Part shown: positions 1-64,000 of the stretch, one piece after another | How positions within the stretch are numbered: the first letter of the stretch is position 1 | Layout of the letters: every line of letters starts with the position of its first letter | Assembly: GCA_031763025.1 (NCBI GenBank) | Contig: JASSKH010000001.1 | Location: 16,159,142-16,223,141, forward strand | Direction: 5' to 3' | Source of the DNA: Macrocystis pyrifera | Lineage: Eukaryota; Sar; Phaeophyceae; Laminariales; Laminariaceae | DNA length: 64,000 nt | The notes under the pieces: model-generated | What the model saw: the letters and a program-made list of their open reading frames with translations, nothing else | What the model was told of the DNA's origin: nothing | The model's database searches: none | Program-made: the position numbers and the translations under genes

Positions 1-58
1 GGCGTGTGGAAAAGCAAAGCGTGTCTGACGTACAGAGTGAATCAAGAAACGGCTTGAG

Positions 59-128
59 CGTTCGAATCTTAACGGGGGATGACACTATAATATAAATATA
101 AAAAGTGTCATCCCCCATAACGTTCGAA
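59..128. repeat. Short inverted repeat (hairpin)
   Basis: The arm GGGGGATGACACT recurs inverted as AGTGTCATCCCCC around an AT-rich loop, and both arms end in TTCGAA. This is probably a very small MITE or foldback relic. Confidence 0.7.
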
Positions 129-433
129 CACTCGTATTTTGGTAGTTTTTACAACAGGCAGGATAGCTTTTAGATAACACACCCCCTCGGACGAGCTTCC
201 AAGCTGAGTTTCTCGACAATGGGGACGGCGTACTGAGTACGCCCAGCGATGCGTCCAATAATGAGGGAATATCTCGACAACGGCAAGATCGCGCAAACGG
301 AAAGACCTCGACTCACGGCAAGATCTCGTTTCACGACGAGATCTTTCGAAAGTCACCATTTATGTGAGGGTTGTTTACCACTCAACCCTTTTGGTATTGC
401 ACTATTATTAATAATAACTGTACACGAAGATGT

Positions 434-505
434 ATTTGACTCTCATCCCAAGTGAAACGTCTCAAAAACATTTGACTCTCATCCCAAGTGAAACGTCTCA
501 AAAAC
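434..505. repeat. Exact 36-bp tandem duplication
   Basis: Two identical 36-base units (434-469 and 470-505) lie head to tail. Each contains GACTCTCATCCCAAGTG. Confidence 0.9.
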
Positions 506-756
506 GGGAGTGCATTCCTAATCGACTAAACTCCAACTCAACCAACCAATTTAGGTAAGGTACACAGGATGCGCCAACCTTTTTCTGGAAGAAGTGGTCT
601 ACAGCAGCAGTCAGTACCTTCAATAAATTTAGTTTGAAACCCACAGAGTAGTACTACTGTGGGCGGACATTTAACTTCGTCTAAACATAAACATGGAGAC
701 CCAACGTTCCTTATATTTCCGTCCGTGGTATGCGGAGGGCTAAAGGTAAGGCTCTT

Positions 757-996
757 GGTGTTGGATATCGTTTGAGAATCGAGTTTGATACGATACCGAT
801 AAACGAAAAAACAAATCGATATTTGTACAATATTTCGATACTTGATACATCACACATTTCGTCAGTGTCAGCATGAAAAGCAAAACACGGGGAATGTCAG
901 GGGATGGAGGGCAAAACACGTTCGATATTATACGATATAAGAAAACTTGACGTTCGATATTTGTATATCTGAAACTTCGAAGCGATATCCAACACT
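757..996. mobile_element. MITE with GTGTTGGATATCG termini
   Basis: The left end GTGTTGGATATCG is the inverse of the right end CGATATCCAACAC, and the interior is rich in CGATA and TCGATA. It stops about 12 bases short of the donor site of the TrmB exon, so it lies in that intron. A diverged relative lies at 57944-58290. Confidence 0.6.
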
Positions 997-1008
997 AAAG
1001 GTTCTCAC

Positions 1009-1286
1009 TCGCCTCTACGCCGAGGAAGCAGTCGTCGGGTCTCGCGGCTGCCATGCCCAACAAGCTCTCTCCCAGACCGAACCCGATGTCAAGCGTCACA
1101 GCTGGCGCAGCCCACCCCCCGCCCCCCGCCACCGCTCCCCTCACCGCCACCACTGCATCTCTACCTGCTGTTGCTGCATCTGCCGCATATCCATCTGCTG
1201 CTGCTGCATCGGCTACATTTGCAGCTGCTGCTGGTGCTGGTGCATCTGGTGGTGGTGTTCTTGAAAAAATATTGTCGAAGTCCCAC
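1009..1286 (-). CDS. tRNA (guanine-N7-)-methyltransferase (TrmB family), one internal exon
   Basis: The 278-base exon runs from acceptor ATCAG (AG at 1287-1288) to donor GTGAGAAC starting at 1008, phase 1 at both ends. It opens with WDFDNIFSR, then has a low-complexity stretch rich in Pro, Ala and Asp. It ends with the S-adenosylmethionine-binding motif I and following strand: LDIGFGLGESLLGMA, then RPDDCFLGVEA. In TrmB this block (E/D-I-G-F-G-x-G, then RP..xFLG(I/V)E) binds SAM, and the enzyme makes m7G46 in tRNA. The later FPDPWPK-type motif was not found between 1 and 1000, so the next exon probably lies beyond the left edge or far into the intron. The N-terminal exons at higher coordinates were not recognised. 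The Ala/Pro-rich insertion is unusual for TrmB. Another SAM methyltransferase is possible but fits less well. Confidence 0.72.
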
Positions 1287-2900
1287 CTGATCTTCGTGCA
1301 TTGAACACGACGGGGTGGCAAAAACGAAAAGACGTTACACACTCCATCTGTGAAAAGGACAATAACCAAAAACGGGTATACGCATAACGACAAGTCAAAA
1401 ACACACCCCACGAGCCACGCCATTGGCCAAAAAATAAATCCTGTATCCTACGGGATACCAAAGCAGTAGTCCTTTTTTTCGAAGGGTATATAGCCCATAC
1501 CAGATTGTATCATACCTGGTATATATATGTTATGTATGTACCTTTCCTATAGTACAGCTGTTGCTGTATACGAGTACCTTTCTTTGGCTCCACTGAAGCA
1601 GTCACGCAGTCACGATGTCACGATTTCTTTCTTTCGGTTGTTTCGCTTTCATTCAATAGAATACTCCTGTACTTACTTGGTGCTTGAACAGCAGTATTCA
1701 ACCATCGCCCTCTTCAACTATCGTATCTATTCCCGCACAAATAACAAACTGCAAACGCAACAACACACTACACCGATACAATAGTTGTCAGACGCCGAGC
1801 GACGCGTCCATCAGCACTGCAGCATGGGAATATCTTCGTGAGACTTTTCCAAAACCGTCATTTTCGTTGTGTGCGCCCGCCGGCTCTGGGGATAATCGGC
1901 TGAAACTTGTCCCACCCACGGGGTGGTGTGTGGTGTGTTGCGATGCTACAGCAGTTGGATGGGCTATGGATACGGTTTTTAATAAAATTATCGAATACGT
2001 CAGCTGTGAGTTCGACTGATTAAATAGGTTATACTCTACTTAGCAAGCTGGGTCATACGCCTGTTCTGTATTTCATTAATAGTAAAATGGGGCGAAGTTT
2101 AGATATTTTGAGCCTCCAAAAAAAAAAACCCACATACAATATAATCGGTGTTCTCATCTTCCGTGTTATATTCATAAGCGTTGCTGCTGCCGTATACTGC
2201 TGTAGGTAGAGCTTTGAGTAGGATGACTACTGCTGTTTGCCGTAGTATTAATAAAGGTCGCCAGCCGTAGGTATTGGTTGGCAAGGTATACTACGTACGT
2301 TCAGCAGCTGCAGCGGTGCCAACTAACAAACTACCAAGACTTATTTGGTACGGAGTGCGCATTTCCCCGTGATATCACTCGCGTAGACTCTAGAGGGCTC
2401 AGGTCCGGGTGGGATTAGGTATATCTAGGCGTTGGAATCATGGTGCCAACCGGGAGCTAGATGTTTAGAAGCAGAGTTCTTGTAGCAAGCGAGTGTTTTC
2501 GACTCGACCGTAGCCTGTTGGGTAGGGCTTGGTACTGGGCCAGTGTCCACTGGCAGTGCACTGGTTCTGGCAGTACATCTCTCCTGGCTGAGGGAGGTGC
2601 TAGGACTCTAGAATATTGGTAATTTACGTACGTCCCACTAAAACGCCTCACAGAATAACGGAAATACATCGAAACGTGCTCATGAGATAACAGTAAAGCA
2701 GCATTCCGAACACGCCTACACCATCATACCTTTTGTTCGCACTTTCGACTTTTCCTTTTGAGGCCAATCTACCACCCCTGACCCAAACATTAATTGCCTT
2801 TGCAATACCGCCCAAAATCAACGTATTGATTGGTGTATTCAGCTGTAGTGATCACAAATCGCTTCCACACGTGCCCCTGCAGGGCCCCTCACTAGCTGTC
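1287..2900. other. No gene recognised
   Basis: AT/GC-mixed sequence with the motifs TACCTGGTA (about 1517) and TACTGCTGTA (about 2190). It may hold upstream introns of the minus-strand methyltransferase gene. No convincing exon was seen. Confidence 0.4.
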
Positions 2901-2921
2901 GGGGGGGGGGGGGGGGGGGGG
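2901..2921. repeat. Poly(G) run, about 21 bases
   Basis: An uninterrupted G run followed by TATGGTCGCGCGCCGC. It may be the poly(C) end of a minus-strand retroelement, but its flank does not match the two poly(C)-tailed families described here. Confidence 0.6.
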
Positions 2922-3218
2922 TATGGTCGCGCGCCGCAACGATAAAATGCTGGTCGCATCCAGGCTCCTGGCTTCGTCAGCCAGAAATCAGACATCATTC
3001 TCCTAGCTAGAGATACCGAGAAACCGGTTTGATCTTTGGCGGCTCGTCGGACCCAAGGGCGTTCGTGCTATTCCCCGGGGGAGGGCGATTTATTTTGACA
3101 ATAAACCTGTTCCCGGGGGTACCAAACAGGTAGGGGGGACTTCATCAAAGGAAAAAAAAAAACTAATTCCGCGGGAATAATAACACAACGTTTTACCATT
3201 TTTTCAGCCATTTTGGGC

Positions 3219-3592
3219 GGGGGGGGGGGGGGGGGGGGGGGTATACTCATTATCATGCATGGCCGTAGTCGTATGGCCATAGACCCTCGCATCCCTACAA
3301 TGCCGGGACGGAGCACGACGGGTTTTCACCGACCAGGTAGACATTGCTTGCACCAAGCGCGAAAGCGCCGTGAGATGTTGGGCGAGTCGCATGAAGGATG
3401 AGCTGCATCTTACCAAGAACCGCTATTGAGGCGGATTTCCTTGCATACGGATGACAGCGTTAATGAATTGATTTGATTTCTGGTGTAGCAAGTGCCAGAG
3501 ACAGCAATGGGTTTACTATGTAACTGCCTCGTGGGAGCCTTACCATATGCACACTATATAACACGATCAGGGGGGGGGGGGGGGGGGGGGGG
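3219..3592 (-). mobile_element. Poly(C)-tailed non-autonomous retroelement copy (family PC)
   Basis: Reading the minus strand, the element ends in GCATGATAATGAGTATAC followed by a C run (plus-strand G, 3219-3241). The body carries family landmarks: GCATCCCTACAATGCCGGGA, GTTTTCACCGACCAGG, and AGACAGCAATGGGTT with CTGCCTCGTGGG farther inside. The copy is bounded at its 5' side by a second G run (3570-3592). Confidence 0.75.
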
Positions 3593-4184
3593 TGCAACAC
3601 AAGGAGTGGGGCGTTGACAGAGGGCATTACGGTAATCTGAGCAAGCCTTGAAACCCTACTGCAATGTGCACCACCCTTGAGCAAACCTTGAACACAGGGT
3701 ACCATCATACATACCGATCAGATTTACCGTATGAAGGGCTCGGGGCCGAGCATGCTTTCTAAATAAAAATTCTCAACGGTTCCCAAAACGTGAGCCCGAC
3801 GTTATAATGAATGTGGCCATTAGTGTACTCCCTCTTTTGTTACTCGTGGGCGTGTACTAATAATACTGCTGTACTGCGGTATTATTCTGTCTACCAGGTA
3901 CGCGTTGCGTGGATATATGGTCGAAAACCACTTGACAACGTGCGCTCGCTTAGGCGCGAAAAAATAATAATAATATTGATGACAATAGCATTAATAATAA
4001 TAATAATAATAGCAATGGTATGTTTTTTTCGCCCGCGGCGAAAAAATAATGCGAGGCGCGAAACTCGTGTTGGACACGTCTACCGGCGGCTTTTGCGCGA
4101 AGAAACAGGAATTCCGACCCGGAAAAGCTGCGGGTAAGCACCTGCCGCTGCTGAAACAACGGTTACGGTTTTACGAGTGTTCAC

Positions 4185-4590
4185 GCAGCGTGAAGACAAC
4201 ACCACGTACCCGCTGCGCAGATAGGCACACATTGGTCAACGGAGGGCTTGCGCGCGCGGGGTATATGGCGACCGAACTATTAATAAAATGATCGAGCTAT
4301 GTACGAGTATCGCCAGGAACTCGCCCAGCAGCAGCACATTTGTATCTGTCGTGAACTTGAGTACGTTGATCGATGGTGGGCGGTAGTGTGACAACACGAG
4401 TCCGTTGCGTACATAGGTAGGCGCGCGTGCATCAATGGAGGGCTTGCGAGAGCTCGGGGGGGTATTCGACGATCAAATTGCTGTAAGATAGCTTAACTGT
4501 CGCTAGGAACTCGCGCCGCAGAACATTCGGGACTGCCGTCAACTTGATTTCGTCGGTGGATGGGGGACAGCAGTACTTGCTTGAATGTCG
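4185..4590. repeat. Diverged tandem duplication, unit about 205 bp
   Basis: Two successive segments share blocks in the same order: GGAGGGCTTGCG, a CGATCAAATTG/CGAACTATTAA region, AGGAACTCGC, and a closing (A/T)CTTGA(G/T)TTCGT-like block before GATGG. The second copy has lost the TATTAATA present in the first. Confidence 0.55.
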
Positions 4591-5257
4591 AGCTAATTCA
4601 GTCGTGACTGAAGCTCCACAGGTACGGCTTCCTTCTGTTAATAAAGAACAGCATTAGTTGTTGTCTAACCGGCTTCCGCCAGCAGCTCGAAAGGGTGTTC
4701 CTAATTTCTTAGGGTTTATGAAAAGGCCAAAAATCGAGGTTACCTGCGTTGGTGCACGTTTCATGTATATATACGTATATGCTTCAGGAAATGGGCTTCA
4801 GCCAGCTCGAAAGGGACGTGTTTGGCGCCATCGAAATTAAAAAATCATTCTTCGCTCGTAACTATTAAAACTATACCTGGTTTTTTGTTTTCATACCTGG
4901 TTTTAATAGTGAGAGGAGAAATAAATATCGTGGGGGCGTATTTGGCGTTTGGGTAATTCAGAGTCCCAGGTAAGTACGTAGTGGGAGCGCGCAGCCGTAT
5001 GTATGACTATTAATACTAATAGTGTAATAGTCACGTGCGTGTTGGAGATGTCCGTGGATAGAGTTTCGTGCACTATGACGCATCCCGTATACCAGTATAT
5101 ATTATTAATGAAAGCCTGGGCTGGGTCGTGTGACAGGAATATACTATTAATACTGCTGTAAATCGTAAGCGTCATGTTTGTTCAACACTTTTCCATCCTT
5201 GAACCTCAAGAAGAGGGGTTTAATTGCGCAGTGAAAATCTAGGACTGTCGCCAAGCA

Positions 5258-5342
5258 TTTTAGTACTGCAGTCCCGTTTAGGGGACAAACTTACTTAGAA
5301 CTTGAATGGTTCGTCCCCAAAACGGGACTGCAGTCGTAAAAG
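5258..5342. mobile_element. Small TIR element (CAGTCCCGTTT family)
   Basis: The arms TACTGCAGTCCCGTTTAGGG and CCCCAAAACGGGACTGCAG face each other across about 25 bases. Relatives lie at 39270-39360 and 41121-41241, with single arms at about 18520-18568 and 54632-54668. Confidence 0.7.
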
Positions 5343-8300
5343 CTCTCTAAAGCTCGACCTACCGGCATTTGTACTAAAAGGGTTTTCTTGCCTGTTACGC
5401 TGGTTTCTACATTCAAGGCTGTTGGCCTGCGCGCGATTGAAAACAAATCGGTTTCGGCAAAACCGACTATCAATACTCGAATCTGGCATCAATTTGGAGT
5501 GAAATCAAACGAATGAAAATAGCCGACGCGAGCACCAATCATCCCCCCCCCCACCCCCCCAGGGCTTGTGAGGAGTTATCTAGGCGGTAAAATGCGTTCG
5601 AATGACATTTTTTTCTATGTACGATTCCATCGCAAGACAATCACAACCATTTTGCGATTCAGACGTACCATTGAATCGAACCATTCAATCGGATGCACTG
5701 ACTGCGATTCGCAGCTCTACTGATTTCAGGAGAGTTTGGTGTTTGTGGTGAGCCGTGAAGTCTCTCTACCGACTTCCACTAGCTTGTTTGGTTCTGTTTT
5801 TATTTCAGCGGGGACAATCAACCCGGACGACCGCAACAGTATCCGCGCGAACGTTTACGGGCCCACACTACGTACGTGAGGTCCCACAGCTTTCGCTTGC
5901 TCTGCTTTATAGCTACGATTAACCAGCGAGTTTTGCATGGCTTCAGGACTTCAGCGCGGAAGCGAGATTCTCATCGTGTGCTATTAATATTAATATTAAT
6001 AGTTGATCATTCATCGTGATGGTGACCCTTGCGTTGTGTACCACACCCCCTGCCGCGTCATGCCATATTTTCAGCATGACACCCTCAAGATATCAGCTGG
6101 GTGATACCGTTGCGTGAGTATGCGCGCAGTACCCCCAGGTGCGCGAGTGTACTGCAACATACTGAGACCAACAACATGGAGGTGGAGGTGCAAATGCATG
6201 CGAACGCGTGGCCCATGTCAGTTGGCAAAACTTTTCGTTGGCGCCGGCGACTGCCGCCACCGGTACTCGATCCTCTATCATGTGTTATTTGCGGAAAATC
6301 ACAGCTGTGTTTCCTGTTGCTGCAAAGCCCCCCACTGAATAGTTCGCCAACAAGCCAGCGCAAGCTTCTGGCACCAACGCTCCCAGAGCAGAGCCCATTG
6401 ACAACGCAAGCACGGCATCTGCTGCTTGCAACAGATGTGCAAGCTGGCAGCACTAGCTCCATCCACTGCTACCATACCCCTGGGCGCCTTCCTGGAGTGT
6501 GGCAGTAAAACCTCCAACCTAACTGCTATCTCATCCGTCACCCCTACCTGCCAAGTGTGTGGCAGCCAAACTTCTTGGCAACAACTGTTATCATACCCAC
6601 CTATAGCCACACCCCCTAGACGATACCACCTCGTTGATACGGTTCATCAAATCCCAAAATAGTCACCCACTTCATCACCGGAGTACACTGTGTATCACAC
6701 CCCCGGGTTGTAACACACCGGGTGATACAGGTTTTTAGAGCCCCAAATGTTATCACGGGGGGTAGGGTGTGGTATACATCGCTGTTTACCATAATAACGA
6801 GTCGCTCGTGGTGTCCCAGTCTGCGCTCTTTCTTGGGGGGCGATACGGGCGTTCCTACCTCCTCCCCCAAACCAAACACTGAACGAGCAGACAGCGGAAG
6901 CACACACGATTATCCTCGTACTATACCGGTATAAACCAATGTATCATAGGCAACTGCTACCTTGCTGGTGGTGCCGGTACTACTGCTGTACCTGGTACCA
7001 GCATACGTACGTACACAAGCACCGGTATAAAATATGTTTGTGTGTGGGCGTGCTGTGGTGTAAAAACCTTACATGGAGGAGACACAGCAAAGGGTACGCA
7101 AGGGCGGGTTGATCGCGGCACCAGATGAGTCCATGTTCGTATCATAGGCTGTAAGGTCTGGAAGCTGGAAATCTGCCCAGAATCCGGAACATCTGTTTGC
7201 TGTTTGCGCTTGAGTGACGTTGCACATTGAAGCTGTGCGATTGCCTTAGAATCGAGCTGAACATATCGACTCATGCCAGGTATATGCCTACGTACTTGGT
7301 ACCTATCTCGCACACTACAAGGAAACAACTAGCACGAGCAGTTGGGTGGCAAACTTACTTCAAAGTACGTACCAGGTACGAAGCTGCTGGGTGATGCTTC
7401 CTTTCTTTCTGCCTGCTGAAAAAAGCGAGCTTCACCATCGCGAAGAGGCTGTCCCGGCGAGCAGCGGCGTTCGCAACTTTCAGCGCTTCGGATAGATACT
7501 ACCCATTCAAAACACTCCATTGACAGTAAAGGAGGAATATTTTAAACCCCATCCTACATCAGCAGCGAGCAGCAGCAGCGGCCTGGAAGCGGTACCAACG
7601 ACACGTAAAATGCTGTCGTTGCTGCTGCTGTGCATGCACCTACTCCGACCAAATAAACCATCCGCGGTCCAGAAGTAGACTCGAAACTCAAGACCATTCA
7701 CCTGTCCTTGTAATCCATGACTAAACCGTACTTTGGCGACAGCTCTCGAAGCGTTTTCCGCTGCCCTCTAGTGATGGGCGACTGCCTCCGACGGAAAGAC
7801 CGCCGCCGACGGGCGGCCTTGCGCTCGTGGCGGGGGATCGCAAGCACCCCGTCGGCGGGCAGAGAGGTAGAGGTACTTGAAAGGAGAACAGTTGTCGTAG
7901 CTCGAGGGCAGCACCAGCCGTGTTCATTCTTCTCAGATTGACGACGGCAAAAAACAGAACTTCGTTCGCAAGTGTTATTAGTAATAGTTGTCGGTTTGTA
8001 CACGGTCAGCAGGGCGAACGCGACCGTGATTGGCGGAGCCCCTGCCTGGATCCACATTGGTGCCGAATTCCACCTTCGGCTCCTTCGCCCGCCCGGTCAC
8101 AGGGTAGAGGGCACCCTAGACCCGACCGGCTACCACACCAACAGACAGACGACAGTCCGGAAAAAATGCGGCGGAATAGAAAAAAATATCGAACTTTGCC
8201 GTTACGACGGGCACCGGCTAAATTCTCCGTGTTCAGCCGAGCACCAGGCCCCGACACAACTACACCAAAAATTCGCAACTACAAGCAGAGTTACTCTCCC

Positions 8301-8595
8301 TAACGTTCACGCACGGCAACCCCACCAGCCGACGCGCCTCTCCCCCCTGACCCTCACCGGCGGAGCTGTCGTGTCCTCAGAGGCTGGCGCGTGACGTTAT
8401 TCCGCTCGCGTGACCTTCTCCACGCGACCTCACGAGGCAGTGTCTTTTTTCGTCTTCAAGGTACCACCTCTGTAGGCGGAAACGACAAAGGGAGGTCTCT
8501 TCATCTCAAGGGGACAAAAAAGCAAGCGAAGCAAGACCCAAGCCCTCCTATAGCTAGGCGGCACCCGAGCTCGGCAGTAGAGGGAGCGAGGCGCG
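5343..8595. other. No gene recognised; upstream region of the A20/AN1 gene
   Basis: Segment 6060-6760 repeats the words GGTGATAC and GTATCA(C/T)ACCCCC several times, so it is probably a decayed repeat. Segment 7700-8595 is GC-richer and lies directly upstream of the A20/AN1 start codon. It probably holds the promoter and 5' UTR, but no TATA box or clear element was identified. Confidence 0.4.
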
Positions 8596-8663
8596 ATGTC
8601 TGAAAAGGAGCAGCCACCGATTATGGACCAGAAGCTCTGCGTCAACGGATGCGGGTTCTTTGG
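8596..8663 (+). CDS. A20/AN1 gene, exon 1 (start of A20 finger)
   Basis: The exon encodes 22 residues plus two bases, from ATG to C-G-F-F, ending before donor GTAAGTG. It carries the first two zinc ligands (CVNGC). Confidence 0.9.
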
Positions 8664-11600
8664 GTAAGTGCAGCGGCCCTTGCCACCTTTCTCCTCCCTT
8701 CCTTTAGTTGTCGCTGGAAGATGTGCGACTTTATTTTTCTCGTTTTTTTCTTGAGAAGCCCAGGTGTATTCGTTTGGCGTGTTTTTCTGTATTTTCTGGC
8801 GAGGACTTTAGTTCGGCTGCCGAGCATGCCTACCTCACCCAAGGTCAAGCCAACTGCTCCCCGTAATTTCCCGCACAAGGGCCGGCTGTAGCTCGAGGCT
8901 CGTCGACATGCCCCGTCGCTTGCGAGGCTCTCGGCCCATTCTTCCCTGATAAGTCGTGATTTGTAGCGCAAGCACCATGCCCCTACCTACGTTGGTGCAG
9001 ACAGGGTGCTTTTTTTTGTTGCTCGCGTTCCGAGCTTGTCGAAGAGTCTCGCCGAAGCAAAGCAAGCACTTCTCCCTGCTTGCTTTCCCTTTCGTTTGTT
9101 TGTGGGCTTCCTGATGTTTTTTGCTGACTGACTGCTATGTGTGCTGCTGCTGCTTCTGATGCTGCTTCTGCTGCTGCTGGGCCACGGTTTAGTTCCATTC
9201 ATGGGGGAAGGTGTTCTTGGCTTTGAAGTATCGCGTTGTCGTTGGTGCCGTAGGGTTGACCTCGATGGTGCTTGAGCCTTGGGCCGGCGCACTTTCGCAC
9301 CCTCCCCCCCCGATTCTGATTTTTTTGGCGCAGACGCGTCAGATAAAAAAAAATTAACACGTCTTTCTGGTATTGCATTGTAAACTTGTCTGCAGTTTGA
9401 CGTCACGTCCTGCCTGATTCTATTTTGAAGTGAGTAACGAACTGCGCGAAATTGTATTTGTTTGGTTGCTCCTGTTTTTGCTTGTTGTGTTGTTGTCGTT
9501 GTGTCGTTGCTGTTTTTGTTTTTTGTCGTTTTGTGGCGGTGTGACAGGTCTTCCAACACGAGCCACATGTGCTCGAAGTGCTGGAAGGACACGATGTCGC
9601 AGACGATGCGGGATGCGGAAGGGAAGAAAGATGGAGGTACGCGGGAGTCCAAACCCACTCCAATTGAAGCAGCAGCAGCACTACATGTAGCTTCAGTACA
9701 CGTAGTATTACGAGTAGTATTTATATATAGTCAAGTTCCTATTTTCGTCGATTCGGTTCCCGCCCGCTGCCCGACACTCCGTCGATTATTTTTTTTGTTC
9801 AGTAGAATTAAAATGCCGAAAATATTCGTTCAATCGTTTGTCTGGCTGGCTCTGCTTTTCTTGCCGATCCTCTTCCTCAGGGTTGTTGATATTTGCTGCC
9901 GATTTGAGACACGAACTTGGTTTCATCGTGTTGCCTTGGTCGCATTTTCGAGCCAATTCCGCTCCTGAACCCCCTGACCATTCCGCGTACGTACTCGAAG
10001 TGGTAGTCACGTTATCTACGTTACTCTGCCAACTATTAATATTATTATTATTATATTAATAGTAGCAGCATTTCTCCGTACACGTACACTATCGTCTCGT
10101 CTCTTTTGCATTGCTTTGTTGGCCTTTTTTCGCTCTCTGGTCACTCTGGTCAGCGCTCTGATGTTGTATTTGCAACTTGAGGCCAACTTGTACAATCAGT
10201 CTCCGCCTCGTAGTTGACCACTGGGCCTGTATCTCTTGCGAGTACTCGCCGGATGAAGAATCAGCACGGACACGTGATTTCGATTGGTGGAAAGAAAGAG
10301 CTTACATGCGCCACTCTCGTACTCTACCTGACACTATTTAACTGCTACCTGGCATTCTTCAGTGATCAAAGATGTCACAGGAGCCAGGAGGCATGTCAAC
10401 CAAGGCAAAACGTGCGCTGTCCAGGGTGTGAGGCCGAGGTGCTCTCTCAAACCTAGTAGTGTGGTGTAGGTCAAGGCATGTCAAGGCAAAGTTGCTGTCC
10501 GTCAAGGGGTGAAAAAAACTGTCTCCTGACATCTTTGGCTGTGATACTCGTGGTATATATCATGTGATAATATTAATGGTCGATATTAGTATCGGTACAA
10601 GTTGTAGTTCGAGGGAAACCGCCTTGACTCTACTCTGGCTTTCGATGCGACGTGTTTTTGCCGTGCTGATTGATGTTCCACCAAGCGTTTTTTTTTACGT
10701 GTCTTGTGTTCACGCAGTTTGTGTGTTGACCCCTGCTGGTCTTGATAAACCTATCGATGCAACAGCAAAACAGGTTGATTATCGCATCAACATCATACGT
10801 AACAAAGCATGTACTGGTTGGTGTAGATTCGTGCCTGGTAGTGGTATTAGTAGTGGAGGGCAGGCAGTACAAATGCAGTAGGGTATTCATGGTACTTATC
10901 TGGTGTACTACTTACTGACAGCTGTAGTCCTGTCGGTAGCTCTTTCGTGATTCGGAAGCAAAGTGCGTACCACACGGTTTTGATTGCTTCGACTTTTCAA
11001 GTTTGAGAGAAACATAGTTCATGCTCAATTGATGTTCTAGAGCTGTACGATATGAACTTGAATAGAATAGTCTGAAATCCTGACTTTAGAAAAGAGTACG
11101 AGTGTTTTATCATACCTCGTACTTAAAAGATAACATGCCGAATCCCGAAGCTACGCGTACGCACTCGGCCTTCGTGTACGGATAAAAGTGTGGAAGGTCG
11201 TCACGAGTACGTACATAGCGCTCCTTCGAGCACGCGCATGAATGCGTTTTTGGTGTAGTCTACTGTACGTACAGACTGCATTATATCAAGACATACCTGG
11301 TACACTCTGCATTATGGTGTGTTATCTCTGTGTCGTAGTCTGTGACCACAGAGCTCGTATCTTTCTAGGGTGAAGAATCAGCACGGACACTGGGCTTGCT
11401 GGATGTCGACGAGTAGAAGAACGGTTTAATGTGAAGAACACACACACACACATCAGTAGTTCATCGTCCCGAGCTTCATTATTTCGAGTACGATGTTGCA
11501 ATACCACGAGCGGTACACGAATGATCCGACGCTCGTGTTTAAGGTACGGGCGAAGACCCAACCCAACCAACCCCTGACTCTAACCCTAACCCTAACCCTG

Positions 11601-14600
11601 ACCCCAAACCGCAGCCAAAACGGGCCAAAACTGGCCATAAACGCGGCTGCTGCGCCGCGTATGCATCGAACCAGGAAATTTCTCAATTGCAGACGACAAT
11701 TCCGAAGTGCAGACCGCGCTAGGCAATTTTCAAGTCAAAGATACCCCTAAAGATCCCTTCTCCCGGATTGCGAAACCTACTCGTTTATTTTCTGTCCATT
11801 TTCGTGTGCCCGAATTCGGATACTAAATAATTATCCACCCACTTTTGGTGCCTGGTACCTTATGATACATGTTTCATTTATACGGCAGTATCTCTCCATC
11901 TCAAATGTTTTCCAAAATAGAACTCGGGAAAACATCGTAAAATACCGTAGGGCCGTACAGAATGCGTGCTGAAACCTATGATATGTACAATCAGATATTA
12001 CTGCTGTAATACAGACTACAAGCGGCAGTAATACCTCCTGCAGTATTGAGTTTCAGGTACTGCTTTCTGTGGAATAATCCGGGAGGTTGAAAAGGAGAAA
12101 ATATGACGAAACGCAGTATGGCTCGCATACTTTGCTGCACATAGCCCACGTTCATATTATTGGTGCCTTTGCCTCTTCACGAACGAACCTACAGCAGTAG
12201 GAGGACCCTTGTACCAGGCGTAATACAACGTTTCGTATCATGTGAGATGTTGTGATGTTGCCTCGTTCGTCGTCCGTACTCGCTGTTTATACGTACTGTT
12301 CATACGCACTGCTGTTGCTGTACTGCTGCTGTTGCTGTGCTGCTGCTTTTCCTTCTATTATCATATTACTATAATAGTTGGGCTTTTTTCCATCTCTCTC
12401 GCTGCCCACACTTTTTGTCTTTTTTCCACTCTTTTCTGGTGATCATCCGCCTCACGGCGATTCTCTTTTGCTTGGATACGAGCACGTATAGAGTTTGCGC
12501 AATCCACATGATACGTACGAAGAACTTCGAAAGCAAAGTGCAAAATGATGACATTGATGTTTTGATGCGTACTTCTGCTGTTGGGCTCGGTCCACTTCGC
12601 GTTATCGTTTTTCGTGCTTTTCGTTTTCTAAAGAAAAGATAAACCGGCTCCCCGGAGGTCCGGAACAGAAAATTCGAAAATCGTGCCGGATTTTCGCGTT
12701 GTTTTTTTTGTTTGTACCAAGATTCCTTTGTTCGCGGACATCACTTATCACAGCAGTAGCTTTTTTTATGAAGGATGATAGGTGATACGTAGAGCCGCTT
12801 TGTATTGTGATATTTTCTCCTTTGCTTTGTCCCCCGTCCGCCTTTGGCGAACGGACCAACCTCTCAGCGTAGATACCACGCGTACCAGGTACCAGTACGA
12901 TGTGTTCAACATTTAACACTGGTTGTCCCGGAAATATGTAATTGATTTTGGATTTTGGACATACGAAAATTGACCGAGCCTCGAGGAAAGGCACGAAAAT
13001 CAAAAAATATTTTGGGCTTTATTTTTCCATGTACGAGCAGACTCGTAGTAAATGTGGGCAGTAAGATCCAACAGTCCCAGTATACTTATATTCTTCGAGT
13101 TCACTCGGTATCGAGTATTTAATACGTTTCGTACCTCAAGTACTGAGAGTATTGCAGTACTGCCGGCCTACTGCTGTAAATACCGCGAGTACTGGAAGTA
13201 TGAGCAGTACTCTGTACTGAAGACCCAAATGCTGTGAGTACTGGGAGTGTGAGGAGTACAGAACCCCGAGTACAAGCAGTATGGGCAGCAGCAGTACAAA
13301 CTTGCGAAATACTTGCAGTACTCGCAGTACCCAGAACGCTGAATCGCGAAATATTGCGAAGTCGCAATACTTGCGAATTACTGCCAGTACATAGGAGCAA
13401 GCACTCAAGTTCCTACTTTAGAAAGTAATCCAAACCTCAAATCAGGCTAGCGTTTTTTGTGATGTTGCTCTTGTGCTCTTACTGGCGTACCAGGTATAAC
13501 AGACAAGAGGTAGATCCGTACTGACGGTACTTCGTATTGAGAGGCGCGGCTCGTGTTCCGGAAGATCGCAGAGCTTTTTTTGTATATCGTATGTTGTGGC
13601 GCCAGGTATCTTGTATATTTTCGGTGAGATCTTGTGGTATTTTGACGGCCGGGCGCGCGAGAACATGGACTCGAACGATTCCACTGCTGGGTTCTATTTA
13701 CTCGCATATTTATACGAGCTGGTCTAGCCTAGAGGATCAGGCTGTAGTTGCTGACGTTTTCTTAGCCCAATTTTGCGAAGTTCGAACTGAAAAATTGCAT
13801 GGGGCTTCTCCAGTGTACAACGGAGGCCTGTATTCGTGCTCATTTTGATTTTTTTTAGGTGCGGTGGACTTACTGCCGTTTCCGAAAAACCCCGGCCGAC
13901 GTTTTGGACGAAAAGTATAGCAAAAAAAGTAAAAAAAAAAAGCAAAATGAACACGAATACGGTTCTGGGCAAGAGCGTTGCGAATCACATGCCAAAATTT
14001 CAACTACACAAACGAAAAACTGGGCTAGGAAATCGGGGTTTTGTGGTTGTCGTCGTAGCATGTTGACTTTGTATTGCGGATCGTGAACACACTGCTGTCT
14101 CTTGATCGACAACGAACTAGGCGATAGTGAGGATATCGATTGTTTCGCCATGCCTCAAGGATTGTTCACACCGAGAATCAGGGTCATGCACTGCTGTACA
14201 GATTTTTCGCGATTTCGTATAGGTTTTATTAATAGTACGGAAATATCCATGTGTGTGACGGGATTCATTCGATATGGCTTTTCTCGACGAAATCAACTCG
14301 GATTCCAAAACTTACTTACTGTAGGGTGTCTTCATATGCGCTGTAGGCTCAGGAACACGTTTGTCATATTTGGAGTCAAAGTTTTCCAAATGACTGCGAA
14401 AACCGACTTTTCGAATGAAAATCTGTGTTTACGGCTGGACGGCTGTACCAGTACCAGTATTTGTGCGGCGCATTACTGCTGTACTGCTACACCTGGTGCA
14501 TATATTCCTGGGTAACTACCGTTTACGAGTGTTTTATCTATTTTTTCATTGGCCTAAATCATGGCACCACACGGCTACTTGAACATCTGCTCTAGCATTA

Positions 14601-16466
14601 TGTAGGGGTGCTCGGGGTATTGACGGGAGCGTGGAGCGTTCCCCGATGTTGTTGTGACATGGTCGGAGGGAGGAGAGGGGGGCTAGGGTAGGTCACGCCG
14701 CGATGACCGCTGACGCCGGCTCCCCTTTACCCGATACCCCGAAGACGCCTTGAAGAGTGATCTAAGGGTCAATGAAGAGTAGCTGGTATCATAGTCACAA
14801 CCACAACATCTCTAATCACTCCTGTACTGATATTACAGGCGGTCATAGCTTAATGTACGTCTTCCTTCGTACCTGGTAGTCCGTACCGGTAGTACGTGAT
14901 CATGCTTGTTTTGCTGCTGGGTCATTTGTTGCTGTTGTTTTTACATTAACTCGTCTCCACAATACACTGCAGTCCGTGGTCGCAGGCAGGACAGGCTCCA
15001 ATAACTCTGTAGTGGAAGAATACGATACTGCTGCGTCCCTCTCTCGTGAAACTACCGTATATGTCATTATTACAACCCGTCCCCACCAACCCAACCAACC
15101 TCCAACCCTCTTTTAATTGACTCTTACACACACGTGTTCTTATTATTATTTATTCAGCTGTCACCCACATCTCTACGAATGTACCAGGTATTATGTATAC
15201 ATTTTTTAATATCACTTTTACTTTCCAGCCTAACTCGTAGGAGGTTTCACCCTCAGCGATCTTCTGGACAAGCCGTGGTCACAGGTGTCGTCCCGTCCCC
15301 CCCCCCGGTGCGTGCCTTTGTTTTTTGTCGCGCATAGGGTTCAGCATTCCAACTGCTCGTCGATTTTCATCGAATGTAGCTAACTCACGCTCTCGCGGTT
15401 TCCGCTTTAGTAGTCATTTTTTTATGCAAGAAAAAGTCCCTACGAGCATGCACTCGGTGAGACTCGTACCCAAGAACTTGATCTTGATAGGCACGCGGAC
15501 CACCTACCAAATCACCGGGGACGCATAACTAAGAACCAGGAGTACTTGACCGGCTGGCCCAGCCTGGGTTCTTAGTTGGGGAACGGTGCAATCTACAGCA
15601 GTCTTTTTGTACGTATGATGAATACGGCATGCGCACATGGCTTGTCGAGCCGAAGCAAGCACATCGAGAAACAGATCCGGAAAAAAATGCATATTTAAAA
15701 TTTGAATGTTGGCTAAAACAGTTCTTGATGAGTGACATGTCACCATCATTCGCATTTTGCCTGGTAGGCAATACATGGTACGAGTATGGGGGTCAAAGTC
15801 AAACGTGGGGTATACCTACTCGTGGACGGTGGGAAAACATGGTCCGCTCGTACTCCCGTCGCTTCTAAGGACACTCCGGAAAATGCTAGATTTTCTGTTG
15901 CCAATATGGTTTTGTGCCGCTTTTTTGCCGAGTCTGTTATTATACCTGGTTACAAGAGGATCGAACCAGTGTGTATACCAGTGTGGTGTGTCTTCCCTGT
16001 GGTGGGTCGTATTTTCGTTTTTCTTGCTTGATTTGTAGTGGTAGCGTTGTTCGAGCCGCCGGGCGCATATTTTACGAAAATAGAGCAGTTCAATGTCAAT
16101 GACACGAATGTGTGTCGACGTTGCGACTAACAACAAAATAGTGGGGGGATGTATACTATACTATTCTAAAGGAGGTTCATAGTAATAGGACCTATGGTGT
16201 ACATAAAAACCTATGTATTTACGTATTTTTAGTAACAAAATTTCGTCCCATTAACTATGGACCCCCGTAGTAGTAGGCGGTATGAATAGGGCGGCCACTC
16301 GAGGAAAAGGCGTTAATAATCGACTGTCTCGACAGAAACCCTGAAAAGTGCTGCGCCGCTGCATATCGGAAGGCTGCTCCTCTACAAAGAGTAGGGCGGC
16401 CACCCGATACATGGCGGTTGAAACCTCGGTGCATTACCAAGTGGTGACAACTAAACAACACGATCG

Positions 16467-16499
<33 letters not shown>

Positions 16500-19400
16500 A
16501 CTGGCCTCTTGACGTTTCTCCTCCCACAGTGAGCTCGGTCCCCTTACCATCACTCTCGAAGGTCTCTTCGATGGAGGACGTTGCCGCCGCCGCCGGCGTG
16601 GTGGGCCTAGGGCTAAACTTGGGGCTTAACCTGGGCAACAAAGAGAACGACAGCAGCAACAACCTGCACCACCCCCAACAGCAACATGCGCCGCCCGCTT
16701 CCCCCCTGCGCCAACACCACCAACACCGGCAGCGGCAACAGCAGCAACAGCAGCAGCAGCAGCAGCGCCAGAGTTGCCGGCGTCCTTCTTGACGTCGAAC
16801 GCTAGCGGAGCAACCACATCACGTCCGGCCGACTTCGCCCCCGACTTGTCCCCGAAACCCCCGCGGTAGAAGCAGCAGCGGCAGCAGTAGCGGCGACGGC
16901 GGCAGCGGCAGAGGCAGAAGCTGCGTCGTTGCCTCTGTCTCCTGCTGTTTATTTTGGCGCGGGAGCCAGAGGGGCGGGGCCCGCTATCGGCGGGGGAGGG
17001 GTGGGGGTTGACGGGGGAGCTGGAGCGGGAACGGGGGTGGCGGTAGCGGCGGTAGCGGCGCCGGCGGCTGCGGCTGCGGCGGCGGATCCGCCAGCCCGCC
17101 CGGAGCAGAAGAACCGGAAGCGGTGCTTCACCTGCAGCAAAAAGGTGTGTGTCCGTGATTCAGGCGTGTCTTGTCCGTTGGTCTGAGTGTGGGCATTGTC
17201 TGTTTGGGTCTTGCGTGGTGTGTGTGGGTCTGCCTGTGTTGTTTGTGTCTGTGTTGTGTCTGCCTTGTGTCTGTGTCTGTGTGGAAGCGGTGCTAAAGCT
17301 GCGGCGAAAAGGTTGTAGTACGTACACGCGTTGGACGGATGATCGGTTCGCACTTCATGATCTAAAGTAAATCCATCCATCACGTCAGGACTGCCTGTGT
17401 CATGAATGATGGAAGTCCGGACTGCCTGTGCCACGACGACTTTCGTGTTTTAATTGTTTTTTCAAACGTCGTCGTGTTTTGTAAAGTTAGACTTTGGGAG
17501 ATGCGGCGTTGGTATCATAACAGCAGTGAAAATAAAAACAATTACGCAATTACGAAACAGAGAGTTGTATTAGGAAATGCACTTACTGTATTTGTCAACT
17601 GCGCCTCCGGTGGCCCTTGAGAAACACGCGGCGAGACCTACCGAAACAAACTAAATAGGAGAAAATGCACGACGGTAGTCACAATCATTATTATTTGCTC
17701 CTTCCATATTTTGAGTGTGCGAAAACCTAGGCAGATGATTTATTCGTCGCGGAGTCGGGGTTGCTGGTTTTACTGTGGCCGAAGATTGAAGGAGGCTTTT
17801 TGCACCCGCTCACTAGAAGGTCGAGTCCATATTTTCTTGGAACTCCCACAGACCAATGGGGGGGGGGGGGAGACGAAACATACGGTGCAAACACCGCTGC
17901 CACTAAATAATACCAGGTACTGAATCCGAACATGATCACCGCTCGGTGCAGATTTTTTGCTCTTCGATATAATATTTTTCTTTCGTGTTAACCAGTATAG
18001 GTGTGGGAGGTCCCCTCTGCGCTATACCGCAAGGAGGCATTTCCCGGGCCCCCACCTCCGAATCTACGATGCCTCTGAAATACAAAGTGATATTTTTGGG
18101 TCGAACAGCCAGCGTAGCGTACGCGTTGTGCGTTGGCCTTGAAGATGGTCGTTGACATGGTTGGTGACAGTAACATGGTCGTTTTCATGTTCATGGTTGG
18201 TATATAACGTTGTGTTGGTTAATTGTTAGTTTTGTTGTTAACATGGTTATCGAAGGCGATGGAGCTGGCTAGGCGGGCGTTATTGACGAATGGGGTTAGG
18301 GGTGCGGGTTGGTGGCGTTCTTTCCTCCGCCCTCGCTCCTGCTGACCTTTGTCCGCCCTAACAATAAATCAGTAAATAGTTCAGTCCGTGTTCACTGAAC
18401 ATTCGACCGTTGATAAGAGGGACTGACTGTCAAATGTCGGTACACGGAAGGGTATTCCAGTATCACGTATATAACGGAATGTCCAGGTAACTACTGTAGT
18501 TGGTGTCTGGAACTGCTCAGAACTTGAGTGGTGTGTCCCCAAAACAGGACTGCAGTCCTTGAAGGGTAAAACATACTGGTACGTACTAGAGCTTTATTTT
18601 GACCAATTCGCCGGAGGATAAGGTACATACCAGTACCAGGTACATACCAGTACCAGGTTTTGATGATGGGTGCTCGTATTCGGTAGATTTACCAAATAGA
18701 GGGTTGAAATAGCACAGGGGTGGAATGGTTTTTCGGCCCTTGTTTCCTCTGCGACGGTAAGGGTGCTAAGAGTTGAACTGCATGTACATTCGCGGAAGGC
18801 TTTTGACCAGACCTTTTCGAATAACACGGCGGTGTTCGATATTGGCAATCTTAACCTTCCCGTTCGCGGTGAAAAAATCGAGCGCTACAAAACGGTCGCG
18901 CACCGCTGCACGAACCCTACACTGATTCGGTCGTATTGGAAGAACTAGGAGTAGGAGTTGGAACGAAAACGTATATTACGATACTGCTGCTGTAGCCATA
19001 AAAATATGCCAAGTTTTTCGGCTTTAGGCGAAAAATCCGATTCTGTCGGCATGTGTATATACCTGATCCGCGCCTTGTTCCGCTTGAGAGTATACACACA
19101 CCCTTATTCCTGTTTATTTTCTGTTAACCTGTTGTATGCTGTTTTGTTGTTTCAAAGGTAGATACTGCAGCATCCTCGTTTGACAGGCTGCCTTGAAACA
19201 AAATTCGGAAATCGAACATAAAAGACCTTTGGTCGAATTTTCGTTCGGCCGAACTCGGATTTTTTGCTGTACTCGCACGAGGATATAAACGGCTCTCGCG
19301 GAAAGCTACGTTGGCGCGCGCGTCTTGACACCCCGCTTGAGCCTCCGTGCTTACCGGAGTCTTCGCCGGCCTTACTAGGTGTGTTGCTTGTTGGCGCGGT

Positions 19401-21324
19401 GCGGCGTTTCCGTCGGACTCAAAGCTGCTGCTCTGTTCATCATCCATCTATGCGGGCCGCGTTGCCTTTGCCCACCCCCTTTTTTTTCCGTCCCCTTTTT
19501 TACCGTAGACGAGAGTAATCAGGACCCATCACACACAAACCATGTACTCCTGTATTTTTTTTTGTCATGTTTGGTCCTGATTACTCTCAAAAATATGTTG
19601 CCACGTGATGGCTGCTCCTCTGCGCAATCGGACCCTTGACCCTCACCACGTGTGTTGGTGGTGGCTTGGCACGCGGCACTTCCGTCGGACTCAAGGGCGC
19701 CTACGGAGTGGCCTCTGATCCGACGGAATGCGAGATCATTTTGGCATTGTAGTGTAAGCTAGATCTGTGAGTTTCCTTCCTTCCAGGTATAGTACACGTC
19801 CCCAACCTCGTACTATCAATAATTGTAATAGTTGGTCACCCTACCGGGCCGTGAGATGTGGCGGTTGGTCGGGTGCAGGCAGTTTGCGCAGTTGTGGGTC
19901 TCATGATGTTGTGGGTCTCGTCATGTGTATCGCTGGCGCGTATGTGGCACGGGTTCGGTTTTGTTGGCTGTGTTGGGACGGAGCCCCCGGCGGGTCTTGT
20001 GTGGGTTTGGCGTGGAGGACAGGCACACCGAGGTGAGCTAGTGCCCCGGGTCTCACGGGTGAGGAACCTCCGGTGACCTTGGACGTACTGTATGTGTTTA
20101 ATTAGGCGGTAGTATTCAGGGGAAAGAGACTTGGTAACTTGTCACACCCAACTATTAATACTAACTACAAGTATTGCGGGGGTTCATAGTAAATAGGACC
20201 TAGGGTATACACAAAAACATACCTGGTAGTAAATAGGACCTAGGGTATACACAAAAACATACCAGGTGGTAAATACCTGGTAGGACCTAGGGTATACACA
20301 AAAACCTACCAGGTATATATTTCCCTATTTTTACTGACAATATTCGGTCCTATTTACGATGGTCCCCGGTGATGGTAGCCGTCTCAAGTCCAGCCAACTC
20401 AGCCGTAATAAAAGCTGGCTTTCGACGCGGCGGTAGAATGCTTGATAGCTGAACTTCTTTTCTTTTTTTCAGGGGATGTGGTGGCGGTGGCTGGCGGCTG
20501 GCTGGCTGACGAGGTCCGTCGATGGGTGGCACTTGATGAGGGTTGTTATTGATAGAACTGCATTCCCTTTTTTCGAGACGACTGGAGAAAAATCACTTGG
20601 AATTCGAGTGAGATGTGTGTTTTAGTTCAGTACTAAAAGGGTTTTTCCAAGACCGAGCGACAACCGGTGCTCTCCCCCTCTTTTCCGCTAGTGGTGGTTT
20701 GCTCGTATGTTTTCGAGATTTTTACTGGCGTTGTATTCTTTGTGTGCGTGTTGTCGTTGTTGTGTTTGAATCGCATTAATAGTGCTGGTGTTCGAGGGCG
20801 CGCGTGGTGACCTCGCCTTCCCTTTTGATTGGCCTGACTCGCGCTCGAAATCTATTTCGCCGAGTACTTGGAACAACTGGCAGTACGTACTCGCTCTCTG
20901 ATTGGCCAAATACCATTTTGTGTGCTTGGAAGTGCTCCTTCCGCGCACGCGCATGCTTCCCACTGCACCTACCAGGTATAGCTTACCACCCTACCGTGTT
21001 TAGCCATCTGCTGACTCGAACCTCGTACCCTTCCCCCCGCCCCCCCCCCCCCCCCCCCCCCCCCCTCTCCTCGTGCTTTTCCGTAACAATGAAACGCCCG
21101 TAACCGACGCGATTATTGGGGGGAAAAAAACTGTTTTTTTAATGTTTTTTTTTTGCCAGGTGGGATACACGGGAATCGCCTGCCGCTGCAACTACGTGTT
21201 CTGCTCTCTCCACCGGTACCCAGAACAACACGACTGCACCTTCGACTTCAAAACATCCGACCGCAACGACCTCAAGAGGACAGTCGTCGGGGGCGGGCAG
21301 TTCAGCAAGGTCGATCGCCTCTGA
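8596..21324 (+). CDS. A20/AN1-type zinc-finger stress-associated protein, four exons
   Basis: Exons are 8596-8663, 9548-9636, 16530-17144 and 21160-21324; introns are 0.9, 6.9 and 4.0 kb. All junctions are GT-AG and phase-compatible. The N-terminal A20 finger has C-V-N-G-C-G-F-F-G, then HMCSKCW. The C-terminal AN1 finger has CFTC, then CRCNYVFCSLHRYPEQHDC. The two are joined by a long Ala/Gln/Gly-rich linker. Proteins with this layout (plant SAPs, animal ZFAND5/6) bind ubiquitin and modulate stress responses and proteasome delivery in cytoplasm and nucleus; that role is known for the family and not shown here. Predicted length is about 312 residues if two one-base deletions in C runs of exon 3 are allowed for; plant SAPs are usually 130-200, and the excess is linker. 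The start ATG at 8596 places the A20 finger at residue 15. Introns contain a SINE, MITEs and poly(C) tracts. Confidence 0.9.
9548..9636 (+). CDS. A20/AN1 gene, exon 2 (end of A20 finger)
   Basis: Acceptor GACAG precedes G-TCT-TCC, which completes the Gly codon from exon 1. The exon supplies the other two zinc ligands (MCSKCW) and ends in phase 1 before GTACGCGG. Confidence 0.9.
11581..11609. repeat. Interstitial telomere-like repeat
   Basis: Three units of CCCTAA (TTAGGG on the other strand) followed by degenerate CCCTGA and CCCCAAA. It lies in intron 2 of the A20/AN1 gene, preceded by ACCCAACCCAACC-like sequence. Confidence 0.75.
13083..13440. repeat. GTACT/AGTAC-rich palindromic array
   Basis: The words AGTACT, GAGTACTG, GCAGTAC and TTGCGAA recur every 10-30 bases in both orientations, for example around 13140-13160 and 13310-13340. 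Composition and spacing are unlike coding sequence. It lies in intron 2 of the A20/AN1 gene. Confidence 0.55.
15213..15526 (-). mobile_element. tRNA-derived SINE, copy 1
   Basis: Read on the minus strand, a tRNA-like head at 15430-15526 has an A-box-like GGTAGGTGG and a B-box region. It is followed by a body with CTTGTCCAGAAGATCG and CCTCCTACGAGTTAGG. Same family as 24919-25225 and 35780-36002. The T-arm is partly decayed in this copy. Confidence 0.7.
16171..16269. mobile_element. MITE-A copy 1
   Basis: Ends GGTTCATAGTAATAGGACC and GGACCCCCGTAG are inverted. The internal ACCTATTTTTA-type arm pair matches the family. Confidence 0.75.
16470..16498 (+). repeat. Poly(C) tract just upstream of an A20/AN1 3' splice site
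   Basis: A run of 29 C ends 31 bases before exon 3 of the A20/AN1 gene. It is preceded by CAACACGATCGCTG and a region (16380-16440) with CCCGATACATGGCGGT, which recurs at 33930-33948, so it is probably another poly(C)-tailed retroelement in sense orientation. Confidence 0.7.
16530..17144 (+). CDS. A20/AN1 gene, exon 3 (linker and first half of AN1 finger)
   Basis: Acceptor CCCACAG joins G|TG-AGC in phase with exon 2, and donor GTGTGTGTCC follows KKV-type codons in phase 0. The exon encodes a linker of poly-Ala/Gln and Gly-rich stretches and ends with RKRCFTCSKK, the first AN1 ligands. The open frame moves by one base twice: near a C run at about 16698-16706, and at the C run before CGCGGTAGAAG (about 16857-16862). 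Adding one base at each run gives a continuous frame with sensible composition (PELPASFLTSN, then SRPADFAPDL). These are therefore probably homopolymer errors or recent slips. Confidence 0.8.
19511..19588. mobile_element. Small TIR element, GAGAGTAATCAGGACC ends
   Basis: GAGAGTAATCAGGACC and GGTCCTGATTACTCTC are perfect inverted ends 78 bases apart. The interior ACACACAAA resembles MITE-A, as does a variant at 52406-52515, so it is probably a MITE-A relative. Confidence 0.75.
20174..20370. mobile_element. MITE-A copy 2 with internal tandem repeats
   Basis: Family ends are present (GGGGGTTCATAGTAAATAGG and CCTATTTACGATGGTCCCC). The left half, GGACCTAGGGTATACAC and flanks, is repeated three times. 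The junctions carry TACCTGGTA or TACCAGG words that the family consensus lacks. Confidence 0.8.
21040..21065 (+). repeat. Poly(C) tract upstream of the last A20/AN1 exon
   Basis: A run of 26 C ends 94 bases before the acceptor of exon 4, in the sense orientation of the gene. Confidence 0.85.
21160..21324 (+). CDS. A20/AN1 gene, exon 4 (end of AN1 finger and stop)
   Basis: Acceptor TTTTGCCAG follows a T-rich tract. The exon reads VGYTGIACRCNY and on through the AN1 His/Cys ligands, ending FSKVDRL and TGA at 21322-21324. The conserved H-R-Y-P-E-x-H-x-C-x-F-D signature is complete. Confidence 0.92.
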   Translation: MGYTGIACRCNYVFCSLHRYPEQHDCTFDFKTSDRNDLKRTVVGGGQFSKVDRL

Positions 21325-24134
21325 CAGTGCTTTAAATCGGGGGGGGGGGGAATGGGGAGGGGAGAGAGGGGGGGGGGGGGGGGACGCGGTTTTGTACGGG
21401 GGTAGCTGTGGAAGAAGCGGGAGTGAGACTGGGGTTTGGGGGGGGGGGGGGGGAGTTGATGAGCTGTTTGGTCTGCGAGTATAACACAGGGAGCATGGAA
21501 GACTGTACGTAGACTGTTGGATGGGAGGGGCGGGAGGGGGGTGAAAGGTCCACACTTATGTGTATCCATGGATGGTTTTCATTATCTGGGAGTTCAGAGG
21601 GGGAGCGAGAAGAGCGCTAGGTTGCGTTTTCGTTTTTCGTGTGAACGAGCGCTGGTAGATGGATGGAGGAGGGTTCGACCGGGGACTCGGATGAGACCAC
21701 AAAGCAAGCCTCTTTGCACGCCTGCTGCCTCTTTTTTTTTGGCTGGCTGGAACGGAAAGGAATGAAGGGGAGAACCCACACGCGGAAGGTCAACGCTTTC
21801 TGCGTCGACCCCATTTCGAAAGCAACCACTCCACGGTCCCCCGCGTGTTTGGTTTTACTCACAGCGAGGCGGGGGCTTGTCTCAGGCGGGCGGGGGGGGG
21901 GGTGGGAAGGGCGGAGGGTGGAAAAGGGGTGTTCCTTTAACATCATTCAATTACTTGACTAACAATGGTAGTTTTCCCTTCTTTTTTCCTTTCCCTTTCT
22001 GTTTCCTTCTCTCCCTCTTCTGGGGCGCGATGTGTCGTGTGAGTGACTTTCGTGTACTCACACGCTTGACATTTCGGGCAAGCTGTCTTCGCCCGGTTTT
22101 GTCGCTTTGCTCCCCCCCCCGAGGAGAGGAAGCGGCCATCCCCCCCCGGGGGTAGAAAGTGTCCACCCCCCCCTTCCCCCTCCCGGAATTCGAGGAAAGT
22201 TTTCGTCTCTACACCTCTTGTACGTTACAGGGGCGATGGCTCGGTTCGGTCAGGGTTGGGCTTGGTGTCGTCCGTCTTGTTTTTATCCCGCGCGCTGACT
22301 TCCTTGACCGTCGTTCTGTTTTCCGCGGACCTCAGAAAGTATACCGACTTTCTCGTCCACTTTTTTTTTTTTTCTTGAGAGAATGCAGTTGTTGTTGCTC
22401 GCAGGAGAGGGGGGCGGATGGATGATGGGGTTTCGCACCGACCGACTGTTCGTACCTGCCGACCGACGGCTGAGGTTGATGAGAGAGGTGGTGGTTGGGT
22501 GTGGTAGTGGTAGAAGATGGGTGTGGTACTCCGATATCCGTTGTGTTTTTGCCAGCAAGTAGTTGCTGCGCTCCTCGCACCCCACATAGCAAACAGCCAC
22601 ACGGCGTGGGTCGCGCGGTGTTTTGTTTTCTGGGATAGTACGCGGTGCAAGGAGTGGCGGTTGTGGTTGATGCCCTTGCTTCTGTGCTGCTTTTGTCGGT
22701 TAGGCGTTTCGACGGCGCACATAGCTCTTGTGTGGCGAAGAAAAGGAAACATCAAAGGACGTGTTGGTGTACATAGTTTATAGTAGTGGAGAGAAGACGA
22801 ATGGGAGTTGGATAGGGCTTGGTTGGGAGAGATTGACGAGGGGGAAGGGGGGGGGGGGGGGGGGGGGGGGGACGCTCCTGAACTGGATTTTTCCCATACT
22901 CGTACGTGCTACGAGTGCTATACGGTCGTCATGAAAGATTTTGAATAATTGCGGTTGGAGGCGTCTTTGGTGAGCAGGGGGCGTGGTGGTTGTTGGGTGT
23001 GCCCACACCCCCGCTGCGTTGAGCGTGCCCCAGAGTCTCCCACGTTGCCCTCGAAGCAGGTAAGCGCATGCACACCTGCGGGTAAGTTTGTTTTTTTCGG
23101 CGTTGAACCCTTCGCCCTACTACACCACGACCACTCTACCGTGCTGTGCATGCTCTTCGAATGCAGCTACAATCTAGTCAGGCAGGAAGGATATGTGGGC
23201 GTTGGGTTGGTTGGTGTTGGGAGTCGCTCATGTATGACTACGCTGTTGCTTATTCTTCTGCTTGCTGCCTGCCTGCCTATACAGTACCTCCTCCTCGGCT
23301 CCCGGGTGGAAAAAAGAGAGTTCTTTCCGTCTACCGCTTGTTTGTGGTTGTTTTTTTTTTCGTCTTCTCTTTTCTTCTTGGGGGGGTCTGATCAGGGTCT
23401 TTTTCGTCCTGTTTTTTTTTTTTTTCGGGTTTTTTTTGCTGTTTTGCTTAATGTCTCGAGGAGGCTTTTTTTCGTGCCCTGCTGTTGTGTTGGGTGTGCC
23501 TTGTTTTGGAAGGAAACCTGCCTGGTGCCGTTTTTCATTGCGCAGTTGCAAGCGGTGACGTCAAGATGTGCGAAAAAAAACGTTTTTGAACATATAAAAA
23601 AGGTGTTTTTCTGAGAGGAAAATCGAAGGGGAAAAAATTAAGAAAAATCCCGGCTTCTGTGATGATGCCTCTGCGTGCGACAAGATCACTCACTCCAGTT
23701 CGGGCGCTCGGACAAAAATGAGACTGTTTTTTACGATTTTTTGTATGCACGGAAAACCATGTGCCAATAATTTTGTTTCTCTGCCATATTATGTGTTTCA
23801 CGAGGAGGTTGTTGCTGGCGGTCTTTTTTGTTCTTCGAGAAGACCACGACGACTGATTCCTCTTATTATGCGGGGTCCCAAAGTAATCGAACTCGCATGC
23901 GAGGTAAGAAATAGCCCCATATAGAACAATCACAATGCGCCCACCCATCGTTTTGATTTTCAACTTTCTACGTGCTTTTTGCATTTTGCCTGTTTCTTCT
24001 TGCAGTTTGTCACCTCCACTGTTAGTCGTTACTTCTTTCGTCGACCGCCACAACAACAAAAAATAATTCGCTGAAGGCCTGAATAAAGCTGCGAGTACTA
24101 CTACTACTGCTGCTGTACTTGTAGTACTACCACA
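21325..24134. other. 3' flank of the A20/AN1 gene; no gene recognised
   Basis: Several G-rich runs (21340-21450; 22847-22871) and C-rich runs (about 22110-22180) alternate with T-rich sequence. Open frames here are poly-Pro or poly-Gly readings of these runs and show no domain. Confidence 0.45.
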
Positions 24135-24440
24135 ACAAACCGTAGGATTTTTGCTGGGGTTCATGGTCGATGTCCACCGGGACCCGGGACCCGGGGACGA
24201 TAAAGCCCCACATCTCCGAACAAAAAAATCTTCCGAAATCTAGAACAATCTCCAACAGCTCCTCCAACAACTGCCAACGCCAAAAACGGACGCCCCCAGG
24301 GTCGATACCGAGCCCGGGGACGATGAGGCCCCATCTCCGAATTATAAAATTATGTTTAATACTTCCATACATGTAAATCTACCCGGGGACAAAAAAAATA
24401 GACATCCCCCGGGCCGATACCGCCCCGCATGGTGGCCCTT
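24135..24440. repeat. Relative of the 26.3-kb satellite, diverged
   Basis: Contains GGTCGATACCG, CCGGGGACGATGAGGCCCC and a second GGGGACGATAAAGCCCC block. These are the inverse of words found in the tandem units at 26300-26850. Confidence 0.5.
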
Positions 24441-24918
24441 AAGTTTCAATTTAGAGCGGCATATCAACAGTAAAAAAAGCACACAACAACAAATAAATAA
24501 ATACCACCAGGTAGGTAGGTGTTTTCATACTTTTATTACTGAGAGAAACGCACACAGAGCTAGCGCCATGGGCCGAGCCACCATGGCTGTACCGCCACGT
24601 ACGTAGTCATCATATATAATAATTAAGCCTGGAGAGGCCTTTTGACAGGTAGTAGGTGAACGCATTTATATTCCCGATCACTACTAATTAATATTATAGT
24701 GTAAGGCGACAAGCAGTCTATTTCAGTCACCATTCATTCTTGTCCTCCAGGATATTTTCGGACTTCAGGATGAAAGATTACTTCAGGATGAAATGCGAAA
24801 AAAATGGAAATTTCTCTAAAGATATCAAGGAAGCCAACTTCTTTTTTTTTCGTTTCTGGGGTGGGTAGATATCACCACAAGGCGCCACCTCACGGTTTTT
24901 GGGGTCCTTTTTTTCATC

Positions 24919-25225
24919 ATCACCTTTACTTTCCAGCCCACTCGTAGGAGGTTTTACCCTCGACGATCTTCTGGACAAGCCGTGGTCACAGGTGTCGTCC
25001 CTTCTCCCCCCCGGTACGTGCCTTTAGTTTTTATCGCGCATAGGGTTCAGCATTCCCACCGCTCGTCGATAATCATCGAATGTACAGCTAACTCACGCTC
25101 TCGCGCTTTCCGCTAATCAATTTTATGCAAGAAAAAGTCCCTATGAGCATGCACTCGGTGAGACTCGAACTCACGAAATTGATCTTGATAGGCTCGCGGA
25201 CCACCTACCAAGCCACCGGGGACGC
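24919..25225 (-). mobile_element. tRNA-derived SINE, copy 2 (best preserved)
   Basis: Minus strand: CCCCGGTGGCTTGGTAGG (A-box region), then GTGAGTTCGAGTCTCAC, which forms a perfect five-pair T-arm with a B-box. The body follows, through GCTGAACCCTATGCGCGA and CTTGTCCAGAAGATCGTC to about 24919. A tRNA-like head followed by a unique body, repeated at three loci, identifies a SINE transcribed by RNA polymerase III. The source tRNA cannot be assigned. Confidence 0.82.
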
Positions 25226-25851
25226 CGGCTTACCTAGGACCCAGCGTCGCCGTTCACTGTCGCATACGGGTTTTCACCTATATTTCGGCCGTTACCGGTG
25301 CGGGTAAGAATTCGATTTTTCGTTTTTGCGGTAGTGAGAGGCGATGCGAGATCGTAAGACACCAAAAATTCGCGAGGTGGTGGTGCTTTGTGGTGACTTC
25401 TACCCACCCTAGAAATTAAATACCGGTAGGAAAATAAAAAAAAGGTTTCCTTGGTATCTTTTCAGCGATTTCTATACTTTTAGTTTTTTTTAACGTTTCA
25501 TCCTGAAGTAATCTTTCATCCTTAAGTCCGAAAATAGGTATTCTTCCCGTGAGAACGGATATAATAGGAACGGTATAATCGGAGCAGTTGGGAAAGCGAG
25601 ACGAGCCGAGTGGGAGGTGTCGCCCCCGCCCCCTCTCTCTCGTCAGTTCATCGTCCTCCCCCATCATCATCATCTGCACACCTGCCAGAAGATAATATTA
25701 AGACTTTTCAACAACAACACTCTTGATCTCCGCCTACTGCATTTACTCCACGGACTTCAGCATCAATTAAATCAGACACATCATCGCGCTGTTCATCGCA
25801 CATCGTCCGTGTACATCTAACTGTTCGTTACAGTTTATTTCCCCACAGGTG

Positions 25852-26299
25852 TGTAGGGAAATGTAGACTAAAAATGTTACGTAACAAACGCTACATGAAT
25901 TTAAGGCTTATAAACTCGATTTCCACCACATTCTCCCTCACTAAACCTGACTTATCTCTCCTTGCGAGAAAGTCAGGAACCCCGATGAGACTCTGAGTAT
26001 CCAAGTTTTACCTCCGACTTTTCGGTACCGGACTCAGTATGCAATGATCGCATTGCTCTCATCGTTCCTTCCTAGGTGTTTTCTAAGTCAGTGAGTGAGT
26101 TTTACAGGTTCTTGAACATGAGATATTCCCCTTTTTTTTTTCTTTTTTTCGGGGGATGAAGGCGAGAATCGAACCACGGACCTCGCTCTTCAAAATCTCA
26201 CGTCCTGCCGACGACGCCATTGTAGGGAAATGTAGACTAAAAATGTTACGTAACAAACGCTACATGAATTTAAGGCTTATAAACTCGATTTCCACCACA
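25852..26299. mobile_element. TRIM-like element with identical 79-bp terminal direct repeats
   Basis: The repeats 25852-25930 and 26221-26299 are identical over 79 bases, begin TG and end CA, and enclose 290 bases. The 4-base word GGTG precedes the first and follows the second, as expected of a target-site duplication. This is the structure of a terminal-repeat retrotransposon in miniature. The interior has no coding capacity. It ends with a tRNA-like block (26153-26220, minus strand) containing GGTTCGATTCTCGCC. A typical primer-binding site next to the left repeat was not identified. Confidence 0.7.
26153..26220 (-). other. tRNA-like sequence inside the TRIM-like element
   Basis: The minus strand has GGTTCGATTCTCGCC (a B-box match) preceded by GGACGTGAGATTTTGAAGAGC. 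Acceptor and T stems do not pair properly, so a working tRNA is unlikely. Confidence 0.35.
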
Positions 26300-26850
26300 G
26301 GTGGGGTTGAGGTTTCCACACATTGCGGGGCGGTATCGATCCGGGGGATGTCCGTTTTCTCCCCCGGGTTGTTGGAGTTGTAGATGTGGGATTTCTGATC
26401 AAGAGTGGAACCTTGTCGTCCCCGGGTGCAGTGGAACCTCGCTGTTGTCCCATGGGGACACTCTCACCGCGCACTGTCTCCATGAATGAGCCCCAGCCAA
26501 CCATAAATCAGCCCGTGGGCTTGGGGTTTCCACACCTTGCTGGACGGTATCGACTCGGGGGAAGTCCATTTTCGTCTCGGGTTCATTGGAGTAGTATGCA
26601 TACGGAAGAATGTCTGATCCGGGTATGGGACCCTATCGTCCCCGGGCGCCGCTGGCTCCATTAGTCTAAGCCAATCAGTGCCCAGCCTATGGGGGTGGGG
26701 TTTCCACGCCGTGCGGGGCAGTATCGACCTGGGGAATCGACCTTTTGATCCTCGGCTGGTCGGAGTTGCAGCGATATATGGAGGGATTTTTTATCCTGGG
26801 ATGGAACCCTACCCTCCCCGGGTATGGCGGAGTCTCGAGAGCTCTATTCG
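26300..26850. repeat. Tandem array of diverged units, about 170-200 bp
   Basis: Three units each run: GGGGTTTCCAC, CGGGGC/GGACGGTATCGA, GGGG(A/G)A(T/G)GTCC, GGAGTTG/AGTAG, GGAACC/GGGACC, GTCCCCGGG. Then a linker with AGCCAA(C/T)CA and the next GGGTTTCCAC. Starts are near 26302, 26520 and 26695. Relatives occur at 24135-24440 (inverted) and 60880-61110. Confidence 0.7.
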
Positions 26851-29049
26851 GCAATCATCTACAAGCAGCCAGCAGCCTCTGGCGTGGATTTGGCCAACCA
26901 ATCAGCTGCCTGAGTTGGAATGCAACGTTGTAAGTCAGCAGCTAAGCTGGCTAGATGGCTGTCAGAACCGCCTCGAGATTGTGCCACGGCCACGGCTCGG
27001 CGCGACATGGGACCCGGTGTTTTGCTGGCTGTGGTACCCAGCTTCCTTTTCATGGGGCAAGGCGGAGCACAGCTGAAGCGCTCTGGATCCGGCTACACAA
27101 TTAATTACAGACAGACAAACAGACAGACAGAATAGCAACAAACAGCATTTTTTATTTATATAGTAAGATATACCTGGTGGCAGCAAGTACGTACGACCAG
27201 CCAGAGGTTGTACCAAGTACGACATCGAGTTTTTATTTCATTTTTTCCCCCATCCGTCTTCACCCTTCTTTTCTCTCTCCTATCTAGTATATAGCCGTAA
27301 CTCAGATCCGGCGGATCACACAGCAGGCTCCTCTCCCTCCATCCCCCCGCCCTCAACTACGGCATGTACGTGTACCTCATTTTTACCGCGAGAAGGGTCC
27401 GGCACTTACTTTCTTCCCTCGTCGACTCGCGTCGAAAGAAGCATAGCAACATCTGGTATCAGTGTACAACAACATCTGGTACCAGCTGTCTCATGATTTG
27501 TTTACGGATCGGCCGCAATTAAAACACCACAACCACCACCACTACTGGTGTGGAAAAGCCACCCACTCCCCATGGTATATAATCCAGGGTCAACAACTAA
27601 CTAATAGTAGAAGAACGCAACGAGGACAACATCCAAAAACCAGGAATAATAATTAATCCGTGAACTGCCCTGAAAAGTGTACAGCATGAAGTGGGGATTG
27701 TCGGTGCATCTGTCCCGGATGTTCGAAATACAGTTTGGGAAAAAAGGGAACAAGAAAATTCATGATCGGTTTGTTTGCACTGGCACCCTCGTCACGCCCA
27801 GCCAAAGGCTCCGGGTCTTTCCAACACCGACCAAAAAAAGGAGACGCCCGCGCTGTGTCGCGCTGTCTGTCCTCCAGGCCTAGCAACCCCCGCCCCCGGC
27901 CCTCTTCCGCAACGCTTCCTCCCCCTCTCGCTCTCTTCCTTCCCTTTCCCCTACCAACACCACGGCCATGCATGATATGAGTGCACTCGCCCCCCCTTCC
28001 CCGCCCCCACGAATTGCTTCCATGAAGAAACACAACGGTTTCAAGGGACAAACAAGCCTCCATCCGAACAGCCCACCGAACTTTGCAGTAAACACACGCA
28101 CGCCACGCCAAGGGTTTCTTTCGCTACGCGCCCTCCTTCCCTCCCTCTGTAATCTATCAACAACAACAAAATATGGTATCTCCTCCCTCTATAATCGTCC
28201 CCAAGGTATTCGCTTCCACACAAAACTGATTATTGATGATGCATTCATGTACTCTCCCCCCCCCCGCCATCACCGACACACGTGAAAAAAAAAAAGAAGC
28301 ACATCGTAAAAAAGACGAAACAATACATACCATCCATTTTATGTTCGTAATTACGAGACAAAACTACGTACGTGCAAAATCCTGTTGCGCAACTGGTGCG
28401 CGCGGCCACACCACCAGCAACATGACGATCACGACTACCTCGTACATGGTACGCGTGTACGTACGTACTGCGTGTAACTATCACTCACACCAGCACGGTG
28501 ACCACGCCAACAATTACAGTACGTACGACTATTATGCCTACGTGCCTTCGTACTACTGCTGCTGCTATGCGCAACAGCGCACGCTCACACCACCACCAGA
28601 ATCATAACCGCGCCGGACAAAAACGACAGTGAGCACGACCACGACTGACCACAGTGCCTTCGCACCTAACTGCGCGCGACTTACACAAGCATCATGACCA
28701 CGCGAACCTGCAGCGAGTAGGACCAAGCACTACGTACATACTGCTCTCAAGACCGCACCAGAGCATGATAGCCACAGACGCGCATGCGTACCAAAGACAT
28801 GACACAAAAAGATCGTTCCGGCTCAAGAAAAATTAGCCACAACATCCTCGCCATACAGTCCGTACGAAGCCCTGAAAGGGGGGCGTGTTTTTCTCTGCGT
28901 TCAAGCCTCGCTGGAGGTCAAAAACCGGGCGACTTACTATTTTCTTGAGGGGGGGGGGGCGACGGCACATGGTATGTTTTGCAGAGTTACGAATTCGGTG
29001 GCAACACGGCTTGCAACTCTCCTTTTCGGTCTAAAAGCAACGCGCGCCG
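26851..29049. other. No gene recognised
   Basis: Pyrimidine-rich segments (27880-27960, 28120-28160), a simple CAGACAGA run (27107-27131) and GTACGTAC-rich stretches (28360-28560). No domain or exon was seen. Confidence 0.4.
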
Positions 29050-29665
29050 TACATATCTCTAGAGCAAACGCCTCTCGCGACAACTCTGTGTATCTAGTCT
29101 GACTCCAGTTCCCGAGGCTAGAGACAGATAACCCCCCTCTCTTTTTTTTCTCAACCTCGCGCTAGCAACAGAGACAATTCGATCGAGTCCCCCCGACCTT
29201 GAGAAAGCTAGATCTCTCGTCTTAGATGCAAACCCCTCTGCTTGAGACAACTCGATATCCCGTTTGATTCAAAACCTCGCTCGAAACAAACTCGATCCCT
29301 AGATTTTGATGCAGACCCGTGTGCCGGAGACAACCAATTCAAAACCCGGTTTGACACCACCTCGATCCCTCGTTTTGGGCGAATGCCCCTGCTTGGAGAC
29401 AACTCGATCCATCCCTCGTTTTTGATGCAACTCCGTGCCGCATGCACAAGTCGATCTCTCATCTCACGCAAGCCCCCGCGTAAACCCTTGCCTGAGGCAA
29501 CTCGATCTCTCGTTTTGATTCAAAAACTCCCCTGTTTCAGAGATCAAACGACCGCCTCGAGGACAACTCAATCCATCCCTCGCTCGATGCGAAGCCCCCC
29601 GGTTAAGGCAAATCGATTCCTCCTTCGATTCCGAAACACATCTTGAGACAACGCGATCTCTTGTT
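29050..29665. repeat. Minisatellite-like array (GAGACAACTCGATC)
   Basis: The words GAGACAACTCGAT, CCCTCGTTTTGAT and GATGCAAACCCC recur about every 50-70 bases with considerable divergence. It lies about 300 bases downstream of the stop codon of the receiver-peroxiredoxin gene. Confidence 0.65.
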
Positions 29666-29769
29666 GTACCCGGAACGAAGCAAGGAAAGGGTGGGGGGGG
29701 GGGGGGGATCACGGGTTTCGTGGGTAACGAGCAAGGACATTTATTCGGAGAAAAGGGCCGGGCGGGGGA

Positions 29770-29862
29770 GGGGGGGGGGGGGGGGGGGGTACTCATTGTT
29801 GCTTGTTCCTTAGTCTTTCGACCATTGACCACGCATCCCTTTCGAGACAGAGGGCGAGGCGG
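29770..29862 (-). mobile_element. Short 3' end of the poly(C)-tailed non-LTR retrotransposon
   Basis: Next to a G run (29770-29789) lies ACTCATTGTTGCTTG, then GACCATTGACCACGCATCCC and TTTCGAGACAGAG. This matches the last about 70 bases of the element at 45093-47171. Extreme 5' truncation is typical of target-primed reverse transcription. Confidence 0.75.
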
Positions 29863-29960
29863 GGGGCAGCCTCAAGCCATTTACCACTACAAGAGCCACC
29901 CCACTGTAGTCCGAGCACTTCGTCCCCACAACGAAACGTGCAGTCCTCAAGGGTTTCGTC

Positions 29961-30107
29961 TCACAAAGGCGTTATGCCTTGCCGTAGGATAACTTCTTGG
30001 ACCTCTTTGGCCTTGAGCGGCTTCTGCAGCACTGCCAGGGCGCCAGACTCGATACACTCCTCCCCTGCATAGTAGACAGCAGCAGCGGCGGGAAGCACAA
30101 TTAGACG
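29961..30107 (-). CDS. Fusion gene, terminal exon (end of receiver 2, stop)
   Basis: The pyrimidine-rich acceptor CCCTTTTCTTCCCTCGTCGACCAG leads to RLIVLPAA, then EECIESGALAVLQKPLKAKE and TGA at 29961-29963. The conserved Lys is in QKPLK. The switch Ser/Thr position after strand 4 appears to be Pro (IVLPA). Confidence 0.8.
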   Translation of the reverse strand, partial: RLIVLPAAAAVYYAGEECIESGALAVLQKPLKAKEVQEVILRQGITPL

Positions 30108-33100
30108 CTGGTCGACGAGGGAAGAAAAGGGTTCAAGTATTCTCACGATAGAAACGCAGGGCACGAATGATCGGGAGGGAGGGGGGAGGGAGAGTCTGCT
30201 GTGTGGCCCTGGGTCTGACTTACGAATATTGCGGGGGACGATAGTAAACAGGACCTACGACACAAACAATAACCAATATATTTCCTGTTTTTATGAACAA
30301 TATTTGGTCCTGTTTACTATGGCCCCCCGTAAGAGGAGGGAGAGAAATAAAAAGGACGAAAGAAAAGAAACGGGATGGGAGAAAAGAAAGACATGAAGAC
30401 GCGAACCTAACCCAACCCCAAAACGCCCCGAAGGCGTGAAAAGCAGGGTAGCATTTACTGCTATAAGGTATTGTAGGCAATCCCGCTGCTAGTGGGTCAT
30501 CTATAGTCGGTCGAAACAAGTACCTGGTAGCACAAACACGTCGGCTGTTGAGTTCTGACAAACCGAGGGGGCTGAATGATGCTCGGGTTAGCAAGGAGCT
30601 GCGTGATATACTCATGCATGCGTGAGTGCGTCGTCCACGTGTGCTCCACAAATACCTTCAAAAATATTATGCACTCAATATCTACTGTACATCTAGATCC
30701 TAATCCGCCGTTATGACAGGCGTGGCGGCATCTGTACAGGACAGATCCCACTTGGGAAACATGTTCGCGCAGGTGGTACAGGTCTCGCCCGAAAAAAAAT
30801 AGTCAGATCATACAAGAGCAGGCCTTTTCGATCACGCGGTGTGTGTTAGATTGTCCGTTCTACCCAGCTTCATCAATACACCCAGTGTCCGTCCTGATTC
30901 CTTGTCCTAGAGAGATGCTAATTCTGTGGTCACAGACTGTGAGACACAGGAAGACCAAAAAACGAAACACTCGCAAATTCATGGGTTAATTAAGCTCAAG
31001 TAAAGTGCCAGCGTACCGGGTACGAGAACACAGCAACTCAAGCAAGGCCAGGGAATAAGAACAAAAAGACAACAAAATGAAAACAAAAAAAAATCTGAAA
31101 TGAAACAGAAAGCAAATGACGCAGCAAGGTGATCAGAAAGGCTGCTATTTCGGGGGTCCATAGTAAATATGACCAAATATTGTCAGTAAAAATAGGTAAA
31201 TATATAGGTTTTTATGTATACCATAGGTCCTATTAACTATGTATCCCCGTAATAGTAATAGAAGGAAAACATACGTACTCAAGGAGATACAGATAGCTGC
31301 TGCACGGACGGAGCAACACGAAGGAGAGGAAAATACCGGGCTCAGTGGGAATCGATCACGATATCCAAGGTGTGAAATGTTACGGTATGATTCCAAAATC
31401 ATTTGTGTCATTTCATCTGTGAATTAGACCGATTCTAGTATCAACATTTGAAACTCAACTCTTCAAGTTGTGTGATAAAGTGGTATGTATGACGATATCG
31501 CGTGTTCTACATCCAGTCCTCGTGAAGGATAAACAGCGGTATATAGTGCCGGTTGCCTAAATAGTGCCGCTATATATGCGCCAGCTGACAATAGCGGCAC
31601 TATATATGTACAGCGGAAACCGGCACTAACTACTCCGCACATTAACACACTATTACGGGGGACCATAGTAAATAGGACCTAATATTGTTTGTAAAAATAG
31701 GTAAATATATAATTTTTTGTGTGTACCGGAGGTCCTATTAACTATGGTCTCCCGTCATACCACACTGGTGAATCACATCTGTCTGGACTAAGCGATTCCA
31801 CAGGCGCTATAGCGGGCAACCGGCACTACTCCACCGGCACTACGAGCAGTCGATGTCCGTAGTTGTCGTCAACTAACTGCTGTGTGCGCTCCTGGAAAGG
31901 CAGCGAGGGATGAAAAAAAAAAAAAAATTGATTCTTCTTCCGTAGACGACGCTTTTTCGGAGATTTTTTGGTCTCGGTCGCGCCGACGGCGCAGATCTCC
32001 GTCTTCAATTTTATTTTATTATTCAAACCCAAAACGGTCCTTGCCTCTTCGGAGAGAGTGGTTCTGACTACCAACCAGGTACATAGCAAGAAAAACACAA
32101 AACATGTTGCCTCAGGCGCCAGCTGAATTGTATGGACTGCCCGCCTGCCTGCCTGCCTGCCCGCCGCTGCTGAGGGTCCAGCACTCAAGACTCACCCAGT
32201 TTTTCTCGCTCCAGGCTGGACAGCATCACTACCGGTATGTGTTGCAGCTTGCGGTTACCCTTTTCAAGAGGAGACAAGAAAAAGCAAAATCACGGTGTCG
32301 AACGAGAGCAAAAAAAAAAAAAAGAGAAAGAGAGAAAGAGGGGGAGATGGAGACAGAGACAGACGGAGACGGAGACGGAGAGACAGAGAGAGAGTGAGAA
32401 AGTCAGCATTTGTGTCGTTAGCTTTGCCCTTTGGTTTTCGCGGTGGTATTGCTGGTGGTTTTTCGTAGGTTTTACCGTCGGCTTTACCGTGTTGGTATTA
32501 CCGTTAGACTCGCTATTGTTTTTACGTTGGTTTTACCAATACCCACTATCGCGCTGGAAAACATCAATTCCTGCATCAAATCCTACCCCCCCCGCTCTCG
32601 CCTCTCCCTCCCCTCCCCCTCCTTCCTTCCGTCCCTCTCTGCCCTTCTAGGTTTTTGTATCTCGCGTACTTGTTCTACCATCGGTCGTACCTCGACGCAC
32701 GCAACAGCTGGATGCCATTCTTGATCGGCATCAAACTGTCGAGGAGTCCTGCTTTCGGTTTTACCGCCGATTCTACCGTTGGTTTCACCGTTGTCTTTTC
32801 GTCGGCTTTACCGTTGATCTTAATACGGGGAGCCATAGTAAATAGGACAAAATATTGTTCGTAAAAATAGGGAAATATATAGGTTTGTGTGTGCACCTTA
32901 GGTCCTATTTACTGTGGTCCCCCGTATTACCTTTGGCCTGCAAGTCGGCCGCGCGCCTTCAAGGCGCACAATAGCTCAACGCCAACCATGATCGGCGCGA
33001 CAATGTCCAGCAGAGAGAAAGACCTTTCGTGTCCGCGGTTGATCCTACCGTTGGGTTTCCGTCGGTTTTACCGTTGGTTTATTCTACCGTTGGCCTATCG

Positions 33101-33264
33101 TCGGTCGCGCGCACCTTAACGGCCTTCAACAGCTCCATGCCATTCATAATCGGCATGATGATGTCCAGCAGGATCAGGTTCACGCGCTTGGGACTCCTCC
33201 TGAGGATGTCCAAAGCCGTCTGTCCATTCTCCGCGTGCACCGTGCTGTACCTAGAGAGTGAGGC

Positions 33265-33311
<47 letters not shown>

Positions 33312-36300
33312 GAATGGGACATCGAGGCGTTTTTACGACGGGTGCCATATCAAGGAGAGAGCGCGGGCAACAAAAATATCAAACCAGGAACGTGCGCAAG
33401 TATGTACGTCAGATTTTCGTTCTTCGCGTGGTGAATGGTGTTCTACCTGGGGAGCGTGGGGGTGGGATTTTAGGGAGGCGTGCCTGTGGCGGGCGCCATG
33501 TCCCGAAGGATCGCGTACAACACAAAAAAACACAAAAAGGAAAAAAAATATATGATTCCAGACAACAACAAAAAACAAGCAGGAACACAGCAAAATACAC
33601 ACACATGATCACATGATACACGTGTGCGTGTCCCCGTCTTTCTAATGGATTGTGCAGTACCTGGGGAGTGGGCGTGGCATTATATAAGGAGGCGTGATTA
33701 CCGGCCGACATAGCCGTGAGGGAGCGCGCGGGCAACACAAGATGAAATAATACTATTCATATCAACAAGACAGCACTTCAAAACACCACGGAGCTAAGGG
33801 TTAAGTCGACACAAGACACGAAACCTGAAAATATGGAAGTGTGATGAGCTCAAGCTTTATTTTCACCGATCCGCCGGAGGATAAAAATTCATAAAAAAAA
33901 AAAAAAAAATAGTGGCCCTCCGATGAGGCGGTATCCCGATACATGGCGGTCAAAATCGCCATGCGCCACTGGGGAATTGCACTCATAACCCGGAACGAAA
34001 AGTGCGGCTCCCTCCCATAAGGGGGTCATATTGCCCTTTTGCTGGCGCAACCACCGCCTCCTTTCGACCCCTAACACTTACCCTTTTATTTTACCTGAGA
34101 AAACAACACGCCTCGGCTGCAATCGAGGGTTTCGTCGAAGCCCGTTTGTGCAAGAAGCCGCCGCGTGCGATAAAAAATGTGCAAATGATGGAAAAAAAAA
34201 AAAAAAAACAAACAAACAAAAACAAAACACAAAAAAAATCTAATATAATACTACGAGGAAGAGACAAGTAGTACAACGAGGGGGGGAGGCTCGCTCGCAA
34301 TGCGTACCAGTAGGTGCATATTTAGCCACACCTCGTGGACAGACCATGGACTCCCACTTGACGACGTAAATCCTTCAAAAGACAGATATTTTCCTGATCT
34401 GTATGGTCTGTTATGATCTAGCTCATATCCCCGGGTGGGAGCCGAATAGTCTGCATGATCGACAGTAGGACAACCTAGTTCCTGGGTTGGATAAATAGGA
34501 CCTATGGTACACACAAAAGCCTACCAGGTATATATTTCCATATTTTTACAACAATATCTGGTCCTATCTACCACGGTCCCCCATAACATGCAGATCCTGC
34601 ACTACCTCTCGCAGCGGCAGGTGCTTAACTAGATCATCTACTGTAGATGGGTAGATAGATCAGATAGAGTAGATGTGATGCGGAGGCCGCTCTAGGGTAG
34701 TGGTAGGGGTAGTGGTAAGGGACGCAGGTTGTTCTGGCAGCTGGAAAGCAGTGCTTCGCTTCTTATGATTTAGATCTTCTTATTGATGGCGAGAGCTGAG
34801 GAGGCGCTCTGGTAGAGAAGTGAGAGATAGGGGGGCGGGACTCGACGCCCAGGTATACTCGTCCCACCCCACGCCACAAGCTCTCCTAAATTCCTCTTAT
34901 CTGATGTACGCCTACAGAACTTTCCTATGGCTACCGATCGTTCCTCTGCTAATATAAGAACTTCTCACTTCGTGGTCCTATCTGCGTTAAGGAACATTAC
35001 TCCCGTCTAACGGGCTCTCGCCCTAGGGAACATTCCTAAGAGAACGTTACTCTCAACTAACGGAATATCCGCCGGGTTAATCCATTCTTTGGATTATTCT
35101 CGTACTCGTGAGACTACAAGACTGCAACGTATTATCTATATCTATAGCCCATGAATACTCTACTCATATCACATTAGACCACCCTGAACAGTCGTATATG
35201 CAGACCACAAGATGGTCGGAGGGTGATGACAAAGTTCATCCCAAACGGCCAGGAAAAAGGTGGTCGAAGATGCGGCTATTCGAAACAAAAGAAATGAGGC
35301 TATAGATCCCCCCACACCTCGTAATAAGACCCAAACACTACGAAGAGGGGGTTTCGCTGACAACAACCACTGAAAGGGAGACTAAAGCAGAGAGAGAGAC
35401 AGAACTCAAAGCAGAGGTCACAGTAGATCAGATATATCAATGAATAGATCATCACGTGTCCGAGGTGTGCAAGGTTTCCACTTCGGAGGCATTCGGACGT
35501 GGGGTTACTGACGCGAGGTAAAAAAAATCGATGACGTTCTGTGCAGTCCTAAAACCGAGAGGCTTCACGACCAGCCAAAGGGAGTCGGTGCTTGGAAGCA
35601 GAATCCCCCACTCGTAGCAGAGCTGTGATACGTCCAACCCCGAAAAAATGTTTTCAGTATTTCTAAATGTACAGTAGCCACAAACACTCCCTGAATTCTG
35701 TAGCTTCAGATTTTGTCTTCCTCGTATACGGGATGTATATCCTGGATGAGGCCATTTCTATTCATTTTTTTCAATGGATCACTTTCACTTTCCAGCTTGA
35801 CTCGTATTAATAGGAGAGGTTTTACCCTCAGCGGTCTTCTTCTGGACAAGCCGTGGTCACAGACAGGTAGGTGTCGTCCCTTCTCGCCCCCCGGTGCGTG
35901 CCTTCATTTATTGTCGCGCATAGGGTTCAGCATTCCCACTGCTCGCCGATTCTCATCGAAGTAGCCAACTCATGCTTTCGCGCTTTCCGCTAATCAATTT
36001 TTTTTCTCGTTCCAAATTGTCAACACGCTGATAAAAATCAGCTCGTGCGACGATAGACGCTCGATCTCGACATCGACTCAGCCCACGGCCAACCTGCTTG
36101 GTGTCGGGCAAGGACAACGAGTATAGATGACGGCCTCGAAGATGTCAGATGGATCTATGGTCTAGGGGGCGAGAGCTTGCCGGCGGTGTCTTGCAGTATC
36201 CTCCCAAACCTGAAAAAAAAGTCTTTTTTTCGTCATTCGAAACGGATCGAGAATTTTTGTCATTTGTTTGGTACCAGGAGTGGCTAATTGCTTATTTAAC

Positions 36301-39300
36301 GTACGTCTGGCCAGCGCCCGCCATACGTCACTGGCCATTGTGTGAACACGGTGACCCTAGGGTGGGTCGGAGTCCCTAACGAGCGCACTCCGTTCAAAAT
36401 TCAAGACGCAGTCATTGGTTTTGTCGATCGATATCTGTCGAGGACTCGGAATCTCGACGCTTCAAACCAAACATCCGCCCGAGTTTTTCAGAAGCCGATC
36501 TTGGCCCAATACCGCCCCTAAACTGTTTTTTTCGGGGCTTTCCAAAAGTTTGGAAGTTCTCGTATTAATAATCGTGCCTCATAGCAAGCTGCACCTGAAA
36601 AATCCTGACGGGTGTCTTTGGAATTCAGTTTATTTATTTACTTTCCGTTTCCATTGGCATAGCTCTCACAGCTGTTTTCCTAAATTCCGTTTCAGAAACA
36701 ATATACCTGGTATGCAAATAGGACTTTCAAAGAAAAAAACGATCTCCAACGCTTAGATGTTATTTTCAACCTCTTCGAATAAATCAGGTATATAGGCATC
36801 ACACGTATCCTACACGAACATCGGCTACCACACTTACGAACGGAGAACAAGCGTTATATAGCGCCGCACGAAAATAAAACAAAAAAACGACACCCATCAC
36901 CTTTCACTCACAGTAGAGGCCCCTTCCGAACAAAACCTTCTGTATCACTGTGAGGACATATTAGGACAGTTTAGACATTGATGTGAAGACCAACCTGTTC
37001 TTACTTTTACGACAAGAGCGGTAGGAAATAGACTCGTCGAACGTCTCCGCGCAGTGGGAGCCGGGATATGACATCAATAAAACGCACTGCAAAACTAACC
37101 CCACACCAATTCCAAGTAGCTTTACGCCCAAAAACGTGGGTGCAATAAAAAACCATGGGTTAAATAGGCCGACAGTGGCGAAGACAAGACTCTCCTCCCC
37201 GCCTCCCCCCCCCAAATAAAAAAACAAGCGGGGTGGACAAGCTTCACTCCGCACGAGGGGAATGATCGTATCACGTAGTGCGTACCAGGTATATGGTAAA
37301 GCACCCACGAGGCAGTTGTATAATGCAGTAGACACCTATGGTTGTCTGTGGAACTGGCAACACCAGAAAACAAAATCAATGCAGTCGACGCTCGCATCCC
37401 ATGGCAAAAAAAGTCCGCGTCACAAGCGGCTCTTAGTAGGATGCGGCTCGCCGTCCGTTTATGCGACTCGCCGAACACCTCACGGCGCATGGCGCCTGAT
37501 GCAGGAAAATGTCTGCCTGGTCGGTGAAAAACCCGACATGCTCCGTCCCGACATTTTAGGGATGCGAGGGTCTACGGTCGCACAGCTATGGCCATGCATG
37601 ATAATGAATTCACTCCCCCCCCCCCTCCCCGCCAAAAATATGACTCCCTGCTCACCCCAGCGCCCGAAGCTTGCGCATCGCCAGCTTGCACGAAATCGTG
37701 GAATCGTCCACCACTAAAATTGTAAGCTGTTCGACAAGCACAGGCAATTTTGGGAGTGAAAGCAAGGAAGGACACGATAACCGAGTTGACGAGCAAACTC
37801 ATGGAACACATGACAGGCAACTCACGCAGCACGTGTAAGGGTATGTGAACGCTTCGCGGAGGACAACATCGGCCTAGGCTTACGGTAGGTCCACTGGTAT
37901 GACACTGATGTACGGGTTCGCACAGGAACCTCGAGGTACATGAACCGACAAATATTAGCGAAAAAAACGGCATATGCACGAAGAGGCCAAAAGTGAAAGC
38001 AAGGAAACGTGAACGGAGTACGTGAGTTCTTGGGAGGGATTACTGGTATTTTCATTGAGGGCATATCGTACGTGTGCATACATATATACGTGCAGGAGAA
38101 CAGCAATGAAGGGGGGGATTTAGAGATAACACAAATAGAGACGCACAGGAAATTCGAGATACATGAGTGCACCCCCTCGTCCACGAAGAAAACAAAACAA
38201 AAACAAAACGAAGCTGTGTCAGGTCACGAGTACTACACGCCATTGCTATGTACACGTACCGCTTATTTCCGCAGAACGACTGCGGACCGAAATCGACCTT
38301 ACAAAACCACTCTCTCTTAAGCCCTGCGCGGTGGTCCTACCCAAGGGAAACCCATTCAACAATTTCTGAGTTTCTTCTATTAATAGTCCAGCTTCGAGTG
38401 TTTTGTCATTGAATCGCGAGTGTGTTGGTGAAAATACATCTGGGAAGGCTCACAGGGAGCCGTTTTTTTTCTCTCGACTTGCCCCAGATTCGACAAAAAC
38501 GTAACAACCCTAACCCCAACCCCAAACCTCCAACATGCCAATCGCACGGGAAAACCCTATAATCCCGATCGCCTGGGATTTTTCTCGAGAGAAACACATA
38601 GCTGAAGCGAGGAATTTGTGTGCACCACGTATACATGAACTTTCGTTTTTCAAGACTCGGCCTAGATTCGACAAAAAGGTAAAAACCCAGTCACCCAAAC
38701 CCAAGAACCCAAAACGCCGATCGCTTAGGGAAACCCTATAAACCCCGACCGACTGGGAAATTTCTCGGAATGCACAATAGTTCCAAATCAGCGTACAGAA
38801 AGAAAAATACGTTTTGTCGTCAACCAACCGAATTCACTTTTCCATAGTCATGGCTCTACCGACGCAAGGGGTCTATATACTTGTGCAAGGCAAGGAGGAT
38901 GAAAACATCATTTTCGAGTACCTCTTGCTTGATGTGCATAGCTGCGCGTGTAGAGCAGAGGCACACGAGCAGACCGCACGACCCTGCCCGCTGCCTAATG
39001 ACATGCCTAGACTAGGCCTACTGTTTTGTATACATACAGCTGAAACGAGGGATTTTTGGGGAGAATCAACCACTGTTTCCAAGCTGAGCCGAGCGGTGCA
39101 CAGTACTCGTACTGGTCCACGGGGGGGGGGGGGGGGACATGTAATATGCAAGCTTCCTAGAAAAAAAAAAAAAAAAAACTGATGCTACGTACGTACGAAC
39201 AGTGCGTACGAAAAAAAAAGAAACGCTTCAAAAACAACAAATCGACAAATACCGGTAAATACCAGTAAACCCTTCTAGTACCGCAGTCCCGTTTAGGGGA

Positions 39301-39398
39301 CAAACTACTTAAAATTAGACTGGTTTGTCTCCCAAACCTGACTGCACTGCTAAAAGGGTACAAGTACATTATTGAAAATTGAAAAAAAAACAGCGGGG

Positions 39399-39432
<34 letters not shown>

Positions 39433-42400
39433 GGGTGCACTCGATAGGAAAGATGTACTCCATCTCATGCATGGCCGTAGTCGTATGACCATAGACCCTC
39501 GCATCCCTACAATGCCGGGACGGAGCATGTCGGGTTTTCACCGACCAGGCAGACATGTGTGGTAGGGGGGGGGGGGGGGGGGGGGAGGAAAACAACAAAA
39601 CAACCCCACCTTTCGCACCCCTCTCGAAGTTGTCGAGACCTCGGGAGCCGTGATGCTGCCGCGTACACCGGAAACGCTGCCACCACCGCCACCGCCTGCT
39701 ACACCGCCATCGATTGCTACACCCCCACCACAACCACTGCTTCCGCCAACAAAAACTTCAGGCCCCGGCAAGCCGCACTTCGCCTCCCCCACCAGCCCTG
39801 CTTGTGTACTCTCGACGCCCGCGCTCTGGCATGTACGGATGCTCTTCCCCTTTCCCTCCCGGGGGGGGTCGGCGGAACGCTCGCCACCCTTCAGGGCGGC
39901 ATCCGAACACTGGAGCACTTGGAGCAGCCTTCGTCGACCGATGTAGAAAAGGGCGAGACGTTCATGTCGGGGTGGAGGGGGGGGGTGTACTCATTATCAT
40001 GCATGGCCGTAGTCGTGGAAGGGGGGTAAGAGGGGGGGGGGGGGTAGGTCGGGGGGGGGGGGGGGGGGGTCGAGTGTGTGGATGGAGTGGGAGGCGCGGG
40101 ATTAACTTGTCTTACAGGATGGAATTCAGTATGTTGCACCTGTGTGTGAAACGTTGATGTACTTGTGCTCGTATCTCGAGGTGAGCCATTGTAGTACGCA
40201 CTCGGCGAGGTCGATCTACGGACGGATTATTGGGGGGGGGGGGCATAGTTAATAGGACCTACGGTGCACACAAAAACCTATATACCTATTTTTACTAAGA
40301 ATATTTGGTCCTATTTACAATGGCCCCCCGTAATAGTAAAAAAAAACTGAAAACTAAAATATCCACAGGAAGGGGATAAGGGGCCGACAGGTCACCCGGG
40401 AGATTATTTGTTTTGTGAACATAGAATGTATGACGCCTTATGGTTACAAGCAATGTCAAGCGTTAGTGGGAAAACCGGCAGGAGTCAGCATCGTTCACGC
40501 AGCGATGAAGCCATCTCCTTCACATATCGATCTCTTACAAACAACCTTGACGCGGCAACTGACTCCCATGACACACGCAGCGATTGTTACCGAAGCGCCC
40601 ATTGCATGCAAGCTAAAGCTCGACGCACGTACATACGTACATTTCCTTTTTTTTTCGCCTTCCTATAGTTCCCTGCTTTTTCCTGGGAATGCGCATGAGT
40701 GGGCGACGTTGACGCCATTATTACGGGGGATCATAGTTAACAGGACCAAATATTGTTAGTAAAAATAGGGAAATATTATAGGGTTTTGTGTGTACCGTAG
40801 GTCCTATTAACTATGGACCACCGCAATAGTAAAACAGTCTGTGCTCGACCGGGTACGATTGGCCACCAGGCCACATATAAATGAATCGTTCGTCGTAAAG
40901 CGAGCACGTAATGTACAGCACAGGCTGGGTACTTGCAAAAAGCAACCGAATAAGAACGCAAGACTCATTGTGGGAAGGGGGGCGCACCAAGGACATTCGA
41001 TCGCCAACAAAATATTCGTCAATCCAGCGGTGAGCGTAACACTAAATCCAATACAACAGCCCATCATGCTCAACGTTGCTCAAGGACACGGCGTTTCAAC
41101 AGTAAAGTTTCTGATTTTTTACCCTTTTAAGGAAAATTGCAGTCCAGTTTGGGGGGAGTTTGAGGGGACACCTCAAGACTTTCAGCAGAATTTGAGCGGT
41201 TTGTGCTCAAAACGGGACTGCAGCACTACAATAAAAGGGCCAAGAAAAAGTATACGCTCAACCCTTTTCCGACTTCAGTCCCGCTTTGGGGACCAACCAC
41301 CAAAATTCTAAGCAGTTCATCCCCCCCACCCAAAAAAAAAAAAAAAAAAAAACGGACTGCGATCCTAGATGGGTTGGTAAGCTCGATGAAGAAAGACAAT
41401 CCCATGGCCTGCCTTCCTGCTGCTGTAGTTTTTTTTTTTAATAGATTTTTACGTGCAAAAAAAGCAAACGAACGATAAGGCGGGCATTATTGGGAATATA
41501 CCGTACAGCAGTAGTGCTTCAGTTGAGAAGCCCTATCAGCCAAGTCAGAAATGTTTTTTTTCCTTGAAAGGCAAAAGGTGCTGTATTGGGAAGCTCCTGA
41601 GTTGAGAAGTCCCATCTTGGGAAAGTGAGGGTGACGGGAGACCGGGGGATCGGGTCGCCGAATTTTCGTTCGGCGGCGAATATTTTTCTCGCGGAGGTAT
41701 GCCCTATCTATATGAAAGGCGCGCGGGGGGGGGGGTGCTCAGTATCATGCATGGCCATTGTCGTATGACCATAGACAATCGCATCCCTACAATGCCGGGA
41801 CGGAGCTCGTCGGGTTTTCACCGACCAGGCAGACATTACTTGCACCAAGCGCGAAGCGCCGTCAGGTGTTTCGGCGAGTCGCATGAAGCGTGAGCTGCAT
41901 CCTACTCACAATCGCTTTCGAGGCGGATTTGTTTGCATACCGATGACAGCTTCAATGAATTGATTTATTTTCTGTTGTGGCCACTTCCAGAGACAGCGCT
42001 GGGTTCACCATGTAACTGCCTCGTGGGTGCCTCACCATATATACAGGGGGGGCAATGCTGGACTGTCAGAAGCCACCGAGCGTGAAAAGTATACCTACGT
42101 ACCAGGTGTATGATTATAGCGTAGTATGTTGTTGTCTTCACATTAAATCGTCCTTTCTACCCAGCTTCATCAGTACACCCAACGTCCGTCCTGATTCCTT
42201 ATCCTAGAGAGATACTGATTCTGTGGCCACAGACTGTATGCCAGAGGAACACCGAAAAAACAAAACAATAATCGCAAATTCAAGGGTCAAGCAGGTGAAG
42301 TGCCAGCGTACCGGGTACGAGAACACAACAACACAAGCAAGACCAGGAAATAAGAACAATAAGACAACAAAACAGAAAAAAAATCTGCCCTGAAACATAA

Positions 42401-45037
42401 TACAAATGACGCATGGAGGAGATCAGAAAGGTACATACCTGGTATATATACAATACCTGGCCGTGTACAAAATAACCAAAAAAAGTATTGTGTTGGACTT
42501 GTGTACCCCTATTGTACAACCAGCGGTACAGCATGTATGTAATACCTACGTAGGTACGTACGTACGGTGCGTGTATAGTCCTGCAATAACTCTCCTGCGC
42601 TTTTGAACTCAAAAATAGCACATATACAGGAGTGTGAGTGCATTCGTCCACGTACAAGCGGTCTTGCCAACTCACACATAAATAGATAGATGGATAGAAG
42701 TACTCACTCAGCGAGGTCCACAGACGGAGGGAGGACCGCATCCCCGTTTTCTCCCGTTGCCACCCATCGATATAGGCACTTTCCCTTCCCGTTCAGCACC
42801 ACGATGCCCACGTGCGAGCCCCGCTGGCCGGTGCTTGCCACATCTTGGCGCCCGAAAAAAAACAGGTGGGGGAAGGGAGGGAGGGGGGGGGAGGGAGTGT
42901 TCTCATTATCATGCATGGCCGTAGTCGTACGATCATGGGGGTGGGGGGGTGGGGTACTCACGTCATCATGCATGGCCATTGTCGTATGACCAAAGACTTT
43001 CGCATCCCCACATTGCCGGGACGGAGCACACCTCGGGTGATCACAGACCAGGCGGACATTGCTTGCCGGGACGGAGCACCTCGGGTTTTCACCGACCAGG
43101 CAGACATTGCTTGCACGAAGCGCCGCCAGGTGTTTCGGCGAGTCGCATGAAGGGTGAGCCGCATCCTGCTAAGAACCGCTTTACAGGCGGATTTTCTTGC
43201 ATATGGATGACAGCATCAATGCTTTGATGCAAATTCTGGTGTGGCCACTTCCAGAGACAGCAATGGGTTCACCATGTAACTGCCTCGTGGGTGCCTTACC
43301 ATGTACACACGACGTGATACGATCATCCCCTCTCGTGCGGAGTAAAAGGTTTTCGCCGCACATAAATGATCTAACTCGACCGCCAGCGGTGGTAACCGTG
43401 AGGTTGTTGTCGATGGTGACGGTGGTGGTCAGGGTGGTAGTAGTGGTGGTGATGTTTGGTGATGGAGGCGTTCTACGATAGAGGTTCACCCTAAAATTTC
43501 TGAGGCTCCTCACTTGACCTTAAGGAGCTCCATACTTCACCCGAAAACTGACTTGAGCAAAAATCCAATTGCATCCCGATGAATAATCCCGTGTCCCAAG
43601 TATACAAAAATATCATTTTTCGAAACAAGATTGGCATTCCGAGGATGTTGGGTGAAGGAGCACCGTTATTCAGAAACATTTTAGCGGAAATGTGCTACAT
43701 CTATCGTAGAAAGCATCGGTGGTGGCGTGCGTCGATGGCCATGGTGGTGCTGGCGGTGGTGGTGGTGGCGGTCGGGATGGTTGTCGTGGTGGTGGTCTTG
43801 GAGGCGTTTGTGGTGGCGGTAGTGGAGATTGCTGGTGATGGTGGGATGGGGGGCAGGATGTACCCAATGAAATATCATGCATGACGATAGTCGTATTACC
43901 AAAGAGGCGGTGAGAGGGGGGGGCGGAGGCGGTGGTGGCGGCAATGGCAGCAAAGGGCGGTGGGGGAGGTGAAACGAGGTGGGGGGGGGGGGGGGCTGGG
44001 GAGAGATAACGGCCGGCCCATTCCGTCACTCACCGGAAAATTCCGAGTAGGCCTGGCCCAGGTCGAACGTCCCAACGAAAACCTCGCTTACGGAGAGCTG
44101 GCAGTCCGACAGCAGCGGGAAGTCAAGGCCTTGTATGCCTGCGAGGAATCCCATCGCAAAAGGAGGGTCTTTTCCTATCGCGACGACGTCTGTGTGGGTT
44201 GCTCTGCGCGCGGGAAAAAATACGGGGGTGGGGTGGGATGTGTGGGGTCGGTAGGGTGGGGTGCGGGGGGGGTTGTGGGGTAGGGGCGGATTCATGGTGT
44301 AAGGGTCGAAGGATACAGGCAGTCGGGTTGCGGATAAGTACTGATTGCGACTTTGCTCGGCGTCAATGCGTGCGTGAGGTTGCGATCGCTGTCCTGTGTG
44401 GCGGAGGCCAGGCAGGCAGGGGACTGCTGTAGGCACGCAGTGCTTTCGTCGTTGTTGTTGTTGTTGTTGTTGTTGTTTTCATCGTAGTTGCTGTTGTTGT
44501 GTTCCTTGGCTTAGTTGTGGTGGTGGTTGTCGTTGTCTCTGCTGTTGTTGTGGCGGCGGCGTGAGTGTTGTTGTTGCGCCAAATTCTCGCATTTCACAGG
44601 CCTCTCAAGAAAAAAAAAAAAAACAAACTAAATACGCCTTATCTTCGTCTTGAAACCCAACTCACTCGTCGACCCCGATCCTCCACAGGGGTACAACAGG
44701 TCTCTCTTAGAAACCCAAACCACAACAACGAAAAAACATCTCACTTGATAGCAGCAAGGTTGTCCCTCAAAGCGTTCAGTATTTCCGTCGCCTTCCCTGT
44801 CGCCCACACCCTCCCCCTCCCCTGCGCCCCTCCTCCGCCCCCCGTTGCCGCCGACTCCACCAAAGCCACAGGGAAAAAAGCCAGCAAAATATTCCGGTCT
44901 GGAGCCCGCGCCAGCGCGTCCGCTAGCCGGAACTGCCGAAGGTGCTTATCTGGGAGCTCGAAATTCGGCGCGACCTCGCCCTGCGACGCGACCCAAACGC
45001 AAAAAAAACGCAACGGAGCAAGAAGAGAGAGAGTGCA

Positions 45038-45094
<57 letters not shown>

Positions 45095-48000
45095 TTTGTT
45101 GCTTGCCTTAGTCATTTGACCATTGACCACGCATCCCTTTCGAGACGGAGCACCGTTCCTACTCCTAATAGAGACACCTCCAACAATTGGGCGCTCATTA
45201 CGTTGTTTCCATATACTACATAGAAACTTTTTGACAATCTTATCCCCTTCCTGTTTGGCCTCCTGTGGCCACCATCTATCTCCTAGGATAGCGATCGTTT
45301 TCTCGCTGCTATTCATTGTATCAAACTCCTCCATGTCACATTCGTCTATTTCCCTCATCTCTTCTAACACATCCCGTTCCTCCTTGTATATTTCACATTC
45401 TCCTACTATGTGACTTCTACTCTCTATTGCTTTGCCACACGGGCACATCTGTGCGTCTACTTCCTCCTCCTCCCGGCTACTGGTGTACCTCTTTCTTCTT
45501 TCTGGCAGGTCCAGGTCCCCTACACGAAAGCGCAGTTTCAGCGTTTTCGCGAAGTCCATTGGGCCATGCAAATACGTTTTCATTCCTATTCCTTCCCTCA
45601 ATCCCCCGTATGTCTCCAAGTGTTTTTCCGATTCCACCTTGTTTCTCAGCGCTAGCCTTTCCCTTCTTTCTATCCTTTCTTCTACTTCTGCCTTGTACCT
45701 CTCAAACTTCCCGGCGGACAACATCTCTACTTGGTTTCCCCTTAGATCCTTCCATACTTTCTCAACTACGCCATCCCACCTTATTCCAGCTCGCCCTTTT
45801 GTTCCTTTCTCCCATACAGCTCTATCAACTATGGCTATTAATAGCAACCTCTTTTTTGGCATGTTCCTTACTTTATATTGCCAGTTCAACTTTCTCATGT
45901 CTCTATTTGTCTTGAGTGGGCGCATTCCCAGTTCTGCTCTTAATACTGTATTACTAGTCGTACTTGAGCATCTTAGGATTTTTTTAGCTGCTGTCATTTG
46001 TACTGTTTCCAACTGCTTTACGAGTTTCGCGTTCCCTTCCCATACTTCTCCTGCGTATTCTAGCTTTGGTACTATCACATTCATCAAGATACATCTCTTA
46101 ATCCCAGTGTCAAGGTTCGGGTTTGTTAGGATCGCATCCATCTTGCCTACTTGTGCCTTTTACCCTTTCCTATTACTTTTGATATACGATATGTGTATCC
46201 CAAGAGCAGTCTTTTGAGATCTCTACGCCAAGGTATGTATACTGGTCTACGATCGGCAATTCATCTTCTCCCCACTTCCAACTGAAATTTACCGGGTTTA
46301 CCTTATCTTCGTTGCAAACAACTACTGCGCATTTCTTGACGTTCGCCGTCACCCTCCATTTCCTGGTGTATTCTAGCGCCTTCCCTACTTGTTTCTGCAA
46401 TCCTTCGGGTGTTTCTGATATCCCCACGAAGTCATCCGCAAACATCAATCCCGACACCGTATCTTCCCCTACCGTGACTCCCTGCCTTGCTCCCTCGACT
46501 GCTACTATCAGGTCGTTAATATATATCTTGAATAAGTTAGGTGACAACGTACATCCCTGTGCGACTCCTTGCAAAATATCAACATACTTCGATATTTCCC
46601 CGTCCAGCATCACAGCACTTCTCGCACATTCCGTCATATTTTTCATCATTCTCCACATCTTTCCTCTGATTCCTATTTCCCACAGTTTTTTCCACAATCC
46701 ATTTCTCCTTACTGTGTCGTAGGCTTTCTGCACATCTAGAAAGAAACAGTACGTTGTTTGTCCCGCGTCTTTCCTACCTTGAATAATCTTACCTAAGGTG
46801 TACACATGGTCTACGCAGCTACGGTTTGGCCTAAACCCTGCTTGCCCTTCGCTTATTTTGTCTTCCTTCTCCATCATCGTTCCCATTATATCGTTCAAAA
46901 TCTTACAAAATGTTTTGCCTACTGTGCTTAGTAGCGTTATCCCTCTATAGTTCCCCGGGTCAGCCTTATCTCCTTTCTTGAATAAATTTACTACTACTCC
47001 TTCTCTCCACCTCCTAGGTGCGTACTCGTTTTTCCATATCCAGTTATACAACATAACCATCATGGTAAGCATTCCTTCTCCCCCGTACTTCATAAACTCA
47101 TTCACTATTTGGTCTGCCCCTGCTGCCTTTCTGTTCTTAAGTTTAGCTACACACTTCTTTACTTCTTGTGCAGGGGGGGGGGGGACTCATGCCATTCATG
47201 GCCGTAGTCGTATGTATGGCCATGTAGACCCACGCATCCCTACAATCCCGGGACGGAGCTAGTCGGGTTTTCACCGACCAGGCCGACATTGCTTTCACCA
47301 AGCGCGAAGCGCCGGTAGGTGTTGAGCAAGGGGGGAGAGTAAAAGGGGAGGAAGGGGGAGGGAGTGATCGTTTTGGCACGTTGTGCTACTTTCGCAATCG
47401 CAACAAGCGAGAGGGAGAGGGGGGGGGGGGCGGGGAGGGGGGTGTACTCGGGGGGGGGAAATCGTTGGCCGCGTTTCCATCAGTTTTGCAATTCCAACAA
47501 GACAGCTTAGTGCACACAAAAAAAAAAAAAAAGTACGGCAGAGAATATCCGCCGATAAAAAGTTGAGGTCCTCTACGACAAAGGGATAAGAGGACGTTCG
47601 TTTCGTGTACATTTTTTTTAATTTTTTTTTTTTTTTGTACGTGCTCTTCTCCTTTGCTGAATGTTCTGCTCCGCACGGAAGCAACGCGGTCGACGAATAC
47701 TTGGGCCCGCCCCCCCGGGTATCTTCCTACGAAAGGTAACGACGGACTTTTTACAATGCAGATACGTGACTACACTCATACAATTCATACAACTCACACA
47801 CTTCACGGTCTTTCTTTATACAACTGATACATATCATACCCGTTACAACCCGTTGTCCGCCCCGGTGGTATACTACGGGGGACCATAGTAAATAGGACCA
47901 AATAGTGTTAGTAAAAATAGGTAAATGTATAGGTTTTTGTGTGTACCGTAGGTCCTATTTACTACGGCCCCCCGGTGGTCTAGTGGTTAACTTCGCATAC

Positions 48001-51000
48001 TACTAGCGTTGGTGTCTGGGGTTCGATTCTCCGTATGGAGTTTTTACATCTCAAAATGACACCAGCTACTGTCCAGAGCGCCTATTATGGCGCGGGTAGG
48101 CACAAGTAGACGCGAGTCGACGAGGAAGAAAAAGTGCGGGACCCCCATCGCGATGAAAATGCAAGGCATGGGCCGTAGCGGGGGGAGGGGAGACAAATGC
48201 CTATTGTGTGATTCCCGATCTTAATTACGACTGGGGAGGAGCTCAAGAAGAAAGGGCGAAAATAATTGATCGGACGAGAACACAAAACAAAACAAAAAGC
48301 ACCTCATACGACTCCTGCTACACTTCATACGACCCAAACACTCCACACAGCTCGTACACGTCAAAATAATTCATACTCTTCGTACATCTCACGCTATTCA
48401 TGCATCCCATGTAGCACAACTCGCATACTTCATACCATACGATTCCCGACGTGGGAGACATTTCGTACATTTCCATACAACTCATGCAAGGAAACTACAA
48501 AAACCTCGCCGAAAGCACGACCCTCTTCCTCTTCCTCTGCGACGCCGCGCCTGTGTCCCTCCGTGTCTCAGTCGTCAGCGACGATGCCGCAGACTCCACA
48601 CACTTCTACATCCAAGCACCCATGCAACTCATACGACGCATCCGCACTTCCGCAGCTCAGACAGGCAGATCATGATCTATCTATCTATCTACTGATAGAT
48701 CCCCTGGTTCGTCACCCACTGTTATGACAGGCATGGTACAGATCCAACCCTGAGACTGGTATTATATATACTTCGTGGAAATTATTTGGCTCCCACCCAG
48801 CAACATGAGGTACATCACACAGATCAGATCAAGAATTTATCCGCCCTGAATAGTCTAGATCCTCGAAGTGAGAACGATCTGTAGACGATCAGTCCTACAG
48901 TAGATGTGCACAGTTCATGCAGCTCATACAATCAATACACTTTATACTACTCCTGGACTTCTTACAACTCAAATCAACTCATACAATCCTACCATTTCTA
49001 CACTTCTCGCGACTGAAATCAACGCAATGCACCTCATACGACGCACACAGCTTCACCCAACTCAAGGCGTGCGTCCACAAGCTCATAATATATACAAGGC
49101 GCTTCGCTCAGGAAGGAAAAGTACATTAAATTATGCGAAGCGGGCAGAGGTCCATGATTGAATATAGTTTTTTTTCATGATTGATTGTAGTTGCAAACTG
49201 GCGACTTGATAATGCCAAGAGCCCCGCCGCCATGCTTTAGGAGAAAACAGCTCGGATGCCACATACGCTTCGGGCCGCGGGTGGTTTTCCGCTACGCTCG
49301 CTCACATGTCGTACGTACGTACATACCCCAGGTAGGGTACTTATTTTCTTCTTTCGACATGCTCTATGTCTGTACTCGTAAGCACGAAAGATTAAGCTCA
49401 GCACGGCACAGCAGCACCGCATATACAATGAAAATGAAACCGAACAATTCGGAAAGAAAAAAAATCCCCGTCCCCTCTCGTGTAATAATTTCCTGCCTGA
49501 TGGGAACACCTTACACCGGTCAAAAAGAAAAGAAGAAAAAAATCAAACAGCAGAGAATCTCTCTCAGCCTCGTACGCCGCCCGCCCCTCTCGCGACCATT
49601 TCGCCACCGATTCGGTCCGGGCAAAGCTTCCCTCACTCTCTGCCACAGTGAGCCCCGTCGCCCGCCTCGCGTGAAGCCCGGTGCTCACCGTGGCCGTCGT
49701 TCGCCAGCTCGACAATGTTGGTGCTCAGACTGCGTACCTCTCTCTTTGAGCTTAAGCCCGGTCGCAAAAAAAAGCACCGCTTGAATCTTACCTTGCGATC
49801 CCGAACGACCCTTATAAACTCGTAGATACTCTATCATGAACCACAAAATGAGGCCAGACAGAGCCCATTCATACTTCCCTCGTATCTCGAGGCACACGCG
49901 AAGCCTAGCCACGAAAACGGCGACCGCGCTCCTTGCAACCCCATCTTTACCCGCCACCATCCGCCGACACCCGCGACGGCGCCGGGTTTGCCCGCGACGC
50001 CGTGCTCCGAGTACACGAACGCACACGAAACGAAAGAAGAAAAAAGGAAAGTAAGGACTGAAAGTGCCAAGAGAATGGAGAAAAACAAAGAACCGCTGGA
50101 AAGGTCCGGCAAGTAATAAAAGGAGGCGATGCTCAAGTGGGAGCTCTGAGAGGCCAGGGATGTACCAACCGAGCACGCTCAGAGAGTGAGATATCTATGA
50201 GTAGTTCTATGTATATATGTATATATAGATTTTTTTTTTTCAACTACAAAAACTCACTGGGAGCACGGCCTTCCCCCTCTTCCAAGACGGCACACCGCTT
50301 TTGTCCTTCCCCCCCTCGCTTGTCAGCGATGACAGCCTCGAAGAAACCGACTTCTCAGATGCGGCATCGCTAGCAATCGAGGCGGTGCTGGGGCCACTCC
50401 CTCGCATCGGCACTTGCTGCACCGCCACAGAGCCCCCAAAAGAACCCGGCAAGGACGTGAGACTCGGGCACCGGGGTGTGCAGGAAGCTGTGGTACCGGT
50501 GCTGGGGTTGGGGAATGCGACAGAGCTGGCGTTGCCGCCGACTAGCGATGTTGTTTCAACCGCCGCTGTTCCTCGGGGCACCTGTCCACAGACCTGCTGC
50601 ACGACCCTGAGGACCTCATCGATCTTCATGGGCTTGCGGAGGACGACCTCGGCGCCTTCTTGCATGCACACCACCTCTGAAAATGGTATATGTATATATG
50701 CGGCATCGCGGAAGACATAGGAGAAAAGGAGGCGGGGGGGAGGGGTACTAGATATCATGCATGGCCGTAGTCGCATGACCATAGACCCTCGCATCTCTAC
50801 AATGCCGGGACGGAGCACGTCTGGTTTTCACCGACCAGGCAGACATTGCTTGCAATAAGGGAGGGGGGGGCGGGGGGGGAGGTACTCATTTGTTGCTTGC
50901 CTGAGTCATTTGACCATTGACCACGCATCCCTTTCGAGACGGAGGGAGGGGGGGGGGGGGGGGGGGGGGGGGGATACTCGTTTTTTTCTCGCCTTTTAGT

Positions 51001-52071
51001 AATTTGTCATCTGACCATTGACCACGCACGCCTTTCGAGACGGAGCATCGTTCCTACTTCTAATAGAGACACCTCCAGCATTTGGGCGCTCATTGCGTTG
51101 TTTCCGTATATTACATAAAGGGACTTTTTGCTTACGATGGCATGTCCTCTTTCTGTTTCACCGTCTTCGGCCACTATCTATCCATCGCCTAGGGGGGGGG
51201 GGGGGGGTGTACTCGATAGGAGAGATGTACTCGATCTCATGCATGGCCGTAGTCGTACGACCATAGACCCTCGCATCCCTACAATGCCGGGACGGAGCAT
51301 GTCGGGTTTTCACCGACCAGGCAAACATTGCTTGCGCCAAGCGCGAAGCGCCGTGAGGTGTCCGGCGAGTCGCATGAAGGGTGAGCTGCATCCTACTAAG
51401 AACCGCTCGTGAGGCGGGCTTGCATATGGGGGGGGCGCGAAAAGGAAGAAGCAAGGAATCTCGAAGCAAGAAACATTCAAGGAAGAAATGCATACAGAAG
51501 GATACGACGGATGCATACGTAGTACCATATACTCTTTCGTAGTTTGGGTTTTGGTTTTTCACACACAGACCACTCAAAACACTCGCAAACAGAAAGAGGA
51601 GGGAGGGGGGTAGGGGACGGAGGGGGGGGGGGGAAGAGGGCGGTGGAGAGGGAGATTAGAGAGGAGAGAGAACAACAGCATGCAGATAAATCCACATACG
51701 TACACAAAAAGAGAAAAAAAAACTGTAGCAGCTCATATTGCAGGAGCACCAACACCAACAACAACAGCAACAAACATATTATTACGGGGGACCATAGAAA
51801 AAAAGGATCAAATACTGTCAGTAAAAATAGGGAAATATATAGGTTTGTGTGAGTACCGTAGGTCCTATCTACTATGGCCCCCCGCAATAACAATAAGACA
51901 ACCACATCACAACGCCACCTCCACCAACAACAACAACAGGCACCATTGACAACGTTAACCTGCTGCTCGCTCACCAAGGTTGCGGTCCTGTAGACCCGAC
52001 AGCATGGCCACGGGAATGTTGTGCAGCAGCGGGTTTTTCTTTATCTCACACAGCACCTGGAAGGCGGGGGG

Positions 52072-52111
<40 letters not shown>

Positions 52112-54207
52112 TCATTATCATGCATGGCCGCAGTCGTATGGGCATAGACCTTCGCATCCCTACAATGTCGGGACGGAGCACGTGGGCCTTTCACCGACCA
52201 GGCAAACAATGCTTGCACCAAAACCGTCAAGCGCCGTGAGGTGTTTCGGGCGAGCCATATAAAGGGTGAGCTGCATCCTACTGACAGAAAAGGGTCGTTA
52301 GGCGGACTTTTCTTACAGAGGATGACAGTGTACAGAGTTTAGTTGATTTGCTTTCTGGTGTGGCTGGCCACGTCAGGGGGTCTACTCATGTCGCTGGGGA
52401 TGACGGGGGACCATATTAACAGTGATCAGGACCCATCATACACACAAAAAACTACATATTCCAGTATTTATAGCAAGCATATTTCGTCCTGACTATCAAG
52501 TTCTCCTGTAATAGGCCGTCGCATCTCCACAATGCCGAGACGGAGCGGGGGGAAATACGATTTCAATAGATGCTATCACGGGGGCCCATAGTTAATAGGA
52601 CCTATGGTTTACATAAAAACCTATATATTTACCTATTTTTACTAACAAAATTTGGTCCCGTTAACTATGGACCCCCGTATTAGCAGACCGCGGTTCGACT
52701 GCTTGAGTGACCGCTCCTGTACACTTAAAACAAGTATAATATGGCCTCTCCAACAAGGTTAGCGGTCAACAGTTTATGAGACCGCGGTTTTACCGCCTGA
52801 CTGACCGCTCCTGTGCACATAAGCAAGTATAGAATGGCCTCTCCAACAAGGTTAGCGGTCAATACGCTAGGAGGCTACGGTTTGACGGACTTGATCCTTT
52901 GATCGACCTCCCCTCTGAAGTACAACCAATTAAGCGAGACCTCCCCAAGATTAGCACACAGGCTAATGGGATACCATCCTTGCCGCTGGATTTTGTCCCG
53001 GGAAGTTGCTAATCGCACTATTACGGGGGGGTCCATAGTTAATAGAACCTATGGTATACATAAAAAAAAAACTAAATATTTACCTTTTTTACCAACAATA
53101 TTTGGTCCTATTTACTATGGCCCCCCGTACTACACCGAGGTGACCTATTACGGGGAACCATATTTAACAGGACCTACGATACACACAAAAACCTGTATAT
53201 TACGTGTTATTAACAACACTATTTGGTCCTATTTACTATGGTCCCCCGTAATAATGCTAGTAACGCCCCCCCCCCAGAGTAAACGTCCCGGGGCCCTATT
53301 TTTATTCTCAGTGAAAACGAGCAAAATCCGAAGTAAACGCCCCCTGTTAAAAAAAGAAGCGAAAAAACGCCTCGGACACGTAGAAAACGCCCCCCCCCCC
53401 CCCTCCAATTTTTTGGGGGTAAAAGCCGTGGGGCGAAGCGTGCAAGCCATTTGAATGAGAGGAATGAAGGTGTTTGTTTCCAGAGCAGGCCAAAGGGGGT
53501 GTTTTGCACGGGAATGTCGACATATGGGCAGGTAGGTACGAGTACATGTGTTGTGTAACAGCAGAACAGGAATGATCAGCCGAGGGCAGAAAATAAATAA
53601 ATAAATAAAAACAACACCTTCCGCCTTTGGAACAAAATCACTACCTAATAGACACTCGAACGAGTACTGTAAGAACGCTAGCAAACACCTCACCCGGAAT
53701 AAACGCCCCCCTGTTTCAACAAAAAATAGAAGAACGCCTCGGCCACATAGTGCACACCCCGGGTCGCCCTTTCACGATAACACAATCGAAACGCCCCGGG
53801 AGGCGTTTACTAGCATAAATTACGGCACCCACCCAAATTGCTGATTTATTATGGGGGACCATAGTAAATACCTGGTAGGACCAAATCTTGTTAGTAAAAG
53901 TATGTAATATATATTGGTTTTTAGGGTGTACCGTAGGTCCTATTTACTGTGGTTTCCCCGTAATAGTATAATATACTATATTGAAGTTCGTTTCTCTCTA
54001 TTGCCAAAACTAGTCAACCCACACTATTAATAGCTCAAGCCATTAATTCATTCGTTCCATCCGCCCCATTTCCTACAGCGTTTCTACCAGGTATACTCGT
54101 ACCTCCAACCCGTCGATTCCGGGCATGATGACGTCCAGAAGAACGAGGCTGAACTCCAGCGGCCTCGCCTTCAGCGCCTCCAGTCCTAACCGGCCGTCCA
54201 CGGCAAC
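29961..54207 (-). CDS. Receiver - peroxiredoxin-like - receiver fusion protein (3' ten exons)
   Basis: Ten exons join in frame to 615 residues plus stop: 54103-54207, 51975-52056, 50258-50676, 44745-44980, 44034-44203, 42708-42843, 39610-39928, 37656-37726, 33088-33250 and 29961-30107. Receiver 1 has phosphoacceptor LLDVIMPG, switch Ser in AMLSG and Lys in LRKPMK. A Ser/Thr-rich linker follows, then an AhpC/TSA-like thioredoxin fold (GEVAPNFELPD, LLAFFPVAL, FPLLSD, YRWV), a Gly-rich linker, and receiver 2 (ILVVDDS, LLDIIMP, LQKPLK) at the C-terminus. Receiver domains accept phosphate from histidine kinases or HPt proteins; peroxiredoxins reduce peroxides. The peroxidatic Thr and Cys are replaced here, so a sensing or scaffolding role is more likely than catalysis (inference). 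The start exon, with the VDD part of receiver 1, was not found and lies above 54207. Introns total over 20 kb and are packed with MITEs and poly(C) retroelements. Confidence 0.85.
30228..30333. mobile_element. MITE-A copy 3
   Basis: Ends GCGGGGGACGATAGTAAAC and GTTTACTATGGCCCCCCG form inverted termini. Confidence 0.8.
30849..31139. repeat. Dispersed direct repeat, copy 1 (partner at 42140-42431)
   Basis: The two share CTACCCAGCTTCATCA, TCCTAGAGAGAT, GCCAGCGTACCGGGTACGAG and GATCAGAAAGG in the same order and spacing, about 290 bases. Both lie in introns of the fusion gene. No coding content was seen. Confidence 0.75.
31148..31252. mobile_element. MITE-A copy 4
   Basis: CGGGGGTCCATAGTAAATA and TATTAACTATGTATCCCCG are inverted ends, flanked by TTT and TAATA. 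Confidence 0.8.
31544..31832. mobile_element. TIR element with AGTGCCGGTTGCC ends, interrupted by MITE-A
   Basis: Left end TAGTGCCGGTTGCC and right end GGGCAACCGGCACTA are inverted. The element also carries subterminal TAGTGCCGCTATATA repeats. MITE-A copy 5 sits inside it. Confidence 0.65.
31653..31757. mobile_element. MITE-A copy 5 (nested)
   Basis: TTACGGGGGACCATAGTAAA and CTATTAACTATGGTCTCCCG lie inside the AGTGCCGGT element, so MITE-A inserted later. Confidence 0.8.
32460..33087 (-). pseudogene. Tandem decayed copies of the receiver-2 exon with minisatellite spacers
   Basis: Minus-strand relics at 32935-32995 (LLDIVAPIMVGVELL) and 32675-32750 (SLMPIKNGIQLLR) match LLDIIMPIMNGMELL of the intact exon at 33088-33250. 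Between them are repeats of TACCGTTGGTTTTACCGTCG type (32460-32540, 32755-32820, 33040-33087). Only the 3' half of the exon is recognisable in each relic, and neither has a clear acceptor. MITE-A copy 6 interrupts the array. Confidence 0.75.
32822..32928. mobile_element. MITE-A copy 6
   Basis: TACGGGGAGCCATAGTAAAT and ATTTACTGTGGTCCCCCGTA are inverted ends. Confidence 0.8.
33088..33250 (-). CDS. Fusion gene, exon with phosphoacceptor of receiver 2
   Basis: Acceptor CTCTCTAG completes a Gly codon from the preceding exon. The exon encodes YSTVHAENG, then NLILLDIIMPIMNGMELL, and ends RATDDRPT before donor GTAGAA. An alternative donor, GTGCGC, lies 27 bases earlier and is also in phase 0. Confidence 0.85.
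33267..33310 (-). repeat. Poly(C) tract (minus strand), 15 bases from a 3' splice site
   Basis: A run of 44 G on the plus strand reads as C in the fusion-gene transcript and ends just upstream of acceptor CTCTCTAG. Confidence 0.9.
34490..34587. mobile_element. MITE-A copy 7, left end lost
   Basis: AAATAGGACCTATGG, then TGGTCCTATCTACCACGG and CCCCC. A TACCAGGTA word interrupts the usual CCTATATATTT. Confidence 0.75.
34600..35780. other. Intron of the fusion gene; no exon recognised
   Basis: AGATAGAT-type simple sequence (34630-34680), then AT-rich sequence with GAACGTTACTC/GAACATTACTC repeats (34990-35070). Unclassified repeats. Confidence 0.35.
35780..36002 (-). mobile_element. tRNA-derived SINE, copy 3 (head missing)
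   Basis: Shares the body blocks CTTTCCAGC, CTGGACAAGCCGTGGTCACA and GCGCATAGGGTTCAGCATTC, and ends before the tRNA-like head. It carries an extra TTAATA at a TA in CTCGTA|GGAG relative to the other copies. Confidence 0.78.
37225..37626 (+). mobile_element. Family PC retroelement copy, plus orientation
   Basis: Contains CACCCACGAGGCAGTTG, GGTCGGTGAAAAACCCGAC, TTAGGGATGCGAGGGTCTAC and GGCCATGCATGATAATG. It ends in a plus-strand C run (about 37612-37626). It is the only long copy opposite to the host gene. Confidence 0.78.
37656..37726 (-). CDS. Fusion gene, exon starting receiver 2 (VVDD)
   Basis: Acceptor GTCGAACAG, then LTILVVDDSTISCKLAMRKL, with donor GTGAGCAG in phase 2. It contains the paired acidic residues that bind Mg2+ in receiver domains. 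Confidence 0.88.
38485..38785. repeat. Diverged tandem duplication, unit about 175 bp
   Basis: Both units contain AGATTCGACAAAAA, a run of AACCC(C/T)AA words, GATCGC, GGGAAAACCCTATAA or GGGAAACCCTATAA, and TTTCTCG, in order. The first unit includes AACCCTAACCCC, a telomere-like word. Confidence 0.65.
39270..39360. mobile_element. Small TIR element (CAGTCCCGTTT family), copy 2
   Basis: ACCCTTCTAGTACCGCAG and CTGCACTGCTAAAAGGGT are inverted ends. Confidence 0.7.
39401..39560 (-). mobile_element. Family PC retroelement copy
   Basis: A C tail (plus G run 39401-39431) is followed by CATGCATGGCCGTAGTCG, CATCCCTACAATGCCGG and TTTTCACCGACCAGGC. The copy is cut off after about 130 bases and is followed by another G run. 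Confidence 0.78.
39565..39585 (-). repeat. Poly(C) tract (minus strand) 25 bases after a 5' splice site
   Basis: A run of 21 G on the plus strand lies just inside the intron downstream of the exon at 39610-39928. Confidence 0.85.
39610..39928 (-). CDS. Fusion gene, Gly-rich linker exon
   Basis: Acceptor GACGAAG completes the Glu codon of the previous exon. It begins ELLQVLQCSDAALK (the end of the peroxiredoxin-like fold or a short helix). The Gly/Ser-rich linker follows, and it ends SRGVRK in phase 0 before GTGGGG. Length and composition fit a flexible tether to receiver 2. Confidence 0.82.
39976..40016 (-). mobile_element. Family PC copy truncated to about 30 bases plus tail
   Basis: A G run is followed by TACTCATTATCATGCATGGCCG-type sequence and then unrelated sequence. 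It lies 47 bases upstream of the acceptor for the linker exon. Confidence 0.7.
40228..40333. mobile_element. MITE-A copy 8
   Basis: GGCATAGTTAATAGGACC and GGTCCTATTTACAATGGCC are inverted, with TTA and TAA outside. The G run at the left end is expanded. Confidence 0.8.
40721..40826. mobile_element. MITE-A copy 9
   Basis: TTACGGGGGATCATAGTTAA and TTAACTATGGACCACCGCAA are inverted ends. Confidence 0.8.
41121..41241. mobile_element. Small TIR element (CAGTCCCGTTT family), copy 3
   Basis: ACCCTTTTAAGG and CAAAACGGGACTGCAG then AAAAGGG mark the ends. Another arm pair follows to about 41360. Confidence 0.6.
41725..42050 (-). mobile_element. Family PC retroelement copy
   Basis: A G run (41725-41734), then ATCATGCATGGCCATTGTCG, CATCCCTACAATGCCGG, GAAGCGCCGTCAGG and AGACAGCGCTGGGTT. 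About 320 bases. Confidence 0.8.
42140..42431. repeat. Dispersed direct repeat, copy 2
   Basis: Partner of 30849-31139, in the same orientation, with shared blocks throughout. Confidence 0.75.
42708..42843 (-). CDS. Fusion gene, third peroxiredoxin-like exon
   Basis: Acceptor GCGCCAAG, then (D)VASTGQRGSHVGIVV and GKCLYRWVATGENG, ending DLA before donor GTGAGTACT (phase 2). This is the strand pair that in AhpC/TSA proteins carries the FVID-x-G-x-I-x-Y-x-W/V segment. No resolving-cysteine motif (VCP) is present. Confidence 0.85.
42875..43365 (-). mobile_element. Two family PC copies in tandem
   Basis: A short copy (42883-42935) and a longer one (42945-43365) both show the CATGCATGGCC terminus after G-rich runs. 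The longer copy includes GACAGCAATGGGTTCACC and ends near TCATCCCCTCTCGTGCGG. The first tail lies about 37 bases upstream of the acceptor for exon 42708-42843. Confidence 0.72.
43855..43910 (-). mobile_element. Possible short family PC fragment
   Basis: ATATCATGCATGACGATAG then GTATTACCAAAGA resembles the family terminus, but no G run adjoins it. Confidence 0.4.
44034..44203 (-). CDS. Fusion gene, second peroxiredoxin-like exon
   Basis: Acceptor CGCGCAG gives AGCAACC, completing a Lys codon. The exon reads THTDVVAIGKDPPFAMGF and GLDFPLLSDCQLS. This matches the V-V-x-I-S-x-D-x-P-F and (F)PLLSD region that is highly typical of AhpC/TSA and BCP-type peroxiredoxins. Donor GTGAGTGACG, phase 1. 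Confidence 0.88.
44745..44980 (-). CDS. Fusion gene, first peroxiredoxin-like exon (active-site Cys missing)
   Basis: Acceptor GTCGCGTCGCAG gives GEVAPNFELPDKHLRQFRL, then NILLAFFPVALVESAATG, a Gly-rich stretch and EILNALRDNLAAI; donor GTGAGATG in phase 2. In active peroxiredoxins the block is F-x-P-x(3)-T-x(2)-C. Here it aligns as P-VAL-V-ES-A, so both Thr and peroxidatic Cys are replaced and a Gly-rich insertion follows. Flanking blocks stay in the same frame, so one slip cannot explain the loss. Confidence 0.88.
45038..45092 (-). repeat. 55-base poly(C) tail of the non-LTR retrotransposon
   Basis: The plus-strand G run directly adjoins the 3' end of the element (AGCAACAAAAA on the minus strand). 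It ends 56 bases before the first peroxiredoxin-like exon. Confidence 0.9.
45100..46141 (-). pseudogene. Retrotransposon ORF, C-terminal region with Cys/His motif
   Basis: About 345 residues are open from MDAILTNPN onwards, with NVIVPKLEYAGEVW (the region after the RT thumb in Jockey/I-type elements), then CPCGKAIESRSHIVGEC. The latter is a C-x-C-x(8)-H-x(4)-C finger common near the C-terminus of such elements. It is separated from the RT frame by a shift near 46145-46175. An open frame continues through the poly(C) tail as poly-Pro into the host exon, which is an artefact. Confidence 0.82.
46173..47171 (-). pseudogene. Retrotransposon reverse transcriptase, truncated and frameshifted
   Basis: It opens at the truncation with KNRKAAGADQIVNEF, followed by RGITLLSTVGK, FRPNRSCVDHV, FLDVQKAYDTV, VAQGCTLSPNLF and the catalytic LMFADDFVG, then VKKCAVVV and YTYLGVEISKD. 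These are RT blocks 1-7 of non-LTR elements in order. The frame ends at 46173 just after YLGV, while homologous sequence continues in another frame, indicating at least one indel. Confidence 0.9.
47172..47335 (-). mobile_element. Family PC retroelement copy abutting the LINE
   Basis: A G run (47172-47183), then ATGCCATTCATGGCCGTAGT, GCATCCCTACAATCCCGGGA, TTTTCACCGACCAGGC and GCGAAGCGCCG. Its tail marks the truncated 5' boundary of the LINE. Confidence 0.78.
47756..47850. repeat. CATAC/ACTCATAC low-complexity repeat
   Basis: ACTCATACAATTCATACAAC and CACACTTCAC-type words recur. The same composition continues at 48300-49135. Confidence 0.6.
47872..47975. mobile_element. MITE-A copy 10
   Basis: TACGGGGGACCATAGTAAAT and GTCCTATTTACTACGGCC are inverted. 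It abuts a tRNA-like sequence. Confidence 0.85.
47971..48040 (+). other. tRNA-like sequence (pseudo-tRNA or SINE head)
   Basis: TGGTCTAGTGGTTAAC fits an A-box and D-arm, and GGTTCGATTCTCC fits a B-box and T-loop, with correct spacing. The acceptor stem cannot pair, because a MITE-A end occupies the 5' side, and the anticodon stem is poor. A working tRNA is unlikely. Confidence 0.45.
48300..49135. repeat. Irregular (A)CTCATAC-type repeat region
   Basis: CTCATAC, TTCATAC and ACTCAAATC words recur roughly every 10-20 bases across most of the segment, interrupted at 48660-48900 by an AGATC-rich repeat. Open frames within have biased composition and no domain. Confidence 0.55.
48665..48905. repeat. 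AGATC-rich dispersed repeat
   Basis: CTGATAGATC, GTTATGACAGGC, CATCACACAGATCAGATC, CGCCCTGAATAGTCTAGATC and GTAGACGATCAG. Similar ordered words occur at 54690-54950, and a partial set at 30660-30780. Probably a TIR element. Confidence 0.5.
49398..50183 (-). repeat. Inverted-duplicate segment A (partner 61402-62112)
   Basis: Minus-strand words CTGAGCGTGCTCGGTTGG, ACATCCCTGGC, CGCCTCCTT, TATTACTTGCCGG, GGCTCTGTCTGGCCTC, AAGATTCAAGCGGTGC and CAGTCTGAGCACCAAC occur in the same order on the plus strand at 61402-62112. It lies in the intron between 50258 and 44980. It contains a 163-codon open frame on the minus strand with no recognised domain. Confidence 0.75.
50258..50676 (-). CDS. Fusion gene, exon with end of receiver 1 and Ser/Thr-rich linker
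   Basis: Acceptor TTTTCAG gives AG completing a Glu codon. The exon reads VVCMQEGAEVVLRKPMKIDE (helix 4, strand 5 and the conserved Lys) and then VVQQVCGQ. About 100 residues rich in Ser, Thr, Gly and Pro follow. It ends WKRGKAVLP before donor GTGAGTTT, phase 0. GKAVLP leads straight into GEVAPNF of the peroxiredoxin-like exon, as in normal AhpC/TSA proteins. Confidence 0.87.
50734..50855 (-). mobile_element. Family PC retroelement copy
   Basis: A broken G run, then TAGATATCATGCATGGCCG, CTACAATGCCGGGACGG and TTTTCACCGACCAGGC. The tail lies 57 bases upstream of the acceptor of exon 50258-50676. Confidence 0.75.
50860..50946 (-). mobile_element. LINE 3' fragment 1
   Basis: A G run, then TACTCATTTGTTGCTTGCC, GACCATTGACCACGCATCCC and TTTCGAGACGGAG. 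Confidence 0.8.
50974..51192 (-). mobile_element. LINE 3' fragment 2, about 215 bp
   Basis: After a G run of about 33 (50941-50973) follow CATCTGACCATTGACCACGC, GAGACACCTCCAGCATTTGG and CATTGCGTTGTTTCC. It is collinear with 45110-45330 of the longer element, through GGCCACTATCTATCCATCGCC. Confidence 0.85.
51193..51430 (-). mobile_element. Family PC retroelement copy
   Basis: A G run (51193-51207), ATCTCATGCATGGCCGTAG, CATCCCTACAATGCCGG, CAAGCGCGAAGCGCC and GGTGAGCTGCATCCTAC. Confidence 0.82.
51781..51889. mobile_element. MITE-A copy 11
   Basis: TTACGGGGGACCATAG and CTATGGCCCCCCGCAA are inverted ends. The neighbouring AAAAAAGG is a decayed AAATAGG. Confidence 0.82.
51975..52056 (-). CDS. Fusion gene, middle exon of receiver 1
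   Basis: Acceptor CGCCTTCCAG, then VLCEIKKNPLLHNIPVAMLS and GLQDRNL, with donor GTGAGCGAG in phase 1. PVAMLSG carries the switch Ser after strand 4. Confidence 0.9.
52074..52400 (-). mobile_element. Family PC retroelement copy at a splice acceptor
   Basis: A 36-base G run (52074-52109) ends 16 bases from the acceptor AG of exon 51975-52056. Beyond it are CATTATCATGCATGGCCG, CATCCCTACAATGTCGG and CCTTTCACCGACCAGGC, through GGTGAGCTGCATCCTAC. The C tail therefore occupies the polypyrimidine-tract position. Confidence 0.85.
52406..52515. mobile_element. MITE-A variant
   Basis: ACGGGGGACCATATTAA at the left, and internal ATCAGGACCCATCATACACA with TTTCGTCCTGACTATCA at the right. This links MITE-A to the element at 19511-19588. 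Confidence 0.55.
52575..52680. mobile_element. MITE-A copy 12
   Basis: TCACGGGGGCCCATAGTTAA and GTTAACTATGGACCCCCGTA are inverted ends. Confidence 0.85.
52681..52960. repeat. Diverged tandem repeat, unit about 105 bp
   Basis: GACCGCGGTT(C/T)(G/T)AC then GACCGCTCCTGT, AAGTATA, ATGGCCTCTCCAACAAGGTT and AGCGGTCAA occur twice (from about 52685 and 52790). A third, weaker unit follows. Confidence 0.75.
53021..53129. mobile_element. MITE-A copy 13
   Basis: TTACGGGGGGGTCCATAGTT and TTTACTATGGCCCCCCGTA are inverted ends. Confidence 0.85.
53148..53252. mobile_element. MITE-A copy 14
   Basis: TTACGGGGAACCATATTTAA and ATTTACTATGGTCCCCCGTA are inverted. Only about 20 bases separate it from copy 13. 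Confidence 0.85.
53255..53820. mobile_element. TIR element with ATGCTAGTAA(A)CGCC ends
   Basis: The left ATGCTAGTAACGCCCCC is the inverse of the right GGAGGCGTTTACTAGCAT. Inside, GTAAACGCCCCCTGTT then AACGCCTCGGACACGTAG recurs as AATAAACGCCCCCCTGTT then AACGCCTCGGCCACATAG. No coding capacity was seen. Confidence 0.65.
53848..53963. mobile_element. MITE-A copy 15, with a CCTGGTA insertion
   Basis: TTATGGGGGACCATAGTAAA and TATTTACTGTGGTTTCCCC are inverted ends. Seven bases, CCTGGTA, interrupt the family word AAATA|GGACC. Confidence 0.85.
54103..54207 (-). CDS. Fusion gene, first recognised exon (phosphoacceptor of receiver 1)
   Basis: Acceptor CTGTCGAAG, then VAVDGRLGLEALKARPLEFS and LVLLDVIMPGIDGLE, with donor GTACGAGT in phase 0. 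The 35 residues run from the second receiver strand through the phosphoacceptor Asp. The preceding exon, which must carry the VDD motif, was searched for by eye up to 64 kb and not found. Confidence 0.87.
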
Positions 54208-57200
54208 CTTCGACAGAAGCAAAGGCGAGCGCCAAAAACAAACAAACAAACGAACAAACGAACGATTCAACCACAAAAAGTAAACAAAGGCGAAAAAAAA
54301 CAAACAAAAAACAGAAAACTACTGCTGTACGTACGTACGTACTGACGACGCCAAATGTGAAGCGATGCCCGTGGCAGGTTCTCTCTTGTCGTGGCGATGG
54401 TGTGGAAACACATCCCGAGAAGTGGGTTTGCACCTCGGGTCTCTAGACGGAACGGAGTTGCAGACCCTCGGGTGACCTTGAACTCGCGTGTAATGAGGCG
54501 GTACGATCTAGGGAAAGTGAACCAGGAATCTACGAAAACAACAACAACAACAACAACAAAAACAACGTCCACGCGTTGTTTAACCCGTTTTCCGCTGTAA
54601 AAATAAGTCAACTCAAATTCTATGTATGCGTTGTGTCCCCGAAACGAGGGCGCAGTTCCTAGAGGTAAAGGTCACATACGTCGGGCAAGTATACATGTAT
54701 CATCTAAAGATCAGATAGATCATCTGCAGATACATTATCTACAGATAGATAATCTAGATCCCAACCCGCCGTTATGAAATGTTGTGCAAGATATGTATAT
54801 ATTGCAGACCCAACAAAGGATTCATGTGTTAGATAATGGAGCTTATACAGCTGCCACCCGGCAGCATAAGCTAAATCATACAGATCGGTGATGTATCTGC
54901 CCTGAAAGATCTAGATCACGGTCTGTAGATGATGTGTGGGTGATCTGCCCCGTGTGTGAAAGGGTGACAAAGAAAGGCAAAGAAACAAATGGCGAGGCAA
55001 TAAGGAGGGGGGGGGGAAACACACACACTCATTGTGAACACTGTAGACGCGAGAACAAACAACGAAATTGAATATATATATATATATTTTTAAACACCCG
55101 TTCTGAGCACACAACGGCAAAGCCAAGAAGGAAACACCGAATTTCAACAAAGGAATGCCGAGGCGAGACGAGAAACCCAACACGAAAGTCAAACAAACTA
55201 CTCATCGAATTTTGACCTATAGCGACGAGGCGAAGGAAGAAGGAAGACAAGAAACCTTGATACGTACACTTTTTTAAGAACATTACAAACAACAAATTTG
55301 ACAGAAAATTGATACGAACAGCAGTAAACCACATTAACCAAGGTACCTACAGTAATTTCGTTCTGGTCATTTTGTCCTCCATCCCTGGTACCCCCATACT
55401 TGTCATGCTGGTACAATTAGTATGTAAATGTACTTAACGAAATAGTTCGAGGTATCCATCCATCATATATACTGTACAGTAGTTCATCTAATGCCCAAAA
55501 AACAATTCTTTAATCAAGTGATATTTGATGCCCAATTCATAACAGCAACTTAAGGGTGGAGTAAATGTATTGAAAAAGCATTTTTCTCTCCCACACACAC
55601 ATTGAACACGCACGCTTCTCCTTACGCCGGCATATCCGGCACAATCTTCATGCGTGGCAGTACGGCGTAGTATAACTCATACTTGCGCCGCGCTTGTCGT
55701 GGCCACAGCGATTCGCGGCTGCTCTACAGCAGATAGCAGCGCGGTTGCTGCCTTTAAACTTTGCTGAGATCGTATGTATCATTCGGCCTCGCTCTGATAC
55801 TCATATCATACAATACGTACGTCGCCTTCTGTCTCCGTACGCGACGTAAGCAAGACCTATTTTGATAAGGATGGGGTCTCTGACGGCGCCTAAGTAGCAT
55901 CTCCATCCTCCTCTAATCGTGTTCAAAGCCGTGCTGAGCTCGCGAAGCTTTGGTCTTGTCGATTGGCCTGCCCACCAGGCACCAAGGGTCGTCGTGGGAA
56001 AACCAAGCATATTCTAGTAGGTACCAGGTGCAAGACCACCCACCAACAGCCACCCTCAAGTCAAACACCACCACCACCACCTCCACCATCAGCTGAGCAC
56101 AGGCAGCAGAAGAAGCTTGTCGCTGGTGGTGGTGGGCATCTATAAAAATAATATACGTACATGCAGTGTGCTGCTGCGTGCTTCAAAATCCTCATTGAAA
56201 GGTTTCTGCGCTGACGCGCATCGCTTAGCCATCAAAGCGATATCAAGCCTCCGACTATCACTCATGTTTAGGGTTAACTGAGGGCATTCGAAAAAACAAA
56301 TTCAGGTAAAACAGCCCCGACAACCCACCATCCCCTGATGGCGACCAAACAGGGGAGTACACTTCAGGGCGGATATACTGAAACCAAATAAAGCACAGCA
56401 GTACCGCACACACGCGCGCGTGCCTCAAGTACGTATGATATCACACTGCATGACAACGAGGTGTTTATACGTACGTGTACGAAGTTAGTATCTCGTCCGT
56501 ACGCACCGGTATCCTTCGGTCGTAGGCCGGGATGATATGCACAATAAACAAGGAGATTTTTTTTTTTCCCGCTGTATGATTCACGTTGATAGGAATAGCG
56601 TGCGCAGGAACGAGATCATACAGATCGTTGCGGGGCCCGAGGAACTCACGAAGGACTACTCTATGATACCTGGTACGTGCGAAGCTTTCGCTCAGATACT
56701 TTCGACTTCCAAAGCGTAGTATGCCTGTTTTGTTCACAAACGACGGAATTAATTATTTATAATCATGGGCTCTACCGACGGAAACTAAATGGCTTCATTT
56801 GTTCAGAGGCAGAGAGAAGAGAAAAACTGCCACACCCGCCCCGTGCCCCCTCCTAGCTTCTCGAGATAGGTGCACGAGTAGAGCACGGCACTGCTCGCTG
56901 CTGATTGATACGGCTAATAGGCTAGGCCTACTGTTGTGGTGGACGATGTTTTAAGGGTACAAGGGTACAAAGTTCACAACGAATAGATACAAGCTCCGGC
57001 TAATTCCGCCGCAGCTAGCGGTTTTCGTAATTCCGACGCTTTTGTGTACCGTCACACAATTACCCTCTTTGCGCATAGCAGCGCGGACCAGGGCGACGTT
57101 TAACAGGCGCTTTGTGTTGAAGGTGTTCGGCGAGCTCGTCGCGTGGGGCTGCTTTCAACTTTCATCATGTACGTCCTATGTGTGGCATTCTTCGGTGTGG

Positions 57201-57943
57201 TACGTACCGTGGTAGCAGAGCCGGGGCCAAACTCTAAACTCTGGTTACGAAAGAGCACACGATGCTGCAGCATGCTATCCAAACTTGTTGTCCCCATTTT
57301 ACTATGTATCATCGTATTACTGCTGTGTGCTCTTTTCTTTTTATTGCATGCGTGAGGGCGTGAGCTTGCTGAATTCGACACGGAAAATATCGTGCAGTTC
57401 AAACGTTGAACCCTTGGTGCGATCAAAATGGAGCGAGTATCATGGGGAACAACGCAATACGCGTGTGTGATCACCGCGTTCGTCCTCCATATCGCTGAGG
57501 GCATAACCTCATACCTCTCACCCAATATTAAGCTGGACAGTAAAAATCGATCGTAGAGGCGTACCAGGGTACCTGCTATCAAAGATATACTCATATTCAA
57601 GCTCTCCACTTACAGCAGAATACGTAGTACTGAAGCTTCAAAGTCACTTTTAGAACTGTAGTTATTAAATAGTCGCAACCAAGTCGTCAGCCTACGCGTC
57701 CGATTGAGCTGCTGATACTCAAATCTTGAAAGCTGTGAGATATATACCCGGAATCTGCTGCTGTAAGATTGTCGGTTTCTTGTTCCTGTTCAACATGGTT
57801 GCATTTTGCTATCGATGACGATTGTGCTTTCACCATATTCCTTGCATGAGACAGATAAATATCATCATTGTGGTCCTCGTACCAACGTGAGGGCGGTAGG
57901 GCCTCTTATTCCTTGGTCAGATAAACATACGATATCATACGGG
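54208..57943. other. No gene recognised; upstream of the fusion gene
   Basis: Contains a copy of the 20040-20140 repeat (54440-54520), a CAGTCCCGTTT arm, the AGATC repeat (54690-54950), GTACGTAC runs and CACCACCACC (56068-56090). Minus-strand open frames at 55801-56010 and 57100-57609 show no domain. The missing 5' exon(s) may lie here. Confidence 0.4.
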
Positions 57944-58290
57944 TGCTGGATATCGAACGAGAATCTCGATATTTTGCGGTGCCAATAAAAAACAAAACTG
58001 ATAACACGATTTCGATAAATTGATACATCACGCCTTTCGATCATATAAACACGAGGGACGCCAGGGAATGCGGGCAAAACACGTTCGATACGATATATAT
58101 ATATACGACACTACCAGGCACATAATACCAGTACATACGGGTACGACGAACACCGGTACCGCTGTACTGCTGTATTATACCCCCGGGATAGACTGTCGAA
58201 ATCGTATCGATTCGAATTTTTGTTGATCGCAGCAGTATCGACTATCGTATCGGCTTGACGCCCGTTCGATATCCGATATCCGTCGCTAAA
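57944..58290. mobile_element. MITE with GTGCTGGATATCG end, relative of 757-996
   Basis: GGTGCTGGATATCGAACGAG at the left and CGTTCGATATCCGATATCC at the right. It shares TTGATACATCACGCCTTTCG-like and GGCAAAACACGTTCGATA blocks with 757-996, but carries about 100 extra bases. Confidence 0.6.
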
Positions 58291-58698
58291 GTTGATAGCA
58301 GAAGAGCGTATAGTACGTTGGCCATTGGGAATGGAAGTAGCAAGCAGCCATGTGAAATTCAACGTTGATCTTACCGTAATATAGATTCCTTTCGCCAGCC
58401 CAAAAGACAAGTATGTTCAACTTCGAGTGTATTAGAGGTTTTAGCCAAAATCAGGCATACCTGGTCCATTATGGACTAAAAACAGGTACAGACTAAAAAC
58501 AAGAAAAAAACACACTTCAGGAGCCCTGCCATTGGCCGGCCTAAGATCGTACCTGATGATTGCTTGAAACTGGCCAGGTACACCTGGACTTGTCTACGGC
58601 GTCTAGCTTTCAACTGTTTTTGCCTGATTTTCAGCCAATCACCGAGGTCATACTGTTTTTTCTCTGCGTATGCGGTCTGCGGTCCCTCGGTTGCAACT

Positions 58699-59850
58699 AT
58701 CAGGGCATGTCATGGGCCGGCGCTGGTGGACCGGCCCGGCCCATTGATTTTTCATATGATGGGTCGCGGCCCGGCTCGGCCCGGCCCGTCAAATTGTCAG
58801 AGCATAGACCGCGACTCCGCCCGGTCCATCGTTTTTCAGAGCATGGGCCGCGGCCCGGCCCAGCCCATCAGCGAGCCCGGGTCGGTCCGCTATTTCCGTG
58901 GGCCAGCCCGTGGATTTGACGGGCCGGCTAATGTGTTGTCCTGTACTAAAAGGTGCACGCATAAGGGCTGACGTGCTTTTCTTGTCTGTTTCATCTGTGT
59001 TTCGTTTGGTTTCTCGCTCTGGCTTCTTTGGGCCAGCTGTTTTCGGCCCATGCGGTATGCATACTGTACCCATTACTGACGCAAATATCTCCACCAACCG
59101 CCCGGTCCAATGGCTTATGTCCCGGCTGGTGGACAACCACCACTCCTTCTTCTGCTGCGATGCCCGCAGCAGCAGCACCTGCCTGCTGCAGCAACACCTA
59201 CCTGCTGCTGCAATACCAGCTGCTGTAACAACGCCTGCTATCGATCTAGAGCTGTAGTCCGGAGAAGGTAACGACAAAAGCCAGAGATTTTTGGGGGGCC
59301 CTTCCCATCCATGCTCCAGCAGCAGTACTCGTTCCCGGTTCGACGACGACACATATGAAGGTGAACGTCTCTGCAACTTTCGGTCAGAAGATGTCCCCCG
59401 GCTGGAACTACTTCACGAAGGTGTCACTAGCAATTCCGTCCGGGCCGAACTACGGTAAAAACGTCAAATGCTGCCTTCGCCGCGGAGACAAGGAGTGTGT
59501 GCCCTCGATACGCCCACAACGGCCCCAAGGCTTGGATCAGATATTTGCGCAAGGACCAGGAAGCGATCAACACAGGCGGAGAGTCAGCGTACAGAGGAGC
59601 TCGTCGAGGCATCAGATAATACACCACAACTAATGGGCCGCAGCCCGGGCCCGCCCGCGAAAACAAGTGGACCGCCTTAAGGGCAGGGTGGAGTGACCCA
59701 TGACAGAGCCCACAATTCATGGGCCACGGCACGGCCCGGCCGGATCACATTTTACAAATATTCGTCCCGGCCCGGCCCGGCCCGACCCATCACAATTTTC
59801 AGATTGGCCCGGCCCGGCGCGGACCATCGACCCATGACAAGTCCTGGTAA
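58699..59850. mobile_element. hAT-like DNA transposon remnant
   Basis: The left CAGGGCATGTCATGGGCCGG and the inverse of the right end (CCAGGACTTGTCATGGGTCG) form imperfect TIRs beginning CAGG/CCAGG. Subterminal GGCCCGGCCCGGCCC repeats occupy 58725-58920 and 59640-59830. An internal plus-strand stretch (59355-59520) reads SPGWNYFTKVS then KNVKCCLRRGDKE, resembling a BED zinc finger of hAT transposases. Flanking 8-base words (GCAACTAT, GTAATTAA) do not match well, so the target duplication has decayed or the ends are offset. Confidence 0.6.
59355..59520 (+). pseudogene. BED-type zinc-finger remnant
   Basis: W-N-Y-F-T-K-V, then C-C-L-x(5)-E, resembles the aromatic start and Cys pair of a BED finger. 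The His ligands and the transposase core were not found. Confidence 0.45.
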
Positions 59851-60099
59851 TTAATATGTCTACGTGCGTATTTATATACATACGTACGCTGATTTCATTC
59901 TTTGGGGTGTACGATGTGCTTCATTCGTTTTGATGTGTATTCCGTAGTTTTGTATGGTCACAGGAGTCATATTGTATCACCGCGGACACAGACGGCACTT
60001 CGTCTGCCCCATCTCGCGTCGAGGTGGTCTCAGGTTTCGTACGGGAAACAAACTTCGCGCCGAGCAGGCGGTTCCGCGGGATCGTCGCAAGGCTTCAAA

Positions 60100-60880
60100 G
60101 CTGGCAACGGGAGGGGGGGGGGGGGGTGCCAGACTAAATACTCTTGGCGCACCCGTCGTGGCGAAACAAACGGACTCTGGTGACCGTCCGCAGGTCCACG
60201 TGGAGCCCGTTGTGTCTACACCCTAAAGAAAAGAAAACAGTTCATATTTTGGAGGCCACACGCTCAATGTTCAGGCGCAAAACAAACGTTTGCGACTTCT
60301 CCTGGCCAAAAAAACACCGCTCGTGGCGTGTGCTGTTCACTTGGTTTCAGTATGAAACTGTTTTATGCTGCAAAGGAAAAGGTGTACCTGATTTTGGCTT
60401 TTACTAAAAATATGTACGAATATATTATTGTATTTTTGTCATTAGAAGCTATACTATTACGACCATATATTGTATACTAGCGGTACGGCCACGGCTTATC
60501 CCATGGCGCTAGCCCTGCCTTGTCGAAAGTAGTCGGGCCACGGCTCCGCACGTACGTACATCATCGATCAGCGAATACTGATGATACGCACGTTCCTCCA
60601 TCTACTGCTGTGCTTTCCGCTGAACGAAAACGTGCCGAAAACACACCTAGGGTTACCGTACTGATTCATGTACCTATTGCTAAAGGGTGCTATTAATTGA
60701 GCCTACTCTGTACCAACTGCACGTGCTAAGCATTAACATTACCAACGGCCTACGCCAAGCCAACTTCGTAGACTGTGAGCCACGTTAACTGTACAACTAT
60801 CACTTAGTAGTAGGTGTATTAGATTAGAATTTTTGAAATTGGTGAACCTTGCCCCCAATGGGCGGGGACCGGCGGCTTCA
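60100..60880. other. No gene recognised
   Basis: A G run near 60110-60126, then mixed sequence. No exon or transposon ends were seen. Confidence 0.35.
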
Positions 60881-61110
60881 CGAACCCCAGCCAACAAGGG
60901 TGTACCCGGAGTTGGGGTTTCCACATCGTGCATGTCGGTCTCGACCGAGGGGCCACCTTTCTTGTCCCCGGTGTGTTGAAGTTGTTGGTGTATAGATGGA
61001 TTTGAGATCCGGGGATGGGACCTTGTCCTCCCCGGGTGTGTCTGGCCCCACGAATCCCAGCCACTCAGCAATCAGCAAGTGAGGTTGGGATTTCTACACC
61101 GTGCGGGGGG
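60880..61110. repeat. Relative of the 26.3-kb tandem satellite
   Basis: GTTGGGGTTTCCACATCGTG, GTGTGTTGAAGTTGTTGG and GGGACCTTGTCCTCCCCGGG, followed by a second unit start, GGTTGGGATTTCTACACCG. Confidence 0.65.
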
Positions 61111-61401
61111 CGTACATTCAAGTAGTGTGCTGTGATATACTGGTAGTTTGTTCTCGAGTATATAGTATGAACTGCACAGTAAGAGTACGTTAAATGTAGT
61201 TCGCCACCAGGAAAGTATTACAGTTAGACGTTACTACCGCAGCGTGACTACTCCTACTCCTATTACTACTGCTACAACTATTGATACCTACCAGGTATTC
61301 TGATACTGTCCTACTATACGTACTACTGCTACAAATGCTATTACCACTATTAATACTATGATACCTACAACCGTGTAGACTTACTCATAGCTATATTTCT
61401 C

Positions 61402-62112
61402 CTGAGCGTGCTCGGTTGGTACATCCCTGGCATCTCAGGGCTTTCACTCGGACACCGCCTCCTTCTATTACTTGCCGGCGAGTCTTTTTCCTCTCCTTGC
61501 TTTTTTTTTCCCGTGCGTGCGTGTACCCAGAGCACGGCACCGCGGGCGAGCGCGGCGCCATCGCGGGTGCTGGCGGGTAGAAGGGGGGTCGGGAGGAGCA
61601 CGGTCACCGTTTTCTTGGCTAGGCGTCGCGTGTGCATCGAGACACACGGGAAGCATGAACGGGCTCTGTCTGGCCTCCTGATATTTTGAAGTCTATATTT
61701 TGGAGTCTACAAATGTTGTTCTGGGTTGAAAAAGAAGATTCAAGCGGTGCCTATTTTTGCGATCAAGCTGAATTTCAGAGAGATACCATCGCAGTCTGAG
61801 CACCAACGCTGTCGAGCTGGCGAACAAGGGCCACGGTGAGCACCCGGCTTCACGCAAGGCGCGCGACGGGGCTAGCTGGGGCAGAGAGCGAGGAAAGCTC
61901 CACTCGGATCGAGTCGATAGCGAGGTGGTCGCGAGAGGGGCGGGCAGGGTAATGTACGAGGCTGAGAGAAGCTTTGCTGTTCGATTTTTCTTGACCGGCG
62001 CAAGATGTTCCAACCAGGCGGGAAAAATTACATCAAAGGGGACGGGATCTTTTAATTATTTTTCGAATCTTCGTTTTCGTTCAACTTTCATTATTTTTTG
62101 CGGTGCGGTGCC
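61402..62112 (+). repeat. Inverted-duplicate segment B (partner 49398-50183)
   Basis: Shares ordered words with segment A on the opposite strand. The open frame of segment A is broken here by a stop after GLLIF (about 61687). The two copies are strongly diverged in spacers, so the duplication is not recent. Confidence 0.75.
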
Positions 62113-62394
62113 ATGCATGCTGTGCTTCCCTTTCGTACATATCAAAAGAATAAAAGAGGTACTGTATGTACGTCATGCATGCGGTGTCCGGTTTGTTCCA
62201 TTCTTCCTCGTGAGCGAGCCTTGTACCTACTATTACTAGTAATTCGTGATAATGAGGAGCGTCCTCAGTACCTGCTGTCATATCTGCGATGCATCATGCC
62301 GGGCGAACACGGATTATGCTGAACCAAGACGAACGAACATCTACGTACGCGGTCGTATGTATCCGTGACGCTTGGGTTCAGTTTTTTTAGAAAC

Positions 62395-62500
62395 AAAAAA
62401 ATCGTCAGCAGCAGCAGACTTGATGGCGGCAGCAACAACAGCAGCAGCAACAACAAAAACAACAACAACAACAACAACAGCAGCAGCAGCAGCAGGGGCA
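62395..62500. repeat. CAG/CAA simple repeat
   Basis: CAGCAGCAG and AACAACAAC runs. A similar shorter run occurs at 62715-62750 in the next tandem unit. Confidence 0.8.
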
Positions 62501-63350
62501 CACGAGGCCAGGGTCAGCATCACTACACGATCGGCGTGTCGGTCTAACCCTTGAACCCTTTGTACACGTACTCGATTTTGTTGTGTTTCCTGCTTCCCAA
62601 CTGGAAACTCGACATGATTTTGAGACGAAAAACTACAACATGACAATCCGATGTCCAAGAGAGCTTCTCGTAGCAGGTGCCACCACTTCTACTGCCGTAC
62701 ATCTACAGCAGAGCTTCTTCAGCAGCAAAACAGCAGCAGCAGCAGTAGCAGTACGACACGAGGTCAGGGTCAGCGTCGCTGTACGCTCGGCTTGAAGGTC
62801 TAACCCTTGAACACTTTGTACACGTACTCGATTGTGTTGTGGTTCCTGCTTTCCAACTTGAAATTCGGCATAATTTGGAGACAAAATCTAAAACCTGACG
62901 TGTCCAACAGAGCTTTTCGTAGAAGGTGCCACCACTACTACTGCTGTACGATATCTACAGCAGAGTTTCTCCTGCTTCTCCGTCCCCTCATCAGCAGGAG
63001 GGCGGGCCTGACCATACCACCTGCGGCATGCCTTATTGACACGGCCCGAACGTTGCTGAGGACAGGCACATTCTGCCTACGAGTACTCGAAGAGTTGGGT
63101 TTCGTTAAGTAAAACTAAAATACTAGAACCGTTATGACAGGTGTCACCACTACTACTGCTGTACGACACCTACAGCAGATCTTCTCCTGCTCCTTCGTCC
63201 CCTCATCAGTAGGAGGATGGGCCTGACAGCACCATCTGCAGCATGTCTTAGGACGCGGCCCGAACGTTGCTGTGGACAGGCACAGTCTGTCAGCGAGTAC
63301 TCGTAGAATCGGGTTTCGTTAGGCAGACCTAAAATACAAAAACCGTTTGC
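62500..63350. repeat. Nested tandem duplications, units about 200-260 bp
   Basis: CACGAGG(C/T)CAGGGTCAGC, GGTCTAACCCTTGAAC and TTTGTACACGTACTCGAT recur at 62500 and 62757. AGGTG(C/T)CACCACT(A/T)CTACTG recurs at about 62675, 62925 and 63138. CGTCCCCTCATCAG, CACGGCCCGAACGTTGCTG and GGGTTTCGTTA recur at about 62980-63110 and 63195-63330. Confidence 0.75.
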
Positions 63351-64000
63351 TACGTTACGGTTCTGTTTTTTTAAACCATGGCCCAGCCACGTGCCAACAC
63401 ACGTTGCCGCACCTATAGCTCGATTGACCCTGAACGACTTCCAACCGCACCAGCACGAGAAAAATTTATTTGTGTGTGCGTGCACAGAGTCCGGCGGGAC
63501 TGGCACTGGTGCCGTGTGCGTTGAGCGCGGTGGATAAACGTGGCCGAAAAAAAAGTTGAATCACACGATGACACAGTGATACACACACTTACAGAAAAAA
63601 CTATGAACGAGGTACCCTACTCTCGTACGACTCCTTATGAAGATGCTTTTTTTCCTGGGAAAACCAAGGACAAAATGCTCGCGTTTCGCGCTCGCGCGCC
63701 TCTTTATTATGAATAACACCGCTTGCTGCTGTACTGCTACCTAGTACTCAGGGATGTACGTTACGGCGAGAAGCCGAAAATGGCACGGGAAATTACGGGA
63801 AATCGGCTTTTCTTCAGTAGTATGAGACGGGTATCCACTGCTGTAGGTGCTCCTTCTCTTACCCCGTTCAATATGTCACTGGTACCGCTGTATACCAGGT
63901 ACTACTACTACTAATAACATACGCACTCGTACTGGTACTACAGAACAGTACTACCAGGTGCCTACTACTATGCTACCTAACACATACTGGTAGCCTATGT
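63351..64000. other. No gene recognised
   Basis: An ATG at 63378 opens 48 codons (MAQPRANTRCR onward) without a recognised domain. The right edge is rich in TACTACTA and TACCAGGT words. Confidence 0.35.

Follow-up and report, generated by a model that had tools for sequence, protein, structure and literature searches.

Does a single gene of the kelp Macrocystis pyrifera place a peroxiredoxin-like fold between two receiver domains, and what would such a protein do? The question is raised by a locus in a 64,000-nt stretch of genomic DNA (C189:16159142-16223141), referred to here as the window, in which the initial annotation had joined ten exons of 1848 bases. We positioned the exons manually from the sequence and verified the junctions and phases by script. 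The resulting minus-strand gene model (54207-29961) comprised 11 exons and 1842 nt, encoding 613 aa plus a stop codon. All 10 introns had GT-AG ends and the phases were consistent throughout, so the phase agreement claimed earlier stood and the exon and base counts were revised. The spliced protein reads receiver 1, linker, AhpC/TSA-like domain, linker and receiver 2, and the exons are as follows.

54103-54207, minus strand: E1, middle of receiver 1 with the phospho-acceptor Asp (LLDVIMPG), from the splice model
51975-52056, minus strand: E2, receiver 1 with the switch Ser (VAMLSG), from the splice model and a match to Undaria
50258-50676, minus strand: E3, end of receiver 1 with the conserved Lys (LRKPMK), donor GTGAGT
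44745-44980, minus strand: E4, N-terminal part of the peroxiredoxin-like domain (GEVAPNF..FFPVALVESAATGGGGG..), with motif loss and a Gly-rich insert
44034-44203, minus strand: E5, middle of the peroxiredoxin-like domain (VVAIGKDPPF..FPLLSD)
42708-42843, minus strand: E6, C-terminal strands of the peroxiredoxin-like domain (GIVVLNGKGKCLYRWV)
39610-39928, minus strand: E7, peroxiredoxin-like domain, final helix (LLQVLQ), followed by a Gly-rich linker that leads to receiver 2
37656-37726, minus strand: E8, start of receiver 2 with the acidic pair (LTILVVDDS), from the splice model and a match to Undaria
33115-33250, minus strand: E9, middle of receiver 2 with the phospho-acceptor Asp (LLDIIMP), also found by the receiver-family search
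32196-32259, minus strand: E10, receiver 2 (IPVVMLSS), from the splice model and a match to Undaria
29961-30064, minus strand: E11, end of receiver 2 (LQKPLK) and stop codon, from the splice model and a match to Undaria

The 3' part of E3 encodes a low-complexity linker of ~107 aa whose last residues are GKAVLP. The junction GKAVLP|GEVAPNF described in the annotation is present, formed by splicing of the E3 donor to E4, and the spliced frame contains no stop or frame break between 50258 and 44980. Pfam profiles placed PF00072 on two stretches of the 613 aa (120.6 bits, cut-off 30.2) and PF00578 once above its cut-off in the same spliced model, in agreement with the proposed arrangement of two receivers around an AhpC/TSA-like fold. 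We regard this predicted receiver-redoxin-receiver gene model as confirmed in substance, with corrections to the earlier exon count.

We then assessed the exons of the central domain. Donors read GTGAG in 7 of the 10 introns, including those following E3, E4, E5 and E6. The minus strand has 27 copies of this pentamer in 24,247 nt, and the probability that three given points each have one no more than 13 nt away is ~3e-6, an optimistic value because the exon ends were set knowing the donors. Codon usage learned from the receivers ranked E4, E5 and E6 in the top 1.8, 4.7 and 1.3% of stop-free stretches, and third-position GC alone ranked them in the top 5.4, 9.5 and 5.9%. The codon-usage background consisted of 3000 stop-free stretches per exon from 104 kb, with the window exons of the model and the retroelement described below masked and strongly repetitive stretches dropped. 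GC contents at codon positions 1, 2 and 3 were 0.69, 0.46 and 0.70 in the redoxin-coding part and 0.64, 0.32 and 0.77 in the receivers; the base pattern of the redoxin-coding part is coding-like. Both linkers scored below zero on receiver codon usage, so most of E7 lacks codon-usage support, and this low-complexity exon with its weaker donor (GTGGGG) is the least certain of the model. E4 to E7 together measure 861 nt, equal to 287 codons, and the cassette they form begins and ends in phase 0; E4 has no in-frame Met codon.

The closest annotated proteins were Undaria pinnatifida Undpi1 8819 (P0001, 594 aa) and an Ectocarpus sp. 6 protein (P0002, 404 aa). Like the kelp model, both contain two receivers in the same order, and the Undaria protein also has its N-terminal exons in common with the kelp gene. 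On its receivers and 5' exons we assign the Undaria protein as an ortholog, and the Ectocarpus protein is likely one as well. E1 was 89% identical to the Undaria protein across 37 aa; receiver 1 was 88% identical to its Undaria and 58% to its Ectocarpus counterpart, receiver 2 was 79% and 56% identical, respectively, and the two kelp receivers were 42% identical to each other. The receivers are shared by kelp, Undaria and Ectocarpus, and the two-receiver protein would therefore predate the split of these algae. An alignment of the six receiver sequences showed that both receivers retain the acidic pair, the phospho-acceptor Asp, the Ser and the Lys. The pair is Asp-Asp except for Glu-Asp in Ectocarpus receiver 2, and that of kelp receiver 1 is encoded by a 5' exon beyond the window. 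We take the acidic pair, Asp, Ser/Thr and Lys to be the phosphorylation-site residues of receivers. No HisKA or HATPase kinase domain was detected in the spliced 613 aa, in which Pfam gave only PF00072 and PF00578 at E<=1, as the annotation had stated, and no kinase family was found in the Undaria protein. PleD was the best NCBIfam match for receiver 2 and for the Undaria and Ectocarpus proteins, far under its cut-off.

The window lacks the first strand of receiver 1. Using the Undaria protein as query in ~40 kb of upstream sequence, we located the 5' exons that the annotation had left to be found; they number two and lie upstream, outside the window.

84892-84103 (window numbering continued upstream): 790-nt exon encoding KKRMSILVVDDSQITLQLARRALSQVNFHVE, donor GTGAGA
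85293-85231 (window numbering continued upstream): first exon, encoding MGNSAKALRGYEEEANIAIMR, matched by the Undaria protein

The 790-nt exon, which includes MSILVVDDSQ, was 74% identical to the Undaria protein over 50 aa (E 1e-16). These exons lie ~20 kb past the window end and ~30 kb upstream of E1, the intron to E1 measures 29.9 kb, and the whole gene extends over ~55 kb. Within the 790-nt exon the frame shifts by one where the sequence is rich in CAG/CAA, at about 84500-84300, which is either an assembly error in the repeat or a lesion.

Searches of the whole kelp genome showed how the locus relates to other receiver genes. With 74 of 3984 candidates scored, a genome-wide search with the Undaria protein gave at least 30 matches, 8 of them at this locus, and no second copy of the gene was among the matches listed; the others were one weak receiver on C223 and mainly a Gln- and His-rich stretch. 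Among the matches listed, the receiver-family search pointed to three places: E9, C200 and C223. On C200, 4918948-4922103 (L032 949-4104) holds an uninterrupted frame of 1051 aa with PAS_2, GAF, PHY, HisKA, HATPase and receiver domains, by its domain content a predicted hybrid kinase of phytochrome type in a genome rich in introns. At ~4.15 Mb on C223 (L033 2490-5441, plus strand) there is another split receiver (VLVVDDST.., LVLMDLRMPIMDG.., FIQKPAS..). The intron after E9 carries, on the minus strand, two degenerate repeats of that exon's second half, at 33013-32957 and 32746-32696, with protein identities of 68% over 19 aa and 65% over 17 aa; a DNA search did not reveal them. The receiver exon E9 was probably duplicated in tandem and then decayed. 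Elsewhere in the window, a weak Methyltransf_4 exon (998-1447, minus strand; PF02390, 27 bits, cut-off 24) is a probable part of a neighbouring gene, and neither an Rfam match nor a tRNA was found.

We further examined the central domain of 196 aa. PF00578 scored 27.0 bits in the whole protein, a margin of one bit over the Pfam cut-off of 26, and when the domain was scored by itself the value was 30.2 bits. In a genome-wide exon-by-exon search at E<=0.001, none of the 10 PF00578 matches listed fell in the window, a result that speaks against the model. Its best solved relative was 2ywn (E 1.6e-7), followed by 2cx3 (5e-4) and Rv2238c/1xxu (0.003), and the two 2ywn-matching stretches taken singly gave E 0.046 and 0.081. 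SAKe entries, which we take to be designed proteins, matched with E values of 0.003 or higher, surely a chance effect. The best NCBIfam match was thioredoxin-dependent thiol peroxidase, at 30.7 bits against a cut-off of 140. With the PrxQ/BCP- and AhpE-type peroxiredoxins (PF00578; 2ywn, 2cx3, 1xxu) the kelp domain has in common the motif order APNF, FFP, FPLLSD, GK..Y+W, and fold motifs are retained between its first strand and last helix. Unlike these enzymes, which contain T-x-x-C, it lacks this motif, carries a 22-residue insert and is tethered between receivers. The 2ywn alignment breaks at the peroxidatic site (FFPVALVE versus FYPAAFTQ), stopping at residue 44 and restarting at 47, and the kelp domain has 22 residues, SAATGGGGGAQGRGRVWATGKA, where 2ywn has two. 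In this region (FFPVALVESAATGGGGG) Val replaces the Thr of 2ywn, the loop is devoid of Cys and the insert is Gly-rich; the peroxidatic Cys would presumably be expected in P-x-x-x-T-x-x-C, that is, in the loop filled by the insert. With less certainty, the alignment also places Val at what we take to be the family position of the conserved active-site Arg, and an Arg is present a few residues earlier. The domain retains three Cys (113, 158 and 188 in domain numbering), presumably none of them at a known catalytic position. Because the peroxidatic motif is lost, no peroxidase activity is expected, and the simplest reading of the domain is a putative pseudoenzyme with its fold retained. The coupling of phosphorelay to redox state suggested by the annotation thus fails as far as peroxidase chemistry is concerned, since the peroxidatic motif is gone. 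Its alternative, a dead redoxin fold used as a binding module, agrees with the motif loss in its first part; the binding role is one that we infer.

Relatives of the domain and of the fusion were sought widely. Protein region 200-400 of the 613 aa, searched against a set of 5.8 billion proteins, had no relative among 6256 candidates at E<=0.001, and the 196-aa domain had none among 434 candidates at E<=0.01; these searches covered lengths of ~337-1072 and ~108-343 aa, respectively, and need shared 5-residue words. The whole protein gave at least 77 matches among 7992 scored. The best two named were brown algal, 70 of the 75 beyond these top two list the kinase ATPase family PF02518, and PF00578 was in no row among the matches listed. 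Single-protein scans, which reach close relatives only, returned 6 pattern matches in viral contigs and 66 in prokaryote genomes, none of them a relative. Within the kelp genome the redoxin domain had 6 matches, namely 3 of its own exons and 3 at E 0.45 to 3.9, and with non-self matches of this quality only, no recent peroxiredoxin copy is seen in the genome. The annotation knew of no characterised protein with this domain order, and among the papers listed, judged by titles and abstract openings, no receiver-peroxiredoxin fusion was found. As far as searched, the families are known and their receiver-redoxin-receiver combination is new.

The intron preceding the cassette contains a mobile element.

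44981-50257, minus strand: intron 3, holding a LINE-type retroelement
47186-45100, minus strand: LINE-type retroelement, with an RVT_1 open reading frame at 47186-46176 (PF00078, 109 bits)

A second open frame (46159-44744), which has no Pfam match, passes through a C-tract that ends 58 nt before E4 and reaches into E4, by chance in our reading; the open frame upstream of E4 thus leads into the C-tract and the retroelement, and the latter holds Met codons. We considered whether this neighbour had moved the cassette in and dropped the idea, as the domain is too distant from all peroxiredoxins compared to be a recent arrival. Upstream of 6 of the 10 acceptors (E2, E4, E5, E6, E7 and E9) a run of at least 8 C was observed within 100 nt on the coding strand, compared with 0.88 expected by circular shift (P ~0.002). 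The runs at E2, E4, E6 and E7 resemble repeat-element tails by motifs devised in this analysis, and repeat elements may have a preference for pyrimidine tracts or be their source.

Several known systems resemble parts of the predicted protein. Tandem receivers in one chain with no kinase occur in FrzZ-type regulators. PleD-type tandem-receiver regulators likewise have two receivers per chain and no kinase, but PleD has a GGDEF output, whereas the kelp protein has a redoxin fold between its receivers and no GGDEF. We know of no other receiver-redoxin-receiver protein. Contacts between the two kinds of fold are described for separate proteins. According to one report, thioredoxin binds OmpR, PhoP, NarL and SsrB in Salmonella, and its contacts with OmpR involve the linker and output domain, not the receiver (PMC9584953). 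According to another, the CikA pseudo-receiver is an interaction partner of fold-switched KaiB, whose fold is thioredoxin-like (PMC6378743). At the fission yeast response regulator Mcs4, phosphorelay and redox proteins meet and oxidised, redox-sensitive GAPDH docks, as stated in a third (PMC3644883). The thioredoxin-response regulator and KaiB-CikA pairs are separate proteins, whereas the kelp model has one chain, in which docking is what we infer.

Our main reading, to which we give a probability of roughly 45%, is that the gene encodes a brown-algal tandem-receiver regulator with a dead peroxiredoxin-fold docking module in a four-exon cassette of phase 0/0. The receivers would be phosphorylated by histidine phosphotransfer proteins, themselves supplied by hybrid kinases encoded elsewhere in the genome, where at least one candidate, the phytochrome-HisKA-HATPase-receiver frame, is present. 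They would stand last in a phosphorelay or at one of its branch points. The redoxin fold would perform no peroxide chemistry and would offer a docking surface that holds one or both receivers or a partner, phosphorylation would alter binding by the protein, and inclusion or skipping of the cassette would switch between the docked form and a plain receiver-linker-receiver form. We estimate a chance of about two in three that the fusion protein is produced in quantity, and rate the docking mechanism lower. Because thioredoxin-superfamily folds dock on such proteins, a tethered inactive redoxin acting as a clamp or scaffold would be the likeliest role, and redox reporting a less likely one. In the specific form of an internal docking clamp, where the dead redoxin would bind the flanking receivers, phosphorylation would release it and cassette splicing would pick the clamped or free state, we consider the proposal rather unlikely.

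The alternatives turn on whether the cassette is used and whether the gene is intact. As annotated, the Undaria and Ectocarpus proteins have a low-complexity linker between their receivers and no AhpC/TSA domain, unlike the kelp model, and since E4-E7 has phase 0 at both ends, splicing of E3 to E8 would yield just this receiver-linker-receiver product. In these relatives the cassette may be lacking, skipped, or missed as small fast-evolving exons among long introns; the last is weakened because no annotated protein of about 108-1072 aa matched the redoxin domain. The same observations, the domain missing from annotated relatives and the phase kept on skipping, together with a stop ~75 nt past the E7 donor, favour a main product of receiver-linker-receiver type, with E4-E7 a rarely used cassette, a relic, or a separate nested gene whose first exon has escaped notice, and with the fusion minor or never made. 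We hold this to be somewhat unlikely. A relic is at odds with the intact frames of E4-E6 and their strong donors, kept despite great divergence from any peroxiredoxin. Also against this alternative, E4 is devoid of an in-frame Met, and the E3/E4 and E7/E8 phases fit the receivers. The comparison itself is open to question, because the Undaria model has an odd stretch directly preceding receiver 2 that finds no convincing counterpart in 37600-50700 and may be faulty there. The Undaria and Ectocarpus linkers gave no more than chance matches in that interval (tblastn, low-complexity filter on). With the filter off, the Thr-rich Undaria linker matched intron 5 at 43853-43716 (E 6e-6), as low complexity or a shared stretch; we take it for low complexity. 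This unfiltered match and the OmpR contacts outside the receiver led us to lower the weight on docking and to raise that on a plain receiver-linker-receiver product.

If instead the domain kept a redox role, it would pair with an active peroxiredoxin or use Cys 113, 158 and 188 and so report peroxide to the receivers. The retained fold motifs, the three Cys left and the presence in the genome of exons that we label PrxQ-like and 2-Cys-like, Cys included, are consistent with such a role, but a Gly-rich insert in place of the peroxidatic motif and remaining Cys that lie at no position known to be catalytic make it quite improbable. Decay of the gene, in which the shift in the 5' repeat would terminate the frame and the full protein would not be made, would account for the one-base frame change within the CAG/CAA repeat. 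We judge it highly improbable: all 11 downstream exons are open, the receivers are 79-88% identical to those of Undaria with every active-site residue present, and the change sits in a simple repeat, in an assembly made from long reads.

The docking-module reading concerns a gene seen once in the kelp genome. If made as one protein, its product would unite in one chain folds that are known to make contact as separate proteins, and the locus suggests that in intron-rich kelp genomes gene models may omit whole domains.
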